The notes below the pieces were generated by a model that was given only the letters and a program-made list of their open reading frames with translations, was not told where the DNA came from and made no database searches. Source: Oscillospiraceae bacterium (GTDB lineage Bacteria; Bacillota; Clostridia; Oscillospirales; Acutalibacteraceae). From it: 64,000 nt of DNA. Every line of letters starts with the position of its first letter. The first letter of the stretch is position 1. The DNA lies in contig CADBBH010000001.1 of NCBI GenBank assembly GCA_902792905.1, positions 124,001 through 188,000 of the forward strand, written 5' to 3'. Positions 1-64,000 of this stretch are shown piece after piece. The position numbers and the translations under genes are program-made.

Positions 1-229
1 CTCTGTAAACCACCGAATCTTCGCAGACTCCCCTCTCGCAGGCATCATCAAGCAGGCAGGCAAGTATTTCCTCAAGAGCAGGCTCGCCTGCGCTCTCATC
101 ATATTCGAAACCGTCGAGAGCGAGAACTCCGAGCACTGAATTCGCCGCAAAAATCTTATCCTCTTTTTCAATAAGCTTCTCTTTTACCGCATAGTTTACC
201 AAAGCGGTTATCGCCTGATCAACCGTCAT
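1..229 (-). CDS. galT: UDP-glucose--hexose-1-phosphate uridylyltransferase, N-terminal part (runs off the window)
   Basis: Only the first 76 codons lie in the window. The N-terminus (MTVDQAITALVNYAVKEK, then LIEKEDKIFAANSVLGVL) has the pattern of Firmicutes-type (class II) GalT, which opens with a helix, an 'LIEEEDRIYxxN' stretch and a hydrophobic 'LLxxLxLD' stretch. The enzyme exchanges UMP between UDP-glucose and galactose-1-phosphate in the Leloir pathway. The ATG starts one base after the stop of the upstream lipase-like gene, with a purine-rich AAGGGGTGG before it, so the two are probably co-transcribed. The catalytic region is outside the window, so the call rests on N-terminal similarity alone. 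Confidence 0.72.
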   Translation of the reverse strand, partial: MTVDQAITALVNYAVKEKLIEKEDKIFAANSVLGVLALDGFEYDESAGEPALEEILACLLDDACERGVCEDSVVYR

Positions 230-230
230 T

Positions 231-2141
231 TTACCACCCCTTGATTATTGAATTGAACATACCGTAAAGCGCGGTATATATCATACTTACAAAGTTATAG
301 AAGCCGATGCTTCTGAGGAAACCGGACATAAAGCCGAATAATGAACCGTCAAACGGAGTCTTTATCTCATTTTTGATTATACTGCCGTCTGTTGCGGGAA
401 CATCTCCGTTAAGCAGAGTAAATGCCTGAGTTCTCTCGCCGAGCGGGGTCACCGAACCGAATGCCGTATAGCTGACGGTTATGTTCACTCTGCAGTTTGA
501 TTTTTCGGGAACTTTGCCTTTTATCGGAATTTCGACATTTTCGCCCTGTTTTATAACCGTAAAGGGTTTTACGGTGAAATAAATATCATCGCAGTCACAT
601 ACTACACTCTTGATAAGAAGGTCTCTGTCCTGTTCCGTCACATTCCTGAGAATCAGGCATGTATCCTCGCTTGAGAGATAACCCTCGACACTCTTGTCAA
701 ATGCAACCCAGACGGCGTTTGAAGGGTTGGAGGAAGCGTGAAACTGCGGAAATCTCTTATCGGAGTAAACATCTTTTATCTTATCGGTCAGCGTCAGAGC
801 CATCAGCAACTCTCTTGTATATGAATCCCAGTAAGTCATGCCGTGAAACAGACCCGATACAAACCAGGTATGATCCGGCATATATGATGTTGAAGCGTCA
901 ATCGTCATTTCGGGAGAAAGTTTGTAATGACCGTCGCAGGGATTCTTTTGAATATATCCGTCGGGGAATCTCTCGCCGACATCGGTGCACACGGCACCGG
1001 TTGAGGATTTTGTCGGAATGATTCCGTCGCCCTGCGCCTGCCAGCCGGAAGTCATATTGATATCCGTGCCTGCGATTATCGAAACGTTCATACCGTATTC
1101 TTCATTGCAACGGTCGAGCGCGGTATAAAACTGCGGCATTACCTCATAATGCATATAATCGCTCTTTCGGATGATTTCGGCGTTTTTAACCGGGTCAAGC
1201 CATCTGGTCTTCATTTCTTCATATGCCTCAGTCGGGCAGAAATCCCATATACTGCCCCAGTGCCCCGCCACCTCGCAGAGATAGGGCACGAGCGCATTCA
1301 GAACATCATCGAGGAATCCGAGCTTTGTTGCCTCTACGAGCCAGTGATAATCATCCTCAGCCATTGTGCCGTGCTCGATGAATCTGACAAGATTATTCTC
1401 ATCGAACTTTATCTGCTGAGTAAGAATATCATAAGCCATTCCTGCTCCACCCGCTGCGGGAACGGTCAGGCAGGCATTTTTTACATCCTGCTTATAGCCG
1501 AAAAGAGTGAGATAGGTCGCAGTAACCTGACCGCCGTGACTCAGGCAAAAGATATTGACTTTATCCTTGCCGCTGTCTTCCTTGACTTCCTGAATGAATT
1601 CATCGAGTCGCGTTGCGCAGTCAACAGCGCCTTGTCTCCAGTCGCAATAGAAACTGTAAAGTTGCGAGCGAGAGATATATTCCATCATTCCGGCGGTAAT
1701 ATCGGGTTCATGCTGATATGTACCATCGCCGTATTTATCAAAGAGCACCTGATAATTTGATTCGTGTGCAGTGACGATTGTGGGCTTGAGATTATATGTG
1801 CTGCTGCCGTCGTCATTGCATTTTACCTTCTCAAGAAAAGCTATCGTCTCTTCACCGACAACCTTTGCGAGATAATCGGGTGAGCCGAATACAGCCGCTC
1901 CGAGACCGGCACCGACTTCCGCTATTCTGCTCAGCAGAATTCCGGGAATCTCACCGAAATCGGGATACCAGACGACCTGCTCGTTTCCATTCTCATCAAC
2001 CTCGGCAAGCTGAGGGCCGGCATATCCGGCAACGATAACCACGGGAAGGTCCGTATACCCTTCGACCGCTGAAAAAGCGATAAGATGCACGCCGGAGAAC
2101 AGAATGACAGCGGCGATCAGTAACGCAATAACCTTTTTCAT
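231..2141 (-). CDS. Secreted LCAT-like alpha/beta hydrolase (putative lipase/acyltransferase) with hydrophobic C-terminal tail
   Basis: 636 aa. An N-terminal signal peptide (MKKVIALLIAAVILF) indicates export. The body looks like the lecithin:cholesterol acyltransferase/lipase branch of alpha/beta hydrolases: a CDWR segment near residue 166, the nucleophile elbow FCLSHGGQ with Ser201 (Cys instead of the usual Gly two residues before it), a GDGIIPTKSS segment holding the likely acid, and DHTWFVSGLFHG holding the likely His. The last 35 or so residues are strongly hydrophobic, ending in MFNSIIKGW, a feature shared with the other exported proteins here. The substrate is unknown. A paralogue at 57952-59571 shares the DWR, IDAST and TWF landmarks. 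It lies just upstream of galT and downstream of an SDR gene. Confidence 0.72.
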   Translation of the reverse strand: MKKVIALLIAAVILFSGVHLIAFSAVEGYTDLPVVIVAGYAGPQLAEVDENGNEQVVWYPDFGEIPGILLSRIAEVGAGLGAAVFGSPDYLAKVVGEETIAFLEKVKCNDDGSSTYNLKPTIVTAHESNYQVLFDKYGDGTYQHEPDITAGMMEYISRSQLYSFYCDWRQGAVDCATRLDEFIQEVKEDSGKDKVNIFCLSHGGQVTATYLTLFGYKQDVKNACLTVPAAGGAGMAYDILTQQIKFDENNLVRFIEHGTMAEDDYHWLVEATKLGFLDDVLNALVPYLCEVAGHWGSIWDFCPTEAYEEMKTRWLDPVKNAEIIRKSDYMHYEVMPQFYTALDRCNEEYGMNVSIIAGTDINMTSGWQAQGDGIIPTKSSTGAVCTDVGERFPDGYIQKNPCDGHYKLSPEMTIDASTSYMPDHTWFVSGLFHGMTYWDSYTRELLMALTLTDKIKDVYSDKRFPQFHASSNPSNAVWVAFDKSVEGYLSSEDTCLILRNVTEQDRDLLIKSVVCDCDDIYFTVKPFTVIKQGENVEIPIKGKVPEKSNCRVNITVSYTAFGSVTPLGERTQAFTLLNGDVPATDGSIIKNEIKTPFDGSLFGFMSGFLRSIGFYNFVSMIYTALYGMFNSIIKGW

Positions 2142-2167
2142 TTAATTCACCCCATAAGAATCTGAGT

Positions 2168-3157
2168 TTACGCGGGATTTTCCTTGAGCCAGGCAACCGT
2201 ATCGCGCAGGGAATCCTCAGCGCTTCTCGGATTATAGTCGAGCTCTTTCGCCGCCTTTTCGTAGGAAAAATCGCAGTTTTCACAGACTTTGTTGATTGAA
2301 AACTCCGTCAGCACCGGCGGCCATTTCATAGTTTTGAAGAAAAGGGCAATTTCGGGACAGAGATGAAGCAATGTCTTTTTGCCCATCTTGATTACCGGAG
2401 GATGTCTGCCGTTGATTTTTGCGAGAGTCGAGATGAATTTATCGATTGTAATCGTTTCTCCGCAAAGGAAATACGCCTGGCCTCCCCTGCCTTTTTCCGC
2501 GGCGGCAATCATACCTTCCGCCACATCGCGCACATCGACAAAATTATATGCTCCGAAATCGAGACTGACTATAAACAGTCCCTTTTCATAAAGATTTATC
2601 ATAGTGCAGACGCTGTTATTATGGTAAATATCATCGGGACCTATGACACAACTGGGCTGGATGACAACGGTTTTGAGCTTATCGCAGTTTGAATCGATAA
2701 CAAACTGACTTGCCGCAGCCTTCGATTTGCCGTAGGCATCAGAAACAGCATCGGTATCGAAATGATCGACTTCCCGTATCGGGTGCATATCATCTGTAAC
2801 CTTTATGCAGTCAACGGATGAAACGAAAACGAGGTTTTTGACCCCGCAGGCTTTGCAGGCGTTGACTACATTTACCGTACCGTCATAGTTTACCTTCCAG
2901 ACAAGGTCATCCTTAGTGCCGGTTATATCAATCATACCGGCAACGTGATAGACTGTTTCCGCGCCCTCGAACGCTCTTAGCAGATAATCATAATCATTGA
3001 TATCGCCGAGACACTGCTCACAGCCGAAAGCGGCAAGTTCGGGTCTGTCCTTTCGCATGGACAGACGGACTCTTTCGCCCCTCGAGATCAGTTCCTTGAC
3101 GAGCGAATAACCGATATAACCGTTAGCACCGGTTATAACCGAAAGCGAATTATTCAT
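2168..3157 (-). CDS. NAD(P)-dependent epimerase/dehydratase, extended SDR family
   Basis: 329 aa. The N-terminal glycine-rich nucleotide-binding motif TGANGYIGYSLV and the later YGKSKAAA (catalytic Tyr-x-x-x-Lys) define an extended short-chain dehydrogenase/reductase. The layout resembles dihydroflavonol-4-reductase-like and sugar-nucleotide epimerase proteins (FVSSVDCI before the YxxxK). It probably acts in the cytosol on a nucleotide sugar or a small carbonyl compound, but the substrate cannot be read from the sequence. A good ribosome site (GAGGTGG) precedes the ATG. It lies between an esterase gene and the secreted LCAT-like gene on the same strand. Proximity to galT makes a sugar substrate attractive, but that is inference only. 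Confidence 0.8.
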   Translation of the reverse strand: MNNSLSVITGANGYIGYSLVKELISRGERVRLSMRKDRPELAAFGCEQCLGDINDYDYLLRAFEGAETVYHVAGMIDITGTKDDLVWKVNYDGTVNVVNACKACGVKNLVFVSSVDCIKVTDDMHPIREVDHFDTDAVSDAYGKSKAAASQFVIDSNCDKLKTVVIQPSCVIGPDDIYHNNSVCTMINLYEKGLFIVSLDFGAYNFVDVRDVAEGMIAAAEKGRGGQAYFLCGETITIDKFISTLAKINGRHPPVIKMGKKTLLHLCPEIALFFKTMKWPPVLTEFSINKVCENCDFSYEKAAKELDYNPRSAEDSLRDTVAWLKENPA

Positions 3158-3215
3158 TTTTCCACCTCACAAAGACGACAGGCAGACACATACCCCCCGG
3201 TATCCGCATGCCGCA

Positions 3216-3234
3216 CGGACGGAGAAGCCGTCCG
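3216..3234 (-). other. Intergenic hairpin without U-tract
   Basis: A perfect 7-bp inverted repeat (CGGACGG, loop AGAAG, CCGTCCG) lies 7 bases after the stop of the esterase gene. On the minus strand no T-run follows, so it is a poor intrinsic terminator. It may stabilise the mRNA 3' end or partly separate the esterase from the downstream SDR gene. Confidence 0.4.
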
Positions 3235-3241
3235 GTTTTGA

Positions 3242-3973
3242 CTAATTGAAGATTTTATTCAGCCAGCCGATGCAAAGATCGAACCAGGCAGCGCAATCCT
3301 CATTATATTCAACCTCTTCTTTTTTGCCGTAAACCGTGGAATCGGCAATTGAGAAGCCGTGCCATCCCTTTGCAAAGATATGCATTTCAAAGGGAATCTT
3401 ATTCGCGTCAAGCGACTCGGCATACTTCAGCGAATTTGCGACCGGCACACAGTCATCCTCCGCGGAAGCGAAAATGAATGCCGGCGGAGTCTTTTCATCA
3501 ACTTCGGTATCGACACCGGGAATCGGCTCCGCGAGAATCTTGCCGATCTTTTCGAGAATGCAGGGATAGCCGAGAATCTGCGCGTTCGGGCGCTCATCGC
3601 TCATGGTTGAGAGCGCGGCACAGAGATGGCCGCCCGCGGAGAATCCGATTGCCGCTATTTTATCGGGATCTATTCTCCATTTCTCCGCATTCTCGCGGAT
3701 TATTCTCATCGCCTCGGTTGCATCATCGAGCGGCCTCGGAAAAGCGCTGTTTTCCTTCAGAGAGTATCGCAGGATAAATGCCGCGTAGCCCTTGCCCATA
3801 AAAGCAAAAGCAACCGGCTCTGCCTCTCTGTCGGAACACATATAGTAACCGCCGCCCGGAATCACGAGAATTGCCTTTCTCTTATCAAGATAGGCCATTT
3901 CCTGAGAATAATCGGGAATATATGCCGTGAGAGTAACGCCCTCGTTTTTGAGATTCAATACGAAATTCTGCAT
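3242..3973 (-). CDS. Alpha/beta hydrolase, acetyl-esterase-like
   Basis: 243 aa with no signal peptide, so probably cytosolic. The oxyanion motif VIPGGGYY, the nucleophile elbow GFSAGGHL, the acid in SAEDDCVPV and the His in KGWHGFS give a full Ser-Asp-His triad. The layout is that of BD-FAE/Axe-like esterases, which remove acetyl groups from sugars or oligosaccharides. The gene lies directly downstream of the GH38 mannosidase (9 bases between stop and start) with a GAGGTG ribosome site. A role in trimming esterified glycans before or after mannosidase action is plausible, but the substrate is not shown. Confidence 0.8.
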   Translation of the reverse strand: MQNFVLNLKNEGVTLTAYIPDYSQEMAYLDKRKAILVIPGGGYYMCSDREAEPVAFAFMGKGYAAFILRYSLKENSAFPRPLDDATEAMRIIRENAEKWRIDPDKIAAIGFSAGGHLCAALSTMSDERPNAQILGYPCILEKIGKILAEPIPGVDTEVDEKTPPAFIFASAEDDCVPVANSLKYAESLDANKIPFEMHIFAKGWHGFSIADSTVYGKKEEVEYNEDCAAWFDLCIGWLNKIFN

Positions 3974-3981
3974 AAAGCACC

Positions 3982-6900
3982 TCAGTAGGTAATCTTGAGA
4001 GTTTTGATTTCAAATGGTCTGAAGGCAAGAGTTCCGCAATCCGCTTCGCCCTGAACCTCTTCGAGCATATTGGCAATTTCAACTTTTTTCGCACCGTCAA
4101 AAATCTTAACAGGGCAGGCGGTATATGTACCCTCCGCCTCATAGAGACGCGCGATGAACGCCTTCTCATTATCCTCGCAGGGCTTTATTGATTCAACGAT
4201 TATGTTGGCGCATTCGGGAATGACAAGAGGAATGAGATTGTAGCATCCCTTGCCCGCGACGGCGGGAACATTGAGCTCATATGCGGGTCTGATTACAGTC
4301 TCAGCCGAGAATCCGCCCCGATGGGGCAGGAAGGAATAGACCGTCTTATGCAGGCCGTGGTCGCCCGTGAAATCGGGTCTTGTGCCGCCCTTATGAAGCG
4401 AGAGACGCATTTTGCCGCCCTCAACGCTGATGGCATACTTGCCGTCATTGAGAATCGCGACGCCGCATCTTGTCTCCGAAAGGTCGGTATATTTATGATT
4501 GACAACCTCAAACTTTGCCTTCTCGATGGAATTATTGCGTGTAGTCGGTCTGAGAACGTTGCCGTACTGAATCTCGAATCTCGCGAAATCACTCTGAACC
4601 GCAGTATCAAAAGCGGTTTTGAGGAACCTGTGGTCATCATTCCAGTTCATCAGCGTATCAAACCTGATTTCGGGTGAACCGGCAAAGATTATCATATCCT
4701 GCTGAATCGAAGATTTCGGCGAAACCGAATACTGACTTCTGATAATAAGAGCAACTTCGCCTGCGGAGATGACTTTTCTGTCAAGAAGCTCGGAAGTGTC
4801 TCTGAATTTAAGCTCAAGGTCAGCGTCAACATCCCAGTTATCCCAGCTTGAGGGCAGATCCTCCGCCATAAGGAAGGTGTTGAATGAATAGCCGTCAGCA
4901 GCTTTGAGCTGTCTGCCGCTCGCCTTGTCAATATAGGATGAAATATAACCTTTTGAGTCAAATTCAATGTCGGCAAAATCAGTGGAAACCGCATCATCCT
5001 TGATTTCAAACGGGCAGTCTGCCTTGCATTCGCCGGGGAAGAGTTTTATCTCAATACTGGAGAAAGCGGGAATAGTAATACCGGAGAGAATAAGAATACT
5101 TTTACCGTCAAGGTCGGTATATCTCTGCTGTCTGCAATCAAGGTCGGCGATAAGACCGTTTTCGCATTCGATGAATATCGGATCGTTTCTGTCAAATGAG
5201 AGAGTATTAGTAACGGAAATGCAGTCACCCTCACCCGATGCTCTCTCTTTAATGAGTTCCTTAGCCGTTGCAATTACTTTGCCGGTCTGCTCGAGTGAAA
5301 GACGGTGAGCCGAGGGAATACAGGTTCCGGGAAGAAGATCATGGAACTGATTGAGAAGCAGGTCCTCCCAGAGGGGATGAATATCCTTATCGCCTGCGAT
5401 TTCGGAATCTCTGACCGCGTTGGAAACGGTCAGAAGCTCGAGGTCTCTGAGCAGGATTTCCGCTTTCCTGTTGTTGCGCTTGATATTATGCTGGTTTGTG
5501 AGCGTGCCTCTGTGAAGTTCAAGATAGAGTTCGCCTTTATATGTGGAAGGATTCTTTACATCCTTTTCGAGTTTCGGCATAAAATCGCCGACCCTCATAT
5601 GCTCCGATTTCGGAACGCCGTTGAGATCTTTGACTCTGCGGCTCATCTCAATCATTTCAAACTGCGGTCCGCCGCCGCCGTCGCCGTAGCCGTAGGCAAT
5701 CAGGCGCTCTTTGGTGACGCTTCTCTCCTTGAGGGATTCACCGTGGGTATTCGGACCGTCAAGCACGTGGTTGATATCCTCGGGACAGGGCCACATATGA
5801 GTTTTATTGAAATGGGTAAACACCTTTGTGCCGTCAATACCCTCCCACCAGAAAGTGTCATAGGGGAAGATGTTGGTATCGTTCCAGTCGATTTTGGTGG
5901 TGCAGAAGTAATCCACTCCGCAGCCCTTCATAATCTGCGGAATCGCCGCGCTGTAGCCGAAGGTATCGGGGAGCCAGAATGTATTGGAAGTGAAATTGAA
6001 ATGCTTTCTTGTGAATCTCTGACCCCAGAGGAACTGACGAACCATTGATTCGCCGCCGGTAATATTGCAGTCACATTCGACCCATACGCCGCCGTTGGGC
6101 TCATATCTGCCCTCTGCCACCTTTTCCTTGATTCTGTTGAAAAGCGAAGGATAATGCTGAAGGAGCATGTTGCCGTGGCAGGCGGATGACTGAACAAACA
6201 TATATTCAGGATACTGCTCCATTAGTGAGAGCTGATTCGAATATGTTCTTGCGCATTTCTTTATTGTCTCGGTTGATTTCCAGAGCCATGCAGTATCCAT
6301 ATGCGAATGACCGATAAGAGCCGCGAAGGGAGCTTCAGGGCCATTCTTAACGGCAAGCACTTCCTTGAGGAAAGGATGCGCCTCGCGCAGCGCCGCCCTG
6401 AAGGTGGCATCGTCGGTATCTTCGTATGAATAGTATACTCTCTTGTGAACTTCCATAAGGGCGTTGATAAGATCACCCTTTCTGAAAGATTCTGCGGGGA
6501 GGGCTTCGTAGAGTTCGTTGACAGTCATCAGGTCAAAATAGAATTCCTGAATAAGTTCATCCTTAGTGCAGATATCAATGCCGTCATAGCTGAATTTATA
6601 ATCAAGCAGAGGCTTATTTTCAAGAGGGCCGCAGCCTTTATATGAATGACCGGAATAAACCTCGAGGGCAATCTGAATCTTTTCGCCCGCTTTTACATTC
6701 TTCTTGAGAAGGTCGCAGTAATGATTGCCATGGCCGGTGAAAACTATCTTTGTCGCAAAGGTGCCGAATGGTTCGCCGTTCACCCAGAGCAGGGTTTCAT
6801 AACCCTGAGTATGGGGCATAATATATAGATCTTTACCGTCAAGTTCTTCAGGCACTGTATATTCGGCCTTATACCAGCAGAAGGTTTCCTCTCCTCCCCA

Positions 6901-7083
6901 TTCGGAGCCCACAGGCGCGGGTATGAACAGAGAATCGTCGGGAATTTCATAGAGACGGTCCGCTGTCTCATACTTCACAATGTCTCCTATCTTATCCTCT
7001 TTGCGGAAAAGCAGGGGATCGAGCAGGTGCTCGAAGCGGGTCAGTTTTGAAAACATTCTTTGAATTTGCCTATCGGTCAGCAT
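3982..7083 (-). CDS. Alpha-mannosidase, glycoside hydrolase family 38
   Basis: 1033 aa, a usual length for full GH38 enzymes. The zinc-site motif GHSHMDTAWLW (His259, His261, Asp263), the nucleophile motif WLPDTFGYS (Asp373) and the region around TTKIDWNDTN are typical. An N-terminal beta-sandwich-like region (about 1-245) and C-terminal all-beta domains (about 650-1033) flank the catalytic part. There is no signal peptide, so it should act inside the cell on imported alpha-mannosides such as N-glycan fragments. It ends 8 bases before the esterase gene start and directly follows the QueG-like gene, probably as one operon. Confidence 0.93.
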   Translation of the reverse strand: MLTDRQIQRMFSKLTRFEHLLDPLLFRKEDKIGDIVKYETADRLYEIPDDSLFIPAPVGSEWGGEETFCWYKAEYTVPEELDGKDLYIMPHTQGYETLLWVNGEPFGTFATKIVFTGHGNHYCDLLKKNVKAGEKIQIALEVYSGHSYKGCGPLENKPLLDYKFSYDGIDICTKDELIQEFYFDLMTVNELYEALPAESFRKGDLINALMEVHKRVYYSYEDTDDATFRAALREAHPFLKEVLAVKNGPEAPFAALIGHSHMDTAWLWKSTETIKKCARTYSNQLSLMEQYPEYMFVQSSACHGNMLLQHYPSLFNRIKEKVAEGRYEPNGGVWVECDCNITGGESMVRQFLWGQRFTRKHFNFTSNTFWLPDTFGYSAAIPQIMKGCGVDYFCTTKIDWNDTNIFPYDTFWWEGIDGTKVFTHFNKTHMWPCPEDINHVLDGPNTHGESLKERSVTKERLIAYGYGDGGGGPQFEMIEMSRRVKDLNGVPKSEHMRVGDFMPKLEKDVKNPSTYKGELYLELHRGTLTNQHNIKRNNRKAEILLRDLELLTVSNAVRDSEIAGDKDIHPLWEDLLLNQFHDLLPGTCIPSAHRLSLEQTGKVIATAKELIKERASGEGDCISVTNTLSFDRNDPIFIECENGLIADLDCRQQRYTDLDGKSILILSGITIPAFSSIEIKLFPGECKADCPFEIKDDAVSTDFADIEFDSKGYISSYIDKASGRQLKAADGYSFNTFLMAEDLPSSWDNWDVDADLELKFRDTSELLDRKVISAGEVALIIRSQYSVSPKSSIQQDMIIFAGSPEIRFDTLMNWNDDHRFLKTAFDTAVQSDFARFEIQYGNVLRPTTRNNSIEKAKFEVVNHKYTDLSETRCGVAILNDGKYAISVEGGKMRLSLHKGGTRPDFTGDHGLHKTVYSFLPHRGGFSAETVIRPAYELNVPAVAGKGCYNLIPLVIPECANIIVESIKPCEDNEKAFIARLYEAEGTYTACPVKIFDGAKKVEIANMLEEVQGEADCGTLAFRPFEIKTLKITY

Positions 7084-7758
7084 TTACATCTTCCTTTCCG
7101 GTAATTTATTGAGAGGGCAGACGCGCATACAGATTCCGCACACGGCGCCTCTGCCGATTTTCTGAAACTGTTTTTTCATGTATTCGCTGCATTTTTCGGG
7201 ATCAAACATCTCTTCGCGCTGTGTTCCCGGAGAAAACTCCCTGCCGCTTATCGCGCCGGCCGGGCAGGCGGAAACGCAGATATCGCAACCGTCACACAGG
7301 CTGTAATCAAGTTCTCTTCCCGCTTCAAGCGGGCAGTCTGTAAAGACTGTTCCGAGCCTCACCATAGAGCCGAAATCCTTATGAATAAAGAGAGAGTTCC
7401 TGCCGATTGCTCCGAGCCCCGAGAGGCACGCGCCTTTTTTATGGGAATATCTGCCCGAATAATTCCAGCCGTCTTTGTTTATGCTCTGGGAGGCGGCAAC
7501 CGTGATATAGGAATATCCTTTTTTCTGAAGAAACAGACCTGCCTGAAGCAGAAGCCGGTCAATAAAAGCGTTCACCGCGCGATAATGATTGAAATAAGTG
7601 TGTGTAGGTTCGTCGCCTATTTCAGCGATAATCGCCGGCGAGAGCCGCACGACCACGCTGACACCGTATTTCATTGCGCCGTCTTCGCAGGAAAAGAACC
7701 CGACATCGCTCGCTCCTTCCGAGAGCAGAAACTCTTTAAGTTCTTTCGATATACTCAT
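7084..7758 (-). CDS. QueG-like double [4Fe-4S] cluster protein (short)
   Basis: 224 aa. The C-terminal half holds two cysteine sets, CDGCDICVSACP and CGICMRVCP, for two [4Fe-4S] clusters. The N-terminal half resembles the corrinoid-binding part of epoxyqueuosine reductase (GACLSGLGAIGRNSLFI). QueG proper makes queuosine in tRNA and is about 380 aa with HEAT-like repeats at the end. This protein lacks that C-terminal part, so it is better called QueG-like than queG. Its stop overlaps no neighbour, and the next gene (GH38) starts one base later. The start codon overlaps the prmA stop by four bases (ATGA), which indicates translational coupling. Confidence 0.78.
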   Translation of the reverse strand: MSISKELKEFLLSEGASDVGFFSCEDGAMKYGVSVVVRLSPAIIAEIGDEPTHTYFNHYRAVNAFIDRLLLQAGLFLQKKGYSYITVAASQSINKDGWNYSGRYSHKKGACLSGLGAIGRNSLFIHKDFGSMVRLGTVFTDCPLEAGRELDYSLCDGCDICVSACPAGAISGREFSPGTQREEMFDPEKCSEYMKKQFQKIGRGAVCGICMRVCPLNKLPERKM

Positions 7759-8681
7759 TTTGCCTTCGCCTCAAAGCAGAGCCAGCCGCCGCTCTCATGC
7801 CTTGCAATAACTTCCAGCCCGTTTTCTTTGAAAGCGGCGAGCACTTCTTCCTCGCGCGGGATTATGATTCCCGAGGTTATGAATACGGCGCCGTCATTCA
7901 TAAATGATTTTATATCTTTGCAGAGCATAATAACTATATCCGCGACAATATTAGCGGTAATAATATCGTATTTGCCACTGACCATATCGGTCATTGAGCC
8001 CTGAAACACTGTATATTCCGGCTCGCCGAATCCATTCATAGCTGCATTTTCCCTCGCGGTTTTTACGGCAAGAGCATCGATGTCAACCGCAACTGCCCTG
8101 TCCGCTCCGAGAAGGAGACCGCTTACTGAGAGAATTCCGCTGCCGCAGCCGATATCGAGAATTGACTTGCCGGGATAGGCATATTTCTCAAGCGTTTCAA
8201 GACACTGCCTTGTTGTATCGTGAGTCCCCGAGCCGAATGCGAGACCGGGCTCAAGATGAAGCACAGCCCTGTCGCCAGCTTCATATTTCTCCTCCCATAC
8301 GGGATGAATCAGAAGCCTCTCGCCTATCGGCATGGGTTTGAAATACTTTTTCCAGTTATTCTCCCAGTCGGCATTTTTGCAGACGGTCTCATCAATTTCG
8401 TAATCAATTTTTTCAGCTTCAAAGCGCTCCCTGAGGAATGATACCGCCTCCTGCGGATTCTCCTCGGGAGAGATATAGACGTGAACTATGCCTTTGCTTC
8501 TGTCTTTTGCGAGCAGATCCTCGTCTATGAGGTCAATCCTCGCTATTTCCTTAGCCTCCTGCTCGAGGTTTCTGTAATCCTCGATATATATGCCGTAGGG
8601 AACAACCATCGAGGTGATATCCCCCGCCCTGTCTACATCGGCGGCGGGAACTGTAATTCTGATTTCGGTCCAGTCTGCCAT
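7755..8681 (-). CDS. prmA: Ribosomal protein L11 methyltransferase
   Basis: 308 aa, normal for PrmA. It methylates L11 using S-adenosylmethionine. The sequence shows the PrmA signature LEPGLAFGSGTHDTTRQCLE, the SAM-binding motif LDIGCGSGILSVSGLLLGA and the post-motif ITANIVADI in the place of the usual NI(L/V)A. The N-terminal 110 residues (WTEIRITVPAAD...) form the L11-recognition domain. The next gene downstream, QueG-like, overlaps by ATGA. The gene upstream encodes a YhaM-like exonuclease, so this is an RNA/translation-linked cluster running into the mannosidase gene. Confidence 0.93.
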   Translation of the reverse strand: MADWTEIRITVPAADVDRAGDITSMVVPYGIYIEDYRNLEQEAKEIARIDLIDEDLLAKDRSKGIVHVYISPEENPQEAVSFLRERFEAEKIDYEIDETVCKNADWENNWKKYFKPMPIGERLLIHPVWEEKYEAGDRAVLHLEPGLAFGSGTHDTTRQCLETLEKYAYPGKSILDIGCGSGILSVSGLLLGADRAVAVDIDALAVKTARENAAMNGFGEPEYTVFQGSMTDMVSGKYDIITANIVADIVIMLCKDIKSFMNDGAVFITSGIIIPREEEVLAAFKENGLEVIARHESGGWLCFEAKAK

Positions 8682-8692
8682 ATAATCGTTCC

Positions 8693-9658
8693 TTAAATAA
8701 GATTGACGTCGCCGTCATTTGAACGGCCGTGGTTATAAAGCGCTCTGTTATCGAGCATCTTCTGCTTATCTGTGAATTCACCGGGCTCAACCCTGAAAAT
8801 TGCATTTGAGAATTCATACATCTTCGCGTCAAGGTCATCTATCATTGAAAGAGCCTCGGCCTCAAGAGTCATCGGATATTTCGCCGCGCCGTATTCGGGT
8901 ATTCCGTGATGAGAAATCAGCATATGCTCAAGAAGCATGACAGTATCTTCGGAAATGCCGATTTCTTTACCGGTTTCATCAATCTCTATCGCGCCCATCA
9001 CAAGGTGTCCGATAAGATTTCCGGGGACAGTATACTCGCCCGGCACTCCGGTCGAAGCCGCGTCAATTTCCCTGATTTTGGTAATGTCATGAAGAATGAC
9101 ACCGGCAAGGAGAATATCTCTGTTGAGATAGGTATAGACGTCGCAGACAGAATTTGCGAGCCGCAGCATAGTGAGAGTGTGCATTAACAGGCCGCCTCTT
9201 ATCGCGTGGTGGAGTGCCTTCGCGGCCGGCCAGTAAATCAGGCGTTCGCGGTATTTCTCAAGGATAACCATAACAAGCTTTCTGATTTCCTCATCCCTGA
9301 AGTCAAATACGATTTTCTGTACTTCGTCATACATCATTTCACCGGGAAGAACGGCTGAAGGCACATAGTCATCGATACTCACGCCGTCATCATCCCTGAC
9401 GTGGCGCATCATATCGATTCTGAACTGCCTGTCGTTATTGAAGGGAACATAGTCGCCCCTGACCTTCACGAAATCATAAACCTTGTATTCCTCTCCGGGC
9501 TTTTCATGATAATCCCAGAGCTTCGCATCGATATCTCCGCTTGCATCGGAAAGAGTCAGCGAAAGATAGGGCGAGCCCTTTGAAGTCATTTTCTTTTCAA
9601 CGGCCTTGATTATGCAGAAACCGTCATATTTTCCGGTTGAGTTCTGAACAAAATTCAT
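8693..9658 (-). CDS. yhaM: 3'-5' exoribonuclease, YhaM family (OB fold + HD domain)
   Basis: 321 aa. An N-terminal OB-fold nucleic-acid binding region (about 10-110, with SPYLSLTLSDASGDIDAKLW) precedes an HD metal-dependent domain (HHAIRGGLLMHTLTML and LHDITKIREI). This order and length match the YhaM/Cbf1 family of 3'-5' exonucleases, which trim short RNA or DNA in Firmicutes. The ribosome site AAGGTGATATATT precedes the ATG. It is followed by prmA and lies 11 bases after the Na/Pi transporter stop. The symbol is given by family resemblance. Confidence 0.85.
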   Translation of the reverse strand: MNFVQNSTGKYDGFCIIKAVEKKMTSKGSPYLSLTLSDASGDIDAKLWDYHEKPGEEYKVYDFVKVRGDYVPFNNDRQFRIDMMRHVRDDDGVSIDDYVPSAVLPGEMMYDEVQKIVFDFRDEEIRKLVMVILEKYRERLIYWPAAKALHHAIRGGLLMHTLTMLRLANSVCDVYTYLNRDILLAGVILHDITKIREIDAASTGVPGEYTVPGNLIGHLVMGAIEIDETGKEIGISEDTVMLLEHMLISHHGIPEYGAAKYPMTLEAEALSMIDDLDAKMYEFSNAIFRVEPGEFTDKQKMLDNRALYNHGRSNDGDVNLI

Positions 9659-9669
9659 AATATATCACC

Positions 9670-11412
9670 TTAAATCGCGTATTTTTCACTGTATTTATCG
9701 AAAGTCTCTTTAAACTCCTCGCTCTGTGTCTTAAACTCACGCAGAGAGGAGTGTATATTCATATTGTAATCCGCGAGGTCAATAACCGCGCCGGCAATAT
9801 TTGAGCAATGATCCGAAGTCCTGATAAAATCGGTCAGCATATCATTCCAGATAAATCCGCTTTCCACCGAGCATTCGCCCTGCTTGAGACGCTTTATGTG
9901 ATTTGACCTGAGAGTTTCGCTGATGCTGTCAATAACCTGCTCAAGCGGCTCAACTTTCTTCGCTGTTACAACATCATTATTGACAAATGTAACATAACTG
10001 AGAGCAAGAATCTCTTTCAGTGCCTCCGTCAGCACTTTCAGCTCGCGCCTGGCTTCGACGCTGAATTCTATATTCTTTTCTTTCGAATGCTCAAGCTGAA
10101 TAAGGATACTCTTTGCGTGGTCAGTAATCCTCTCAAAGTCGCCTATGGCACGCATGAGCTTCGTAACCTCGGCACTGTCGGCGTCGCTCAGATGGAAAGC
10201 GCTGATTTTAACGAGATATGTGCCGAGCATATCCTCATACCTATCGGCTTTCTCCTCATCATTGCGGACACCCTGAGCAACATCTTTATCATATTCATCA
10301 AACAACGAAATGGCATCGTTCATTGCCTCAACTGCAACACTTGCCATATCCACCGCAATGATTCTGCTCTCTTCGATAGCAAGAGTCGGCGTATTGAGAA
10401 GGCGATCATCGAGCAGATTTTCGATTTCATCTTCCTTGGCGCCGGGAATGATTTTCAGCACCGCTTTTTCAAGTATGGAACTCAGCGGAGTTATGATAAT
10501 CATCGTAATCACATTGAATACCGTATGAACGAGCGCTATGCCGTAAAGAGTGCAGGACTGCGTGAGCAACACCGGTGCAAGCGCTGCTTTGACTATGATA
10601 AAGACGGTAAGAAGCACCACTGCTCCAAATACGTTGAAGAGAAGATGCGCGAGCGCCGATCTCTTTGCGCTTTTGGAAGCATCAAGCGATGAAAGAATAG
10701 CGGTGATACATGTGCCTATATTCATGCCCATTATAATCGGAATCGCTTTGCCGTAGGTCATAGACCCTGTTGCGGAGAGAACCTGCAGGACGCCGATAGC
10801 AGCTGCGCTTGACTGGATGGCGGCAGTGAATACCGTACCTGCAAGGAGACCGACTACAGGAGAATCAAATGCTACGAGCACATTCTGAAATTTCGGCATC
10901 TGCGACAGAGGCGCAACCGAGCCGGACATCATATCCATTCCGGTCATCAGCACGGCAAAGCCGAGCATGATGGTTCCCGTATCTTTCTTCTTCTGCGATT
11001 TGCAGAACATATACATAATTATTCCGATAAAAGCAAACACCGGCGAAAACGAGGTTGGCTTGAACAACTGAATAATAATGTTTTCGCTGCTGATACCGCT
11101 GAGCGAAAGAATCCAGGCAGTGGTCGTCATGCCGACATTTGCGCCGATAATAACATTTATCGCCTGAGAAAGAGTCAATAAGCCGCTGTTTACAAACCCG
11201 ACTATCATAACAGTCGTGGCAGAAGACGACTGGATGAGCGTGGTGATACCTATGCCCGAAAGAATACCTCCGGTTTTACTGGCGGTAATCCTGCCAAGCA
11301 TATTTTTAAGATTTGGACCCGCTCTGCGCTCGAGCGCTCTGCCCAGAATACTCATTCCGAAAAGGAAGAGACTGAGGCCCCCTACAAATTTAAGAATATC
11401 AAAAATTGTCAT
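9670..11412 (-). CDS. Na+/phosphate cotransporter with C-terminal PhoU-like domain
   Basis: 580 aa from the ATG at 11412. A longer frame opens with TTG at 11424, but GGAG lies six bases before the inner ATG, so I use that. The N-terminal half has two inverted repeats, each with a QSS motif (LIQSSSATTVMIVGF and AIQSSAAAIGVLQVL), typical of the NptA/PNaS family. About eight membrane segments are visible. The last 240 residues are helical and resemble PhoU, as is usual in the bacterial YjbB-type subfamily. It imports or exports phosphate with sodium at the membrane. Confidence 0.9.
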   Translation of the reverse strand: MTIFDILKFVGGLSLFLFGMSILGRALERRAGPNLKNMLGRITASKTGGILSGIGITTLIQSSSATTVMIVGFVNSGLLTLSQAINVIIGANVGMTTTAWILSLSGISSENIIIQLFKPTSFSPVFAFIGIIMYMFCKSQKKKDTGTIMLGFAVLMTGMDMMSGSVAPLSQMPKFQNVLVAFDSPVVGLLAGTVFTAAIQSSAAAIGVLQVLSATGSMTYGKAIPIIMGMNIGTCITAILSSLDASKSAKRSALAHLLFNVFGAVVLLTVFIIVKAALAPVLLTQSCTLYGIALVHTVFNVITMIIITPLSSILEKAVLKIIPGAKEDEIENLLDDRLLNTPTLAIEESRIIAVDMASVAVEAMNDAISLFDEYDKDVAQGVRNDEEKADRYEDMLGTYLVKISAFHLSDADSAEVTKLMRAIGDFERITDHAKSILIQLEHSKEKNIEFSVEARRELKVLTEALKEILALSYVTFVNNDVVTAKKVEPLEQVIDSISETLRSNHIKRLKQGECSVESGFIWNDMLTDFIRTSDHCSNIAGAVIDLADYNMNIHSSLREFKTQSEEFKETFDKYSEKYAI

Positions 11413-11461
11413 ATTTGTCTCCAAAATACAAATTCTTTGCCTATTTTAATTATACATAGTA

Positions 11462-11490
11462 ATATTATCACAAATTATATAAAAAGTAAA
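11462..11490 (-). promoter_or_regulatory. Possible sigma-A promoter for the Na/Pi transporter
   Basis: On the minus strand TTTACT (11485-11490) and TAATAT (11462-11467) are 17 bases apart. A second TATAAT nearer the gene has no matching -35 at 17. The sialidase terminator T-run abuts the -35. The match is moderate and the region is AT-rich, so chance is possible. Confidence 0.35.
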
Positions 11491-11519
11491 TAAAAAATCC
11501 CGCAGAAATTTGCGGGATT
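11491..11519 (-). terminator. Intrinsic terminator of the sialidase gene
   Basis: A 9-bp perfect stem (AATCCCGCA / TGCGGGATT, loop GAAAT+T) is followed on the minus strand by a T-rich run (ATTTTTTA). It sits 20 bases after the sialidase stop and separates it from the Na/Pi transporter gene. Confidence 0.85.
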
Positions 11520-11539
11520 GAAGATCGGTTTATAAAGTT

Positions 11540-13021
11540 TTACAGCAATCCGAAAAACGAAAGAATCTTCGCGAAGAAATTGCGTATGGGAAGGAAACCT
11601 TCGTCAAAGCTCTCGGTACAGTTGCTGCCGTTGATCTCGCCGAGCGAGCCGTCTTCGGCTATCTCGAGAATCATATAGCTTATATGGGCAGGTTCGTCTT
11701 CATACAAAAGAGCCAGTTGGCCGTCCGCAAGCTCCGTGAGGCACGAATAGGCGCAGAATCCTTTATTGACATGGTATTTCGCGCCCCAGGTTATTCTGCC
11801 GTTCTCCTCAACTACGCCGGTCCTGACCACCCCGTCCGCTCTGGCGTTTTTGTTGCAGGCAAAGGAAGCGGCAACAGCCGGCTTGCCGCCGATTGCCTGA
11901 GCAAGATTTATAAATGAAACCATGCAGTTAGCGGTGCAGTCAAGGTCAATATCCGCCTTGGATTTCGTCCAGGTGACGCCACCGTCCGTGCTGTCACAGG
12001 CTGCGATATAGTGCGATTTATTGCGGGAGAACATTCGCAGATTACCGCCGGGCAATTCAATTAACTGAGATTCACTTGTTTTACCGGCTAGCAGAGTGTT
12101 TTTTACAATCTCTCCTCTTTTCCATGTTCCACCGTTGTCATCCGAATAAATCGTGCTTGTGTGTTCGATTCCGCCGTCATAAGTATAGACGGTAAAAATA
12201 ATTCTCTCCTTGCCGCCGGATTTTGTTATGAAACCTCTGCCGGGACAAGTGCCGAGAAATGTTTCTCCCGCCTTTTTGACCTGATGATTCAGGATAACGG
12301 GCGCACTCCAAGTATCTCCGCCGTCATCGGAATATCTGAGCCAGAGATATGAGGTATGCACAACCTCGTAAATATCGGAGTAAAAAACCGTCTGCTGTAT
12401 CTCTTTATCCGAGTTTATCTGCCTTATCAAAAGCGGCTCGCAGTCAAGATACAAACGGTACTCGTTATCGACGGTATATGCCGTCTCTTTCCCGCCCTCA
12501 ATTATATGCGCGATGCCTTCGGAAAAATCGCCGACATAAGCATCGCTCTCTTTTCCCGATTTATTGAGTTTAAGATGCCCGTCGGCAGTGAAACCCGTAT
12601 CCTTCGCTGAGTTCATACAGCCGGTATTATCGGCAAAGGCGTCAACGAGTGCGAAGATTCTGCCCGTTTCTTTTGACTGGATAATAACGGGATCAATGAA
12701 GCAGGCGCTGTCTTTGCTGCCCGTTCCGTCGGCACAGTCGTCAAAATAATTTATCTGTTTATACTCCCATTCGGAGTATCCGTCAGGCGAAACGGCAATT
12801 ACCGTATCAATATTCTGCGGAGAATCGGTGCCGTGATCATGGCGGTTATCCATTGCGGCGAGCACTCTGCCGTCATTGAGAGTAATGATTGCGGGGATTC
12901 TCATAAGTTCAATGCCATTCAGCCCTTTATAAAACGGCTGTGTGTAATTCTGAGCCGACGCGGAAACGACAGATGCCATAAGTATCACCGCCGATAAAAG
13001 AATTGAAATATATTTTTTCAT
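11540..13021 (-). CDS. Secreted exo-alpha-sialidase (GH33-like) with hydrophobic C-terminal tail
   Basis: 493 aa. The signal peptide MKKYISILLSAVILMASVV ends near SASA-QN. The catalytic fold is a six-bladed propeller: the RIP motif in LMRIPAIITL supplies an arginine, and Asp boxes appear as SDDGGDTW, SDDNGGTW and STDGGVTW. TSESQLIELPGG holds the likely catalytic Glu. The enzyme releases terminal sialic acid from host or mucin glycans outside the cell. The protein ends in FLPIRNFFAKILSFFGLL, an amphipathic-looking tail with no sortase motif. Only a weak ribosome site (AAGG, 11 bases from ATG) is visible. A terminator follows the gene. No sialic-acid catabolic genes are adjacent. Confidence 0.9.
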   Translation of the reverse strand: MKKYISILLSAVILMASVVSASAQNYTQPFYKGLNGIELMRIPAIITLNDGRVLAAMDNRHDHGTDSPQNIDTVIAVSPDGYSEWEYKQINYFDDCADGTGSKDSACFIDPVIIQSKETGRIFALVDAFADNTGCMNSAKDTGFTADGHLKLNKSGKESDAYVGDFSEGIAHIIEGGKETAYTVDNEYRLYLDCEPLLIRQINSDKEIQQTVFYSDIYEVVHTSYLWLRYSDDGGDTWSAPVILNHQVKKAGETFLGTCPGRGFITKSGGKERIIFTVYTYDGGIEHTSTIYSDDNGGTWKRGEIVKNTLLAGKTSESQLIELPGGNLRMFSRNKSHYIAACDSTDGGVTWTKSKADIDLDCTANCMVSFINLAQAIGGKPAVAASFACNKNARADGVVRTGVVEENGRITWGAKYHVNKGFCAYSCLTELADGQLALLYEDEPAHISYMILEIAEDGSLGEINGSNCTESFDEGFLPIRNFFAKILSFFGLL

Positions 13022-13036
13022 AGCTTATATAACCTT

Positions 13037-13061
13037 GCCCGCAAGTCTGAAACCTGCGGGC
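13037..13061 (-). other. Hairpin between serS and sialidase genes
   Basis: Inverted repeat GCCCGCA / TGCGGGC with an 11-base loop lies 31 bases after serS. The minus strand has no T-run after it, so it is at best a weak terminator; an mRNA 3'-end or processing role is possible. Confidence 0.4.
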
Positions 13062-13092
13062 GACTGTTGATTTGATTATTCTGACGTTTTGT

Positions 13093-14382
13093 TTATTTTA
13101 TCGGGATCAGCTTATCCTTACCGCCCATATAAGGCCTGAGAACCTCGGGAATATTGACGCTGCCGTCTTCATTGAGATTATTCTCGAGCAGGGCGATAAG
13201 CATTCTCGGCGGAGCAACAACGGTATTATTTAGTGTGTGGGCAAAATATTTCTTGCCGTCCTTGCCGTTGACTCTGATTTTCAGGCGGCGCGCCTGAGCA
13301 TCGCCGAGATTGGAACAGGAACCGACCTCGAAATACTTCTTCTGTCTCGGTGACCAGGCCTCAACGTCGAAGGATTTGACCTTGAGATCCGCGAGGTCTC
13401 CGGAACAGCATTCGAGAGTTCTGACTGGTACATCCATTGAGCGGAAAAGCTCAACAGTATATGACCAGAGTTTATCGAACCAGAAGGGGCTGTCCTCAGG
13501 CTTGCAGACAACTATCATTTCCTGTTTCTCAAACTGATGGATTCTGTAAACGCCTCTCTCTTCAATACCGTGAGCGCCCTTTTCCTTGCGGAAGCAGGGA
13601 GAATAGCTCGTGAGAGTATGGGGAAGAGTATCCTCCTCAACTATTGTATCGATATATTTGCCGATCATAGAGTGTTCGCTTGTGCCGATAAGATAGAGAT
13701 CCTCGCCCTCGATTTTATACATCATAGCATCCATTTCGGCAAAGCTCATAACACCCGTAACAACGCCGGAACGAATCATGAACGGGGGCACACAGTAGGT
13801 GAAGCCCTTATCAATCATAAAATCACGCGCATAGGCGGTGCAGGCGGAATGCAGGCGGGCAATATCGCCCTGAAGATAATAGAATCCGTTGCCCGCGACT
13901 CTTCTAGCGGCGTCAAGATCGATGCCGTTGAAGCGCTCCATAATATCGGTATGATAGGGAATCTCAAAATCGGGTACAAACGGCTCGCCGTATTTCGTGA
14001 CCTCGACATTCTCGCTGTCATCCTTGCCGATGGGAACGCTCGGATCGATGATATTCGGGATAACCATCATGATTTCGGTTACCTTCGCGCCGAGCTCTTC
14101 TTCTTTCTTTTCAAGCTCCGCGAGGCGGTCGGCATATTCGGCAACCTTCGCCTTGACGGATTCGGCCTCCTCCTTCTTACCCTGAGCCATAAGAGCACCG
14201 ATTTCCTTACTGGTTTTGTTTTTGAGCGCCCTGATATTATCCGCCTCTGTTTTTGATGCGCGGTATTCGGCGTCAAGAGCGATTACTTCGTCAACAAGCG
14301 GAATCTTCTTATCCTGGAATTTGTTCTTGATATTCTGTTTGACGATTTCGGGGTTTTCTCTGAGAAATTTAATATCAATCAT
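13093..14382 (-). CDS. serS: Seryl-tRNA synthetase
   Basis: 429 aa from the ATG at 14382. The open frame extends 19 codons further upstream, but family members start with MIDIKFLRENPE and AAAGGA lies ten bases before this ATG. The N-terminal coiled-coil arm (about 25-105) binds tRNA-Ser. Class II motifs follow: SPCFRKEKGAHG and RGVYRIHQFEKQEM (motif 2 region), and the end NNTVVAPPRMLIALLENN (motif 3 region). It charges tRNA-Ser with serine. The start lies one base after the mrp stop, so the two are coupled. I see no T-box in front of the mrp-serS pair. Confidence 0.96.
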   Translation of the reverse strand: MIDIKFLRENPEIVKQNIKNKFQDKKIPLVDEVIALDAEYRASKTEADNIRALKNKTSKEIGALMAQGKKEEAESVKAKVAEYADRLAELEKKEEELGAKVTEIMMVIPNIIDPSVPIGKDDSENVEVTKYGEPFVPDFEIPYHTDIMERFNGIDLDAARRVAGNGFYYLQGDIARLHSACTAYARDFMIDKGFTYCVPPFMIRSGVVTGVMSFAEMDAMMYKIEGEDLYLIGTSEHSMIGKYIDTIVEEDTLPHTLTSYSPCFRKEKGAHGIEERGVYRIHQFEKQEMIVVCKPEDSPFWFDKLWSYTVELFRSMDVPVRTLECCSGDLADLKVKSFDVEAWSPRQKKYFEVGSCSNLGDAQARRLKIRVNGKDGKKYFAHTLNNTVVAPPRMLIALLENNLNEDGSVNIPEVLRPYMGGKDKLIPIK

Positions 14383-14383
14383 A

Positions 14384-15217
14384 TCAGTCAATCCTTTCAA
14401 GCATCTGTGCAGCTTCATTAAGGTAGTCGGTATTTGCAAGTTCTACAGCGCCCTTATCAACAAGATTTGCGGTGACGGGATCCATAGGTATTCTCGCCAT
14501 AAGCGGGGTGCCGAGTTCCTTAGCCACCTCTTCCGCCTTGCTTGCGCCGAAGATTTCTATTTTTTTGCCGCAGTCGGGGCAGACCGCATAGCTCATATTC
14601 TCGATGATTCCGAGAACGGGAATATTCATGAGCTTAGCCATATTATATGCCTTTCGGACTATCATTGTAACCAGATCCTGCGGAGTGGTGACAATGATAA
14701 TACCGTCAACCGGAAGATTCTGGAAAACCGTCAGCGCGACATCGCCGGTGCCGGGAGGCATATCAACGAACATATAATCAACATCGCCCCAGGCGACATC
14801 TCTCCAGAATTGCTGGATGACTCCCGAAATGACGGGGCCTCTCCAGACGACCGGGGAATCCTCGCTCTCGAGCAGAAGATTGATGGACATAATCTTTATG
14901 CCGGTCTTCGTGATTTCGGGGAGCAGACCGGTTTCATCCGCCTGAGCCCTCTTTGAAATACCGAAAGATTTAGGTATTGACGGGCCTGTGATATCGGCAT
15001 CGAGAATCGCGCAGCTGTTTCCGCGCGAATGCATGGCGGTTGCAAAAAGTGAGGTCACGAGTGATTTGCCCACGCCGCCTTTGCCGCTTACAACTCCTAT
15101 TACTTTTTTGATTTTGCTGTGCTCGCCTGCGGGAATTCTCAAATCCTGCGGTGCCTTTCTTGAAGGACAGTCCGCTCCGCAGCTTTCACAGCTTTTGGGT
15201 GTGCAGTTTTCGCTCAT
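14384..15217 (-). CDS. mrp: Mrp/NBP35-family iron-sulfur carrier ATPase
   Basis: 277 aa. A cysteine-rich N-terminus (CTPKSCESCGADCPSRK) precedes the deviant Walker A motif SGKGGVGKSLVTS. VDMPPGTGDVALTVFQ and the CxxC pair in YAVCPDCGKK, which would bridge an Fe-S cluster in the dimer, complete the family signature. Mrp/ApbC proteins carry or insert [4Fe-4S] clusters into target enzymes in the cytosol. This genome part has several such targets (IOR, HemZ, QueG-like, fumarase). It lies directly upstream of serS and downstream of a membrane acyltransferase gene. Confidence 0.92.
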   Translation of the reverse strand: MSENCTPKSCESCGADCPSRKAPQDLRIPAGEHSKIKKVIGVVSGKGGVGKSLVTSLFATAMHSRGNSCAILDADITGPSIPKSFGISKRAQADETGLLPEITKTGIKIMSINLLLESEDSPVVWRGPVISGVIQQFWRDVAWGDVDYMFVDMPPGTGDVALTVFQNLPVDGIIIVTTPQDLVTMIVRKAYNMAKLMNIPVLGIIENMSYAVCPDCGKKIEIFGASKAEEVAKELGTPLMARIPMDPVTANLVDKGAVELANTDYLNEAAQMLERID

Positions 15218-15235
15218 TTCAATATCTCCTGAAAT

Positions 15236-16021
15236 TTATTTTTTAATCAGCTCAATCAGATACGCAATTCCGGCGATTACCGGGAAATGCGCAACATATA
15301 CGATAAAAGCGTGAGTTCCGAGCCAACCGAGAAACGCCGAGCGCTTCTTATAAGTGTATTCGGGAAAACCCTTTATCATGATGATTCTGCCAATGAATAT
15401 TCCTGCAAAAAATATGAAAATAAACGGCAGAAGCGGAAAATAATCGGCGGAAGAAAAGCTGCCGTAATAGATTCCCAGAGGGACAAGCCAGTCATGCTGA
15501 TAAAGCACCTGAGGAAGAGTTATATTCAGCAGCTCACCGTAGCCGAGGGAACCATTACTTATTCCCGAAAAGAACGGATATAGAACGGCGCAGGCGGTCA
15601 GCCCGAAATAGGGATTGATTCTGTCAAGAGCTTTTTTACCTAAACCGTAAATCAGCACGGAAAAGCCGAGAAAATGAAGAATCCCGAAATATATCTCCGC
15701 TCCTCTTATATCGAAGGCGGGAAGAATCAGAACAGTTGCGAGCGTAAAAAACGCGGCAGCAGCGAGAATCTTAAGGCTCCTGCGCAGATTGCTGTGCGAA
15801 AGCGAGCAGGATATTCCGCAGACCGCTATAAAAAGAGCGGCGAAAAGCGGCTCGGCAGGCATAAAGAAAGAATAAAGCTTCTTTGCCCAGACCATACCGT
15901 ACATATCGCCCATTACATAGTATGCGTGATAGAAAACCATGCAGAAAACCGCAAGCCCTCTGATTTCATCAAGCAGATGTATTCTTCTTTTGGGGGAGTT
16001 ACCGTCAATTTTTCTTTCCAT
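15236..16021 (-). CDS. Membrane acyltransferase-like protein (DUF1624 / heparan-alpha-glucosaminide N-acetyltransferase domain)
   Basis: 261 aa with about seven membrane segments. The N-terminal RIHLLDEIRGLAVFCMVFYH is the signature of the DUF1624/HGSNAT catalytic domain, where the Arg and His residues lie at the membrane face. Such proteins are thought to transfer acetyl groups across the membrane to a sugar. I see no Shine-Dalgarno before the ATG. A possible TTGCAT-16-TAAAAT promoter would put the transcript start at about the ATG itself, so it may be leaderless. It is divergent from gtrA across 114 bases. Confidence 0.8.
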   Translation of the reverse strand: MERKIDGNSPKRRIHLLDEIRGLAVFCMVFYHAYYVMGDMYGMVWAKKLYSFFMPAEPLFAALFIAVCGISCSLSHSNLRRSLKILAAAAFFTLATVLILPAFDIRGAEIYFGILHFLGFSVLIYGLGKKALDRINPYFGLTACAVLYPFFSGISNGSLGYGELLNITLPQVLYQHDWLVPLGIYYGSFSSADYFPLLPFIFIFFAGIFIGRIIMIKGFPEYTYKKRSAFLGWLGTHAFIVYVAHFPVIAGIAYLIELIKK

Positions 16022-16063
16022 AACGCTTATTTTATCATATTTAATTAAAAATGCAACCCTTTA

Positions 16064-16090
16064 TTGACTTTAAGAAAAGAATAGTATAAT
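16064..16090 (+). promoter_or_regulatory. Putative promoter of the gtrA-GPH-fucosidase operon
   Basis: TTGACT (16064-16069) and a perfect TATAAT (16085-16090) face the gtrA gene. The spacing is short, 15 bases, which may weaken the promoter or call for an activator. Confidence 0.55.
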
Positions 16091-16135
16091 ATATTAGATT
16101 GAAATAATATGCTCACTACGGCAGGTATTTAAAAT

Positions 16136-16690
16136 ATGATAGAAAAACTCAGAAATCTGTTATTCAAGATATTCAAAAAGGAAACGTTCTTCGGCAGAAT
16201 TATCGATAAAGTTTTTACCGAGGAAATCTTTCTTTATATCGTTTTCGGAGTGCTGACAACCCTTGTGAATTTCACGGCAACTGTCCTGCTGAAAAAATTC
16301 GTATTCACCGCTGAGCAGACCGGCGTGTTCACACTGTGCAACGCAATAGCGTGGGCGGTCAGCGTGATATTCGCGTTTTTTACAAACAAGCTCTTCGTTT
16401 TCAAGAGCAAAAGCTTTGCCCCCGCTATATTCGCAAAGGAATTTATTTCATTTGTCGCCGCAAGGATTCTGACCGGAATTATGGAAATAATTCTTCCTGA
16501 GGCTCTGATGAAGGCGGGTCTTGATCAAACCCTTTTCGGAGTTAAGGGAATGGTAGCAAAAATCGCGGTATCCGTATTTGTCATTGTATTAAACTACGTT
16601 TTCAGCAAACTCGTTTCATTCAGAAAAAGGAAGGAAATTCCGCCTGAAGAAACGCAGAGCGATGAAAACGGAGAAGGAGAGGAAATATGA
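16136..16690 (+). CDS. GtrA-family membrane protein
   Basis: 184 aa. Four membrane segments (about 35-60, 70-92, 105-120, 135-160) with the family features FGVLTTLVNF and FFTNKLFVFKS. GtrA-like proteins help move undecaprenyl-linked sugars across the membrane or assist surface-glycan synthesis. The last bases overlap the next gene by ATGA (16687-16690), so translation is coupled to a sugar symporter. It is the first gene of a plus-strand operon that runs through fucosidase, nnr and thrH. The C-terminus is acidic and likely cytosolic. Confidence 0.88.
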   Translation: MIEKLRNLLFKIFKKETFFGRIIDKVFTEEIFLYIVFGVLTTLVNFTATVLLKKFVFTAEQTGVFTLCNAIAWAVSVIFAFFTNKLFVFKSKSFAPAIFAKEFISFVAARILTGIMEIILPEALMKAGLDQTLFGVKGMVAKIAVSVFVIVLNYVFSKLVSFRKRKEIPPEETQSDENGEGEEI

Positions 16691-18120
16691 AAAAGCATAT
16701 GAACTTCAAGGAGATTCTCGCCTATTCGCTCGGCCTTTTCGGCTTTCAGGCGATAGTCGGTCTGCTCAACTCCTACCAGGCGGAATTCTACGGCTCAATA
16801 ATGGGTGCAAGCCTTGCGGTAGTGGGAATTATCATCCTGGTCGCAAAGGTTGTTTCCGCAATATTCGACCCGATAGTCGGCAATAAAATCGAATCGACGA
16901 ATTCAAAACTCGGCAAATTCAAGCCGTTTATTCTTACCTCGATTCCGGTACTGCTGATATTCACGGCAATAGTATTCTTTGACATTCCAGGCCTTCACTT
17001 TGACAGTGCCGGCAACAAGCTGTATATTTATATTTTCGTTACGTTCCTTTTCTGGTGTCTCGGTATGACTCTCGCGGATGTCCCGACGCAGGGAATAGCG
17101 GCTGTACTCACCCCCGACGCCAATGAAAGAACCAATGTTGTCTCAATAGCCAATACGGCAAAGCAGATAGGCTTCTCCGCCTGCGCGGTAATAGTTCCGG
17201 TTATCTGCCTCATCATCCCCGAGGGCTCAAAGGTTCTTGTAAAGAAGGGCGAAACAGATACGCCGATGGTGGCGGGCGAATACTTCTGGTCCGCTCTCGC
17301 TACAGCCGCAGCAGGCTGCCTGCTCATGGCCCTGATTGTTCTGTGGAACAAGGAGAGAGTTCCCTATACCGCAGGCGAAAAGAACACCTTCAAGGATATG
17401 GTCGGCGCAATCAAAGGTAACAAGCCGCTGATACTCGTTATTGTCTCCTACTTCCTCGGTTTCGGCAGACAGATGGCGATGGGAATTCAGGTTCAGGCGG
17501 CAAACGCTCTCATCGGCAGTCAGAATCTTGTTATTATTCTCGGAATCACAACCGCGATTGGCTCGATGATTTCGATGGCGATAACTCCCGTTCTCATTAA
17601 GAAACTGGGCGAAAAAATCACTTACCTCGCCCTCTCATTCTACGGCTTCATTATTTCGGTTGCCGCCTATATAGTTTTCGCATATGTGACTCAGAACCAG
17701 ATAGTTATGTATATATTCCTCTTCCTCATCGGTCTTCAGTTCAGCGCGGTAACGCTTATGCCGATGATTATGACCGCGGACTGTGTCGATTACTACGAAT
17801 ATGAGACGGGCAAGAGAAAAGAGGGGCCCGTATATGCTCTGCTCTCGCTTACTATCAAGGTATGTCTGGCTCTCGGCACCGCACTCGGCCTTATCTTCGT
17901 GGGCAAATCGGGTTATTCCGAGGCTCTCACGGCAGGCGAAGCTTTCAGCGATTCCACAAAGAATATGATATTCTTCGCATATACCGCTATGCCCGGCATC
18001 CTCGCCCTGCTCTCTGCTATTCCCATCTTCAAATACGATATTCACGGAGAGAAGAAGGCAAAAATTTCCGCTGAACTTCAAGCGAGAAGAGAAGCGGCAA
18101 AAGCCGAAGTCACAGAATAA
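16687..18120 (+). CDS. Glycoside-pentoside-hexuronide:cation symporter (GPH, MFS superfamily)
   Basis: 477 aa with about twelve membrane segments. The opening FKEILAYSLGLFGFQ, FDPIVGNKIE, the FKPFILTSIP loop and the later TADCVDYYEYETGKRKEG are characteristic of the GPH (MelB/LacS-like) family. It imports a glycoside with H+ or Na+. The next gene, six bases after the GGAGG that follows the stop, encodes an alpha-L-fucosidase without signal peptide. The simplest reading is that this carrier brings in a fucosylated oligosaccharide or fucoside. The substrate is inferred from that neighbour only. Confidence 0.9.
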   Translation: MKKHMNFKEILAYSLGLFGFQAIVGLLNSYQAEFYGSIMGASLAVVGIIILVAKVVSAIFDPIVGNKIESTNSKLGKFKPFILTSIPVLLIFTAIVFFDIPGLHFDSAGNKLYIYIFVTFLFWCLGMTLADVPTQGIAAVLTPDANERTNVVSIANTAKQIGFSACAVIVPVICLIIPEGSKVLVKKGETDTPMVAGEYFWSALATAAAGCLLMALIVLWNKERVPYTAGEKNTFKDMVGAIKGNKPLILVIVSYFLGFGRQMAMGIQVQAANALIGSQNLVIILGITTAIGSMISMAITPVLIKKLGEKITYLALSFYGFIISVAAYIVFAYVTQNQIVMYIFLFLIGLQFSAVTLMPMIMTADCVDYYEYETGKRKEGPVYALLSLTIKVCLALGTALGLIFVGKSGYSEALTAGEAFSDSTKNMIFFAYTAMPGILALLSAIPIFKYDIHGEKKAKISAELQARREAAKAEVTE

Positions 18121-18133
18121 GGAGGATATGAAA

Positions 18134-19423
18134 ATGCTCTCATTACCCGAATACGAAAAACAAATAGCCGAATCAAGAGACAAAAGAATGGCATGGTGGC
18201 GCGAGGCGCGCTTCGGAATGTTCGTTCACTACGGCCTGTATTCTCAGCTAGGCAGAAACGAGTGGGTCATGGCCTGCGAAAACATTCCACCCAAAGAATA
18301 TGAAAAACTGGCAGATACATTTGCCCCCAAGGAGGGCTGTTGCCGCGAATGGGCGGCTCTTGCAAAGAAGGCGGGCTGCAAATACATGGTGCTCACCTCC
18401 CGCCATCACGAAGGTTTCTCCCTCTGGGATTCAAAGGCGAATCCTTATAATTCCGTTAATTACGGTCCTCACAGGGATATAGTAAAGGAATTCTGCGAGG
18501 CTTGCCGCGAATACGGCCTTAAATTCGGATTCTACACATCGTGTATGGACTGGCATCATCCGGACGCTTTCGCGGCGGCTTATGATACGGACGCGAGAAA
18601 GAGATTCACCGATTATATCAAGGCGCTCAACGAGGAGCTGCTGACTCAATACGGAGATATCGACATTCTCTGGTATGATGTCCCCTCTCCTATGGAGAGC
18701 TGGGAGGGCTGGGATTCGCTCGCGAGAAACCAATATCTGCGTTCAATTCAGCCGCATATCATCATAAATGACAGAAGCCGTCTGCCTGAGGACTTCGGCA
18801 CTCCCGAAGAAAGAATTGATGCCGAGGACAGAGACTGGGAGGCCTGCATGACCTTCAACGGCGTAAGTTGGGGCTACCTCGACAGCAAGCAGACAGTTCC
18901 CTACAGTTACTCCGCTCAGCAGATAGCAAAAATGCTTCAGACCTGCTGTGAAAGAGGCGGCAACCTGCTTCTCAATGTCGGCCCGATGCCCGACGGAAGC
19001 ATACCCGAAGAAGCGATAGAGCCGATGACAAAGATGGGCGAATGGCTCGAGATCAACGGCGAAGCGGTTTACGGTAAGCTCAAAAAGCTTCACGGCAATC
19101 AGTATCAGTGCAACGGCGTTTCGCGCTCATCCTGCAAGGGCAACACTGTTTATATGTGGAACAGAATCTGGAACCCGGTAAACGGCGAAATGGGTATCGG
19201 CGGATTCTTCACCGAGCCGAAAAAGGTTTCGTTTATGGACGGCACCGAAATAGAATTTGAAAAAATCGGCGACAGAATGATTCTTAAAAACCTGCCTGCC
19301 GAGAATCCGGATAAGATACTCGGAATTCCGCTTATCAAATTTGAATTTGACTGCGAACCGGAATACAGATTTGCCTCGTATTTTCCGCAGCTAAACGGCG
19401 GTCTTTCAAGAGAAATTAAGTAA
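18134..19423 (+). CDS. Alpha-L-fucosidase, glycoside hydrolase family 29
   Basis: 429 aa. An ATG at 18128 is too close to GGAGG (18121-18125), so the ATG at 18134, eight bases after it, is preferred. GH29 motifs: RFGMFVHYGLYS near the start, LTSRHHEGFSLWDS, WHHPD, the nucleophile region IDILWYDVP, and LLNVGPMPDG. It cleaves alpha-L-fucose from oligosaccharides. No signal peptide, so it acts in the cytosol after import, probably through the GPH symporter encoded just upstream. Length is normal for the catalytic domain plus a C-terminal beta domain. Confidence 0.95.
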   Translation: MLSLPEYEKQIAESRDKRMAWWREARFGMFVHYGLYSQLGRNEWVMACENIPPKEYEKLADTFAPKEGCCREWAALAKKAGCKYMVLTSRHHEGFSLWDSKANPYNSVNYGPHRDIVKEFCEACREYGLKFGFYTSCMDWHHPDAFAAAYDTDARKRFTDYIKALNEELLTQYGDIDILWYDVPSPMESWEGWDSLARNQYLRSIQPHIIINDRSRLPEDFGTPEERIDAEDRDWEACMTFNGVSWGYLDSKQTVPYSYSAQQIAKMLQTCCERGGNLLLNVGPMPDGSIPEEAIEPMTKMGEWLEINGEAVYGKLKKLHGNQYQCNGVSRSSCKGNTVYMWNRIWNPVNGEMGIGGFFTEPKKVSFMDGTEIEFEKIGDRMILKNLPAENPDKILGIPLIKFEFDCEPEYRFASYFPQLNGGLSREIK

Positions 19424-19427
19424 AAAT

Positions 19428-20945
19428 ATGAATTTAGTCAAAAGTCAGAAAATGATCGCCGCCGAAACAAAGGCGGTTGAGAGAGGTACAACCTTTGCCG
19501 CTCTTATGGAAAAAGCCGGCAGCGAATCAGCCCGGATTATTTATGATAATTACTGCGCAGACAAGAAGAATGTGCTGATAATAAGCGGCAGGGGCAAAAA
19601 CGGCGGTGACGGTTTTGTAATCTCCCGTTATCTTACTCAGATGAACTGCAACACGCTCGTTCTGCTTCCCTGCGGAAAGCCGTCTGATGAGATTTCACTT
19701 AACAATCTGAATCTGCTCGATGAGGGCACAGTGTATGAAACGGACGATTATTTGAATCTCATAAAATACAGCGACATTATAGTTGACTGCCTTTTCGGTA
19801 CGGGTTTCAGGGGCTCGCTGGATGAAAAATGTTCCGCGCTGGCTAAAGCCGTTAATGCTTCCGGAAAAACGGTCGTCAGTATCGATATTCCTTCCGGTGC
19901 GGTATGCGACACAGCAGAAATCATCGGAGAAGTAATCGAAGCGGATTTGACCATAGCAATTTCAGCACTCAAACCCATTCACATTATGAAACCCGCCTGC
20001 AGAGTCTGCGGGAGAGTTGCGGTTGCTGATATCGGAATAGTTGATGAGGATTTTGAGAGCAAAGACGGACACTTGTTTTTCACATTGACAGATGAAGAAC
20101 TGAAAGAAATGCTCCCGTTCCGGCCGGCAGTCTCAAATAAAGGAACATTCGGAAACGCTCTGTGTATCTGCGGCAGCAGGAATATGCCCGGAGCCGCGAA
20201 AATTGCAGCTCAGGGCGCGATGAAATCGGGAGCCGGGCTTGTATCCCTTGCTTTTCCCGACGCCGCTTATAATGCGATTGCACCGTCAATTACGGAGCAG
20301 GTTATGCTGCCATGCAAATCAGATTCCTCCGGTACTTTTTCGGCAAAGAGCGCGAATTCACTGCTCGAAAGGGCCGAAAAATGTACAGCTGCTCTCATAG
20401 GCTGCGGAATCGGAGTCAATGAAGATACTGAAGAACTTGTTTCAAAAATCATCGAGAACATAAGAATTCCGCTGGTTATCGATGCGGACGCTCTCAACTG
20501 CATTGCTGAAAATCCGGAAATTCTGAGAAAGGCAAAAGCTCCCGTAGTAATTACTCCGCATCCCGGAGAAATGAGCCGTCTGACCGGCTTGAGCATAAGC
20601 GAAATACTGGCAAATCCCGACAGAACGGCCATTGACTTTTCAAAGAAATATTCCTGTATCACAGTTCTCAAACTTGCTAATACCACGGTCAGCGACGGAG
20701 AAGACAGAGTCTACATAAACCCGAACGGCAACAGCGGTCTTGCCAAAGGAGGAAGCGGAGATCTGCTTTCAGGCATAATTGTTTCACTGCTTGCACAGGG
20801 TATGGAGCCGCTTGACGCGGCATGCGCAGGAGTATATATTCACGGCGGCTGTGCGGATTTCACTGCACGTCTGCTCAGTGAAAGAGGGATGACGGTAAGC
20901 GATATTATCACCTGTCTGCCCTCGTATCTTAAAAAATTCGAATAA
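19428..20945 (+). CDS. nnr: Bifunctional NAD(P)H-hydrate epimerase / dehydratase
   Basis: 505 aa. It repairs damaged NADH and NADPH hydrates. The N-terminal epimerase domain (about 1-215) shows SGRGKNGGDGFVISRYL and FGTGFRGSLDEK. The C-terminal ribokinase-like dehydratase domain (about 225-500) shows ITPHPGEMSRLTG and AKGGSGDLLSGIIVSLLAQG, where the Asp is catalytic. It starts four bases after the fucosidase stop, with no clear strong ribosome site. This suggests coupling to the fucosidase gene. A housekeeping repair enzyme in a sugar operon is unremarkable for this group. Confidence 0.95.
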   Translation: MNLVKSQKMIAAETKAVERGTTFAALMEKAGSESARIIYDNYCADKKNVLIISGRGKNGGDGFVISRYLTQMNCNTLVLLPCGKPSDEISLNNLNLLDEGTVYETDDYLNLIKYSDIIVDCLFGTGFRGSLDEKCSALAKAVNASGKTVVSIDIPSGAVCDTAEIIGEVIEADLTIAISALKPIHIMKPACRVCGRVAVADIGIVDEDFESKDGHLFFTLTDEELKEMLPFRPAVSNKGTFGNALCICGSRNMPGAAKIAAQGAMKSGAGLVSLAFPDAAYNAIAPSITEQVMLPCKSDSSGTFSAKSANSLLERAEKCTAALIGCGIGVNEDTEELVSKIIENIRIPLVIDADALNCIAENPEILRKAKAPVVITPHPGEMSRLTGLSISEILANPDRTAIDFSKKYSCITVLKLANTTVSDGEDRVYINPNGNSGLAKGGSGDLLSGIIVSLLAQGMEPLDAACAGVYIHGGCADFTARLLSERGMTVSDIITCLPSYLKKFE

Positions 20946-20969
20946 AAACAGAAAGTGAGATAATCTGAT

Positions 20970-21569
20970 ATGAATGTTGTTTGCCTTGATATGGAAGGCG
21001 TTCTGACCCCTGAAATCTGGATTGCGTTCTCGGAGGAGACAAAAATTCCCGAGCTACGCATAACCACCCGCGACGAACCTGATTACGACAAGCTGATGAG
21101 ATACCGTATAGGAATCCTCAAGGAGCACGGTCTCGGCCTTAAAGAAATCCAGAATGTAATTGCAAAAATCGATCTGCTCCCCGGCGCGAAGGAATTTCTT
21201 GACGAGCTTCGCACTCTCACTCAGGTAATTATCATAAGCGACACATTTGAGCAGTTTGCTACGCCGCTTATGAAGAAGCTTGACTGGCCGACCATCTTCT
21301 GTAATTCTCTTGAAGTTTCCGAAAGCGGTGAAATTACAGGATTCAAAATGCGCTGCGAACAGTCCAAGCTCTCCACCGTTAAGGCGCTTCAGTCCATAGG
21401 CTTTGAGACAATTGCGAGCGGCGACAGTTACAACGACCTCGGCATGATTCGTGCGGGCAAAGCAGGTTTTCTTTTCAGAACCACCGAAAAAATCAAGGCA
21501 GATAATCCCGATGTTCCTGCGTTTGAAGAATTTGACGATTTACTCAAAGCTATAAAAGAAGTTCTTTAA
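20970..21569 (+). CDS. thrH: ThrH-type phosphoserine phosphatase / homoserine phosphotransferase (HAD)
   Basis: 199 aa. The start VVCLDMEGVLTPEIW is the special ThrH version of HAD motif I (Asp-x-Glu-Gly). ISDTFEQF (motif II), LSTVKALQ (Lys, motif III) and ASGDSYNDLGMI (motif IV) follow. ThrH proteins hydrolyse phosphoserine and can pass the phosphate to homoserine, linking serine and threonine synthesis. It is the last gene of the gtrA-fucosidase-nnr operon, followed by a strong terminator. The match is good, though simple phosphoserine phosphatase activity cannot be told apart from sequence alone. Confidence 0.88.
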   Translation: MNVVCLDMEGVLTPEIWIAFSEETKIPELRITTRDEPDYDKLMRYRIGILKEHGLGLKEIQNVIAKIDLLPGAKEFLDELRTLTQVIIISDTFEQFATPLMKKLDWPTIFCNSLEVSESGEITGFKMRCEQSKLSTVKALQSIGFETIASGDSYNDLGMIRAGKAGFLFRTTEKIKADNPDVPAFEEFDDLLKAIKEVL

Positions 21570-21585
21570 TCGGATACATAAATTA

Positions 21586-21618
21586 ATCCCTCTCCCGAGC
21601 GGAGAGGGATGTTTTTTA
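21586..21618 (+). terminator. Terminator after thrH
   Basis: A perfect 10-bp stem (ATCCCTCTCC / GGAGAGGGAT) with loop CGAGC is followed by GTTTTTTAT. It ends the gtrA-to-thrH operon and lies between convergent genes. Confidence 0.92.
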
Positions 21619-21633
21619 TATTGAAACTGTGAA

Positions 21634-22803
21634 TCAGAAAGCAAAGAGAGACTTGATTACAGCGAATAAATACTTGATAAAGTATCCGAAATGCTCGGAA
21701 TCATCAACGGTTCTCGATTCGGACATAAACTGGTTATAGGCAACCTCGTCATCTTTATCAAAAAGATCAAAGTATGAAACGACTTCGGTCTCATAGGTAT
21801 CGGGCTCGTTTTCATCGAGAGTTATAAGGCGCACACCTTCGTCAATACTGTTATATGAGCGGAAGCCGACGCCGGGTGTATTGACAAGATCAACGCCCTT
21901 GTAGCTTATTTCGTAAGTATTGACATGGTCGTGGCCGAAGAACATCGCCATAACATCTCCGCGCTCAAGAATCGCGTCAAACTGACCGTTTGAATAATTG
22001 GGCGGACAGGGTGTTTCGCCGAGAACGCCTTTTGCGCCTTCGGGAAGAGTATAGAATTTGTCACCGTGTCCGACGCTGCCTTCAACTTTTTCATCGTGCT
22101 CGTCGAGAGCATCCCAGATTTCGGGGACGACTATGTGCTGGAACATAAGAGAGGGAATCTTGTGACCGTTTTCGCGCTCAAGTTTCTCGGAGGTTGATTT
22201 ATACCAGTCAATCTGCTTTTTGGTCACGCAGGCATATCCGCCGAGATCATTTTCTTCATTGTAAGTGCCTGAATCAATCATCCATATATTGCTGACCATT
22301 TTATTCTTATCGGCAGAAGAATAGATCGGAACATAATAGGTGCCGAGATTGCTCTCACCGAAATCCTCGCCCGCACAGCCGATAAAACACTTGTATCTCT
22401 CGTAAACGGACAGCTGATATGCCTTATCCGCAGTAGTGCTCTCATCATCGTGATTGCCGTAAACCATTACTACGGGAATGCCGTATTTCTCATAAATCGA
22501 CATAAATTCGTTAATTGCGAGAGCGGCATAGGGCTTTACAACGGATGTGCTCGCGATATTATCACCCGTCAAAACAATAAGGTCAACGGGATGTGTATCA
22601 AGTGCCTTTTTTATTACATTTTTGGTGATTGATTTCATCGGGAAATAATCCTGCATATCGGAAATCTGCATAATGCGGAATTTGCCGTCTTTGCCGAACT
22701 GCAGATGAGTGTCTGCTTCTTCGCTTGTCTTTGCAAAAGCAAGAACACCGCAACCAGCACAGATAATTAGAATGCTCAGAATAATTGAAATGATTTTTTT
22801 CAT
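21634..22803 (-). CDS. Secreted calcineurin-like metallophosphoesterase with hydrophobic C-terminal tail
   Basis: 389 aa from the ATG at 22803, which has AAGGAGA in front. The frame opens 34 codons earlier, but the signal peptide MKKIISIILSILIICAGCG (cleavage likely near AFA-K) begins here. Metal-binding motifs in order: MQISDMQDY, LTGDNIAS, YGNHDDES and FGHDHVN. It would cleave phosphoester bonds of an unknown outside substrate. The C-terminus EHFGYFIKYLFAVIKSLFAF is an amphipathic-looking tail shared with other exported proteins here. It has its own promoter with a palindrome near the transcript start, so it is probably regulated on its own. Confidence 0.87.
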   Translation of the reverse strand: MKKIISIILSILIICAGCGVLAFAKTSEEADTHLQFGKDGKFRIMQISDMQDYFPMKSITKNVIKKALDTHPVDLIVLTGDNIASTSVVKPYAALAINEFMSIYEKYGIPVVMVYGNHDDESTTADKAYQLSVYERYKCFIGCAGEDFGESNLGTYYVPIYSSADKNKMVSNIWMIDSGTYNEENDLGGYACVTKKQIDWYKSTSEKLERENGHKIPSLMFQHIVVPEIWDALDEHDEKVEGSVGHGDKFYTLPEGAKGVLGETPCPPNYSNGQFDAILERGDVMAMFFGHDHVNTYEISYKGVDLVNTPGVGFRSYNSIDEGVRLITLDENEPDTYETEVVSYFDLFDKDDEVAYNQFMSESRTVDDSEHFGYFIKYLFAVIKSLFAF

Positions 22804-22884
22804 ATTAGGCTCTCCTTTTTTATTATCGTTTCTGCCGAATAATTCAATGCCGCAAAACAGTTTCCCTGTATCAAACACCGGCTT

Positions 22885-22900
22885 GTTAGCATATGCTAAC
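22885..22900. promoter_or_regulatory. 16-bp perfect palindrome at the metallophosphoesterase transcript start (candidate operator)
   Basis: GTTAGCATATGCTAAC is a perfect 16-base inverted repeat. It lies 8 bases downstream of the -10 box on the minus strand, covering about +1 to +16, the usual place for a repressor site. Its partner regulator is not in sight. Confidence 0.6.
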
Positions 22901-22908
22901 GACATTAC

Positions 22909-22937
22909 AGTATATCACTCTCTTGAAGAAAAATCAA
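22909..22937 (-). promoter_or_regulatory. Sigma-A promoter of the secreted metallophosphoesterase
   Basis: On the minus strand TTGATT (22932-22937) and TATACT (22909-22914) are exactly 17 bases apart, about 105 bases before the start codon. A palindrome follows directly. Confidence 0.7.
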
Positions 22938-22940
22938 GTG

Positions 22941-22972
22941 AAGATTAAAGCCCTCTCGGAAACAGAGAGGGC
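22941..22972 (-). terminator. Terminator of the rlmL-like / lipid kinase / zinc-ribbon operon
   Basis: Stem GCCCTCTC / GAGAGGGC (22950-22972, loop GGAAACA) is followed on the minus strand by TTTAATCTT. It lies 32 bases after the zinc-ribbon gene stop and directly before the next promoter. Confidence 0.8.
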
Positions 22973-23003
22973 AGAGATGAAATCAATAATCAGATTATTA
23001 CTA

Positions 23004-23474
23004 TTATTTGAGAATCCTGAATTTTCCGATAACCGGAAGTTCCTTTGCCTGACCCTGAGCCGCATTGACAATACCGATAATCGCAAAAATCATGAGTGCT
23101 ATTTCGCCGATTCCGCCGACTATCCAGCCGATGAACGGAATAGCACAGATAACACCGGTAATCAGGCAGGCAATAAAAAGAACGAGGCCCTGGTTCGCAT
23201 GAAATTTGGCAAATCTTGAATTCGGAGCGGCAAGAAGAGGAACAAGGAATAGGATTCCGAAATAAGCAAGAACTGCAAATATTTTATTTGCGTTGATGTC
23301 TTCCTGAGTGTATTCCGCGGTAGTATCGGGAGTATTGACAAACGTGTCATAGGCCTTGTCTTTGAATTCCTGGCCCTGGGTTTCCGGTGCTGATGCGCCA
23401 AGAGTAGCTCCGCAGACGGTGCAGAAGGTATCGGTATCGTTGCAGGAATTACCGCAGTTTGGACAGTTTTTCAT
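23004..23474 (-). CDS. Zinc-ribbon membrane protein (DUF4870-like)
   Basis: 156 aa. It begins with a zinc ribbon, CPNCGNSCNDTDTFCTVCG (two CxxC pairs), then a linker (about 27-65) and three hydrophobic segments containing RFAKFHANQGLVLF, the hallmark of DUF4870/Tic20-like small membrane proteins. Function is unknown; zinc ribbons on such proteins may sense or bind partners in the cytosol. It begins three bases after the lipid kinase stop, so it is the last gene of that operon, and a terminator follows. Confidence 0.8.
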   Translation of the reverse strand: MKNCPNCGNSCNDTDTFCTVCGATLGASAPETQGQEFKDKAYDTFVNTPDTTAEYTQEDINANKIFAVLAYFGILFLVPLLAAPNSRFAKFHANQGLVLFIACLITGVICAIPFIGWIVGGIGEIALMIFAIIGIVNAAQGQAKELPVIGKFRILK

Positions 23475-23477
23475 AAC

Positions 23478-24407
23478 TTATAACCCTCTTTCTTTAAGAA
23501 ATTCGGAATTTGAAGGCACGACAAATTTCATACCCTTTTCGATAAGTTCAAAGGTGGCGTCGGTCACATACTGGCATTCGCCGTCAACATTGACTGCCGC
23601 ACTCTCAGCCGCGTGGACCTTGATCTTTTTGCCTCTTGTAAAGTGGGTTATATCCCAATCAAGATGCTCACCCTTCTTATATGGATCAAGCATTTTCAGA
23701 AGCTGAACTCTGCTCTTTACGCTCTCAACAACAACTATATCAAGCAGACCGTCATCGGGCTTCGCGAGGGGAGCCGCTCTGAATCCGCCACCGTAATAGC
23801 TCGCGTTGCCGATAAAGCAGAAGAGCGCATCAAGAGTCATCGGCTCATTATCGTCAATCGTGATTGTGAATCTGTTTCTGATTTTTTTGGCAATAGCATA
23901 AAGACATCCGAGATAATATGCTCCCTCACCGGTAACGAGAGGATATTTTTTGAATGTTCCCTGCTTCGCGCAGACCTCGGCATCCATACCCATCGAGCAC
24001 TGATTTATAGCGATTTCATCGCCGCATTTGATTAAATCAAGCGCAACGGGGACTCCGTTTACCTGATCCTCAAGCTTGAGAAAATCTTCTTTTGTTCCGA
24101 AATAGCGGACAAAATCATTGCCGGATCCCAAAGGAACAACGGCAACTTCGACATTGTCAAAGCCGTATGCGCCGTTGACAACTTCATAGAGAGTTCCGTC
24201 GCCGCCGCAGGCATAGAATCTGAGTTCTTCGCCGCTCTGCGCTCTCTCTTTGACAAACCTTATTCCGTCTCCCCTTCCGGTTGTCGGATAGATTTCATAC
24301 TCGAGAGAATACTTTTTGCAGACTTCCTCAATTCGGGGCTTTACATAATCCATCGCCCTGTTTTTGCCCTGTCCGGCCGCGGGGTTTACTACAAATATAT
24401 GCTTCAT
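23478..24407 (-). CDS. YegS/BmrU-type lipid kinase (diacylglycerol kinase catalytic domain)
   Basis: 309 aa. FVVNPAAGQGKN at the start and the nucleotide-binding ACGGDGTLYEVVNG are the signature of the diacylglycerol-kinase-like family. VVPLGSGNDFVRYFG is the substrate-side motif. C-terminal beta-domain ends with VNVDGE, also typical. It phosphorylates a lipid such as diacylglycerol, recycling it for phospholipid or teichoic-acid metabolism at the membrane. It lies between the rRNA methyltransferase gene and the zinc-ribbon gene on the same strand, with short spacers. Confidence 0.92.
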   Translation of the reverse strand: MKHIFVVNPAAGQGKNRAMDYVKPRIEEVCKKYSLEYEIYPTTGRGDGIRFVKERAQSGEELRFYACGGDGTLYEVVNGAYGFDNVEVAVVPLGSGNDFVRYFGTKEDFLKLEDQVNGVPVALDLIKCGDEIAINQCSMGMDAEVCAKQGTFKKYPLVTGEGAYYLGCLYAIAKKIRNRFTITIDDNEPMTLDALFCFIGNASYYGGGFRAAPLAKPDDGLLDIVVVESVKSRVQLLKMLDPYKKGEHLDWDITHFTRGKKIKVHAAESAAVNVDGECQYVTDATFELIEKGMKFVVPSNSEFLKERGL

Positions 24408-24418
24408 GGCATCGCCTC

Positions 24419-25534
24419 CTACTTAAAATACATATATGCCTGGCATTTGATCATACCGTTATAGAGCTTGCGGCGCTTATCCGCCTTTCTTCCGAACGCA
24501 GTCTCAAATTCTTCATCGGGGCTGATAATCGTATATGACCAGCCGTGCTTTTTCACAAATGCCTCGCCCATACTTTTATATAGCACTTCGCACTCTGTGA
24601 TGTCAAGCATTCTCTCACCGTATGGCGGATTGCAAATAAGGGTTCCGCGCTCGGTTGAAGGAGAGAAATTCTTAACATCTGCAACGCTTAATTTAATCAG
24701 GTCCTCTACGCCTGCCCTCTGTGCATTCGCTTTCGCGATTTCTATGCTCTGCTGATCGATATCCGAGCCGAACGCCTCGAAATCATTTGGGATTCTCTCA
24801 AGCGCTCGCGCTGCCTCGCGCTCTTCTTTCCAGACGTTTCTGTCAATGACATCAAATCTCTCCGCCGCAAAATTTCTATTGATACCCGGCGCGACATTTT
24901 TTGCCATAAGCGCGCCCTCGATGAGAATCGTTCCGCTTCCGCACATAGGATCATAAAACTTATGATACGGCTTCAGGTGAGAAATGTTGCACAGCGCCGC
25001 CGCGAGCGTCTCCTTTATCGGCGCGCCGTTGGCATCGGTGCGGTATCCCCTCTTATGAAGTCCCGCGCCGGAGGTATCTATCAGCATTGAAACAACATCT
25101 TTATTTATCGAGAACTGTATCTGATGAACGGGGCCTGTCTCGTCAAACCACTCAACGCCGTATTTTGCGCCGAGTCTCTCAACGACGGCTTTTTTTGTAA
25201 TTGCCTGAATATCACGTGTGCTGAAAAGGGTTGAGTTTATTGAATATCCTTTAACGGGAAAAGCATCGGTTTTACCTATCCAACGCTCCCATTCAAGCGC
25301 CTTTACGCCCTGAAAAAGCTCCTCGAAGGTTTTTGCCTCAAATGAGCCGACAAGTATCTGTACTCTCTCGGCAAACCTCGAGCAGATATTTACACGAGCG
25401 AGAAGTCTTTCATCGCCCGAGAACAGGACTCTTCCGTTTTCTGAAACGATATTTTCTGCGCCCGCTTCCTTTAATTCGCCGGCTATTAGAGACTCAATTC
25501 CAAGCAGGCACGGTATTACAAAATTTATACTCAT
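24419..25534 (-). CDS. THUMP-domain 23S rRNA (guanine-N2)-methyltransferase, RlmL/YpsC-like
   Basis: 371 aa. The first 150 residues form the ferredoxin-like plus THUMP RNA-binding part (FVIPCLLGIESLIAGELKEA at the start). The Rossmann methyltransferase follows: FYDPMCGSGTILIEGAL and LICNPPYGERM (the NPPY catalytic motif). This is the YpsC length, with only the N-terminal half of E. coli RlmL. It modifies a guanine in 23S rRNA. The start is only 8 bases from the T-run of the hpf terminator, so its transcript probably arises by readthrough of that terminator or from a promoter inside hpf. Confidence 0.9.
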   Translation of the reverse strand: MSINFVIPCLLGIESLIAGELKEAGAENIVSENGRVLFSGDERLLARVNICSRFAERVQILVGSFEAKTFEELFQGVKALEWERWIGKTDAFPVKGYSINSTLFSTRDIQAITKKAVVERLGAKYGVEWFDETGPVHQIQFSINKDVVSMLIDTSGAGLHKRGYRTDANGAPIKETLAAALCNISHLKPYHKFYDPMCGSGTILIEGALMAKNVAPGINRNFAAERFDVIDRNVWKEEREAARALERIPNDFEAFGSDIDQQSIEIAKANAQRAGVEDLIKLSVADVKNFSPSTERGTLICNPPYGERMLDITECEVLYKSMGEAFVKKHGWSYTIISPDEEFETAFGRKADKRRKLYNGMIKCQAYMYFK

Positions 25535-25542
25535 TTTATCCT

Positions 25543-25569
25543 TAAAAAAGGGCGGGAAGAATCCCGCCC
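25543..25569 (-). terminator. Terminator of hpf, abutting the next gene
   Basis: Stem GGGCGGG / CCCGCCC (25550-25569, loop AAGAAT) with the minus-strand run CTTTTTTAAG. It lies 13 bases after the hpf stop and its T-run nearly touches the ribosome site (AAGGAT) of the methyltransferase gene. Confidence 0.88.
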
Positions 25570-25581
25570 GGAATTATTCTT

Positions 25582-26118
25582 TTATTCTATCTCGGGAGTC
25601 AGCAGACCGTAGCCGCCGTCGCTGCGCTTATAGACTACGTTTACGTCTCCGTGCTCTTCGTTAAGGAAAAGATAGAACTGATGGCCTACGAGATTCATCT
25701 GAAGGATTGCCTCCTCCACACTCTGGGGCTTGAGCAGAACGCTCTTATGCCTTACGAGCTCATATTCAATCTCTTCGGGAACATCTTCGATTTCTTCCTC
25801 TGCAAAGGCGGTGTCGAGAGTTCCGTTTTTCATCTTTTTCTCTACGCGGGTCTTATTCTTGCGAATCTGTCTGATGAGGGTGTCAACACATTTGTCGAGA
25901 GCTTCGTTCATATTCTGCGCTCTCTCTTCTGATCTGAAAACCATACCGCTGTTATTGACGGTGATTTCAACATTTTGTGATGACTTTTCAACAGTTACCG
26001 TGACCTTTGCCTCTACATCACTTCCGAAGAATCTCTCAATCTTGGCGAGTTTCTTTTCCGCGTGCTCTTTGAAAGATTCGCGGGGTGAACATTTACGGCC
26101 TGTAATTGTTATTTTCAT
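25582..26118 (-). CDS. hpf: Ribosome hibernation promoting factor, long form
   Basis: 178 aa from the ATG at 26118. The frame extends ten codons upstream, but AAGGGG lies nine bases before this ATG and the family begins MKITITGRK. The N-terminal S30AE domain (1-95) binds the 30S subunit. The C-terminal domain (about 115-178, with AILQMNLVGHQFYLFLNEE) mediates dimerisation of 70S into 100S ribosomes. It silences ribosomes in stationary phase or stress. It has its own promoter with an inverted repeat near the transcript start, and a strong terminator. Confidence 0.95.
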   Translation of the reverse strand: MKITITGRKCSPRESFKEHAEKKLAKIERFFGSDVEAKVTVTVEKSSQNVEITVNNSGMVFRSEERAQNMNEALDKCVDTLIRQIRKNKTRVEKKMKNGTLDTAFAEEEIEDVPEEIEYELVRHKSVLLKPQSVEEAILQMNLVGHQFYLFLNEEHGDVNVVYKRSDGGYGLLTPEIE

Positions 26119-26139
26119 ACAGTCATCCCCTTTGTTTAT

Positions 26140-26158
26140 TTGAGGCATTATACCTCAA
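26140..26158. promoter_or_regulatory. Inverted repeat at the hpf transcript start
   Basis: TTGAGG (26140-26145) and CCTCAA (26153-26158) flank a 7-base spacer that itself contains TATAAT on the minus strand. It sits just downstream of the extended -10 box at 26163-26171, so it could be an operator or 5' hairpin for hpf. Confidence 0.45.
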
Positions 26159-26162
26159 CCAT

Positions 26163-26171
26163 ATTATAGCA
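26163..26171 (-). promoter_or_regulatory. Extended -10 promoter of hpf
   Basis: The minus strand reads TGCTATAAT, a full extended -10 element, about 45 bases before the hpf start. The -35 region is weak (TTTATT at 17 bases), as allowed for extended -10 promoters. Confidence 0.6.
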
Positions 26172-26237
26172 TTCTTTTAACAAAAAATAAAGAGGTTAAT
26201 TATGATTATAATGTAGAAATATAAGCTTGATTTTTGT

Positions 26238-27080
26238 TCAAAGAGTAAATGAACTGTGACGCGTCACATGGCAGCCGACATTGACAGCAACAGGCAGTCC
26301 GGCTATATGAGTCGGGTATGTTTCAATCGCAACGGCGAGTGCAGTAGTCTCTCCTCCGAAACCCTGAGGGCCGATTCCCAAAGCGTTAACTTTCGCCAGA
26401 ATCTCTTTTTCCATATCAGCATAGAATTCGTCGCCGTTCGGCTCGCTGACGGGCCTGCAGAGCGCTTTTTTCGCGAGCAGAGCGCATTTTTCAAAATCTC
26501 CGCCGATACCGATACCCAAAACAACAGGTGGACAGGGATTGCTGCCGGCTGTCTTTACCGATTCAACAATAAAATCAATAATATCCTCTCTCGTTGCCGA
26601 TGGGGTAAACATTTTCATCTTGCTCATATTTTCGCTGCCGAAACCCTTAGGCGCAACGGTAACATTAAGTTTGTCCCCGGGAACTATTCTTATATGAATA
26701 ATCGCGGGAGTATTATCGCCGGTATTGACACGTCTGAGCGGATCGGAAACAACGCTTTTCCTAAGAAGGCCTTCTGTATAGCCCTGTGAGACGCCTTCGT
26801 TGACAGCATCTTCAAAATTGCCGCCGGTGAAATGAATATCCTGTCCGATTTCAGCAAAAACAACCGCCATGCCTGTATCCTGACATATGGGGAGACTCAG
26901 CTCTGATGCTGCATCAAGGTTATCGGATAGCGTCTGCATCACGTTCCTTGCAAGCTCTGTTTTTTCACAAGCTGTGCAATTTCTTATTATTCCTTCGAGG
27001 TCTGCAGGGAGAATTCTGTTTGCCTTGATACACGCCTCTTTGATTTTTTCGGTTACGGTTTTTAATTCTATCTCTCTCAT
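26238..27080 (-). CDS. Class I fumarate hydratase, alpha subunit (fumarase/tartrate dehydratase N-terminal type)
   Basis: 280 aa, normal for the separate alpha subunit. LPICQDTGMAVVFAEIG holds the first Fe-S cysteine and NPCPPVVLGIGIGG another. ALGIGPQGFGGETTALAVAI and the end VNVGCHVTRHSS complete the [4Fe-4S] hydro-lyase alpha signature. It hydrates fumarate to malate together with a beta subunit of about 185 aa. No beta gene is next to it: upstream is an S1-domain gene and downstream is hpf. Either the beta gene is elsewhere or the subunit has another partner. Expected oxygen sensitivity suits an anaerobe. Confidence 0.92.
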   Translation of the reverse strand: MREIELKTVTEKIKEACIKANRILPADLEGIIRNCTACEKTELARNVMQTLSDNLDAASELSLPICQDTGMAVVFAEIGQDIHFTGGNFEDAVNEGVSQGYTEGLLRKSVVSDPLRRVNTGDNTPAIIHIRIVPGDKLNVTVAPKGFGSENMSKMKMFTPSATREDIIDFIVESVKTAGSNPCPPVVLGIGIGGDFEKCALLAKKALCRPVSEPNGDEFYADMEKEILAKVNALGIGPQGFGGETTALAVAIETYPTHIAGLPVAVNVGCHVTRHSSFTL

Positions 27081-27144
27081 AATAACTCCATATTATAAAA
27101 GCACCGCGCGGGTCATCGCCGGGCAGTGCTCGCTGTTTTCAAAT

Positions 27145-27603
27145 TCAATTCTTTCCTCTGCGGGAATATCCGACGCTTCCGCGTTTAGAATCGGCGCGCT
27201 TGAGGTCGCTCATCTTATCGTCGCTTACCTGCTTGAAATGCGCCATCATATCCTCGAAGGACTGCTTGCCATCTGCAGGAGCGGCAGGCTTTTTGTTACC
27301 CTGCCACACTTTTGGAGCCGGGCGCTGTTGCTTTTTTTTCTCAGATTTCTGCGGCTGCTCCCCTGTTTCTTCAAGCGCTTTGCGGATTGAAAGGCTTATT
27401 TTCCCCTCGGGAGAAATCGAAATGACCTTGCATTTAACTTGCTGACCAACCTCAAGATGCTCTCTGATATCCTTGACAAAGTCGAGCGCGACCTCAGAAA
27501 TATGAACCATTCCGGTCTTGCCGCCGTCAATTTCAACAAATGCTCCGAAATCGGTAATGCCGGTAATCTTGCCTTCAACAATAATGCCTGTTTCAATCTG
27601 CAT
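27145..27603 (-). CDS. S1-domain RNA-binding protein (GSP13/CvfD-like)
   Basis: 152 aa. One S1 domain spans residues 1-75 (GKITGITDFGAFVEIDGG and SPEGKISLSIRKA). The rest is a basic, low-complexity tail ending SVGYSRRGKN. Small proteins of this build in Firmicutes (general stress protein 13, YabR, CvfD) bind ribosomes or mRNA and modulate translation. It follows divIC in the same order as in many Firmicutes, where the divIC-S1 gene pair is common. It is upstream of the fumarase gene. Confidence 0.88.
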   Translation of the reverse strand: MQIETGIIVEGKITGITDFGAFVEIDGGKTGMVHISEVALDFVKDIREHLEVGQQVKCKVISISPEGKISLSIRKALEETGEQPQKSEKKKQQRPAPKVWQGNKKPAAPADGKQSFEDMMAHFKQVSDDKMSDLKRADSKRGSVGYSRRGKN

Positions 27604-27638
27604 AAAAATTGGTAATCCTTCCTGAATTTATATTTTTA

Positions 27639-27932
27639 TCAATCATCCGAATCATAATAGACGCGCTCCTCGGGTTTAACATAATTGTAATCCTCGCGGG
27701 CAACCTGCTCTATATATGATTCGTTATCGCCGTTGTCAATTGTTTCCTGAATTCGGCTGTTTTGTTCCTCTATCTCGGAAACAGTCTGGCTCATACTGCT
27801 TATTCTGTTCTCCTGCTCACGCTTAGTCTTCAGGCGTTTGCCGATGGCGAATGCAAAAACAATAAGCACTACAATACACACGCCTATCATCGCGACTCTT
27901 ATCAGTTTTTTGGTACGCGGATTATTGTTCAT
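27639..27932 (-). CDS. divIC: Cell-division protein of the FtsB/DivIC family
   Basis: 97 aa. Short cytosolic N-terminus, one membrane helix (about 11-29, VAMIGVCIVVLIVFAFAIG), then a coiled coil (about 33-65) and the FtsB/DivIC end motif IEQVAREDYNYVKPEERVYY. It forms part of the FtsL-FtsB/DivIC-FtsQ/DivIB divisome complex on the outer face of the membrane. A promoter with 17-base spacing lies 51 bases upstream. It is followed by the S1-domain gene, the usual neighbour. Confidence 0.9.
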   Translation of the reverse strand: MNNNPRTKKLIRVAMIGVCIVVLIVFAFAIGKRLKTKREQENRISSMSQTVSEIEEQNSRIQETIDNGDNESYIEQVAREDYNYVKPEERVYYDSDD

Positions 27933-27982
27933 ATTATCCCCCGGGATTTAACCCGAATTATTCTTTATACGGACCGTAGTTT

Positions 27983-28011
27983 ATTATACATATATATTAA
28001 AGATTATTCAA
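27983..28011 (-). promoter_or_regulatory. Sigma-A promoter of divIC
   Basis: On the minus strand TTGAAT (28006-28011) and TATAAT (27983-27988) are 17 bases apart, about 50 bases before the divIC ATG. Confidence 0.75.
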
Positions 28012-28028
28012 GGCTTTTTTAGAAAAAA

Positions 28029-28268
28029 TCATAATTGCCTGAACATCAGGGACGCATTCTCTTTTGTTGCATATTCATTTACGCTGAGCACTTCAAATTT
28101 CGAAGTGTTGCTTCCGAAAGTTATTTCAATAATGTCGCCGATCTTCACATCATAAGAAGCCCTCTGCGGTTTCCCGTTTACGCAAACATGCTTTGCATCA
28201 CATGCTTCGTTGGCAACAGTTCTTCTTTTAATTATGCGGGATACTTTAAGATATTTGTCAAGTCTCAT
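28029..28268 (-). CDS. rqcP: S4-domain RNA-binding protein RqcP
   Basis: 79 aa, the full length of the RqcP/YabO family. MRLDKYLKVSRIIKRRTVAN is the S4 RNA-binding motif and the rest forms the small beta region (KPQRASYDVKIGDIIEITFG). RqcP binds the 50S subunit with RqcH and peptidyl-tRNA and drives alanine tailing in bacterial ribosome quality control. Its start lies 12 bases after the T-run of the HU gene terminator. It therefore either needs readthrough from hup or has a promoter I could not place. A divIC gene follows, as in many Firmicutes. Confidence 0.93.
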   Translation of the reverse strand: MRLDKYLKVSRIIKRRTVANEACDAKHVCVNGKPQRASYDVKIGDIIEITFGSNTSKFEVLSVNEYATKENASLMFRQL

Positions 28269-28279
28269 GGCAGTACCTC

Positions 28280-28311
28280 AAAAGCTAAGGGCTGCCCTAA
28301 ACGGACAGCCC
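28280..28311 (-). terminator. Terminator after the HU gene
   Basis: Stem GGGCTGCCC / GGACAGCCC (one mismatch, loop TAAAC) at 28289-28311, followed on the minus strand by TTAGCTTTT. It lies 14 bases after the HU stop and 12 bases before the rqcP start. Confidence 0.7.
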
Positions 28312-28324
28312 CTCAATGCTTATC

Positions 28325-28750
28325 TTATTTTTTCTTAGCAGCTTTCTTTGCAGGAGCTTTCTTTGCGGGAGCTTTCTTTGCGGGAGCAGCTTTCTTTGCA
28401 GGAGCAGCTTTCTTTGCGGGAGCTTTCTTTGCAGGAGCAGCTTTCTTTGCGGGAGCCTTCTTTGCGGGAGCCTTTTTCTTAGCTACAGCGTCTTTAAGAG
28501 CCTTGCCTGCCTTGAAAGCGGGAACCTTTGTTGCGGGAACCTTAACTGCCTTACCGGTCTGGGGGTTACGGGCAGTCTTGGCAGCGCGATTGCGAACCTC
28601 GAAGGTACCGAAGCCGACGAGCTGAACCTTGTCGCCCTTTGCAAGAGCGTCGGTGATAGCGTCAGTAACAGCCTTAACTGCTGCTTCTGCGGCTTTCTTC
28701 TCGATCTTCTCTTTTGCTGCGATGGCAGCTACGAGTTCTGTCTTGTTCAT
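28325..28750 (-). CDS. hup: HU-family DNA-binding protein with histone-H1-like Lys/Ala/Pro tail
   Basis: 141 aa. Residues 1-90 are a standard HU fold: MNKTELVAAIAA, the GFGTFEVRNRAAKTARNPQTG beta-arm region, and PAFKAGKALKDAV. The last 50 residues are almost only Lys, Ala and Pro in repeats of KKAPAKKA/KKAAPAKKA. This resembles the C-terminal tails of mycobacterial HupB and eukaryotic linker histone H1. The HU core bends and wraps DNA; the tail should add non-specific DNA binding or condensation. The repeats are also visible at the DNA level as tandem GCTTTCTTTGC blocks, so repeat number may vary between strains. Confidence 0.94.
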   Translation of the reverse strand: MNKTELVAAIAAKEKIEKKAAEAAVKAVTDAITDALAKGDKVQLVGFGTFEVRNRAAKTARNPQTGKAVKVPATKVPAFKAGKALKDAVAKKKAPAKKAPAKKAAPAKKAPAKKAAPAKKAAPAKKAPAKKAPAKKAAKKK

Positions 28751-28804
28751 TGTGTTTCTCCATTCTTCTTTTTATTTTATGAGACGCCTCACGGCGATCA
28801 TATT

Positions 28805-29602
28805 CTATTGATTTGCCTTAATTTCATCCCAAAGGGAATCAAGGACTTCGAGCGGCGCCTGTTTCATATCAATTCCTCTCTGAGTCGCAAGCTTCTCAAC
28901 CTGCGAAAACCTGTCAAGGAATTTATCGTTTGCTTTGGTAAGTGCTTCTTCGGAATCAACCTTGATAAATCTTGATACATTGACCATAGAAAACAGCAGG
29001 TCACCGAATTCTTCTTCGATATGAGTTTTGTCGCCGGAGGCAATTGCCTCTTTTAATTCAAGTGTTTCCTCGCTGAGTTTATCAAGAGCGCCCGAGGCAT
29101 CAGGCCAATCAAATCCCACATCGGCCGCCTTTTTCTGCAACTTGGTTGCTCTCATCAGAGCAGGCAACTCGCGCGGAACGCTTATCATTGAATCCGCAAT
29201 GGTTTTGCGACCTTTGGTTTTATTCTTGATCTCATCCCAATTTGAGAGAACTTTATCAACAGTTTCGGCCTCAACATCGCCGAAAACATGAGGATGACGG
29301 ACTATCAGCTTTTTACAGATGCCGTCGCAGACATCATCAAAATCAAACGAGCCCTGCTCCTTCTCAATCTGAGCGTGGAAAACGACCTGCATCATAATAT
29401 CACCGAGTTCTTCGCATAAAAGGTCTTTATCGTTTTTGTTGATTGCCTCGATAACTTCATAGGTCTCTTCGATAAAATTCTGCTTTATGCTCTCGTGAGT
29501 CTGCTTTGCATCCCACGGGCATCCGCCCGGTTGTCTCAGCAAAGCCATAATCTCAAGCAGGTCAACAATATTATAATCATCTTTTTGTATAAAGTCAACC
29601 AT
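28805..29602 (-). CDS. mazG: Nucleoside triphosphate pyrophosphohydrolase MazG
   Basis: 265 aa with two MazG domains. The first has CPWDAKQTHESIKQNFIEE and LLCEELGDIMMQVVFHAQ, the second EEFGDLLFSMVNVSRF. The acidic residues bind Mg2+. The enzyme cuts NTPs to NMP and pyrophosphate and clears non-canonical nucleotides; in E. coli it lowers (p)ppGpp-linked signalling. It lies between a flippase gene and hup, within a longer minus-strand run that starts near recJ and relA. Confidence 0.94.
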   Translation of the reverse strand: MVDFIQKDDYNIVDLLEIMALLRQPGGCPWDAKQTHESIKQNFIEETYEVIEAINKNDKDLLCEELGDIMMQVVFHAQIEKEQGSFDFDDVCDGICKKLIVRHPHVFGDVEAETVDKVLSNWDEIKNKTKGRKTIADSMISVPRELPALMRATKLQKKAADVGFDWPDASGALDKLSEETLELKEAIASGDKTHIEEEFGDLLFSMVNVSRFIKVDSEEALTKANDKFLDRFSQVEKLATQRGIDMKQAPLEVLDSLWDEIKANQ

Positions 29603-29646
29603 TAAAATCCCTTTTTTCCTTGATTTTTAAGGTTTTTTTGCGTTTT

Positions 29647-31497
29647 TCAGCCCAAAAGTCCATGTTTTGCAAGGATTTTCGCAATTTTTTCGCCTTTCGG
29701 AAGCACAATTACATCATCTTTAACGATACCGCGAAGCAGTAAAACTGCGGCTAAATAGACGATTGCACCGAGTCCGATACCGATTAAAGTACCGAATGTA
29801 TCGGAATTGAGAACAGAAGCAGTTGTGTCGGCAGGGAAAAGTCGGGCGATTACGCCGTGTGTTGCAAAAGCCGTTACAGCGCAAAGAACAGCCGCAATAA
29901 ACGGCTTCAGGAATACACCCATCCAGTTAATTCTCACTTTTGAAATCTTCAGCAGGAAGAAAAGGTTTACACCTACTATAATGACATAGAACAAGATGGT
30001 TCCGGCAACAGCGCCGTAAATATTGATTTTGGGGATTCCGACGAGGATAAAATTACAGAGAATCTTGCAAACCGCCGCAGCAGCAACGGTTTTCATCGGT
30101 ATATCGGCTCTGCCTACCGCCTGAAGCATATTGGTTGTTGGAGTTGAAACAGCCATAAGCGGAGTAAAAATGCCGTTTACGAAAAGGATCGGAGCAATTA
30201 TCGCAATCGCTTCGCTTGAATTGCCTCTGCCGTAAATGACGGTCAGAATGGGAGCTGCGAGAGCCGCAATACCAAAACCTGCGGGCAGAGCAATGAGCAT
30301 TCCTATACGAAGCACTGTCTCGATGGTCTTGCGCATATCGTCTTTATTCTTGAGCGCCCACGCTGTTGCGAGCGCGGGAATTGCGCTGACGCCGAGCTGA
30401 ATCGTGATAGTCGGCACAAGGGTTCTGAAGTCGAGCGCCGTTCCGTATGCGCCCCAGATATATTTCATAACCTCCGCGTGATCGTCAAAATTCAATCTCT
30501 TCAGCGCAACTGCTTTATCAATTGAGGTGGAGAACATATTGTAAACAGTCGTGAAATCGCTTGAGAGAGCAGAGGTCAGTCGTGCCTGAATGGTAGTTAC
30601 ATCAATAAGATTAGTGATATTCAGTATGAGAGCACTGACAACCATCGGAACCGCTATACGAATCATCTGCCTTGCTATTGCGGAGCCGGGCTGCGGAGCA
30701 GGTGATGCAACAACCATTTCGTTGGTGAAGCCGTCTCTTCTGAATCTGTAGAATACCATAAGAAAGAGTAGCGAGAGTAATGAACCGAGCGTCACACCGA
30801 GTACAGCGCCTGCCGCGGCATAAGGAACGATAACAGAATTCGCCTGCGCCGCGTTGCTTACCTGCTGGCCGAAAACATTGACGGATAAGCTTCCGTTCAT
30901 CATCTCTTCGGTGTAACCGTTCGCGGCAAGAGCAGAGGCATACTGCGACGCTCCTCTGTTCATAATGAGTTTTATCAAAGCAAGGCCTATAACAAGCTTT
31001 CCGAGTGCTTCTATCACCTGAGAAATTGCCGTGGGAACCATATTGCGAAGGCCTTCGTAATAGCCTCTGTAAGCCGACATAAAGCAGCAGAGAAAAATTG
31101 ACGGGGCAACGCAGAGAATAGCGCCGAGGCTCTTTTTATTAGCGACAAAGAAAGCATAGGGAAAAGCAGCTATCAGAAGCAGGACCGTGCCGGAAATACC
31201 TACTATTATAAAGATTTTCTGTGAAACGGTAAAGATGCTTCTTGCCTGGCGGTATTGACCCAGGGCAACGCTCTCTGCAACCATCTTCGAAACGGCGACC
31301 GGTAAACCGGCCATTGCCACTGCAAAAATCGGGGTATAAATTTCGTACGCGGACTGGAAATATCCTCTGCCGACCGTTCCGAGCATACTCGTCATCGGCA
31401 TCTTGAACAGCGCACCGATTATCTTGACTAAAATTATTGCGCCCATAAGCACCATAGCGCCGCTTAAAACAGACTGCCTTTTACTGGCTTTTTCCAA
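29647..31497 (-). CDS. Polysaccharide flippase of the MATE/MurJ-like superfamily (SpoVB/YtgP type)
   Basis: 616 aa with about 14 membrane segments. The N-terminal KIIGALFKMPMTSMLGTVGRG and the repeated GLPVAVSKMVAES are features of the SpoVB/YtgP branch of oligosaccharide-lipid flippases. Members move lipid-linked wall or surface precursors across the membrane; in Bacillus, SpoVB works in spore cortex synthesis and YtgP (MurJ) moves lipid II. Which one applies here cannot be told by eye. Its start lies one base before the hemZ stop, in a co-directional cluster. Confidence 0.88.
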   Translation of the reverse strand: MEKASKRQSVLSGAMVLMGAIILVKIIGALFKMPMTSMLGTVGRGYFQSAYEIYTPIFAVAMAGLPVAVSKMVAESVALGQYRQARSIFTVSQKIFIIVGISGTVLLLIAAFPYAFFVANKKSLGAILCVAPSIFLCCFMSAYRGYYEGLRNMVPTAISQVIEALGKLVIGLALIKLIMNRGASQYASALAANGYTEEMMNGSLSVNVFGQQVSNAAQANSVIVPYAAAGAVLGVTLGSLLSLLFLMVFYRFRRDGFTNEMVVASPAPQPGSAIARQMIRIAVPMVVSALILNITNLIDVTTIQARLTSALSSDFTTVYNMFSTSIDKAVALKRLNFDDHAEVMKYIWGAYGTALDFRTLVPTITIQLGVSAIPALATAWALKNKDDMRKTIETVLRIGMLIALPAGFGIAALAAPILTVIYGRGNSSEAIAIIAPILFVNGIFTPLMAVSTPTTNMLQAVGRADIPMKTVAAAAVCKILCNFILVGIPKINIYGAVAGTILFYVIIVGVNLFFLLKISKVRINWMGVFLKPFIAAVLCAVTAFATHGVIARLFPADTTASVLNSDTFGTLIGIGLGAIVYLAAVLLLRGIVKDDVIVLPKGEKIAKILAKHGLLG

Positions 31498-31498
31498 A

Positions 31499-32947
31499 TC
31501 ATTTCACGCCCTTTCTCAGGTAGAATTCCGTAACTCCGCTCTTTCTGTCACTGATCACATCGAAGCCGGAAATATATTCATAGGGATACTTATAATTGAA
31601 AATCCGCTCAACGTTTGAGCCGCCGGGCTCGCAAAGCTTAGTAACTGCGCCTGCGCCCACTCCGAGCACCGTGTGGCATTCCTCCATCATATAGACATTG
31701 TAACGACCTTCCGTGCCCGGTCTGCACCATCCTGTATTCTCGAGGTTACCAACACACTTGCTCTGGCGATACATATAATAAGGCAGATAACCCGCCTGTG
31801 TCAACTTATTATACGAATAATCAAGCATTTTTTTCGCTTCATTGTCCGTTCTGACCTGCTCTCCTTCGTAATTCAGGCCTGAGGAACGTTTCAAAGCAAG
31901 AGAATGAACGGTAATATTTTCGGGAGAAAGCGAGACAGCTGTATCAAGAGAATCTCTGAAAATCTTCTCATCTTCACCCGGCAATCCTGCTATTAGATCC
32001 ATATTTATACATGAAAACCCGTAACCTCTCGCCAGACGGTATGCGTCAACCGCCTGCCTTACAGTATGCTTTCTGCCGATTGTATCTAGGGTTTCCTGAT
32101 TGAAAGTCTGAGGATTTATACTTATTCTGCCAACATTGTGAAATCTCATCATTGCAAGTTTTTCGGGCGTCACCGTATCGGGTCTGCCGATTTCAACGGT
32201 ATATTCACGAAGAGCCGATAAATCAAAGCTGCGCTCAATTTCACTCATCAGAGTATCAATATTTGATGCTTCGAGCACGCCGGGAGTACCCCCGCCGAAA
32301 TATATACTCTCGAGATGGAGCTTATTCTCAGCCGCGATTCTGCCTGTGAGAGCAATCTCCTCACGAAGTTTCTCTACATATTCGGGCAGGAGTTTTTTTG
32401 CATTCGAATTAGCTATTGAATGGCTCACGAACGAGCAGTAAGAACATCTTGACGGGCAGAAGGGAATTGAAACATAAAGGCTGAATGAATCCGGACGCGA
32501 TTCGGCTATTATTGCGTTCTCCGCCTTCGCTACTGCCTGAGCAAGCTTCGTCTTGCTCTCACTGACAAGCAGGGAGTTTTTGAAGTAATCCGCCGCGCCA
32601 TCTTCGCCGTAGAGAGAAGTTAATTTATGCATAAGCTTTGAGGGTCGGACTCCGGTCAGCACACCCCAGGGAGGAGTATAGCCGGTAATATCCGAAAGCG
32701 CGGCAAATATGAGTTTCGCGAGATTGAGCTCGGCGTTTTCCTCATCTGTCTCAGCCTCAAGCGAACGTCTTTCGTCGCCGATTGTGACATCCGCAAATAC
32801 CTTTTCGCCCTCAAAACGGGTTACAACGGTCTTATCGTCTTCTCCGACATTATCGTATGCAATATTAATTTTTTCGTTGGGATAGAACACCCTGCAAAGA
32901 TTTTCACATTCATAGTGAAAATCGTGGCCGAAAATGCGGATTATCAA
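31499..32947 (-). CDS. hemZ: Radical SAM coproporphyrinogen dehydrogenase-like protein HemZ
   Basis: 482 aa. The radical SAM cluster motif is PFCPSRCSYCSF (Cx3Cx2C), followed by YFGGGTPGVLEA and LIAGLPGED, the HemN-family pattern. The N-terminal 150 residues and overall length match HemZ of Firmicutes rather than HemN/HemW. HemZ is annotated as an oxygen-independent coproporphyrinogen III oxidase, although its true role is unsettled. It is common in Clostridia in this relA-dtd-MBL-hemZ neighbourhood. Its start touches the stop of the MBL gene (TTATCA junction). Confidence 0.9.
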   Translation of the reverse strand: MIIRIFGHDFHYECENLCRVFYPNEKINIAYDNVGEDDKTVVTRFEGEKVFADVTIGDERRSLEAETDEENAELNLAKLIFAALSDITGYTPPWGVLTGVRPSKLMHKLTSLYGEDGAADYFKNSLLVSESKTKLAQAVAKAENAIIAESRPDSFSLYVSIPFCPSRCSYCSFVSHSIANSNAKKLLPEYVEKLREEIALTGRIAAENKLHLESIYFGGGTPGVLEASNIDTLMSEIERSFDLSALREYTVEIGRPDTVTPEKLAMMRFHNVGRISINPQTFNQETLDTIGRKHTVRQAVDAYRLARGYGFSCINMDLIAGLPGEDEKIFRDSLDTAVSLSPENITVHSLALKRSSGLNYEGEQVRTDNEAKKMLDYSYNKLTQAGYLPYYMYRQSKCVGNLENTGWCRPGTEGRYNVYMMEECHTVLGVGAGAVTKLCEPGGSNVERIFNYKYPYEYISGFDVISDRKSGVTEFYLRKGVK

Positions 32948-33589
32948 TTATTTCATCCTTCTTATTATGAAATTGCGTTTTCTTTCATGATCGAGATCGG
33001 TAGCAATCGAATGCCCGGGATAAACGGTATAGTTGCCTTCGAGCGAAATCAGTTTTTTCAGGGAAGCACAGAGCTCTTCGAAATTGCCGCCGATGCAGTC
33101 GGTCCTGCCGGCGGTTGAGTGAAAGAGCGTGTCTCCGCTGAAAATGACTCTGTCTCTCTCCGAAATGAAGCATACGCCTCCGGGAGTGTGGCCCGGGGTA
33201 TGCATAACTTTAAGCTTTGAATTTCCAAATTCTATTACATCGCCGTCAATTATATAAAAGTCTGCTTTTTCGGGAAAAATCTCTGCATCCACGTCGAACG
33301 TATCCATAAGCGAATAAAGACGGCTCGAGAGACATTTCTCATCTTCGGGATGAATTGCTATCTTTGCTCCCAACGTCTCTTTTGCGGCGTGTGCGCCGAG
33401 TATATGATCGAAATGTCCGTGAGTGAGAAGAAGATATTTTACACGTGCTCCGCTGTTTTTTATCGCGTTCACGGCATTATCAAGGAAATATCCCGGGTCG
33501 ATATACACTGCCTCTGAAGTCTCTTCATCAATAAGCAAATAACTGTTGGCAAACGCCTCGTGTTCGGGCAGTACGGAGATTATTCTCAT
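32948..33589 (-). CDS. MBL-fold metal-dependent hydrolase, glyoxalase-II-like
   Basis: 213 aa from the ATG at 33589, which overlaps the dtd stop as ATGA and has GGAGAAG upstream; an ATG six codons earlier is possible. The metal-site motif LTHGHFDHILG, MHTPGHTPGG, FSGDTLF and the late VYPGHS give the full metallo-beta-lactamase set. This small family is often annotated as hydroxyacylglutathione hydrolase-like; the substrate is not certain in organisms lacking glutathione. It keeps the relA-dtd-MBL-hemZ order seen widely in Clostridia. Confidence 0.9.
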   Translation of the reverse strand: MRIISVLPEHEAFANSYLLIDEETSEAVYIDPGYFLDNAVNAIKNSGARVKYLLLTHGHFDHILGAHAAKETLGAKIAIHPEDEKCLSSRLYSLMDTFDVDAEIFPEKADFYIIDGDVIEFGNSKLKVMHTPGHTPGGVCFISERDRVIFSGDTLFHSTAGRTDCIGGNFEELCASLKKLISLEGNYTVYPGHSIATDLDHERKRNFIIRRMK

Positions 33590-34050
33590 TTTTCTTTCTT
33601 CTCCCATATATCCGTATCCATAATTATTGTTACGGGGCCGTCATTGTGAATCTCAACCTGCATATCCGCTCCGAATACGCCTTTTTCGACTTTTCTGACG
33701 CCGTTTTCAAGAAGGCACTTGCAGAAGTATTCGTACAGCCTGTCAGCCTCTTCGGGCGGCGCAGAGGAAAAGAATGAGGGACGGTTTCCTTTTTTGAGAT
33801 CCGCGCAGAGCGTGAACTGGGAAACGGCAAGCACCTCACCGTCAATATCGGCGAGCGCGAGATTCATTTTTTCTTCGGCATCCTCAAAAACACGCAGGCG
33901 GGCTATTTTCCCCGCAAGCAATTCTGCGTGTGCCTCGGTGTCGCCCTGCATAACCCCGAGCAGAACATTGAACCCTTTAGATATCCGACCTTTAATTTCA
34001 CCGTCAACCGATACGCTTGACGATGTAACTCTCTGAACAACCGCTCTCAT
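33586..34050 (-). CDS. dtd: D-aminoacyl-tRNA deacylase
   Basis: 154 aa, normal length. MRAVVQRVTSSSVSVDG at the start, VSQFTLCADLKKGNRPSF holding the SQxT motif, and NDGPVTIIMDT with the conserved Gly-Pro pair identify DTD. It removes D-amino acids, and glycine mischarged on tRNA-Ala, from tRNA. It lies one base from the relA stop and overlaps the downstream MBL gene by ATGA, so it is translationally coupled. Confidence 0.96.
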   Translation of the reverse strand: MRAVVQRVTSSSVSVDGEIKGRISKGFNVLLGVMQGDTEAHAELLAGKIARLRVFEDAEEKMNLALADIDGEVLAVSQFTLCADLKKGNRPSFFSSAPPEEADRLYEYFCKCLLENGVRKVEKGVFGADMQVEIHNDGPVTIIMDTDIWEKKEK

Positions 34051-34051
34051 G

Positions 34052-36313
34052 TCATACTCCTGTTCTTTCTATATCAAGCACTCCGTCTATTCCTTCAAGT
34101 TTCTTGATGATTGTATTGAGATGCTCAATTCCGTTAAGTGAAACGGTAACAAATATCGATGCTCTGCCGTCTTTAGCAGGTCTGGTGGTCAGCTCATTTA
34201 TGCCCAGATGCATATTCGCAAGCATACCCGAAACATCGGCGAGAAGGCCGATTCTGTTGAGGCAGGTAATCTGCAGGGTACACTTGAATTCCTCTTTTAC
34301 ATTTTTGTCCCAGTATGCGTTGACCCATCTCTCGGGCTCCTGTGCATCAATTATATCCTTCGGAACATTTGTGCAGTGCCTTGTATGGATTGAAACGCCG
34401 TGACCTCTGGTGATGAAACCTATGATTTCATCGCCGGGCAAAGGATTGCAGCATCTCGAAAATTTGATGAGACAATTATCGATACCCTCAACGATAACGC
34501 CCTCGTTTGACTTGGTCTTTTTCTTCGGCGGAGTTTTAATAGTGACTTCCGGCTCATTGAGCTTCGTGAGCTTGAGATAATCCTCTTTTATTCTCGGCAT
34601 AAGCTTTACGAGAGATATTCCGCCGTAGCCTATCGCCGCATAAAAGTCCTCAACGCTCTTGCAGTGTTGCCGCGCCGCAATTTTTTCAATGAACGGAATG
34701 AATTCCTCTTCCGTCAGACGGATAAAGCTTCGTCTGAATTCGCGCTCAACTTCCGCCTTACCTGTTTCAATATTATCATCACGCTTCTCGCGCTTGAACC
34801 ATTGCCTTATTTTGCTCTTTGCCTGGCTGGTTTTTACTATATTCAGCCAGTCTCTGCTCGGGCCTTTGCCCTGCTGGGATGAGGTAAGTATCTCTATGAT
34901 TTCGCCTGTATTTACTTTATAATCTATCGGAACTATTCTGCCGTCGACCTTGGCTCCGATCATCTTGTTACCGACCGCGGAGTGAATTGCGTATGCAAAA
35001 TCAATGACGGTTGAACCCATAGGCAACGGGAAAACCTCGCCCTTAGGGGTGAATACATAAACCTCTTCCGGCACAAGATCCGATTTTATCGTACTTACAA
35101 TATCTTCAATATCTTCGCTGTCCTTTTGATTCTCAAGCAGCTGCTGTACCCAGGAAAGACGTCTTTCGTCAATATCGGAATTGCCCGCGTTCACATTCAG
35201 CTTGTATTTCCAATGCGCCGCGATACCGAACTCAGCTGTGCGGTGCATTTCCCAAGTCCTTATCTGAACTTCAAAAGGAATGCCTTCCCTGCCGAGGACA
35301 GTGGTATGAAGAGACTGATACATATTCGCTTTCGGGTTTGAGATATAGTCCTTGAATCTGCCGGGAATCGGCTTGAACATATCATGGATTATACCGAGGC
35401 AATTGTAACAATCAATGACTGTATTGACAATTATTCTTACCGCATAAATATCGTAAATCTGATCAAAATTCTTATTCTGCATATACATTTTACGGTATAT
35501 GCCGTGGGCGGATTTGATTCTGCCGCTCACCTGCGCATCGGGGACTAGCTCCTGTGCACGGATACGGATTCTCTCCTGAATATCTTCAAGAAACTCCATA
35601 CGGGTCTTGCTCTGATTCTCAAGAGACTCTCTGATTTCCTTATATGCAACAGGGTCAAGGTAGCTTATTGATAAATCCTCAAGTTCGTCCTTAATTGGTC
35701 TGATACCGAGACGGTGAGCTATCGGGGCATAGATTTCAATTGTTTCAAGCGCAATCTCACGCCTGCGCGATTCCTCTTTGAACATAAGAGTCCGCATATT
35801 ATGAAGGCGGTCGGCAAGCTTTACAATAATTACGCGGATATCCTTATTCATCGCCAGAAGCATTTTTCGGATATTTTCTGCCTGCTGCTGCTGTTTTACT
35901 CTGGTCGGGTCAAGCCATACGGGGTCGTCACTTGCTTCCTCGGTTTTTGTGGGCACATTCTTGATTTTGGTGAGACCGTCAACAAGCTCAGCAGCAGTCT
36001 CGCCGAAATTTTCCCTGATATCCTCGATGGTTACGCCTGTATCCTCAACAGTATCGTGAAGCATTGCGGCAATAATCGAAGCGCAGTCCATCCCGAGACT
36101 CGCAATGATAACAGCGACGGCGAGTGGATGCATAATATACGGCTCGCCTGAAAGACGGGTCTGATCCTTATGCGCTTCAAAAGCGTAATCGTATGCTTTT
36201 TTGATTGCCTTCCTTTCTGCTTCATCAAAATCCGCAAGCAGACTTACCAGAAGGTCACAGCCCTCTTCCGGGGTTTTGAATTCGTCGTCAAACGCCTTCG
36301 GAACATTCTTCAT
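34052..36313 (-). CDS. relA: Bifunctional (p)ppGpp synthetase/hydrolase (Rel/SpoT homologue)
   Basis: 753 aa, full length for the long RSH family. The HD hydrolase domain (about 30-190) has MHPLAVAV and LHDTVEDTG. The synthetase domain (about 230-360) has SGRIKSAHGIYRKMYMQ and YDIYAVRIIV. A TGS domain follows (VYVFTPKGEVFPLPMGST), then a helical/zinc-finger region (CLIKFSRCCNPLPGDEI) and a C-terminal ACT domain (about 675-753). It makes and breaks the starvation alarmone (p)ppGpp. It begins three bases after the recJ stop and is followed by dtd. Confidence 0.96.
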   Translation of the reverse strand: MKNVPKAFDDEFKTPEEGCDLLVSLLADFDEAERKAIKKAYDYAFEAHKDQTRLSGEPYIMHPLAVAVIIASLGMDCASIIAAMLHDTVEDTGVTIEDIRENFGETAAELVDGLTKIKNVPTKTEEASDDPVWLDPTRVKQQQQAENIRKMLLAMNKDIRVIIVKLADRLHNMRTLMFKEESRRREIALETIEIYAPIAHRLGIRPIKDELEDLSISYLDPVAYKEIRESLENQSKTRMEFLEDIQERIRIRAQELVPDAQVSGRIKSAHGIYRKMYMQNKNFDQIYDIYAVRIIVNTVIDCYNCLGIIHDMFKPIPGRFKDYISNPKANMYQSLHTTVLGREGIPFEVQIRTWEMHRTAEFGIAAHWKYKLNVNAGNSDIDERRLSWVQQLLENQKDSEDIEDIVSTIKSDLVPEEVYVFTPKGEVFPLPMGSTVIDFAYAIHSAVGNKMIGAKVDGRIVPIDYKVNTGEIIEILTSSQQGKGPSRDWLNIVKTSQAKSKIRQWFKREKRDDNIETGKAEVEREFRRSFIRLTEEEFIPFIEKIAARQHCKSVEDFYAAIGYGGISLVKLMPRIKEDYLKLTKLNEPEVTIKTPPKKKTKSNEGVIVEGIDNCLIKFSRCCNPLPGDEIIGFITRGHGVSIHTRHCTNVPKDIIDAQEPERWVNAYWDKNVKEEFKCTLQITCLNRIGLLADVSGMLANMHLGINELTTRPAKDGRASIFVTVSLNGIEHLNTIIKKLEGIDGVLDIERTGV

Positions 36314-36316
36314 AAC

Positions 36317-38362
36317 TTACACACTGCCGATTTCAAGCAGTCTCCTCATAATCGGTGTTTCTTCAAGATTGGCCTTTCCGCTGTAATTCGGAGCGAATAT
36401 GCGATTCTCTTCATCCGCTTCGAGAACGCCTGCCTCAAGCATTACCTCAACAGCAATCGTATATTTTGCGAGGTTGGCACCGTCATCGTCGAAACGTACG
36501 CAGAGTGCCTCGCAGTATTTGTCCTTCAGCGGTCTCGCTTTGATTGATTTATATACTTCGGCAAGAATATCTCTGCCGGGAATCATTTCTTTTGCCTGCG
36601 CCGCGGTTATTGATTCGCCGCGTGCAAATCTGTCGCAGAGTGAAATTGCGGACAGCACCTTATCCTCATCGGTCTTTGACGGTCTTATGCTTCTTATTAC
36701 CGTTGAAACGCGCAGTTCACCGTTATAAACATTCTTCTCCAGGTTGACGGCCAGATCAACGGTATCGCCTTTTTCAAAAGGAAAACGTGACGGCGGCATG
36801 TTGAAATACATCGCCGTGGCCTGTGAGCCGTTTTTGGAAATATTCAAGCGCAGGTGCTTTGCGCCCTCCGCTACGCCGTTATAATCGTCTATGGTAACTC
36901 CGAAAAGACCGAAATACGGTTGCGGATTATCCGCGCCGAAAGGTTCGATGCATTCCAACGACGAGAGAATTGAAAGTGAAATTGATGAAGGCTGAATTCT
37001 GCAATCTATCCTCTGCTCCGCAAACGGCATCTCCTTATCTGCGGCATATTCATTTATCCTTCTGCGGAATTCCGGAATATCGTATGAATGAAGACCTATT
37101 CCCGCCGCAAGCGTATGTCCTCCGTAATGAGTCAGGCAATCAGACACGAAATCTATAGCTTCATATATTGAAAAGCCCTGTATTGATCGGCAGCTTCCTT
37201 TCGCTTCGTCACCGTTGCGCGAAATAACAACCGCCGGCCTTCCGAATCTTTCTGTGAGTTTCGCGGCAACAATTCCGATAACTCCCTGATGCCAGCCCTC
37301 GCCGTCAACGACTATTATTCTGCTGTTTCCGATTTCGGGATTATCCTGCATAATAGCAAGCGCCTTGCGGAAAAGCTCATTCTCACAGGTCTGTCTACCT
37401 GTATTCATCGAGTTTATCTCATCGGCAATAAGCTCAGCCGTTTCAGAATCATCACAAAGCAGAAGGTCAAGCGCTTTTGAAGCAGAGCCCATCCTGCCGG
37501 CAGCATTAATTCTCGGACAAAGCATATAGGCAACCGTTGATGAGGTAACCTTCTTTCCGGCTGCGCCCGCAGCTCTGATAAGGGCAGCCGTTCCTGCAGT
37601 CGGATGTTCGTTAATTGCGGCGATTCCGCGCTTTACCATTACTCTGTTTTCACCGGTAAGAGAGACAACATCGCCGATTGTTCCCATTGCTATAAATTCA
37701 CCATATTCCTCGAGAATCTCATCTTCGGCATCACCGTCTATCGCGCAGGCGAGTTTGAAAGCCACTCCGACTCCCGCCATATCCTTACACGGGCAGGTGC
37801 AGTCAGGTCTCTGCGGATCTGCGACAGCCTCGCATTCGGGCAGTTCGTCACCGACTTTATGATGGTCTGTAACAACGACCTGCATACCGCGTTCATAGGC
37901 ATATCTGATTTCGTCAATCGCTGTCGCGCCGGTATCGACTGTTACTATCAGCCGCACCCCTCTGTCGCAAAGAATATCAATAGCCTCTTTATTGAGACCG
38001 TAACCCTCGGAAATGCGGTCGGGAATATATCTCGTCACATTTGCGCCCCTGCTCTCAAGGAAAGAATAGAGCAGAGCCGTGGCAGTGACGCCGTCAGCAT
38101 CATAATCGCCGTAAACACATATCATCTCAAATTCATCAAGTGCCTTCGTGATTCTCGCCGCCGCCTTATCCATATCCCTGATTGACAGAGGATCTACCGT
38201 GAGAAACGAATCTCCGGCAAAGAAATCCTCAATTTTTTCGATACTGTCAAGCCCTCGCGATGTAACTATCAAAGCCGCCAGCGGATCGATATTCAATTCT
38301 TCGCAGGCAATAGAAGCAAGCTCCTTATCGCCCTTTGAAACCACCCATTTTTTCCTTCGCAT
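36317..38362 (-). CDS. recJ: Single-stranded-DNA-specific exonuclease RecJ
   Basis: 681 aa from the ATG at 38362; an ATG at 38371 is only one base from AAAGGAT, so the inner start is better placed. DHH-family motifs: VYGDYDADGVTATALLYS, VDTGATA, VVTDHHKVGDEL. The DHHA1 part has HYGGHTLAAGIGL and an OB-fold region follows (about 440-560). RecJ digests single strands 5'-3' in recombination and repair. It heads a minus-strand run with relA, dtd, MBL and hemZ, driven by a clear promoter. Confidence 0.94.
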   Translation of the reverse strand: MRRKKWVVSKGDKELASIACEELNIDPLAALIVTSRGLDSIEKIEDFFAGDSFLTVDPLSIRDMDKAAARITKALDEFEMICVYGDYDADGVTATALLYSFLESRGANVTRYIPDRISEGYGLNKEAIDILCDRGVRLIVTVDTGATAIDEIRYAYERGMQVVVTDHHKVGDELPECEAVADPQRPDCTCPCKDMAGVGVAFKLACAIDGDAEDEILEEYGEFIAMGTIGDVVSLTGENRVMVKRGIAAINEHPTAGTAALIRAAGAAGKKVTSSTVAYMLCPRINAAGRMGSASKALDLLLCDDSETAELIADEINSMNTGRQTCENELFRKALAIMQDNPEIGNSRIIVVDGEGWHQGVIGIVAAKLTERFGRPAVVISRNGDEAKGSCRSIQGFSIYEAIDFVSDCLTHYGGHTLAAGIGLHSYDIPEFRRRINEYAADKEMPFAEQRIDCRIQPSSISLSILSSLECIEPFGADNPQPYFGLFGVTIDDYNGVAEGAKHLRLNISKNGSQATAMYFNMPPSRFPFEKGDTVDLAVNLEKNVYNGELRVSTVIRSIRPSKTDEDKVLSAISLCDRFARGESITAAQAKEMIPGRDILAEVYKSIKARPLKDKYCEALCVRFDDDGANLAKYTIAVEVMLEAGVLEADEENRIFAPNYSGKANLEETPIMRRLLEIGSV

Positions 38363-38390
38363 ACACAACATATCCTTTCATAACCTCTAA

Positions 38391-38419
38391 ATTATACCAT
38401 ATGTAGTATATAATATCAA
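38391..38419 (-). promoter_or_regulatory. Sigma-A promoter of recJ-relA operon
   Basis: Minus strand: TTGATA (38414-38419) and TATAAT (38391-38396) with 17 bases between, about 30 bases before the recJ start. Divergent from the T-box operon promoter. Confidence 0.78.
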
Positions 38420-38454
38420 GTCATAATTAAATATTTATTATAGTTATTTTTTAA

Positions 38455-38483
38455 TTGACAAATAATTGAGCGGGTGATATAAT
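38455..38483 (+). promoter_or_regulatory. Consensus sigma-A promoter of the T-box operon
   Basis: A perfect TTGACA (38455-38460) and perfect TATAAT (38478-38483) are exactly 17 bases apart. A start near 38490 would put the leader directly into the T-box stem I. Confidence 0.9.
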
Positions 38484-38489
38484 TCTATC

Positions 38490-38760
38490 AATATCAGCTA
38501 TGACGAAAACCAGTAGGATTCTGCCTTTTCACTCAGAGAAACGCCGGGAGGTGCGAGGCGCCGTGAAAGACTTATCCGAATACCTTTCCGAGCTGCATTC
38601 CGAACACGGTAAAAGACGAAAAGTAGGCAATGCCGGGGGCGCCCGTTACAGCGCGGGAAGTCACTTTCCCCTAAGGCCGCATTCTGCGGTAAATTGAGGT
38701 GGTACCACGGGTTTTACTCGTCCTCAGAGCAAAATCGCTCCGGGGGCGTTTTTATTTACC
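38490..38760 (+). promoter_or_regulatory. T-box riboswitch leader, predicted tyrosine (UAC) specifier
   Basis: The T-box core AATTGAGGTGGTACCACGGG (38692-38711) is nearly canonical. A terminator (CGTCCTC, inner GAGC/GCTC, GGGGGCG, then TTTTTATT; 38719-38756) follows. In stem I, CAGCT (38495-38499) pairs with AGCTG (38591-38595), GAAA (38505-38508) with TTTC (38585-38588), and GGAT (38516-38519) with ATCC (38574-38577). This leaves AGTA on the 5' side and GAA-TAC-C on the 3' side of the specifier loop, so the specifier reads UAC (38581-38583), tyrosine. Uncharged tRNA-Tyr would stabilise the antiterminator and switch on the genes downstream. The specifier call is by hand folding. Confidence 0.93.
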
Positions 38761-38782
38761 CGGAGCACAGGGAGGAAAAGAA

Positions 38783-40420
38783 ATGTTAATTACCGATTTT
38801 CTGGAGAGAAACGCAAGACTTTACAAAAATGAAGTTGCGCTCACGGAAATCAATCCGTCAGACGAAAGAGACAGAGCGACCACATGGCGTGAGGCATCAC
38901 TGATTGAGCTCGCGCGCCCTAATACTCCTTACAAAAGGGAGATGACCTGGTCCGAATTTGATACCAGAGCAAACAGATTCGCGAATCTCCTTCTCAGCCG
39001 CGGAACAAAAAGAGGAACGAAGGTCGGCATACTGCTGATGAACTGCCTGGAGTGGCTGCCGATTTATTTCGGAATTCTCAAGGCGGGCTGTATCTGCGTG
39101 CCGCTCAACTTCCGCTATTCCGCCGATGAAATCAAATACTGTGTTGAACTCGCAGACGTTGAAATTCTCATCTTCGGTGAGGAATTCATTTCAAGAATAG
39201 ATGAAATACATAATGATATGCCAGCGGTTCATACGCTCTTTTATGTAGGTCCCGACGGCCCGGATTATTCCGAGGACTGCTGGGAGAGAATGAGTTACTG
39301 CTCATCAATCGCTCCCCCTGTAGCAATCGATGAGTTTGACCACGCTGCAATTTACTTCTCCTCGGGAACAACAGGCTTCCCGAAGGCGATTCTTCATAAT
39401 CACAAAGGCCTTGTCTGTTCGGCGATGACAGAGCAGAATCATCATGGTCAGACTCACGACGACGTATTTCTCTGCATTCCCCCACTCTATCATACGGGAG
39501 CGAAAATGCACTGGTTCGGCTCACTCTATTCAGGGAGCAAAGCGGTGCTTCTCAGAGGCGTCAAGCCCGAATGGATTCTCAGGGCGGTTACCGAAGAAAA
39601 ATGCACTATCGTCTGGCTGCTTGTTCCATGGGCTCAGGATATTCTTGATGCAATAGAGAGCGGCAGAGTCGATTTGAGCCATTACCTGCTTGATCAGTGG
39701 CGCCTAATGCATATCGGCGCTCAGCCCGTTCCTCCCAGTCTTATCAAGCGCTGGCTCAAATATTTCCCGAATCATGATTATGATACAAACTACGGTCTGA
39801 GCGAATCTCTCGGCCCCGGTTGCGTTCATCTCGGAGTCGGCAATATCGAAAAAGTCGGAGCAATCGGCAGAGCAGGATATCTCTGGGAAACCAAAGTGGT
39901 CGGCGAAAACGGAGAGCGGGTCAAAGTGGGCGAAGTCGGCGAACTTGCTGTCAAAGGACCCGGCGTAATGCTCTGCTACTATAAAAATCCCGAGGCAACC
40001 GATGAAATTCTCAAAGACGGCTGGCTCTTTACCGGCGATATGGCAGAGGTTGACGAAGACGGCTTCATCACTCTCGTTGACCGCAAGAAAGATGTTATTA
40101 TCTCAGGCGGCGAGAATCTTTACCCCGTTCAGATTGAAGACTTCCTGCGTAAAAATGACAAAATCAAGGATGTCGCGGTAATCGGTCTTCCCGATAAGCG
40201 TCTGGGTGAAATTGCAGCTGCGATTATCGAACTTAAAGAGGGTATGGAGTGCACCGAAGAGGAAATCAACGAATTCTGCACAGAAATGCCGAGATACAAG
40301 AGACCGCGCAAAATCATATTTGCCGATGTTCCGAGAAATCCGACCGGCAAAATTGAGAAGCCCGTCCTGCGTCAAAGATACTGCCACGGCAGGCTGGTTG
40401 AAGAACAGATAAAAGGATAA
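38783..40420 (+). CDS. AMP-forming acyl/aryl-CoA synthetase
   Basis: 545 aa from the ATG at 38783, with GGAGG seven bases before it. An open frame runs back into the T-box terminator but is not coding. AMP-binding motifs: IYFSSGTTGFPKAILHNH (P-loop), the DTNYGLSESLGPG region, GWLFTGDMAEVDEDG and a C-terminal PTGKIEKPVL with the catalytic Lys. It joins a carboxylic acid to CoA using ATP. As first gene of a T-box operon with IOR and a phenylacetate-CoA ligase, an aryl acid is a likely substrate, but a fatty acid cannot be ruled out by eye. Confidence 0.92.
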   Translation: MLITDFLERNARLYKNEVALTEINPSDERDRATTWREASLIELARPNTPYKREMTWSEFDTRANRFANLLLSRGTKRGTKVGILLMNCLEWLPIYFGILKAGCICVPLNFRYSADEIKYCVELADVEILIFGEEFISRIDEIHNDMPAVHTLFYVGPDGPDYSEDCWERMSYCSSIAPPVAIDEFDHAAIYFSSGTTGFPKAILHNHKGLVCSAMTEQNHHGQTHDDVFLCIPPLYHTGAKMHWFGSLYSGSKAVLLRGVKPEWILRAVTEEKCTIVWLLVPWAQDILDAIESGRVDLSHYLLDQWRLMHIGAQPVPPSLIKRWLKYFPNHDYDTNYGLSESLGPGCVHLGVGNIEKVGAIGRAGYLWETKVVGENGERVKVGEVGELAVKGPGVMLCYYKNPEATDEILKDGWLFTGDMAEVDEDGFITLVDRKKDVIISGGENLYPVQIEDFLRKNDKIKDVAVIGLPDKRLGEIAAAIIELKEGMECTEEEINEFCTEMPRYKRPRKIIFADVPRNPTGKIEKPVLRQRYCHGRLVEEQIKG

Positions 40421-40430
40421 GGTGACATAT

Positions 40431-42158
40431 ATGAAACAGCTTATGCTCGGTAACGAAGCGTTTGCAAGAGGTCTCTATGAGGCAGGCTGCGGCTTCGTTT
40501 CCTCCTATCCGGGCACTCCGAGCACCGAAATTACGGAGTGTGCCGCAAAATACAAAGAAATATATGCCGAATGGGCACCCAACGAAAAGGTCGCTATGGA
40601 GAGCGCCCTTGGCGCGTCTCTCGCCGGCAAACGCAGTTTCTGCGGAATGAAACACGTCGGTCTCAATGTGGCCGCAGACCCGCTCTTCACTATTTCATAT
40701 ACCGGAGTCAACGCGGGAATGATTATTGCGGTCGCCGATGACGCGGGTATGCATTCCTCTCAGAACGAGCAGGATTCCCGTCATTACGCAATCGCTTCAA
40801 AGCTCCCGATGCTCGAGCCCGCTGATTCCGCCGAAGCGCTCAAATTCGCCAAGATTGCATATGAATTATCGGAAAAACACGACTGCCCGGTAATTATGAA
40901 AATGTGCACGAGAATCGCGCATTCGCAGAGCCCTGTCGAAATCAGCGACAGAGTCGAAGCTCCCGCAAAGCCCTACGAAAAGAATCCGCAGAAATATATA
41001 ATGATGCCCGGCTACGCCAAGCTGAAACATCCCGTCGTCGAAGCAAGGACTACCGCTCTCGCGGAATATGCGGAAACCACTCCGCTCAACAGAATTGAAG
41101 AAGGCGAAGATAAATCAATCGGTATCATCACCTCCTCTACTTCCTATCAGTATGTAAAGGAAGTCTGCGGCAATAAATATCCGGTTCTCAAGCTCGGTAT
41201 GATTAATCCCCTGCCGGCAAAAAGAATCAAGGATTTCGCTGCATCGGTCGGAGAAGTGATTGTCGTTGAAGAGCTAGATGACATTATTGAAGACTTTTGC
41301 AAAAAGAACGGCGTTGCGTGCAAAGGCAAGGAACTCTTCGGCTGCATAGGCGAACTCAGTCAGAATATTGTTGCTGAAAAGCTCGGCTTTGAAACCGGCA
41401 AATGCGAAAAACTCGACGAATCAATCCCGGCAAGACCTCCCGTTATGTGCGCCGGCTGCCCTCATAGAGGACTTTACTATATACTCAAGAAAAATAAAGT
41501 CACCGTTATCGGCGATATCGGATGCTACACTCTCGGCGCGGTCGCTCCCTTGAACGCGGTTGACAGCGTCGTATGCATGGGTGCATCGGTCAGCGGTCTT
41601 CACGGTTTCAACAAAGCAAATCCTGAAAACGAGGGAAAATCCGTTGCCGTCATAGGCGATTCGACGTTTATGCATTCGGGTATTACCGGCCTTGTTAATA
41701 TCGCATACAATGAATCAAATTCAACCGTCATCATTCTTGATAACTCAATCACCGGTATGACAGGCCATCAGCAGAACCCGACCACAGGCTTCAATCTCAA
41801 GGGCGACCCCTGCACTAAGATTGACCTTGAGTCGCTCTGCAAAGCGGTCGGCATTAAGAGAGTCAGAGTTGTTGACCCTTATAATCTCGCGGAATGCGAC
41901 ACAGTTCTCAAGGAAGAATTGGCGGCAACCGAGCCTTCTGTAATTATTTCAAGAAGGCCCTGCGCACTTCTCAAATATGTTAAACATAACGGACCGATTG
42001 ATGTCAACGCCGATAAGTGCATCGGATGCAAATCCTGCATGAGAATCGGCTGCCCCGCAATCAGCATCAAAGAAGGCAAGGCGGTTATCGACGCGACTCT
42101 CTGCACGGGCTGCGGAGTCTGCAAACAGCTCTGCCCCAAAGATGCTATAGGCTGCTGA
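40431..42158 (+). CDS. iorA: Indolepyruvate:ferredoxin oxidoreductase, alpha subunit
   Basis: 575 aa from the ATG at 40431 (AAGGTG six bases before it; a GTG at 40422 is less likely). The N-terminal pyrimidine-binding domain shows SYPGTPSTEITE and WAPNEKVAMESALGASLAG. The TPP-binding domain shows MCAGCPHRGLYYILKK, GDIGCYTLG and GDSTFMHSGITGL. The C-terminus carries two [4Fe-4S] motifs, CIGCKSCMRIGCP and CTGCGVCKQLCP. With IorB it interconverts arylpyruvates and arylacetyl-CoA with ferredoxin. The partner iorB follows after 15 bases. Confidence 0.97.
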   Translation: MKQLMLGNEAFARGLYEAGCGFVSSYPGTPSTEITECAAKYKEIYAEWAPNEKVAMESALGASLAGKRSFCGMKHVGLNVAADPLFTISYTGVNAGMIIAVADDAGMHSSQNEQDSRHYAIASKLPMLEPADSAEALKFAKIAYELSEKHDCPVIMKMCTRIAHSQSPVEISDRVEAPAKPYEKNPQKYIMMPGYAKLKHPVVEARTTALAEYAETTPLNRIEEGEDKSIGIITSSTSYQYVKEVCGNKYPVLKLGMINPLPAKRIKDFAASVGEVIVVEELDDIIEDFCKKNGVACKGKELFGCIGELSQNIVAEKLGFETGKCEKLDESIPARPPVMCAGCPHRGLYYILKKNKVTVIGDIGCYTLGAVAPLNAVDSVVCMGASVSGLHGFNKANPENEGKSVAVIGDSTFMHSGITGLVNIAYNESNSTVIILDNSITGMTGHQQNPTTGFNLKGDPCTKIDLESLCKAVGIKRVRVVDPYNLAECDTVLKEELAATEPSVIISRRPCALLKYVKHNGPIDVNADKCIGCKSCMRIGCPAISIKEGKAVIDATLCTGCGVCKQLCPKDAIGC

Positions 42159-42173
42159 AAGGAGATTTGAATT

Positions 42174-42746
42174 ATGAAAACGAAAAACATAATGATAGTC
42201 GGCGTCGGCGGTCAGGGCACACTGCTTGCGAGCAAGCTGCTCGGTAGAATTCTTATCACAAAGGGATTTGATGTGAAAGTCAGCGAGGTTCACGGTATGA
42301 GCCAGCGCGGCGGCAGTGTTGTGACTTACGTGCGTTGGGGCGACAAGGTATATTCTCCGATAATCGACAAAGGCGAAGCGGATATAATTCTCTCCTTTGA
42401 AATGCTTGAAGCCGCGAGATGGACCGAATATCTTGCCGAAGGCGGCACGATTATTGCGAACACTCAGCAGACAAATCCGATGCCCGTTATCACGGGAGCT
42501 GCTGAATATCCTGAGAAACTCGATGAAAAAATCCGCGCTCTCGGTATAAATCTTGACTGTTTTGATGCTCTCGCTCTCGCTAACGAGGCAGGTTCTTCAA
42601 AAGCGGTCAATCTCGTTCTTCTCGGAAGACTGTCGAAGTATTTTGACTTCACTGAAGAAGACTGGATGAATGCGATAGAGGCATCCGTTCCCCCGAAATT
42701 CCTTGAAATCAACAAGAAAGCATTTGAACTCGGAAAGAGTTTTTAA
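42174..42746 (+). CDS. iorB: Indolepyruvate:ferredoxin oxidoreductase, beta subunit
   Basis: 190 aa. IMIVGVGGQGTLLASKLLGR is the gamma-domain signature of 2-oxoacid:ferredoxin oxidoreductases, followed by SEVHGMSQRGGSVVTYVRWG. The ribosome site AAGGAGATTTGAATT precedes the ATG. It forms the IOR enzyme with IorA, whose gene lies immediately upstream. The stop is followed directly by the paaK reading frame. Confidence 0.96.
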   Translation: MKTKNIMIVGVGGQGTLLASKLLGRILITKGFDVKVSEVHGMSQRGGSVVTYVRWGDKVYSPIIDKGEADIILSFEMLEAARWTEYLAEGGTIIANTQQTNPMPVITGAAEYPEKLDEKIRALGINLDCFDALALANEAGSSKAVNLVLLGRLSKYFDFTEEDWMNAIEASVPPKFLEINKKAFELGKSF

Positions 42747-42779
42747 TTGAAAATAAATTTGAAAGAAGAGGTGATTCCC

Positions 42780-44078
42780 TTGGAAAACTATTTCAGCAAA
42801 GAAATCGAAACCATGCCGGCTGAGCAGATACGTGCTCTGCAGAACGAGAAATTCTTAAAGCAGATGCAGCATGTCTGGAATGACTGCCCCGACTACCGCA
42901 AAAAGATGGAGGAGGCAGGCGTTTCAATCAACGACATCAAGTCCATCGATGATATCTGCAAACTGCCATTTATCACCAAAGATGATCTGAGGGATGCTTA
43001 TCCCTATGCCATGCTCGCAAAACCCCTCTCGGAATGTGTGCGAATTCACTCAACTTCCGGCACAACCGGCAAAAGAGTAATCGCATACTACACTCAGCAC
43101 GATATCGACCTCTGGGATGAATGTTGCGCGAGAGCGCTTGTTGCAGCGGGCGCTTCAAAGGACGATGTGGTTCAGGTAGCATACGGTTTCGGTCTATTTA
43201 CCGGCGGAGCAGGACTCAACGGCGGCTCTCACAAGCTTGGCTCGCTTACTCTTCCGATGAGCTCGGGCAATACAGACAGACAGCTTCAGTTCATGATTGA
43301 CCTCGGGGCGACCGTTCTCTGCTGCACTCCTTCCTACGCCGCTTATCTCGCGGAGAGCATCAAGGAACGCGGAGTACGCGATCAGCTCAAACTCAAGGCA
43401 GGTATCTTCGGCGCCGAGGCATGGAGCGAGGAAATGCGAAGAGATATCGAGGCAGGCCTTGGCATCAAAGCATATGATATTTACGGACTTACCGAAATCA
43501 GCGGCCCGGGCGTTTCCTATGAATGCTCCGAGCAGACCGGTATGCATATAAATGAAGACCACTTCTACGCCGAAATCATCGATCCCGATACCGGCGAAGT
43601 CCTTCCCGAGGGCGAGCAGGGAGAGCTTGTTTTCACTTCGCTCGATAAGGAAGCTTTCCCCGTCATAAGATACAGAACCAAGGATATCTGCGTCTTGACA
43701 AGAAAAGAATGCTCCTGCGGCAGGACCTTCATCAAGATGGTAAAGCCCAGAGGCAGAAGCGACGATATGCTCATCATTAAGGGCGTTAACGTCTTCCCGT
43801 CGCAGATTGAGGCGGTCCTGCTCGAGCAGGGTTACCAGGCAAACTATCAACTCATAGTTGACAGAGTCAATAACTCCGATACGCTTGATGTCAACGTTGA
43901 GATGACTCCCGAAAAATTCACCGACAATCTCGGCGAAATCGCGGATATGGAAAAGAAGCTTGTAGGTGCGCTCAAAGCGATGCTCGGCATCTTCGCGAAG
44001 GTTCACCTCGTCGCTCCCAAGAGCATCACGAGAAGCGAAGGCAAGGCGGTCAGAGTCATCGACAAGAGAAAGATTTAA
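42780..44078 (+). CDS. paaK: Phenylacetate-CoA ligase
   Basis: 432 aa if translation begins at the TTG at 42780, six bases after GAGGTG. The same frame is open from a TTG at 42747, directly after the iorB stop, which would add 11 residues. The start NYFSKEIETMPAEQIRALQ is typical of PaaK. Further motifs are IHSTSGTTGKRVIAYYTQ (P-loop), YDIYGLTEISGPGVSYEC, RTKDICVL and GRSDDMLIIKGVNVFPSQIE. It makes phenylacetyl-CoA from phenylacetate, ATP and CoA. Together with IOR it gives a two-step route between aryl acetates and arylpyruvates. Confidence 0.94.
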   Translation: MENYFSKEIETMPAEQIRALQNEKFLKQMQHVWNDCPDYRKKMEEAGVSINDIKSIDDICKLPFITKDDLRDAYPYAMLAKPLSECVRIHSTSGTTGKRVIAYYTQHDIDLWDECCARALVAAGASKDDVVQVAYGFGLFTGGAGLNGGSHKLGSLTLPMSSGNTDRQLQFMIDLGATVLCCTPSYAAYLAESIKERGVRDQLKLKAGIFGAEAWSEEMRRDIEAGLGIKAYDIYGLTEISGPGVSYECSEQTGMHINEDHFYAEIIDPDTGEVLPEGEQGELVFTSLDKEAFPVIRYRTKDICVLTRKECSCGRTFIKMVKPRGRSDDMLIIKGVNVFPSQIEAVLLEQGYQANYQLIVDRVNNSDTLDVNVEMTPEKFTDNLGEIADMEKKLVGALKAMLGIFAKVHLVAPKSITRSEGKAVRVIDKRKI

Positions 44079-44090
44079 GGGGGAGAAAAA

Positions 44091-44474
44091 ATGACTGTAA
44101 AACAGATTTCGGTTTTTCTTGAAAACAGATACGGCCAGCTCCACGAGATAACAAACATACTCGCCGAGGCGGGCGTTGACCTCAAGGCACTCAATATTGC
44201 GGAAACTACCGATTACGGTATCGTGAGAATTCTCGTTGACGATGTCGCAAAAGCTACAGATGTGCTTATCGGTGCAGGCTGCGTAATCTCGGTAAATCCC
44301 GTTCAGGTTATCGCCGTCCCGAATAAAGCGGGCGGGCTCAATGAAGTTCTCGGAAAAATTGCCGCGGCGAATATCGACATAGAGTATATGTATTCAACCG
44401 TTGACGGCAAGGATGATTTTGCAAAGCTCGTCTTCAAGGTTGACAAACCCGAAGAGCTTGAAAAAATCTTATAA
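44091..44474 (+). CDS. Tandem ACT-domain protein
   Basis: 127 aa made of two ACT domains (about 1-65 and 70-127). Each has the beta-alpha-beta pattern: VFLENRYGQLHEITNILAEAGV and VPNKAGGLNEVLGKIAAANI. ACT domains bind amino acids and regulate enzymes. Proteins of this build are commonly encoded beside paaK and iorAB in anaerobes. It may sense an aromatic amino acid and control the ligase or IOR; this is inference from location. GGGGGAG precedes the ATG. A bidirectional terminator ends the operon. Confidence 0.9.
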   Translation: MTVKQISVFLENRYGQLHEITNILAEAGVDLKALNIAETTDYGIVRILVDDVAKATDVLIGAGCVISVNPVQVIAVPNKAGGLNEVLGKIAAANIDIEYMYSTVDGKDDFAKLVFKVDKPEELEKIL

Positions 44475-44481
44475 TTAAGCC

Positions 44482-44513
44482 AAAAACCGCAGGGAATAAA
44501 CCCTGCGGTTTTT
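44482..44513. terminator. Bidirectional terminator between the T-box operon and argD
   Basis: A 13-bp stem (AAAAACCGCAGGG / CCCTGCGGTTTTT) with loop AATAAA and T-runs on both strands. It serves the ACT gene on plus and argD on minus. Confidence 0.95.
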
Positions 44514-44524
44514 ATTAATGCTTA

Positions 44525-45688
44525 TTATTGACTGCACGCGTTTTTGATTATTCCTATTGCCTTTTCGAGCACCGGCATCGGAATATTCAGCGCGGGCAGA
44601 AGGCGGACCTTATCCTTTGCGGTAAGACAAAGGACACCGTTTTCCATACATTCTTTGACGACATCGCCGGCTTTTTTAACGGTCTTTATTCCTATCATCA
44701 GACCCATCCCGCTGACGCTTTCAACGCCGTCGGCATTTTCAAGAGAATCAAATATATATTTGCTCTTTGCCTTTACTTCATCTAGAATACTGTCATCGAT
44801 TCTGTCGAGAATGCTTATCGCCGCGGAACAGCAGACAGGATTTCCGCCGAAAGTGGAGCCGTGATCGCCGAAGCCAAATACATTCTGAACCTTTTCGCCA
44901 AGCAGTGTCGCGCCGAGCGGCAGACCGCCCGCAAGGCCCTTGGCGGTTGAGACAATATCGGGCTCGATGCCGTAATTCATATATGAATAGAGCTTTCCGC
45001 TCCTGCCGTTACCGGTCTGGACTTCGTCAACAATCAGGATTATATCATTGTCTTTCGCAAATTTCGCGACATCCAGAACATATTCCTTATCAAGCGGAAT
45101 GACACCGCCCTCACCCTGAATACACTCAATCATTATCGCCGCCGCTTTGTTTTCAAGGGCGGTGTTTTTCATTTCGTCAAAGTCACCTGCCGTAGCATAC
45201 GCAAATCCCGGAGTCAGAGGGTTGAAAAGCTCATGATAATGCTCCTGGCCGGTAGCAGAAAGGGTTGTAAGAGTTCTGCCGTGGAAGCTGTTCTTAAGCG
45301 TGACTATGGTATAATATTCGGCACCTTTTTTCTCAGCGGCATACTTTCTCGCTGCTTTTATCGCACATTCGTTTGCTTCAGCCCCCGAATTTGAGAAGAA
45401 AACCTTTTTCATACCGGTTTTAAGGCAGAGTTTCTCGGCAAGATTCGCACAGGGTTCGGTATAATACAGATTCGAAGTATGCTGAACCTTCGCAATCTGA
45501 GCTGTTATTGCCGCCTGCCATTCGTCATCAGCGATACCGAACGCCGTAACACCGATACCGCTGCCCATATCTATATATTCTTTCCCGTTTTCGTCTTTGA
45601 GGATTGAGCCCTTGCCCGAGACAACCTCAACCGGAAAGCGGTTGTAAGTTGATGCTATATAGGCCTTGTCCTTATCTTTCAGATTCAT
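44525..45688 (-). CDS. argD: Acetylornithine aminotransferase
   Basis: 387 aa, class III PLP-dependent aminotransferase. VFFSNSGAEANECAIKAAR, the LIVDEVQTGNGRSG aspartate, and STAKGLAGGLPLG with the Schiff-base Lys are clear. It converts N-acetylglutamate semialdehyde to N-acetylornithine. It is the last gene of argC-argJ-argB-argD. The start overlaps the argB stop by ATGA (45685-45688). The context makes argD much more likely than a related ornithine or GABA transaminase. Confidence 0.95.
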   Translation of the reverse strand: MNLKDKDKAYIASTYNRFPVEVVSGKGSILKDENGKEYIDMGSGIGVTAFGIADDEWQAAITAQIAKVQHTSNLYYTEPCANLAEKLCLKTGMKKVFFSNSGAEANECAIKAARKYAAEKKGAEYYTIVTLKNSFHGRTLTTLSATGQEHYHELFNPLTPGFAYATAGDFDEMKNTALENKAAAIMIECIQGEGGVIPLDKEYVLDVAKFAKDNDIILIVDEVQTGNGRSGKLYSYMNYGIEPDIVSTAKGLAGGLPLGATLLGEKVQNVFGFGDHGSTFGGNPVCCSAAISILDRIDDSILDEVKAKSKYIFDSLENADGVESVSGMGLMIGIKTVKKAGDVVKECMENGVLCLTAKDKVRLLPALNIPMPVLEKAIGIIKNACSQ

Positions 45689-46554
45689 TTTGAGCCTCCG
45701 TTGAACATTGTGCCCGCGCCCTCGTTTGTGAGAAGTTCGATAAGAATTGAATGCGGGATTGTTCCGTTCATTATAACAACGCTCTTTACACCGTCGTCTA
45801 TCGCGTCAAAACAGCACTGCACCTTCGGAATCATACCGCCTGAAATCGTGCCGTCCTCATAATATTTCTCCGCTTCCTCTTTCGAAATCTCGGGAATAAG
45901 GGTTGACGGATCGTCCTTATCTTTCATAACACCCGCTATATCTGTCATCAGCAGAAATCTCTCTGCCTTGAGAGCACCAGCAATTTTTGCAGCGGCAGTA
46001 TCACCGTTAATATTATAGGCGTTTCCTTCTCTGTCGCATCCGAGAGTTGAAATTACGGGAATATAGCCCTTTTCAAGCAGATCAATAATCGGCTGGGGAT
46101 TGATTTTTGTTATCTCGCCGACATAGCCGAGCTTTTCATCCTTTATCTGCGCCTCTATGAGTCTGCCGTCCATACCCGAAAGACCAATTGCTTTTGCGCC
46201 CTTCTCTTCGAGATAATTTACAAGCGTCTTGTTCACCTTGCCCGCAAGTACCATCTGGACTATATCGACCGTCTCTTTATCCGTCACACGCAGACCGTCA
46301 ATGAATTCGGCCTTTTTGCCGAGTTTCTGCATCATATCGCTGATCTCGGGACCGCCGCCGTGAACGAGCACAACCTTGACTCCGATGGTCCAGAGCAGAA
46401 CCAGGTCAAGCATAACCTGATGCTTGAGTTCTTCATTTATCATAGCGTTTCCGCCGTATTTGACAACCACGATTTTGCCTGTATAACGCTTTATATATGG
46501 GAGCGCGGTTATGATATCGTGAATGCGCTCGCTGGTAGTATAATCACTGCTCAT
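45685..46554 (-). CDS. argB: N-acetylglutamate kinase
   Basis: 289 aa, normal length. IVVKYGGNAMINEELK, VLVHGGGPEISDMM and INGDTAAAKIAGALKAE are the ArgB nucleotide- and substrate-binding motifs. It phosphorylates N-acetylglutamate in arginine synthesis. The C-terminal HSILIELLTNEGAGTMF region is usual. It lies between argJ (10 bases) and argD (ATGA overlap). Confidence 0.97.
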   Translation of the reverse strand: MSSDYTTSERIHDIITALPYIKRYTGKIVVVKYGGNAMINEELKHQVMLDLVLLWTIGVKVVLVHGGGPEISDMMQKLGKKAEFIDGLRVTDKETVDIVQMVLAGKVNKTLVNYLEEKGAKAIGLSGMDGRLIEAQIKDEKLGYVGEITKINPQPIIDLLEKGYIPVISTLGCDREGNAYNINGDTAAAKIAGALKAERFLLMTDIAGVMKDKDDPSTLIPEISKEEAEKYYEDGTISGGMIPKVQCCFDAIDDGVKSVVIMNGTIPHSILIELLTNEGAGTMFNGGSK

Positions 46555-46564
46555 ATTTTACCTC

Positions 46565-47779
46565 TCAGGTCCGGTAATCACCGTTAATTTTTACATATTC
46601 ATAAGTCAGGTCGCAGCCCCAGGCGGTTGCCTGTGCTTCTCCGCTCTTGAGTTCTATGAGAATTTCTATCTCTTTTTCAAGCAGAATCTCCTTCGCGAAT
46701 TCCTCGCTGAATTCTATTCCCGCGCCTTCAACGCATACGGGAATTTCGCCCTTCGCGCTTCTGAACGAAACATCGATTTTATTGACATCAACGTCCGCCT
46801 TGCTGTAGCCGATCGCGCAGAGAACTCTGCCCCAGTTCGCGTCCGCACCAAACATCGCGGCTTTGAGGAGCGAGGAGCAGATAACGCTCTTGGCGACGGT
46901 CTTCGCCGTCTGCTCATCCTTTGCGCCGCTCACCTTGCATTCGAGAAGCTTGGTGGCTCCCTCGCCGTCACCTGCTATTTTGCGGCAGAGATTCATAGTA
47001 ACGGTATTGAGTGCTTTCATAAACACCGCAAAATTCTCGCCGTCAGCTGTAATCATTTCATTGCCGGCCATACCGTTTGCGAGCACGGTCACCATATCGT
47101 TGGTGGATGTATCGCCGTCAACAGACACCATATTGAAAGTGTTTTTGATATCTCCCGAAAGCGCCTTCTGAAGCATTGCGGGAGCGATTGCAGCATCGGT
47201 GGTGATGAATACAAGCATAGTCGCCATATCGGGATGAATCATTCCGCTGCCCTTTGCAATTCCGCCGATTCTGCAGGTTTTACCGCCAATTTCGAATTCA
47301 ACGGCAACCTCTTTCTTTACCGTATCGGTGGTCATGATTCCCTCGGCCGCCTCGGAGCTTCCGTCTTCGGAAAGAGAATCAATCAGGGCGGGAATACCGT
47401 CTGAAATCGGCTTTATATCAAGCGGCTCACCGATAACACCGGTCGAGGCGACGACTATATCCTTCTCATCGATGCAGAGCGCTTTGGAAAGAATAGAACT
47501 CATCTGTTCGGCAATTTCGATTCCGTTGGCGTTGCAGGTATTTGCGTTTCCGCTGTTGCAGATAACCGCCTGAGCGTAGCCGTCGGAGATATGCTCCTTC
47601 GTTACAATCAGCGGCGCGCCCTTAACGAGATTCGTTGTATAAGTCGCGGCAGCAGATGCCCTGACCGCACTGTAAATCAGAGATAAATCCCTCTTATCTT
47701 TGTTTTTACGGATTCCGCAGTGAATTCCTCCCGCGGTGAATCCTTTCGCGGCGCAGATGCCGCCTTCGATGATTTTCAT
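46565..47779 (-). CDS. argJ: Bifunctional glutamate N-acetyltransferase / amino-acid acetyltransferase ArgJ
   Basis: 404 aa. The protein cuts itself into alpha and beta chains at the conserved KGSGMIHPDMATMLVF (cleavage just before the Thr, which becomes the nucleophile). VCNSGNANTCNANG-type segment ICNSGNANTCNANG and SVDGDTSTNDM are also typical. ArgJ transfers the acetyl group from N-acetylornithine to glutamate, making the cyclic pathway. This fits the absence of a separate argA or argE here. It is in the argCJBD order. Confidence 0.97.
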   Translation of the reverse strand: MKIIEGGICAAKGFTAGGIHCGIRKNKDKRDLSLIYSAVRASAAATYTTNLVKGAPLIVTKEHISDGYAQAVICNSGNANTCNANGIEIAEQMSSILSKALCIDEKDIVVASTGVIGEPLDIKPISDGIPALIDSLSEDGSSEAAEGIMTTDTVKKEVAVEFEIGGKTCRIGGIAKGSGMIHPDMATMLVFITTDAAIAPAMLQKALSGDIKNTFNMVSVDGDTSTNDMVTVLANGMAGNEMITADGENFAVFMKALNTVTMNLCRKIAGDGEGATKLLECKVSGAKDEQTAKTVAKSVICSSLLKAAMFGADANWGRVLCAIGYSKADVDVNKIDVSFRSAKGEIPVCVEGAGIEFSEEFAKEILLEKEIEILIELKSGEAQATAWGCDLTYEYVKINGDYRT

Positions 47780-47797
47780 ATCACGCCTCCGTTTTAC

Positions 47798-48718
47798 TCA
47801 TACATTAAGCCCGGCGGTTTCATCAACGCCGAGAACTATATTCATATTCTGAATTGCTGCTCCTGATGCGCCTTTGCCGAGATTATCAAATCTTGAAACG
47901 AGCAGGATTCTCTCATCATTCCCGCAAACTGTGACTATCATATCGTCCCTGCCGCTCATACTGCCGGCTGAGAGAAAACCGCCTTCATTTTCGTCACTGT
48001 AACGAACAAGCCCGTCTTTATAATATTCTTTATAAATCTGCCTAATGTCATCCGCCGAGCCGTTTATATCCTTTGCGAAAAGGGGAACAGTAACTTCCAT
48101 GCCGCTGTAATAAGGAGCGACAACCGGGCAGAAAACAGGCGGATTCTCAAGAGAACATACTGCGCTCATTTCGGGGAGATGCTTATGCTGCTGTGAGATT
48201 CCGTACATTCTCGGCGCGTCGAGGAGAACGTCTCTTTCATCCCCTTCGTATTCGGCAATCATCTTTTTTCCGCCGCCCGAATAACCGGTTAGTGAATAGC
48301 AGGAGAGGTTTGTGTTCTTGGGAATAATACCTTTTTCAGTCAGCGGAGCGATAAGCGAAATAAAGCCGCTCGCATGGCATCCGGGATTCGCAATGCGCTT
48401 TGAAGTCTTTATCTTTTCACGCTGACCGGTGAGCTCAGGGAAACCGTAAACCCAGCCGGGGCTGACTCTGTGAACAGTCGAGGTATCAATGATAACCGTG
48501 TCGCTGCCTTCGGCAAGAGCAACCGCCTCAACCGCCGCCGCATCTGGCAGACACAGAAAAGCTATATCTGCTGAAAAAATCGCTTCTTTGCGAGCCACGG
48601 CGTCTTTTCTGTTTTCTTCGGTCAGTTTAATAAGCTCTATATCTTTTCTCTCAGCAAGGCGCTCGTTGATTCTGAGACCTGTTGTTCCCGCGCTGCCGTC
48701 AATGAATATTTTTGCCAT
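47798..48718 (-). CDS. argC: N-acetyl-gamma-glutamyl-phosphate reductase (type 2)
   Basis: 306 aa from the ATG at 48718 (CAGGAG before it). A longer frame from 48757 has no ribosome site and lies across the promoter. IFIDGSAGTTGLRI is the NADP-binding start of the short type 2 family; NPGCHASG has the catalytic Cys. It reduces the acyl phosphate from ArgB to the semialdehyde. First gene of argCJBD. The upstream region has a good promoter with several TGAATA/TATTCA half-sites like ArgR boxes. Confidence 0.95.
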   Translation of the reverse strand: MAKIFIDGSAGTTGLRINERLAERKDIELIKLTEENRKDAVARKEAIFSADIAFLCLPDAAAVEAVALAEGSDTVIIDTSTVHRVSPGWVYGFPELTGQREKIKTSKRIANPGCHASGFISLIAPLTEKGIIPKNTNLSCYSLTGYSGGGKKMIAEYEGDERDVLLDAPRMYGISQQHKHLPEMSAVCSLENPPVFCPVVAPYYSGMEVTVPLFAKDINGSADDIRQIYKEYYKDGLVRYSDENEGGFLSAGSMSGRDDMIVTVCGNDERILLVSRFDNLGKGASGAAIQNMNIVLGVDETAGLNV

Positions 48719-48732
48719 AACATGCTCCTGAA

Positions 48733-48821
48733 TGAATAATATGCAGTAATTATACATTAATATTCATATAAAGTCAAGAAATAATGAATATTTATAAAAT
48801 ATTCAACAAAATTGATGAATA
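48733..48821. promoter_or_regulatory. Candidate ArgR operator region
   Basis: Five TGAATA/TATTCA half-sites occur at 48733, 48761, 48785, 48800 and 48816. The pair at 48785-48805 forms an inverted repeat. One half-site lies in the promoter spacer and one lies near the transcript start. ArgR boxes in bacteria are AT-rich palindromes of this type (TGAAT...ATTCA), so arginine repression of argCJBD is likely. The AT-rich background makes single sites uncertain. Confidence 0.65.
48749..48777 (-). promoter_or_regulatory. Sigma-A promoter of argCJBD
   Basis: Minus strand TTGACT (48772-48777) and TATAAT (48749-48754), 17 bases apart, about 31 bases before the argC start, and overlapped by a TATTCA half-site. 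Confidence 0.82.
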
Positions 48822-48865
48822 CTATTGCCAATGACGGTTTTTATTGTGAAAAATATACATTATAA

Positions 48866-48894
48866 TTGAAATCGTCAGCAAAATAATGTAATAT
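48866..48894 (+). promoter_or_regulatory. Possible promoter of the cytosolic phosphoesterase
   Basis: TTGAAA (48866-48871) and TAATAT (48889-48894), 17 bases apart. The transcript would start at about 48901, next to the GGAAGG ribosome site, giving a very short leader. Confidence 0.45.
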
Positions 48895-48912
48895 ATAAAG
48901 GAAGGTGATGCT

Positions 48913-49626
48913 ATGAAAATTCTTGTTATTTCCGACGTTCACGCGAATATTTATGCACTGAACGCAGTGCTTAAAAAGGAAGCGGACGCCGATAAAATCA
49001 TCTGCGCCGGCGATCTTGTTAATTACGGCTACTTTCCGCACGAGGTTATTGAAACATTCAAAAAACTTAAAATTCCGACAGTATGCGGAAATCACGACCT
49101 TGAGATAGTCAGGAACGCCACTCTGAAATCTGGCAAAAAGGCAATCGGTTTCACAAAATTCACGGTGGAAAAACTCGGCAAAAAAGATATAGACTACCTC
49201 GCATCCCTGCCGCGGACTCTTGACTTTGAGGCGGACGGAATCACCTACTGTGTAAGACACGCTTACAACACAATTGAGAGAAAGAATCAGTTCCTTCTTT
49301 CCGTGATAAACAGAGACTCCCTGCGCGCTTTTGATGAACGCTGGAAGAGATACTCGGCGTTTCCGGATGCCGAAAAAAAATGTTTTATACTCGGCCATTC
49401 ACATTACGCAAGCGTTTTTCACTTGGCTCAGGACAGATTCGTCTGCAATCCGGGCACGCTGTATTATTCAAAAGGTCCCGATCAGCGTGATTATCAAAGC
49501 TCAACATATATGATAATTGAGGACGGTGTGCCGTATTTCGGGCACTGCGACTATGACAATACCGAAAACGCCCGGCTTGACAAGCAGACAGACCGCTTCG
49601 GCTCATCCTGGAAACCCGGTAAATAG
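48913..49626 (+). CDS. Cytosolic metallophosphoesterase (calcineurin-like, YfcE/diadenosine-type)
   Basis: 237 aa without signal peptide. Motifs in order: ISDVHANIYALNAVL, CAGDLVNYG, VCGNHDLE and ILGHSHYAS, then FVCNPGTLYYSKG. This is the compact single-domain phosphodiesterase/phosphatase family, acting on small phosphoesters. The substrate is unknown. It is a single gene, divergent from argC, with a terminator after it. Confidence 0.87.
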   Translation: MKILVISDVHANIYALNAVLKKEADADKIICAGDLVNYGYFPHEVIETFKKLKIPTVCGNHDLEIVRNATLKSGKKAIGFTKFTVEKLGKKDIDYLASLPRTLDFEADGITYCVRHAYNTIERKNQFLLSVINRDSLRAFDERWKRYSAFPDAEKKCFILGHSHYASVFHLAQDRFVCNPGTLYYSKGPDQRDYQSSTYMIIEDGVPYFGHCDYDNTENARLDKQTDRFGSSWKPGK

Positions 49627-49634
49627 TATATCAA

Positions 49635-49663
49635 AAAGCCCTCCGCCAGGAGGGCTTTGTTTT
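49635..49663. terminator. Bidirectional terminator
   Basis: Stem AAAGCCCTCC / GGAGGGCTTT with loop GCCA; followed by GTTTTATT on plus and TTTTTGATA on minus. It serves the phosphoesterase (plus) and the C39-like gene (minus), overlapping the latter's stop by two bases. Confidence 0.9.
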
Positions 49664-50195
49664 ATTCTGTCGCTATATATCCTCTAATAAATCTGCCGGA
49701 ATCCATATAGTCATCGAGTTTTGAGTATATGACGGGAATTTCAGTCTGATTGCTCCTGTTATATACCTTGACGCCTTCGGGAACGTTTTCAATGCAGACA
49801 GTATGAAGCCCCTTAAAAACATGGTGTGCATTCCAGAAGGAAATCACGGCGTATTGTCCTTTTGAAAATTCCACCTTGAATTCCTCAAACTTCGTGAGTT
49901 CTTTCACTGCGATATTATTCTCTCTGAAATATCTTCGCAGAGCAGATGGCCAGGTTCCGAAAAGTCCGGAGAAGGAATTGCCGTAAGGATAAATCTCCTT
50001 GGCGACCTCCGAAAGAGGAACAGGTATTCCGAGCAGACGGCGGAGATTGCACGCGGCAATGATTTCACAACCGTTATATGACATCGGAAAGAAGCCGTAT
50101 CTGCAGGTTGCGAGTTTACCGACTCCCTGCCCGTTGAGCATTTTTTCGCCGAGGTCAATTTCTTTATTCTTTTTGTAGTTACTTTTTTCAAGCAT
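49662..50195 (-). CDS. C39-like papain-fold protein, cytosolic
   Basis: 177 aa from the ATG at 50195, one base after the mreB stop; a TTG at 50216 and a GTG at 50204 are other options. YNGCEIIAACNLRRLLGIP places a likely catalytic Cys at a helix start, GLHTVCIENV a His, and VYNRSNQ the third residue, as in peptidase C39-like and related papain-fold proteins. No signal peptide or membrane segment is visible. The function is unknown: it could be a peptidase, an acyl-transfer enzyme or an inactive relative. It follows mreB directly, so it is probably translated with it. Confidence 0.65.
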   Translation of the reverse strand: MLEKSNYKKNKEIDLGEKMLNGQGVGKLATCRYGFFPMSYNGCEIIAACNLRRLLGIPVPLSEVAKEIYPYGNSFSGLFGTWPSALRRYFRENNIAVKELTKFEEFKVEFSKGQYAVISFWNAHHVFKGLHTVCIENVPEGVKVYNRSNQTEIPVIYSKLDDYMDSGRFIRGYIATE

Positions 50196-50196
50196 A

Positions 50197-51237
50197 TCAT
50201 TCACCGTGTTCTTCAAGTCCGCCGAGTTCTGCCCTCGTTTTGAAAACGTAACCGTTATGCCTTAAAATATCAATATCGGCGAGCGCTTCTCCCGTGCCCA
50301 TAGCAACACAGTTTACAGGATCGGCGGCGACTTTTGTCTTTATTCCGAGTTTCTGGGTAAACATCTTGTCAATCGAGCGCAACAGGGCTGTTCCGCCTGT
50401 GAGATAGATGCCTGATTCAAGTATATCCGCCGCGAGATCGGGAGTCGTCTCCTCAAGTAAGCTCCTCACGCCCTCAAGAATCAGCTCAAGCTGCGGGCGC
50501 ATGGCAAGAAATATTTCGGTTGAACTGACTTCGAACGTGCCAGGCATACCGGTAATATAGTTTTTGCCCTTGATTGTCATTCCAAGCTCTACATCACGCA
50601 GAATTGCAGAGCCGATTCTTTTCTTAATCATTTCGGCCGTCTTTTCGCCGATAACTATATCTCTTTCACGGCGAAGCTGACGGATAATTGCGTCGTTAAG
50701 AGCGTTGCCTGCAACTTTGATTGATTTTGAAATTGAGACGCATCCCATTGTTATGATTGCTATATCCGCGGTTCCTCCGCCGATGTCTATTACCATGACA
50801 CCGCGCGGAACATCAATGCCGAGGCCTGCGCCGAGCGCGGCGGCAAGAGGTTCCTCAATAAGGCAGGCTTTTGCGGCGCCCGAAGCCGAAGCAAGTTCGA
50901 GTATAGTCTTTCGCTCAAGCCCGGTTACGGTTGAAGGCACACATACAACGACGTTCGGCTTGAGAATCATATTCTTACAGACTCTGGCAAGAAAAGTCCT
51001 GAGCATCTGACCGGTTGCCGTAAAATCCGAGACGACACCGTTTACCATCGGCTTCACTACCCTGATACCTTCAGGATTTTTTTCAAGCATATCATAGGCA
51101 CGCTGTCCTATACCGACTATTTTGTTTTCCTGATTATAAGCGACCGCCGACGGCTCGGTAAGAACTATTCCCTTTCCCTGCATAAAAATCTTGACACTTG
51201 TTGTGCCGAGATCAATACCGATATTGGTAGCAAGCAT
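50197..51237 (-). CDS. mreB: Rod shape-determining protein MreB/Mbl family
   Basis: 346 aa, full length. Actin-like ATPase motifs: IGIDLGTTSVKIF (phosphate 1), VMVIDIGGGTADIAII (phosphate 2), GIYLTGGTALLRSIDKM (adenosine motif). MreB filaments guide wall synthesis along the cell side. The gene overlaps comF by one base and lies in the recD2-comF-mreB run without mreC or mreD beside it. It could be the Mbl/MreBH type; these cannot be told apart here. Confidence 0.94.
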   Translation of the reverse strand: MLATNIGIDLGTTSVKIFMQGKGIVLTEPSAVAYNQENKIVGIGQRAYDMLEKNPEGIRVVKPMVNGVVSDFTATGQMLRTFLARVCKNMILKPNVVVCVPSTVTGLERKTILELASASGAAKACLIEEPLAAALGAGLGIDVPRGVMVIDIGGGTADIAIITMGCVSISKSIKVAGNALNDAIIRQLRRERDIVIGEKTAEMIKKRIGSAILRDVELGMTIKGKNYITGMPGTFEVSSTEIFLAMRPQLELILEGVRSLLEETTPDLAADILESGIYLTGGTALLRSIDKMFTQKLGIKTKVAADPVNCVAMGTGEALADIDILRHNGYVFKTRAELGGLEEHGE

Positions 51238-51944
51238 TAATTATCGCCTCTTTTCTTTGTGAGAGCCGCACAAATGCAGTAAATTTCCTTCGCTCCGTAA
51301 AGCCAGAGCATCTTGGAACACTCGTTTAAAGTTTCAGCCGAGGTTGATATATCATCGCAAAGCAGGATAACCTTATCCTTTATCTCTTCAGGTGAATCAG
51401 AATCGAAAACACCCGTGAGATTTCCACGCCTGAAATAAGAATTCAGCCCGTGCTGTTTCTCTGTGTCATATATTTTTTTAAGAATTCCCTTTTTATATGG
51501 AATTCCAGTAATCTGTGATATTTCTTTTGCAAGCAGAGCGCATTGATTATATCCGCGCTCGCGCAGTGCGCTCTTTCGCATAGGCACTTCGGTAATATAA
51601 TCAAATTCAATTCCGGCGAATCTTTCGGCTATGGTAACTGCCATCTCAGCTGCATATGCCTTTGAATTCGAGATTGCGTTGCGAAATTTGAACCGGTGCA
51701 GCCCCTTGCGCAGCTGACCTTCAAAATAAAACGGCGCAGCCAATGAATCATAATAATTTGCCTTGCCTTTGCAGGCGCATTCCTTCTTTCCCCTGCCGCA
51801 TGAAGCGCAGATTTCCCCTTCTATACGCGGGAGATTGTCAAGGCACTCATCGCAGAAAGTCCTGTCACCCGCAATCAGTCTGTCACAAGCGGCGCAGTGT
51901 CTGGGAAACAGAGAGAAGATCGCCCATTCTCTGATTTTTTTCAA
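51237..51944 (-). CDS. comF: ComF-family phosphoribosyltransferase-like protein
   Basis: 235 aa. The N-terminal zinc-ribbon cysteines (HCAACDRLIAGDRTFCDEC, then CASCGRGKKECAC) and the phosphoribosyltransferase motif VILLCDDISTSAETLNECS define ComF. In transformable bacteria ComF helps imported single-stranded DNA to be used. It overlaps the recD2 stop by four bases (51941-51944) and mreB by one base, so the genes are co-translated. No other competence genes are in the window. Confidence 0.93.
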   Translation of the reverse strand: MKKIREWAIFSLFPRHCAACDRLIAGDRTFCDECLDNLPRIEGEICASCGRGKKECACKGKANYYDSLAAPFYFEGQLRKGLHRFKFRNAISNSKAYAAEMAVTIAERFAGIEFDYITEVPMRKSALRERGYNQCALLAKEISQITGIPYKKGILKKIYDTEKQHGLNSYFRRGNLTGVFDSDSPEEIKDKVILLCDDISTSAETLNECSKMLWLYGAKEIYCICAALTKKRGDN

Positions 51945-54145
51945 CTTTTATCACCGAGCATAATATAGTATTTCAGCGCCGAATAACGGCTCTGTTTTTT
52001 ATTGTTATTTACCATTTTGCCTATGGTATCCGCTCTGCCTACAAGGATTATAAGTTTCTTTGCTCTTGTAACTGCGGTATAGAGCAGATTTCTGTATTGA
52101 AGATACGGTGAAATACCTGTTACCGGAATCACGACAGCATTGAACTCACTACCCTGGCTCTTATGAACCGTGACCGCATAGGCGAAATCCAAATCTGCAC
52201 TGCACTCAAAGGGTATGCTCGCAAGACGGTCGTCAAATCTGACTTTCAGGACCAGCTCATTCTCATCGATTTCCTCAAGAATACCTATATCTCCGTTAAA
52301 GATGCCCTGACCCTCACGTTCATCAGACTTCCATTCAATATTATAATTGTTTTTTGTCTGCATGAGCTTATCGCCGATACGGAATGTGCGCGTGCCGAAC
52401 ACGTGTTCCTTCTTTCCTTTTGCCGCGGGATTCAATTTCGCCTGCAGAAGCTTATTTATATTGCCCGTGCCCGTTTCGCCCTTCTTTGAAGGACAGAGCA
52501 CCTGAATATCATCAAAAGCAGAATAATTATACGCCTTCGGCAGACGCTCAAAACACAATTCGCATACTGTTTCACATGCCGCTTCCGGATATTGCCTGTT
52601 TATGAAAAAGAAATCCTTGTCGCTTCTTGATAAATCCGGCATTTCTCCGGCTACAATCGCATGGGCATTTGTTATTATCATACTTTCCATAGCCTGCCTG
52701 AAGACCTCATTAAGCTCAATAACCGGCAGACGCTGCGAGCCAATCATATCATGAAGTACATTCCCCGCGCCGACAGGCGGCAGCTGATCGCTGTCTCCTA
52801 CCATTATGAGACGGCATCCTATCGGGAGGGCATCAAGCAAATCATAAAACAGGCGGGAATCCACCATGGAAAGCTCATCAACTATCACGGCTTGTGCGGT
52901 AAGAGGATTGCGCTTATTGCGCTTGAATACGGGCCTGTCCTCCTCATCCCACTCAACCTCGAGCAGGCGATGAATAGTCACTGCCTCTTTACCGGTAAGC
53001 TCGGTCATTCTCTTTGCAGCTCTGCCTGTAGGCGCTGCCAGAGCAACCTCGAGTCCGAGCGCCTCAAATACACGCAGTATGCCTCTGATTGTCGTTGTCT
53101 TGCCTGTACCCGGACCGCCTGTCAGAATCAGTATTCCCTTCTCAACCGCTGTCCTGACAGCTCTGCGTTGTAAATCATTATATACCACTCCTCCGAGCAC
53201 CTCGGAAGAACGAATCTGTTCATCGATATCATCAAAAGATTTGCCGGCATATCTGCTTATAAAAATCAGCTGTTCCGCTGCGCCTCTCTCCGCCTCATAC
53301 ATCTCAGGCAGAAAAATCATTTCCTTTGCAAAAACCTTATCGGCAACAAGGCGTTTGTTTTCTACAGCCCTGTCGATATTGATTTCGGCATCGTCCTCGC
53401 TGCAGCCGAGATAATCCATGCAGGTCCTGACAAGCTTTTTTCGTGGAATGCAGGTATGACCGTTGCGGTAAATATTCTGACGGACAATATAAATTGTTCC
53501 CTCGGTGAATCTGTATTCATCCGACGGCCGTGTTGAAAAACCCGAAGCTATTGAATCCGCCCTCTCAAAATCGATGCCGACATCGCTGTTGCAGAGCTGG
53601 TACGGATTTCTTTCAACGATTCCCGAAGATCTGCCGCCGAATTTTTTGAATACTCTCATTGCTTCGTTGGTATTGAGTCCGAGCTTTTCAAGGGAAATTA
53701 TCTCGGTTCTCTCGGCATTCAGCTTTGCAAACTGCTGGGAAATCTGAACAGCTTTTCCCAGAGAAATCCCGTTGATTTTAGCAAGCCGCGAAGGCTCATT
53801 TTCTATGATTTCAAAGCTCCTGTCGCCGAACATTGCGATTATCTTATGGGCGGTTTTCTCACCAACGCCCTTGATAATACCCGATGCAAGGAATGAAAAC
53901 ATCTCCTCCGCTGTCTCGGGAACGCTCCCTACTGCCGAATCAACCCTGAACTGCTTTCCGTAAACGGAATGCGTCTCCCATCTGCCGCAGAATGTATATT
54001 TCTCTCCGATAAACACTCTTGAAAGGATTCCCGTAGCAGTAATATATTCACCGCCGCTTGAAAATTCAAAGACAGTGAATCCGTTTTCGGTATTCTGATG
54101 TGTTACGTTTTCTATAACGCCTTCAAGAGTTATCAAATCATCCAT
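51941..54145 (-). CDS. recD2: RecD2-type ATP-dependent DNA helicase
   Basis: 734 aa. The N-terminal OB region (about 1-80) and helix-hairpin-helix segment (about 90-190) mark RecD2, as opposed to RecD of RecBCD. Helicase motifs: ILTGGPGTGKTTTIRGIL (Walker A), VIVDELSMVDSRL (Walker B), GDSDQLPPVGAGNVL and VTVHKSQGSEFNAVVIP. It unwinds 5'-3' in repair. The ATG lies about 10 bases after the 3' end of rnpB, and the preceding CACTTCTTTTTTAAT has no Shine-Dalgarno. Confidence 0.95.
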   Translation of the reverse strand: MDDLITLEGVIENVTHQNTENGFTVFEFSSGGEYITATGILSRVFIGEKYTFCGRWETHSVYGKQFRVDSAVGSVPETAEEMFSFLASGIIKGVGEKTAHKIIAMFGDRSFEIIENEPSRLAKINGISLGKAVQISQQFAKLNAERTEIISLEKLGLNTNEAMRVFKKFGGRSSGIVERNPYQLCNSDVGIDFERADSIASGFSTRPSDEYRFTEGTIYIVRQNIYRNGHTCIPRKKLVRTCMDYLGCSEDDAEINIDRAVENKRLVADKVFAKEMIFLPEMYEAERGAAEQLIFISRYAGKSFDDIDEQIRSSEVLGGVVYNDLQRRAVRTAVEKGILILTGGPGTGKTTTIRGILRVFEALGLEVALAAPTGRAAKRMTELTGKEAVTIHRLLEVEWDEEDRPVFKRNKRNPLTAQAVIVDELSMVDSRLFYDLLDALPIGCRLIMVGDSDQLPPVGAGNVLHDMIGSQRLPVIELNEVFRQAMESMIITNAHAIVAGEMPDLSRSDKDFFFINRQYPEAACETVCELCFERLPKAYNYSAFDDIQVLCPSKKGETGTGNINKLLQAKLNPAAKGKKEHVFGTRTFRIGDKLMQTKNNYNIEWKSDEREGQGIFNGDIGILEEIDENELVLKVRFDDRLASIPFECSADLDFAYAVTVHKSQGSEFNAVVIPVTGISPYLQYRNLLYTAVTRAKKLIILVGRADTIGKMVNNNKKQSRYSALKYYIMLGDKS

Positions 54146-54148
54146 ATT

Positions 54149-54498
54149 AAAAAAGAAGTGAGAGGGACTGTAAGCCGAGTTCTGTCTTTTAAGGCAATCA
54201 TCTGTCTGGTCCCTGCATTGCTGCAGGGCTCAAGCCACCCGTCGGAGTATCGCCGAGCAAGCGCCGGGATTACTCCCTCCTCCGGTCGGTGTTGCTTCGG
54301 ATAGGGTTTGCAGGGCCGCGCGGTTCCCCGCGCGCCGGTGAGCTCTTACCTCGCCTTTCCACCCTTACCTGTTAAACAGGCGGTATATCTCTGTTGCACT
54401 TTCCCTAAGGTCACCCTCGGCGGCCGTTAGCCGTTATCCTGCTCTGTGAAGCTCGGACTTTCCTCACGCAAACGCGCGCGACTGCCCATCCCTCTCAC
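54149..54498 (-). ncRNA. rnpB: RNase P RNA
   Basis: On the minus strand the RNA opens GTGAGAGGGATGGGCAGT and soon reads GAGGAAAGTCCGAGCTTC, the universal P4-side signature of bacterial RNase P RNA. It ends ACAGAACTCGGCTTA, the matching 3' signature, then TCCCTCTCAC. The first and last ten bases pair (54489-54498 with 54159-54168), forming helix P1, and a T-run follows. About 340 bases, in the bacterial range. It cuts 5' leaders from pre-tRNAs. It lies 17 bases after ligA and just before recD2, so it may be processed from the ligA transcript or use a promoter inside ligA. Confidence 0.95.
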
Positions 54499-54515
54499 CG
54501 TATAAACACAGTATT

Positions 54516-56624
<2,109 letters not shown>

Positions 56625-56654
56625 AAATGTATATTTATCAGGAAGGAGATATTT

Positions 56655-57896
56655 ATGGATTTCACCAATATCTATGACAAGAAAAAAGCATATGCCAAGT
56701 ATATGGTCAAGGAAATCAGGCATATCTGCACTAAATTTGAGAAGAGAGAGCCCGGCACTAAAGGCGAGCAGCAGGCCTGCGAATACATGGCCGGTGTTCT
56801 TAAGAAGCTCGGCTGCGAAGCACAGGTTGAATCTTTCAAAGAACATCCGAGATCATTCTTCGGCTGGATATTCATCACCATCACCTGCGTTCTGCTCGCG
56901 ATTATCCTGTTCTTTGTCGGAAAAGCCGCAAAGAGCATTGCTTTCCCGATAATCGGCGCAGTTCTCATCGTCTTCGGTCTTGTTGTTGTTTTCCTTCAGT
57001 TCGGCATTTATAAAAAAGCAATCGACTTTCTCTTTAAAGAGAAAACAGGTCACAACGTAACCGCTTTCAAGAAACCCACCGGTGAAGTCAAGAGAAGAAT
57101 CATCTTCAACGGCCATCCGGATGCCGCTTGGGAATGGCCCGTAAACTATGCTCTCGGTGGTGTAGGTTTTGAAGGTCACGCGATAATCACTGCTGTCGGC
57201 GCGGTATTCTATCTTGTGCTTTCAATACTCATGGCAATCAAGGGATATGACAATGGCGAGGGTATTTTCAAAGCCGCTCTCTGGGGTCTGTTCTTTGTCC
57301 CCTTCATCGCAGGTCTCTATTTCATGGTAAACTATAAGAGAATAGTTGACGGCGCAAACGACAACCTCTCCGGCTGCTATATGGGTATCGCAATTCTCAA
57401 GGCGCTTCAGGATGAGGAAATCGAATTTGAAAACACCGAAATCGGCGTAGTTCTCACAGGCTCGGAGGAAGCCGGCCTCAGAGGCGCAAAGGCATGGTGC
57501 GAAGCTCACAAGGGCGAATTCGACGATGTCCCGACCTTCTTCTATTCCTATGATACGATTTATGATCCCAAATATCTCATGGTCAACTACCGCGACCTCA
57601 ACGGCACCGTTAAAGCTGACAAAGATGTTTCCGACCTCTTTATGGAATGCGCTCAGGAACTCGACATCAAGTGCTCCAAAGGTATGGTTCCCCCGCTCGG
57701 CGGAGCTACCGACAACGCCGCTTTTTCTCAGGCGGGTCTGAGATCAACCGGTATCACCGGCCTCAACCATAAGCTTGAAAGCTATTATCACACCAGAAAA
57801 GACTCCTATGACAATATGAATATCGACGGCCTTGCCGACTGCTTCGCGGTTTCCGTTAAGGTTCTTGAGAAATTTGATCAGGGAGCAAAGCAGTAA
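56655..57896 (+). CDS. M28-family metallopeptidase with inserted membrane helices
   Basis: 413 aa. M28 zinc ligands occur in order: FNGHPDAAWEW (His), DGANDNLSGC (Asp), LTGSEEAGLRG (Glu), YSYDTIYD (Asp) and ESYYHTRKDSYDNM (His). Two hydrophobic hairpins break the domain: about 74-115, before the first ligand, and about 175-225, between the first and second ligands. This gives about four membrane helices. Members are aminopeptidases. No cleavable signal peptide is seen. Which side of the membrane holds the active site is unclear. AGGAAGGAG lies before the ATG; a terminator follows the gene. Confidence 0.85.
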   Translation: MDFTNIYDKKKAYAKYMVKEIRHICTKFEKREPGTKGEQQACEYMAGVLKKLGCEAQVESFKEHPRSFFGWIFITITCVLLAIILFFVGKAAKSIAFPIIGAVLIVFGLVVVFLQFGIYKKAIDFLFKEKTGHNVTAFKKPTGEVKRRIIFNGHPDAAWEWPVNYALGGVGFEGHAIITAVGAVFYLVLSILMAIKGYDNGEGIFKAALWGLFFVPFIAGLYFMVNYKRIVDGANDNLSGCYMGIAILKALQDEEIEFENTEIGVVLTGSEEAGLRGAKAWCEAHKGEFDDVPTFFYSYDTIYDPKYLMVNYRDLNGTVKADKDVSDLFMECAQELDIKCSKGMVPPLGGATDNAAFSQAGLRSTGITGLNHKLESYYHTRKDSYDNMNIDGLADCFAVSVKVLEKFDQGAKQ

Positions 57897-57914
57897 TCCC
57901 AATAAATATTATAA

Positions 57915-57945
57915 GCCCGGAGGGTTTCCTCCGGGCATTTTGTTA
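57915..57945 (+). terminator. Terminator after the M28 peptidase
   Basis: Stem GCCCGGAGG / CCTCCGGGC with loop GTTT, followed by ATTTTGTTATT. The minus side (CTTATAATATT) could also end the convergent LCAT-like gene. Confidence 0.85.
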
Positions 57946-57951
57946 TTCTGC

Positions 57952-59571
57952 TCAGCTTCTTGCGGGAAGCATAAAGATTTTTGATAAAAATGTAATGACT
58001 TTGAATAATACTTTGAAAACGGGTTTAACTATACGGGCAAAGCTCTTTGCGTTATTTTCATTGTATTCATCGAGTTTCGTCTGCTTCTCGGTTGAAACGA
58101 GCGGCTCAAGTTTATCATCTTCGTCGCTGTAGAATAAATACTGCGGATATTCTCTGTCATTTGACGCATCGGGCTTTTCCGTATTCACAATATGGAAAAT
58201 GAGGCTGTCGATGCTTTCGGGGAAATCTTTGTGTTTAAGATTCTTTATAAACCAGGTGCTGTCCTTGAGAAGACCTGTGGAGGCGTCTATCGCAAGGTCC
58301 GGGGAAATATATCTGTAATCTCCGTCTGAAAAAGAATTTCTCAGATAAGAATCGCCGAGAGTCTTACCGATTTTCATACAGGTCGTGCCGAATCCGGCTC
58401 TGTCAACCCTGACTATCGTATCAGACTGAATATCGCAATGCTCCGAAAGCGGATAACTCTGGAAGCCGTATTTGACTATATCCGAAACTTTGACTCCGCT
58501 CTCCTGAGCGTTCTTGATTATGTCCTCAGCCTTATTCATGATGTTGTAATGATAGTTGTCAATCTTCTCTATCATTTTTGAATAAGTTTCTTCCTCGCCG
58601 CCGAATATTACCTGCTTCGCCTCTTCATAGTATTCATCATCACACATTGCCCAGAAGCCGGGGAAGGTGCCGAATGTCTTTCTCAAGGCGGCGGGCGTTA
58701 CGGTTTCGCAGATCTGCTCATAGACATTATTGACCGCCCAGCATGCATAATCGAGGCAGTAAATGTCGCTGGTTATACGCAGTATATCCCTGACCGTCTC
58801 ATCGGTTATTATCATATCCTCACCGAGAGCGATATTAAGGCCCATATCGGTCTCATAAGCGCATCTCTCAACAGCGTCGGGGTCAATACGCATATTTCCG
58901 CTGAACGCTTCGCCTACCGGAATCGCGCCCTTAGCAGCAGAAGCATAAAAAATCATATCGCTGATTCTCTCATCATGATATGTTTCCCAATAGGTCAGCA
59001 GAAGGCAGGCGCCCTCGCATCTGCCGGCAAGTGCATATTTTTCACTGCCGGTCACTTTGAGTATCGTTTCGGCGTAATCATGAAGGCGCTCCATATTATC
59101 GGTCGGATCAAGGCGCCAGTCATATACAAACCAGAAACAGTTGAGATTTTTCTCGCCGTAGAGATATCTGTTTCTTACATAATCCTCGGTATAGTTGATT
59201 ACGCTTTCCGAGCCGTCAACAGGCATACCGTCTGTTCCGAGAGCAAGCTCGCCGAACTGACTGACCATATAATCTTCAACCATTTTGCAGAAATCGGTCC
59301 AGTCCTGAGTTGCAATCGCTTTGAGAATCATATCTGAGTTTTCGCTCAGCACTCCGGTAAGATCGGTCCCCTCGAGCGACATATCATCGCCCTTGACTCT
59401 CTGATACGAGCCGTCCTCCTGCTTTATTCCGAGATGGGAGCCCTGACCGTGAATGAAGATTACGGGTACTTTGCCGCCGTATTCATCCGCCGAAACGGGC
59501 AGGCAGAAACATGCGCCCAGAATCATAATCAGTGAAACTGCAACACACAGCATTTTCTTTGACAGTGTCAT
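57952..59571 (-). CDS. Secreted LCAT-like alpha/beta hydrolase with Cys at the nucleophile position and C-terminal tail
   Basis: 539 aa from the ATG at 59571 (GAGG six bases before it; a GTG four codons earlier is less likely). The signal peptide MTLSKKMLCVAVSLIMILG ends near PVSA-DE. VIFIHGQGSHLG is the oxyanion-side motif, FVYDWRLDP the LCAT-type DWR, and ALAGRCEGACLL the nucleophile elbow with Cys185 where Ser is expected. SDTIVRVD and the His in TWFIKNLKHKD are candidates for the rest of the triad. It shares IDAST...TWF and overall order with the 636-aa protein at 231-2141 (Ser201). The last 28 residues form a hydrophobic, Lys-dotted tail. Substrate unknown. Confidence 0.75.
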   Translation of the reverse strand: MTLSKKMLCVAVSLIMILGACFCLPVSADEYGGKVPVIFIHGQGSHLGIKQEDGSYQRVKGDDMSLEGTDLTGVLSENSDMILKAIATQDWTDFCKMVEDYMVSQFGELALGTDGMPVDGSESVINYTEDYVRNRYLYGEKNLNCFWFVYDWRLDPTDNMERLHDYAETILKVTGSEKYALAGRCEGACLLLTYWETYHDERISDMIFYASAAKGAIPVGEAFSGNMRIDPDAVERCAYETDMGLNIALGEDMIITDETVRDILRITSDIYCLDYACWAVNNVYEQICETVTPAALRKTFGTFPGFWAMCDDEYYEEAKQVIFGGEEETYSKMIEKIDNYHYNIMNKAEDIIKNAQESGVKVSDIVKYGFQSYPLSEHCDIQSDTIVRVDRAGFGTTCMKIGKTLGDSYLRNSFSDGDYRYISPDLAIDASTGLLKDSTWFIKNLKHKDFPESIDSLIFHIVNTEKPDASNDREYPQYLFYSDEDDKLEPLVSTEKQTKLDEYNENNAKSFARIVKPVFKVLFKVITFLSKIFMLPARS

Positions 59572-59675
59572 AATGAACCTCACTTACAGTATTGCCGCAA
59601 TTTTAATAATTATACTTTAGTCTAATTTAGAAATATATAGTTAAAATTCAAGTGTTGTCCGTAATCTCAAAGTGC

Positions 59676-59707
59676 AAAAATGCACGGCAGGTTTATTTTG
59701 CCGCGCA
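59676..59707 (-). terminator. Terminator of the GNAT gene
   Basis: Stem TGCGCGGCA / TGCCGTGCA (one G-U pair), 9-base loop, followed on the minus strand by TTTTTGCAC. It lies 10 bases after the stop. Confidence 0.75.
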
Positions 59708-59716
59708 TTTTTTAAG

Positions 59717-60292
59717 TTATAATGTCTTTTCAAATTCATTTTTAATTTCTGGAAAAGGTTTAATACCTTCAACATTTTCCGTTTCTATAATCTTTTCCAT
59801 CCAGACAATATCATAAAATCTGCCGAATTTACGCCCGCATTTATTATGCCTGCCGACCAACGAATAACCCATATGAGCGTGAAAATCAGGTGAGTTGAGA
59901 TTTATGAAATCATCGTTATCTTCCGCAGGATAACCGATGCAGGCATAGAGATTTGAAATTCCCTGCATTGAAAGCGCTCTCTCATGTGCCGAATAAAGTG
60001 CCCTGCCGTAACCGCGGTGAAGACAATCCTTGTTGAGATAAATCGTATTCTCAACACAGTGGGTATATGCCTCTCTGTCTCTGAAAACTGAGGAATAGGC
60101 ATAACCGACGATTTTTCCTTCATCTTCGCAGACAAGATATGGATATTTTTTGAGAATTCTCTCGATTCTGCCTGCAAACTCTTCTTCGGTCGGCGATGTT
60201 ATCTCAAAAGAGATTGCCGTGTTCTCAACATAGTATCTATAGATTTCAAGCAGAACGGGCGCATCCTGCACTCTCGCAATTCTGATAATCAT
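59717..60292 (-). CDS. GNAT N-acetyltransferase, phosphinothricin-acetyltransferase-like
   Basis: 191 aa. The opening IRIARVQDAPVLLEIYRYYVENTAISFE is the common start of the PAT/MddA group of GNAT enzymes. HRGYGRALYSAHERAL is the acetyl-CoA pyrophosphate loop (Q/R-x-x-G-x-G/A). It transfers acetyl from acetyl-CoA to an amine, perhaps methionine sulfoximine-like or other amino-acid analogues. The actual substrate is unknown. It is a single gene with a terminator, between the second LCAT-like gene and the CHAP gene. Confidence 0.88.
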   Translation of the reverse strand: MIIRIARVQDAPVLLEIYRYYVENTAISFEITSPTEEEFAGRIERILKKYPYLVCEDEGKIVGYAYSSVFRDREAYTHCVENTIYLNKDCLHRGYGRALYSAHERALSMQGISNLYACIGYPAEDNDDFINLNSPDFHAHMGYSLVGRHNKCGRKFGRFYDIVWMEKIIETENVEGIKPFPEIKNEFEKTL

Positions 60293-60368
60293 TTTCGGCT
60301 CTTCTTTCCCTGATTTATTGTATCGGAATTATATCATATTTGCCGGTATAATTCAATATAAATGAAGC

Positions 60369-60390
60369 GGACTGCGGAAACCCGCAGTCC
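60369..60390 (-). terminator. Hairpin terminator after the CHAP gene
   Basis: A perfect 9-bp stem (GGACTGCGG / CCGCAGTCC, loop AAAC) just after the CHAP stop. The T-tract on the minus strand is weak (GCTTCATTTAT), so efficiency may be modest. Confidence 0.6.
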
Positions 60391-60398
60391 TTCTTGTA

Positions 60399-61094
60399 TT
60401 ATTTTATGATTTTGTCTAAGAGTGAGGATATAAACGCGAGGCCCTTTATGAGCAACGCAAAAAATCCCATAACTGATGACAATTTGTCGGAGGCGCCGGC
60501 AACATCCGGAGCACCGGAATCCGCACCGGTCAGCGGAGAATCCGGAGCAAGTTCAGCCGCGGCAAATACCGAAACGGGCTTGTCATCTGCGCCGTGATAA
60601 GTTGAAACGGATTCATTTCCCGTCTCTTCAGTCTGAGGATCATCACCGAAATTCGGGTGAATGCAACCCCAGTAGCATCTCCAGGAATAAAGGCCGGTGT
60701 ATTGAACTGTATACATACATCCGGACCAATTCTGGTGATAGGTGGAATAATCGCTTTCATAGATTCCCACATGGCCGTTATAGCCGTTTGTGTAAATCAG
60801 GATGTCGCCCTTCTGCGGAACGCCGCCTTGGGTGCGGGTCCATCCATCGGGCAGATTTACGCTTGCATAGCTGCGTCCTGAGATATCATTGGGAGATTCT
60901 CCGAGAAACTCATAATAAGCCTCAATGAGATCAACGCAGTAGCCGCCGCCGAAACGATGTCCGAGATTCGATTTAACCCAGGCAACCGCTTCGTCGCTCG
61001 TGACAGATGTGGCGGAAGCGTTTATTCCGAACACTCCTGCAAGCATCATCACGCACAGTGCAAGCGAAAGAATTCTTTTTAATTTTTGTGTCAA
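60399..61094 (-). CDS. Secreted CHAP-domain amidase/endopeptidase with hydrophobic C-terminal tail
   Basis: 231 aa from a TTG at 61094, with AGAGGT six bases before it; the frame continues upstream across the promoter but without a good start. The signal peptide LSLALCVMMLAGVFG ends near ASA-TS. CHAP signatures: GGGYCVDLIEAYYEFL (catalytic Cys), GDILIYTNGYNGHVGIYES (His) and a later Asn in HQNWSG. It would cut peptidoglycan peptides. A Gly/Ser/Ala-rich linker (about 160-205) leads to the tail SVMGFFALLIKGLAFISSLL-DKIIK. It is divergent from the GH25 lysozyme gene with the same sort of tail. Confidence 0.85.
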   Translation of the reverse strand: MTQKLKRILSLALCVMMLAGVFGINASATSVTSDEAVAWVKSNLGHRFGGGYCVDLIEAYYEFLGESPNDISGRSYASVNLPDGWTRTQGGVPQKGDILIYTNGYNGHVGIYESDYSTYHQNWSGCMYTVQYTGLYSWRCYWGCIHPNFGDDPQTEETGNESVSTYHGADDKPVSVFAAAELAPDSPLTGADSGAPDVAGASDKLSSVMGFFALLIKGLAFISSLLDKIIK

Positions 61095-61148
61095 AACTTT
61101 ACCTCTTCTGTATTTTTTGTGAGCAATCAAATAATACAAGCGAGAGGT

Positions 61149-61177
61149 ACTATACCACAAAAATACATTTTTGTCAA
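61149..61177 (-). promoter_or_regulatory. Sigma-A promoter of the CHAP gene
   Basis: Minus strand: perfect TTGACA (61172-61177) and TATAGT (61149-61154), 17 bases apart, about 55 bases before the TTG start. Confidence 0.85.
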
Positions 61178-61260
61178 GTTTTATACCTTTACAGTCATAT
61201 CCAGCTATGGTTATGAAGGGTAAAAATTATTGATTTATTAACAAATATATGCAATATTAA

Positions 61261-61269
61261 TGGTATAAT
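61261..61269 (+). promoter_or_regulatory. Extended -10 promoter of the GH25 gene
   Basis: TGGTATAAT is a full extended -10 motif with a perfect TATAAT; no good -35 at 17 bases. About 44 bases before the ATG, which has GGAGG. Confidence 0.6.
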
Positions 61270-61313
61270 AAATAAGATATTTACAAATGCTACTTGTATA
61301 AACGGAGGACAAT

Positions 61314-62564
61314 ATGAGAAAAATTTTCAAATCCATACTGTGCATTACGCTCAGCCTGATTATGCTCGGCGCCGCGCTGACGCCCGCCGTTTTTGCAGCA
61401 CTTGATGATCCTCTGGACGGCAGGCTTGAAAAAAATACGGTAAAAGGAACAAATTCTGTCCAGGAGGATACCGATTATCAGCACGCCGATAAATTCCTTG
61501 CAGGCGGCTACACAATTGCGGAGATGATAGATGTTTCGTCTCATAACGGCAACATCAACTGGTCCGCGGTAGCGGCATCCGGAATAAAATACGCAATTAT
61601 CCGCGCAGGCTGGAGAGGATACGGCGATGAGGGTACGCTCAATACCGATACAAAATTCGCCGAGAATATCAGGGGCGCGATAGCAGCCGGAATCAATGTG
61701 GGCGTTTATTTCTATACCCAGGCGACCAATAATAAAGAGGCGATAGCAGAAGCGGAATATACTCTCGGTACAATTTCGGGCTATGACCTGAAGCTCCCTG
61801 TCGCATATGACTGCGAATTTGCTTCAAGCGGCGGCTCATACACAGGCAGATTCTATGAAGCAAATCTAACTTCAGATCAGATTGCCTCAATGTGCAACGC
61901 GTTCTGCGACAGAATAAAGGCAGCCGGATATGATGCCATCGTCTATGCGAATCCCTATATGCTGACTTCAAAAATCAATGTCTCCGCGCTCGGTTCCACT
62001 CCCATCTGGCTCGCATCCTATTCAGACACCGCCAAATGGGACGGCGATTACATTATGTGGCAGTATACCGGCAAAGGCATCTGCGACGGTATCAGTGGCT
62101 ACGTAGACCGCAGTTTTTATTATATAAAAGACGGCACCAAGGTTGAAGATTTCAGAGTTCACTCTTCTAAAACCACAGTCTATCTCGGAGAAACCGGTCA
62201 GGTTTCGGCGTTTATTGACAGAGACTATTATGTGTCGCTCGGTTGCAAAGTCAGTGATGTAACCTGGACTTCTTCCGACGAGGCGGTAATGACAGTAGCT
62301 TCCGACGGCACTCTGACAGCGGTCGCAACCGGTTCGGTTACAATCACCGGCACAGTGACTGTTTCTGTCCCGAATCCGGATGCTCCCGGCACCTACGTCG
62401 ATATGGTACTTACCAAGTATCTTAACCTTGCAGCAACTGAAAAACCGCCCGAGCCCGATCCGGCCAATGCGGGAAACATTATAGAAATGCTGCTTAATTT
62501 CTTTATGATGTTTGCAAAACTGATTGCAAGGCTGTTTTCGGCAATTGCCGGAAATGCCGGTTAA
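61314..62564 (+). CDS. Secreted GH25 lysozyme with Big_2-like domain and hydrophobic C-terminal tail
   Basis: 416 aa. The signal peptide MRKIFKSILCITLSLIMLG ends near VFA-AL. The GH25 barrel (about 70-275) has MIDVSSHNGNINW, IIRAGWRGYG, GVYFYTQA and the catalytic DxE in VAYDCEFAS, plus IMWQYTGKG. A bacterial Ig-like (Big_2) domain follows (about 285-375: VTWTSSDEAVMTVASDGTL). After a Pro-rich linker (EKPPEPDPANAG) comes a 28-residue tail, MLLNFFMMFAKLIARLFSAI-AGNAG. It cuts the N-acetylmuramic acid-GlcNAc bond of peptidoglycan. A terminator follows. Confidence 0.92.
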   Translation: MRKIFKSILCITLSLIMLGAALTPAVFAALDDPLDGRLEKNTVKGTNSVQEDTDYQHADKFLAGGYTIAEMIDVSSHNGNINWSAVAASGIKYAIIRAGWRGYGDEGTLNTDTKFAENIRGAIAAGINVGVYFYTQATNNKEAIAEAEYTLGTISGYDLKLPVAYDCEFASSGGSYTGRFYEANLTSDQIASMCNAFCDRIKAAGYDAIVYANPYMLTSKINVSALGSTPIWLASYSDTAKWDGDYIMWQYTGKGICDGISGYVDRSFYYIKDGTKVEDFRVHSSKTTVYLGETGQVSAFIDRDYYVSLGCKVSDVTWTSSDEAVMTVASDGTLTAVATGSVTITGTVTVSVPNPDAPGTYVDMVLTKYLNLAATEKPPEPDPANAGNIIEMLLNFFMMFAKLIARLFSAIAGNAG

Positions 62565-62594
62565 TCCGCTTCATCCATACAGAATAGATTTACG

Positions 62595-62620
62595 GCCTGC
62601 CATATGGGCAGGCTTTTTTT
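62595..62620 (+). terminator. Terminator after GH25
   Basis: Stem GCCTGCC / GGCAGGC with loop ATATG followed by seven T. Confidence 0.92.
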
Positions 62621-62838
62621 ACTAAAAAGGTATGATTTTTATAATAGTCAGTGTGAATTATGCACAATGATAAATATAATAATTTATGCAAATTTACAAA
62701 AAGTTTACTTTTTATGCAACAAAATAGCCTTATTTTTACACTAATATATGTAGAACGCAAAAATGTATTTCACGGTTAGGATGGCTGCGAAATGCACTCA
62801 ACTGAAATAATGCTCACAGATTAAGGAAGGTTCACGCA
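62621..62838 (+). other. AT-rich leader region before yqeG with a hairpin
   Basis: No gene is seen in these 218 bases. An 8-bp stem TGTATTTC (62764-62771) / GAAATGCA (62789-62796, one G-U) encloses a 17-base loop. No promoter stands out. The segment does not fit a riboswitch class that I can recognise. Confidence 0.4.
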
Positions 62839-63366
62839 ATGATTTTTGACAGAAAAGCAAAAGCTATGCCCGACTACTATTTCAGGCATCTGCTTGATAT
62901 CACGCCTGATGACATTAAGAATATGGGAGCCGAGGCGATAGCTGTTGACCTCGACAACACCGCAGTTTTCTTCGGCTCATTCAGACTTGAAGAAGGCGTT
63001 CGCGAGTGGACAGCAAATATGCTCCGTTCGGGTATTAAAGTCATAATAGTTTCAAATACGCTCAACAGCAGAGCGTTCATTCTCTCAAAGCAGATGTGCA
63101 ATGTCGGCTTCATCGCTCTCTCACTCAAGCCGTCCCCCAGAGGAATCGAAAACGCCTCCCGCCGTCTCGGCGTGCCCGCCGAAAAAATTGCTATGATAGG
63201 CGATAAACTTTCGAGCGATATTCTCGCCGCAAACAGGGCCGGGGCAATCGCGGTCAAGGTTGATAATCTCAGACATTATTACGAGAAAGAAAACAACATC
63301 CCGAAATATGCCGCAACAGCAGCAACCGTTGCAGCAGCGGCGGCAGTGATTTCCGTATTAAAATAA
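62839..63366 (+). CDS. yqeG: YqeG-family HAD-IIIA phosphatase
   Basis: 175 aa. IAVDLDNTAVFFG is HAD motif I (DxDxT), IIVSNTLNSR motif II, LSLKPSPRG has the motif III Lys and AMIGDKLSSDILAANRAG motif IV. This length and order match YqeG, an uncharacterised phosphatase common in Firmicutes, which can act on phosphatidylglycerol phosphate-like or nucleotide substrates in related families. The Ala-rich C-terminus (about 155-172) is hydrophobic and could contact the membrane. AAGGAAGG precedes the ATG. Confidence 0.9.
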   Translation: MIFDRKAKAMPDYYFRHLLDITPDDIKNMGAEAIAVDLDNTAVFFGSFRLEEGVREWTANMLRSGIKVIIVSNTLNSRAFILSKQMCNVGFIALSLKPSPRGIENASRRLGVPAEKIAMIGDKLSSDILAANRAGAIAVKVDNLRHYYEKENNIPKYAATAATVAAAAAVISVLK

Positions 63367-63410
63367 CAATAACCTCCTCTTGATAATAAAAGTAATTCGT
63401 CAAACAAAAA

Positions 63411-63449
63411 ACAGTCCGCAGAACTTACCGGTTTCTGCGGAGTGTTTCT
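63411..63449. terminator. Bidirectional terminator between yqeG and M20 peptidase
   Basis: Stem TCCGCAGAA / TTCTGCGGA (63415-63441) with T-runs on both sides (GTGTTTCTTTT on plus, CTGTTTTTTG on minus). Confidence 0.85.
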
Positions 63450-63464
63450 TTTATATGAAAATAA

Positions 63465-64000
63465 TTATTTATGATTCTTCATTATATACTTATAGCATTT
63501 GACAGCTTCAGCGAGCGCATCGGTGTTGATACTCTCATTTGCCGCGTGCATAGCATCCATCTGATCGGGTTGAGCTCTTATCGGACAAAGACGGATGCAA
63601 TTATCGGTTATCGGCTCAAATTTGCGGCAGTCTGTGCCGCCCGCCATATAGTACGGCGTAAAGCAGAAGCCGGGATAGCAGGCGTGAATGCATTCTTCGA
63701 TATATCTGAATTCCTCGCCGTGGGAATCTGTAATTCCCGAAGCACTCGAGCCCTTGATAACCTCTGCCTCAAGATCGTATTTGGCAGCGATTTTTTTAAG
63801 CACGTCAAGACAGGAATCAAGATTCTGCTGGATTGACGGTCTGATATTCGCCACGACATACGCTTCGGCGGGAATAACATTTGCCGCCTCTGAACCGCCG
63901 CTCATGGTGAATACGATTGTGGTTCTTAGGAACGCGTTTGCCATCGGAGAAAACTTAGGCATCACCCAGCCGACAAGCGGCTTGAAAAGCCAGAGATTGC
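63465..64000 (-). CDS. M20-family metallopeptidase, C-terminal part (runs off the window)
   Basis: About 178 codons to the stop are in the window; the frame stays open to base 64000 (NLWLFKPLVGWVMPKF...), so the start lies outside. AANVIPAEAYVVANIRPSI is the typical M20 dimerisation-domain motif. YYMAGGTDCRKF and the late AMHAANESINTDALAEAV carry the metal or substrate residues of the C-terminal catalytic lobe. M20 enzymes are zinc aminoacylases, carboxypeptidases or dipeptidases. This stretch looks like the CPS1/PM20D1 carboxypeptidase-type branch, but that is tentative. Confidence 0.85.
   Translation of the reverse strand, partial: NLWLFKPLVGWVMPKFSPMANAFLRTTIVFTMSGGSEAANVIPAEAYVVANIRPSIQQNLDSCLDVLKKIAAKYDLEAEVIKGSSASGITDSHGEEFRYIEECIHACYPGFCFTPYYMAGGTDCRKFEPITDNCIRLCPIRAQPDQMDAMHAANESINTDALAEAVKCYKYIMKNHK

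Follow-up and report, generated by a model that had tools for sequence, protein, structure and literature searches.

Amphipathic C-terminal tails as candidate membrane anchors of exported proteins in an Oscillospiraceae genome

Tailed exported proteins of the window

The window, a stretch of 64,000 nucleotides, corresponds to contig positions 124001-188000 in the genome of an Oscillospiraceae bacterium (2.07 Mb, 24 contigs, 84.4% complete). Proteins were called with a simple purpose-written gene caller, a crude Sec signal-peptide/lipobox rule and a counter of transmembrane (TM) segments, and were sorted into four classes: SPI (type-I signal peptide without an internal TM segment), SPII (lipobox), TM and cytosolic. 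Some pilin-like proteins and soluble enzymes are falsely called SPI, and some soluble proteins fall in the TM class. Proteins shorter than 100 aa are left unclassified. Among these, the product of the ORF at 27639-27932 (97 aa), with a hydrophobic segment at its N-terminus and no tail, is probably a single-pass membrane protein.

Two measures were used to score C-terminal tails. The plain measure scores a tail when the richest 15-mer among the final 28 residues has 9 or more residues of the set FILMVWY. For the amphipathic (AH) measure, some 16-mer within the final 35 residues must contain 9 or more FILMVWY residues and reach a Fauchere-Pliska moment of 0.38, and no 19-mer within the final 45 may reach a Kyte-Doolittle value of 2.1. 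The same class and tail rules were applied to every genome sampled.

The window has 54 called proteins with a length of 100 aa or more, of which all six with a signal peptide and no internal TM segment carry a C-terminal tail (Table 1), as a preliminary description of this DNA had claimed: the six translations agree with the tails quoted there, and the AH measure scores 6/6. None of the 33 cytosolic proteins is tailed, and among the 15 TM-class proteins one (15236) is scored by the plain hydrophobicity measure and none by the AH measure.

Table 1. C-terminal tails of the six exported proteins, in positions of the window
Feature	Position	Strand	Remarks
Last 30 residues of exported hydrolase-like protein 231-2141	234..323	-	Scored by AH measure; moment 0.51
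Last 19 residues of exported BNR-repeat sialidase-like protein 11540-13021	11543..11599	-	Moment 0.59; Pfam BNR_2
Last 18 residues of exported metallophosphoesterase 21634-22905	21637..21690	-	Moment 0.62; Pfam Metallophos
Last 28 residues of exported protein 57952-59583 (homologue of 231-2141)	57955..58038	-	Moment 0.66
Last 26 residues of exported CHAP-like protein 60399-61160	60402..60479	-	Moment 0.49; CHAP below the Pfam cut-off
Last 29 residues of exported GH25 + Big_2 protein 61314-62564, after a Pro-rich linker	62475..62561	+	Moment 0.63

The preliminary description had assigned the six proteins to five unrelated enzyme families, and this count is right because 57952 and 231 are homologous to each other. 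The label "LCAT-like" that it gave to these two finds no support in Pfam, in which 57952 has no match at E 0.01 and 231 yields an alpha/beta-hydrolase match only, below threshold. The signal peptides of 21634 and 60399 start downstream of their ORF starts. In protein 61314-62564, the Pfam GH25 and Big_2 domains stop at residue 349, and a structure model of low confidence places a helix at residues 383-413; the two structure predictions made have mean pLDDT values of 42.4 and 32.6, which indicates low confidence.

Enrichment and helical character of the tails

A comparison of the protein classes over 864 kb (42%) of the source genome reveals that the tails are concentrated at the C-termini of proteins with a predicted type-I signal peptide. 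By the AH measure, tails are present on 27/59 SPI, 2/26 SPII and 11/420 cytosolic proteins (p 2.6e-19 for SPI versus cytosolic), and the plain measure gives 31/59, 2/26 and 15/420, respectively (Fisher p 2e-21). The enrichment is retained when the window is left out, with AH tails on 22/54 SPI, 1/25 SPII and 11/387 cytosolic proteins and plain-measure tails on 26/54 SPI versus 15/387 cytosolic proteins (Fisher p 6e-17). At all twelve threshold pairs tried, the SPI rate exceeds the SPII and cytosolic rates, and only 5% of the internal segments of SPI proteins are scored by the plain measure. The enrichment among signal-peptide proteins that the preliminary description had predicted is thus found, and the tails are far from being equally frequent on cytosolic proteins. 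Its claim that every exported protein is tailed holds in the window and fails in the sampled genome, where about half of the SPI proteins are tailed and 32/59 lack an AH tail.

The few tailed proteins outside the SPI class were inspected individually. Of 29 amphipathic-tailed proteins, 27 are called type I and two carry lipobox calls, both of which are doubtful: the lipobox of 57952 is not conserved in its homologues, and the sequence of L042:10793 runs on to an AFA site. Both are probably type I proteins that were miscalled, and a lipoprotein reading of the tailed set was rejected. One of the 11 cytosolic cases, L016:18182, bears a tail of the A2 type described below; its gene, with an open frame of 1071 aa, is cut by the end of the stretch.

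The hydrophobic residues of the tails recur with helical periodicity. When an 18-mer core is picked by hydrophobicity rather than by moment, the moment of the 29 tails averages 0.42 at 100 degrees, compared with 0.212 after shuffling (z 11.4), and it falls to 0.18 and 0.16 at 80 and 120 degrees, respectively. The six window tails alone, pooled, give 0.47 versus 0.209 (z 6.3). The periodicity is near background in hydrophobic cytosolic C-termini (n=15, z 0.5), internal hydrophobic segments of exported proteins (n=88, z 0.8) and TM helices (the first 200 of 263, z 0.9); all cytosolic C-termini pooled show a small helical excess (0.261 versus 0.214), far below that of the tails. The high moment bears out the helical pattern of Phe, Leu and Ile that the preliminary description had read in the tails.

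The enrichment in Lys or Arg claimed in the same description is not found. In 28 tails, Lys and Arg together account for 8.3% of residues versus 10.8% in cytosolic C-termini, acidic residues for 2.4% versus 13.8%, and Phe, Trp and Tyr for 26.8% versus 9.9%; five exported proteins with a 19-mer hydropathy of at least 2.0 in the last 45 residues, including 60399 (2.09), were excluded from this composition set, and 60399 was readmitted when the AH cut was later raised to 2.1. The tails are net positive on average because acidic residues are almost gone, and several have zero net charge. The enrichment, the near-absence from cytosolic proteins and the moment together support the view that the tails are amphipathic helices and candidate membrane anchors.

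Modularity, tail domains and their range

Tails and bodies are exchanged as separate modules. Homologous bodies with tails that cannot be aligned are observed in four proteins of the source genome (57952 and 231 of the window, L044:12861 and L029:15688). In the GH3-like pair L042:3065 and L042:14105, the alignment stops at residues 719/872 and 746/870, and the tails beyond it are likewise unalignable. In homologues of 57952 (L023 and L024, with 73% and 60% identity), the tail pattern is kept and the letters differ. The candidate anchor itself differs between L007:925, which has a lipobox and no tail, and its homologue L043:4682, which has a type-I signal and a tail; additionally, L014:2094 has a Lys-rich hydrophobic N-terminus, and the homologous window protein 21634 has a tail instead. 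From their sequences, the tail-less L007:925 and L014:2094 look to be anchored by other means. In some tail-less homologues, such as L021:13494 (compared with L021:14499), no replacement anchor is seen.

The tails follow eight kinds of domains above the Pfam cut-off, namely BNR_2, Metallophos, GH25 with Big_2, GH28/beta-helix, LRR_5 with List_Bact repeats, GH3, GDSL lipase and Cthe_2159, and they also follow a CHAP domain below the cut-off. A model of the tail itself is found neither in Pfam (13 proteins scanned) nor in NCBIfam (12 proteins scanned). The preliminary description had considered that the segment might belong to a known catalytic fold; the homologues place the tail outside the shared body. 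A survey of 30 GH25 loci from other genomes of the class yielded 12 usable complete ORFs (five with a type-I signal call), none of which ends in a tail; 17 loci yielded none, and one (L184) was wrong.

Two groups of tails are conserved in sequence. The A2 tail domain has the full pattern VxVxxGFFxKIIAFFRxLFxxLP, in which GFFxKIIAFFRxLFxxLP follows a beta-strand-like VxVxxG. All 17 copies in the source genome are C-terminal, with 0-2 residues between the match and the stop codon in 13 copies and 5, 7, 9 and 16 residues in the other four; the A2 tails continue past the helix into a polar end. The A1 tail domain consists of a helix in a Cys/His bracket (CxCxCH...LFGxNxxCxCGxxH), and in seven aligned sequences a Cys and a Cys-His before the helix and Cys-x-Cys-Gly-x-x-His after it are invariant. 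Of 23 A1 loci, the bracketed end was read in 13 by pattern and in three more (L056, L057 and L064), the rest being unconfirmed; one extra row of the pattern reading is an opposite-strand chance match. A1 and A2 are each a homologous tail domain, and the remaining tails have only a physical pattern in common. When the six window tails are compared with the A2 cores, 0, 4, 12, 18, 18 and 30 of 300 shuffles score as well, which indicates a moderate likeness.

Both domains are confined to a narrow clade. Within the genus, 44 of 45 genomes have A2 matches (a maximum of 35 copies), and the sole genome without a match is 64% complete. At E 1e-4, 3 of 394 genomes of the order are matched (the source genome and two of one sister genus of the family), and at E 1e-3, 3 of 391 genomes of the class (the source genome and two with marginal short matches). 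A1 is matched at E 0.01 in 17 of 60 relatives, all of the same genus, the weakest of these matches being unconfirmed by reading; in the class, 3 of 392 genomes including the source are matched, the other two partially and without the full bracket. Three relatives from one scan are metagenome-assembled genomes (MAGs) of uncultured Clostridia, one from water-buffalo rumen.

The range of the tails in general was gauged by the AH measure. In four other genomes of the genus, 10/48 SPI versus 17/281 cytosolic proteins are tailed (p 2e-3), which is weaker than in the source genome. Outside the genus no enrichment is seen: five genomes of the family give 1/33 versus 6/267, and two of the order give 0/11 versus 11/191; these cross-genome samples are small, and the source genome is the strongest case among them. 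In those other genera, LPXTG-TM-basic signals form the C-terminus of several exported proteins.

The candidate anchor role and known surface-retention systems

By analogy with the E. coli penicillin-binding protein PBP5, the tails may well be interchangeable, generic in-plane membrane anchors carried by at least eight Pfam-recognised kinds of proteins, a reading to which we assign a probability of about 0.62. Each tailed protein combines a predicted signal peptide for Sec export with a body that is otherwise soluble, and its last 15-25 residues have the pattern of an alpha-helix with one face of Phe, Leu and Ile and one polar, on average net-positive face. After export and removal of the signal peptide, the tail would lie in the outer leaflet of the cytoplasmic membrane with its oily face down, which would keep the hydrolases at the cell instead of letting them diffuse off. 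We infer membrane binding, retention and a benefit to the cell from these features.

Alternatively, the tail may be a sorting or processing signal for a dedicated machine, comparable to LPXTG, PEP-CTERM or GlyGly-CTERM, with the helix holding the protein only in the meantime. A2, with its LP after the helix, and A1, with its Cys/His bracket, conserve residues beyond amphipathicity and are clade-confined, as such a signal might be. However, most tails have no common motif, TM segment or basic end, exosortase is not matched in the source genome, and three sortase matches are present, yet no tailed protein has an LPXTG-TM-basic end; a sorting signal thus appears unlikely.

The tails may also self-associate or bind a matrix, as helix bundles or modulin-like aggregates that hold proteins at the surface without membrane insertion. 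According to the available text on LspU of Staphylococcus aureus, this modulin-like amphipathic helix traps secreted lipases in aggregates at the cell surface (PMC12607899), and the A1 bracket could clasp partners. However, the tails are short and monomer-like, and those of homologues cannot be aligned, so that lipid binding suits them better than specific pairing, which leaves self-association rather improbable. That the tails are released by proteolysis as cationic amphipathic antimicrobial peptides is very unlikely: their composition and moment resemble those of membrane-active peptides in general, but a conserved cleavage motif is not seen, several tails lack net charge, and the A2 tails extend beyond the helix into a polar end. 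Least probable is that the segments are C-terminal helices of catalytic folds, for which the structure models, being of low confidence only, leave some room, but the Pfam domains and the homology between paralogues both stop short of the tails, which are also absent from the 12 complete GH25 ORFs of other class genomes.

If the tails are membrane anchors, they would constitute a general retention route beside lipidation, sortase, SLH domains, wall-binding repeats and TM ends, and the secreted enzymes of these uncultured Clostridia would be cell-bound and not released, which decides whether digestion products remain with the cell. The chances are about even that the tails form a genus-wide surface-display route in which each genome probably keeps tens of hydrolases and adhesins of unrelated kinds on the outer membrane face, using tethers that need neither lipid nor sortase and that in some cases are now dedicated tail domains, with a trace in the sister genus; the A1 bracket may add a metal or disulphide clasp. 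The A2 domain provides a profile ready for immediate searching, and tails of this kind could find use as compact, lipid-free tags for display.

The preliminary description had called the retention signal unknown. This does not hold for the type of anchor, which is known from the PBP5 helix; no description was found of such anchors serving as a general route for many unrelated exported proteins, or of the tail domains limited to this genus. Among the best matches in the open-access literature, by titles and abstracts, no such anchors apart from PBP5 and LspU were found, and in the available text of a 2025 minireview of Gram-positive protein trafficking, "amphipathic" occurs once, for SecE (PMC12445088).

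Proteins are usually retained at the surface outside the membrane by attached lipids or wall-anchoring signals. Like the substrates of sortase, the tails are C-terminal and have a candidate surface-retention role; unlike them, they lack the motif, the TM segment and the basic end. Sortase is matched three times in the source genome, which also has at least two LPXTG-like ends, and a motif search of 33 tailed proteins returned two chance strings without a TM segment and basic end. SLH surface proteins were likewise rejected, as PF00395 is unmatched in the source genome and SLH is absent from the scanned tailed proteins; the motif search and the SLH profile thus agree with the preliminary description, which had seen neither LPxTG nor SLH. 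PEP-CTERM and GlyGly-CTERM are, in the accessible parts of their descriptions, C-terminal homology domains on many unrelated signal-peptide proteins per genome (PMC1569441, PMC3237569) that combine a motif, a TM helix and a basic cluster, whereas the tails are amphipathic helices without a TM segment. The PEP-CTERM/exosortase candidate was rejected on the absence of a PF09721 match in the source genome, and GlyGly-CTERM/rhombosortase on the non-TM hydropathy of the tails and the absence, by eye, of the Gly/Ser motif, TM segment and basic cluster. Omp85 is also unmatched in the source genome, and such absences are not final because the assembly is 84% complete.

As in LspU, an amphipathic helix would keep secreted enzymes near the cell; unlike the tails, LspU is, as far as the available text describes it, a separate small protein that acts in trans via aggregates. 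The closest parallel is PBP5 (DacA), which is attached to the cytoplasmic membrane by a C-terminal amphipathic helix, becomes a soluble, mislocalised enzyme when its last 18 residues are removed, and for which the manner of anchoring matters, according to the portion of the study available (PMC2909392). The tailed proteins share with it the signal peptide, the soluble body and the terminal amphipathic helix of about 18 residues. The AH measure scores the tail of E. coli DacA with a moment of 0.66, and its ungapped score against the A2 cores beats 1996 of 2000 shuffles of itself; a search of E. coli DacA with the A2 profile reports no domain. Unlike the PBP5 anchor, the tails occur on many unrelated proteins and not on one family, the scanned tailed proteins have no carboxypeptidase body (Pfam finds other families), and the DacA-like protein of the source genome ends in a TM helix and not an amphipathic one. 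We regard the resemblance between the tails and the PBP5 anchor as a likeness of working and not of descent.

A possible cluster of proteins with the homologous tail

Five open frames that end in the homologous tail domain A2 lie on one contig (C13) of the genome from which the window was taken. Because these frames fall within approximately 15 kb, the arrangement suggests a cluster of tailed proteins with a predicted surface location.

Location of the five A2-tailed frames and of a repetitive frame in the window
Feature	Location	Strand	Source
A2-tailed frames	C13, 2901-17346		sequence pieces L194, L195, L197, L204, L205
ORF of repeated Ser-Phe-Leu-Cys-Arg/Gly units	window, 28316-28975	+	translation

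The repeat ORF is overlapped by 28805-29602 on the opposite strand and is probably an antisense reading of low-complexity sequence.

Cysteine and histidine residues around tails

In the A1 tail (loci L047-L069; L042:8184-10724), conserved Cys and His residues flank the amphipathic helix on both sides, with C and C-H on its N-terminal side and C-x-C-G-x-x-H on its C-terminal side, an arrangement that resembles, as judged from sequence, one for a metal or a disulphide. The metallophosphoesterase L021:14499-15914 carries a Cys/His knuckle, CPYCHEPHEGF, directly N-terminal to its amphipathic tail, and the two together are possibly a third tail type. Additionally, the adjoining exported proteins L034:9123-10070 and L034:10132-11681 are 78% identical across 212 residues and differ in their Cys-rich ends (CSYCLGE and CEFCAG).

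Carboxypeptidase and LPXTG-like ends

The C-terminal end of the genome's own DacA-like carboxypeptidase (C19:3560-4989; pieces L206 and L207) contains no amphipathic helix and consists of a transmembrane helix followed by a charged tail. The proteins L003:12765-13613 and L038:4408-4950 have the LPXTG-like ends PVETG and PSDTG, each followed by an Ala-rich segment leading to KKKA or KKRAA, and are probably substrates of the sortases encoded in the same genome.
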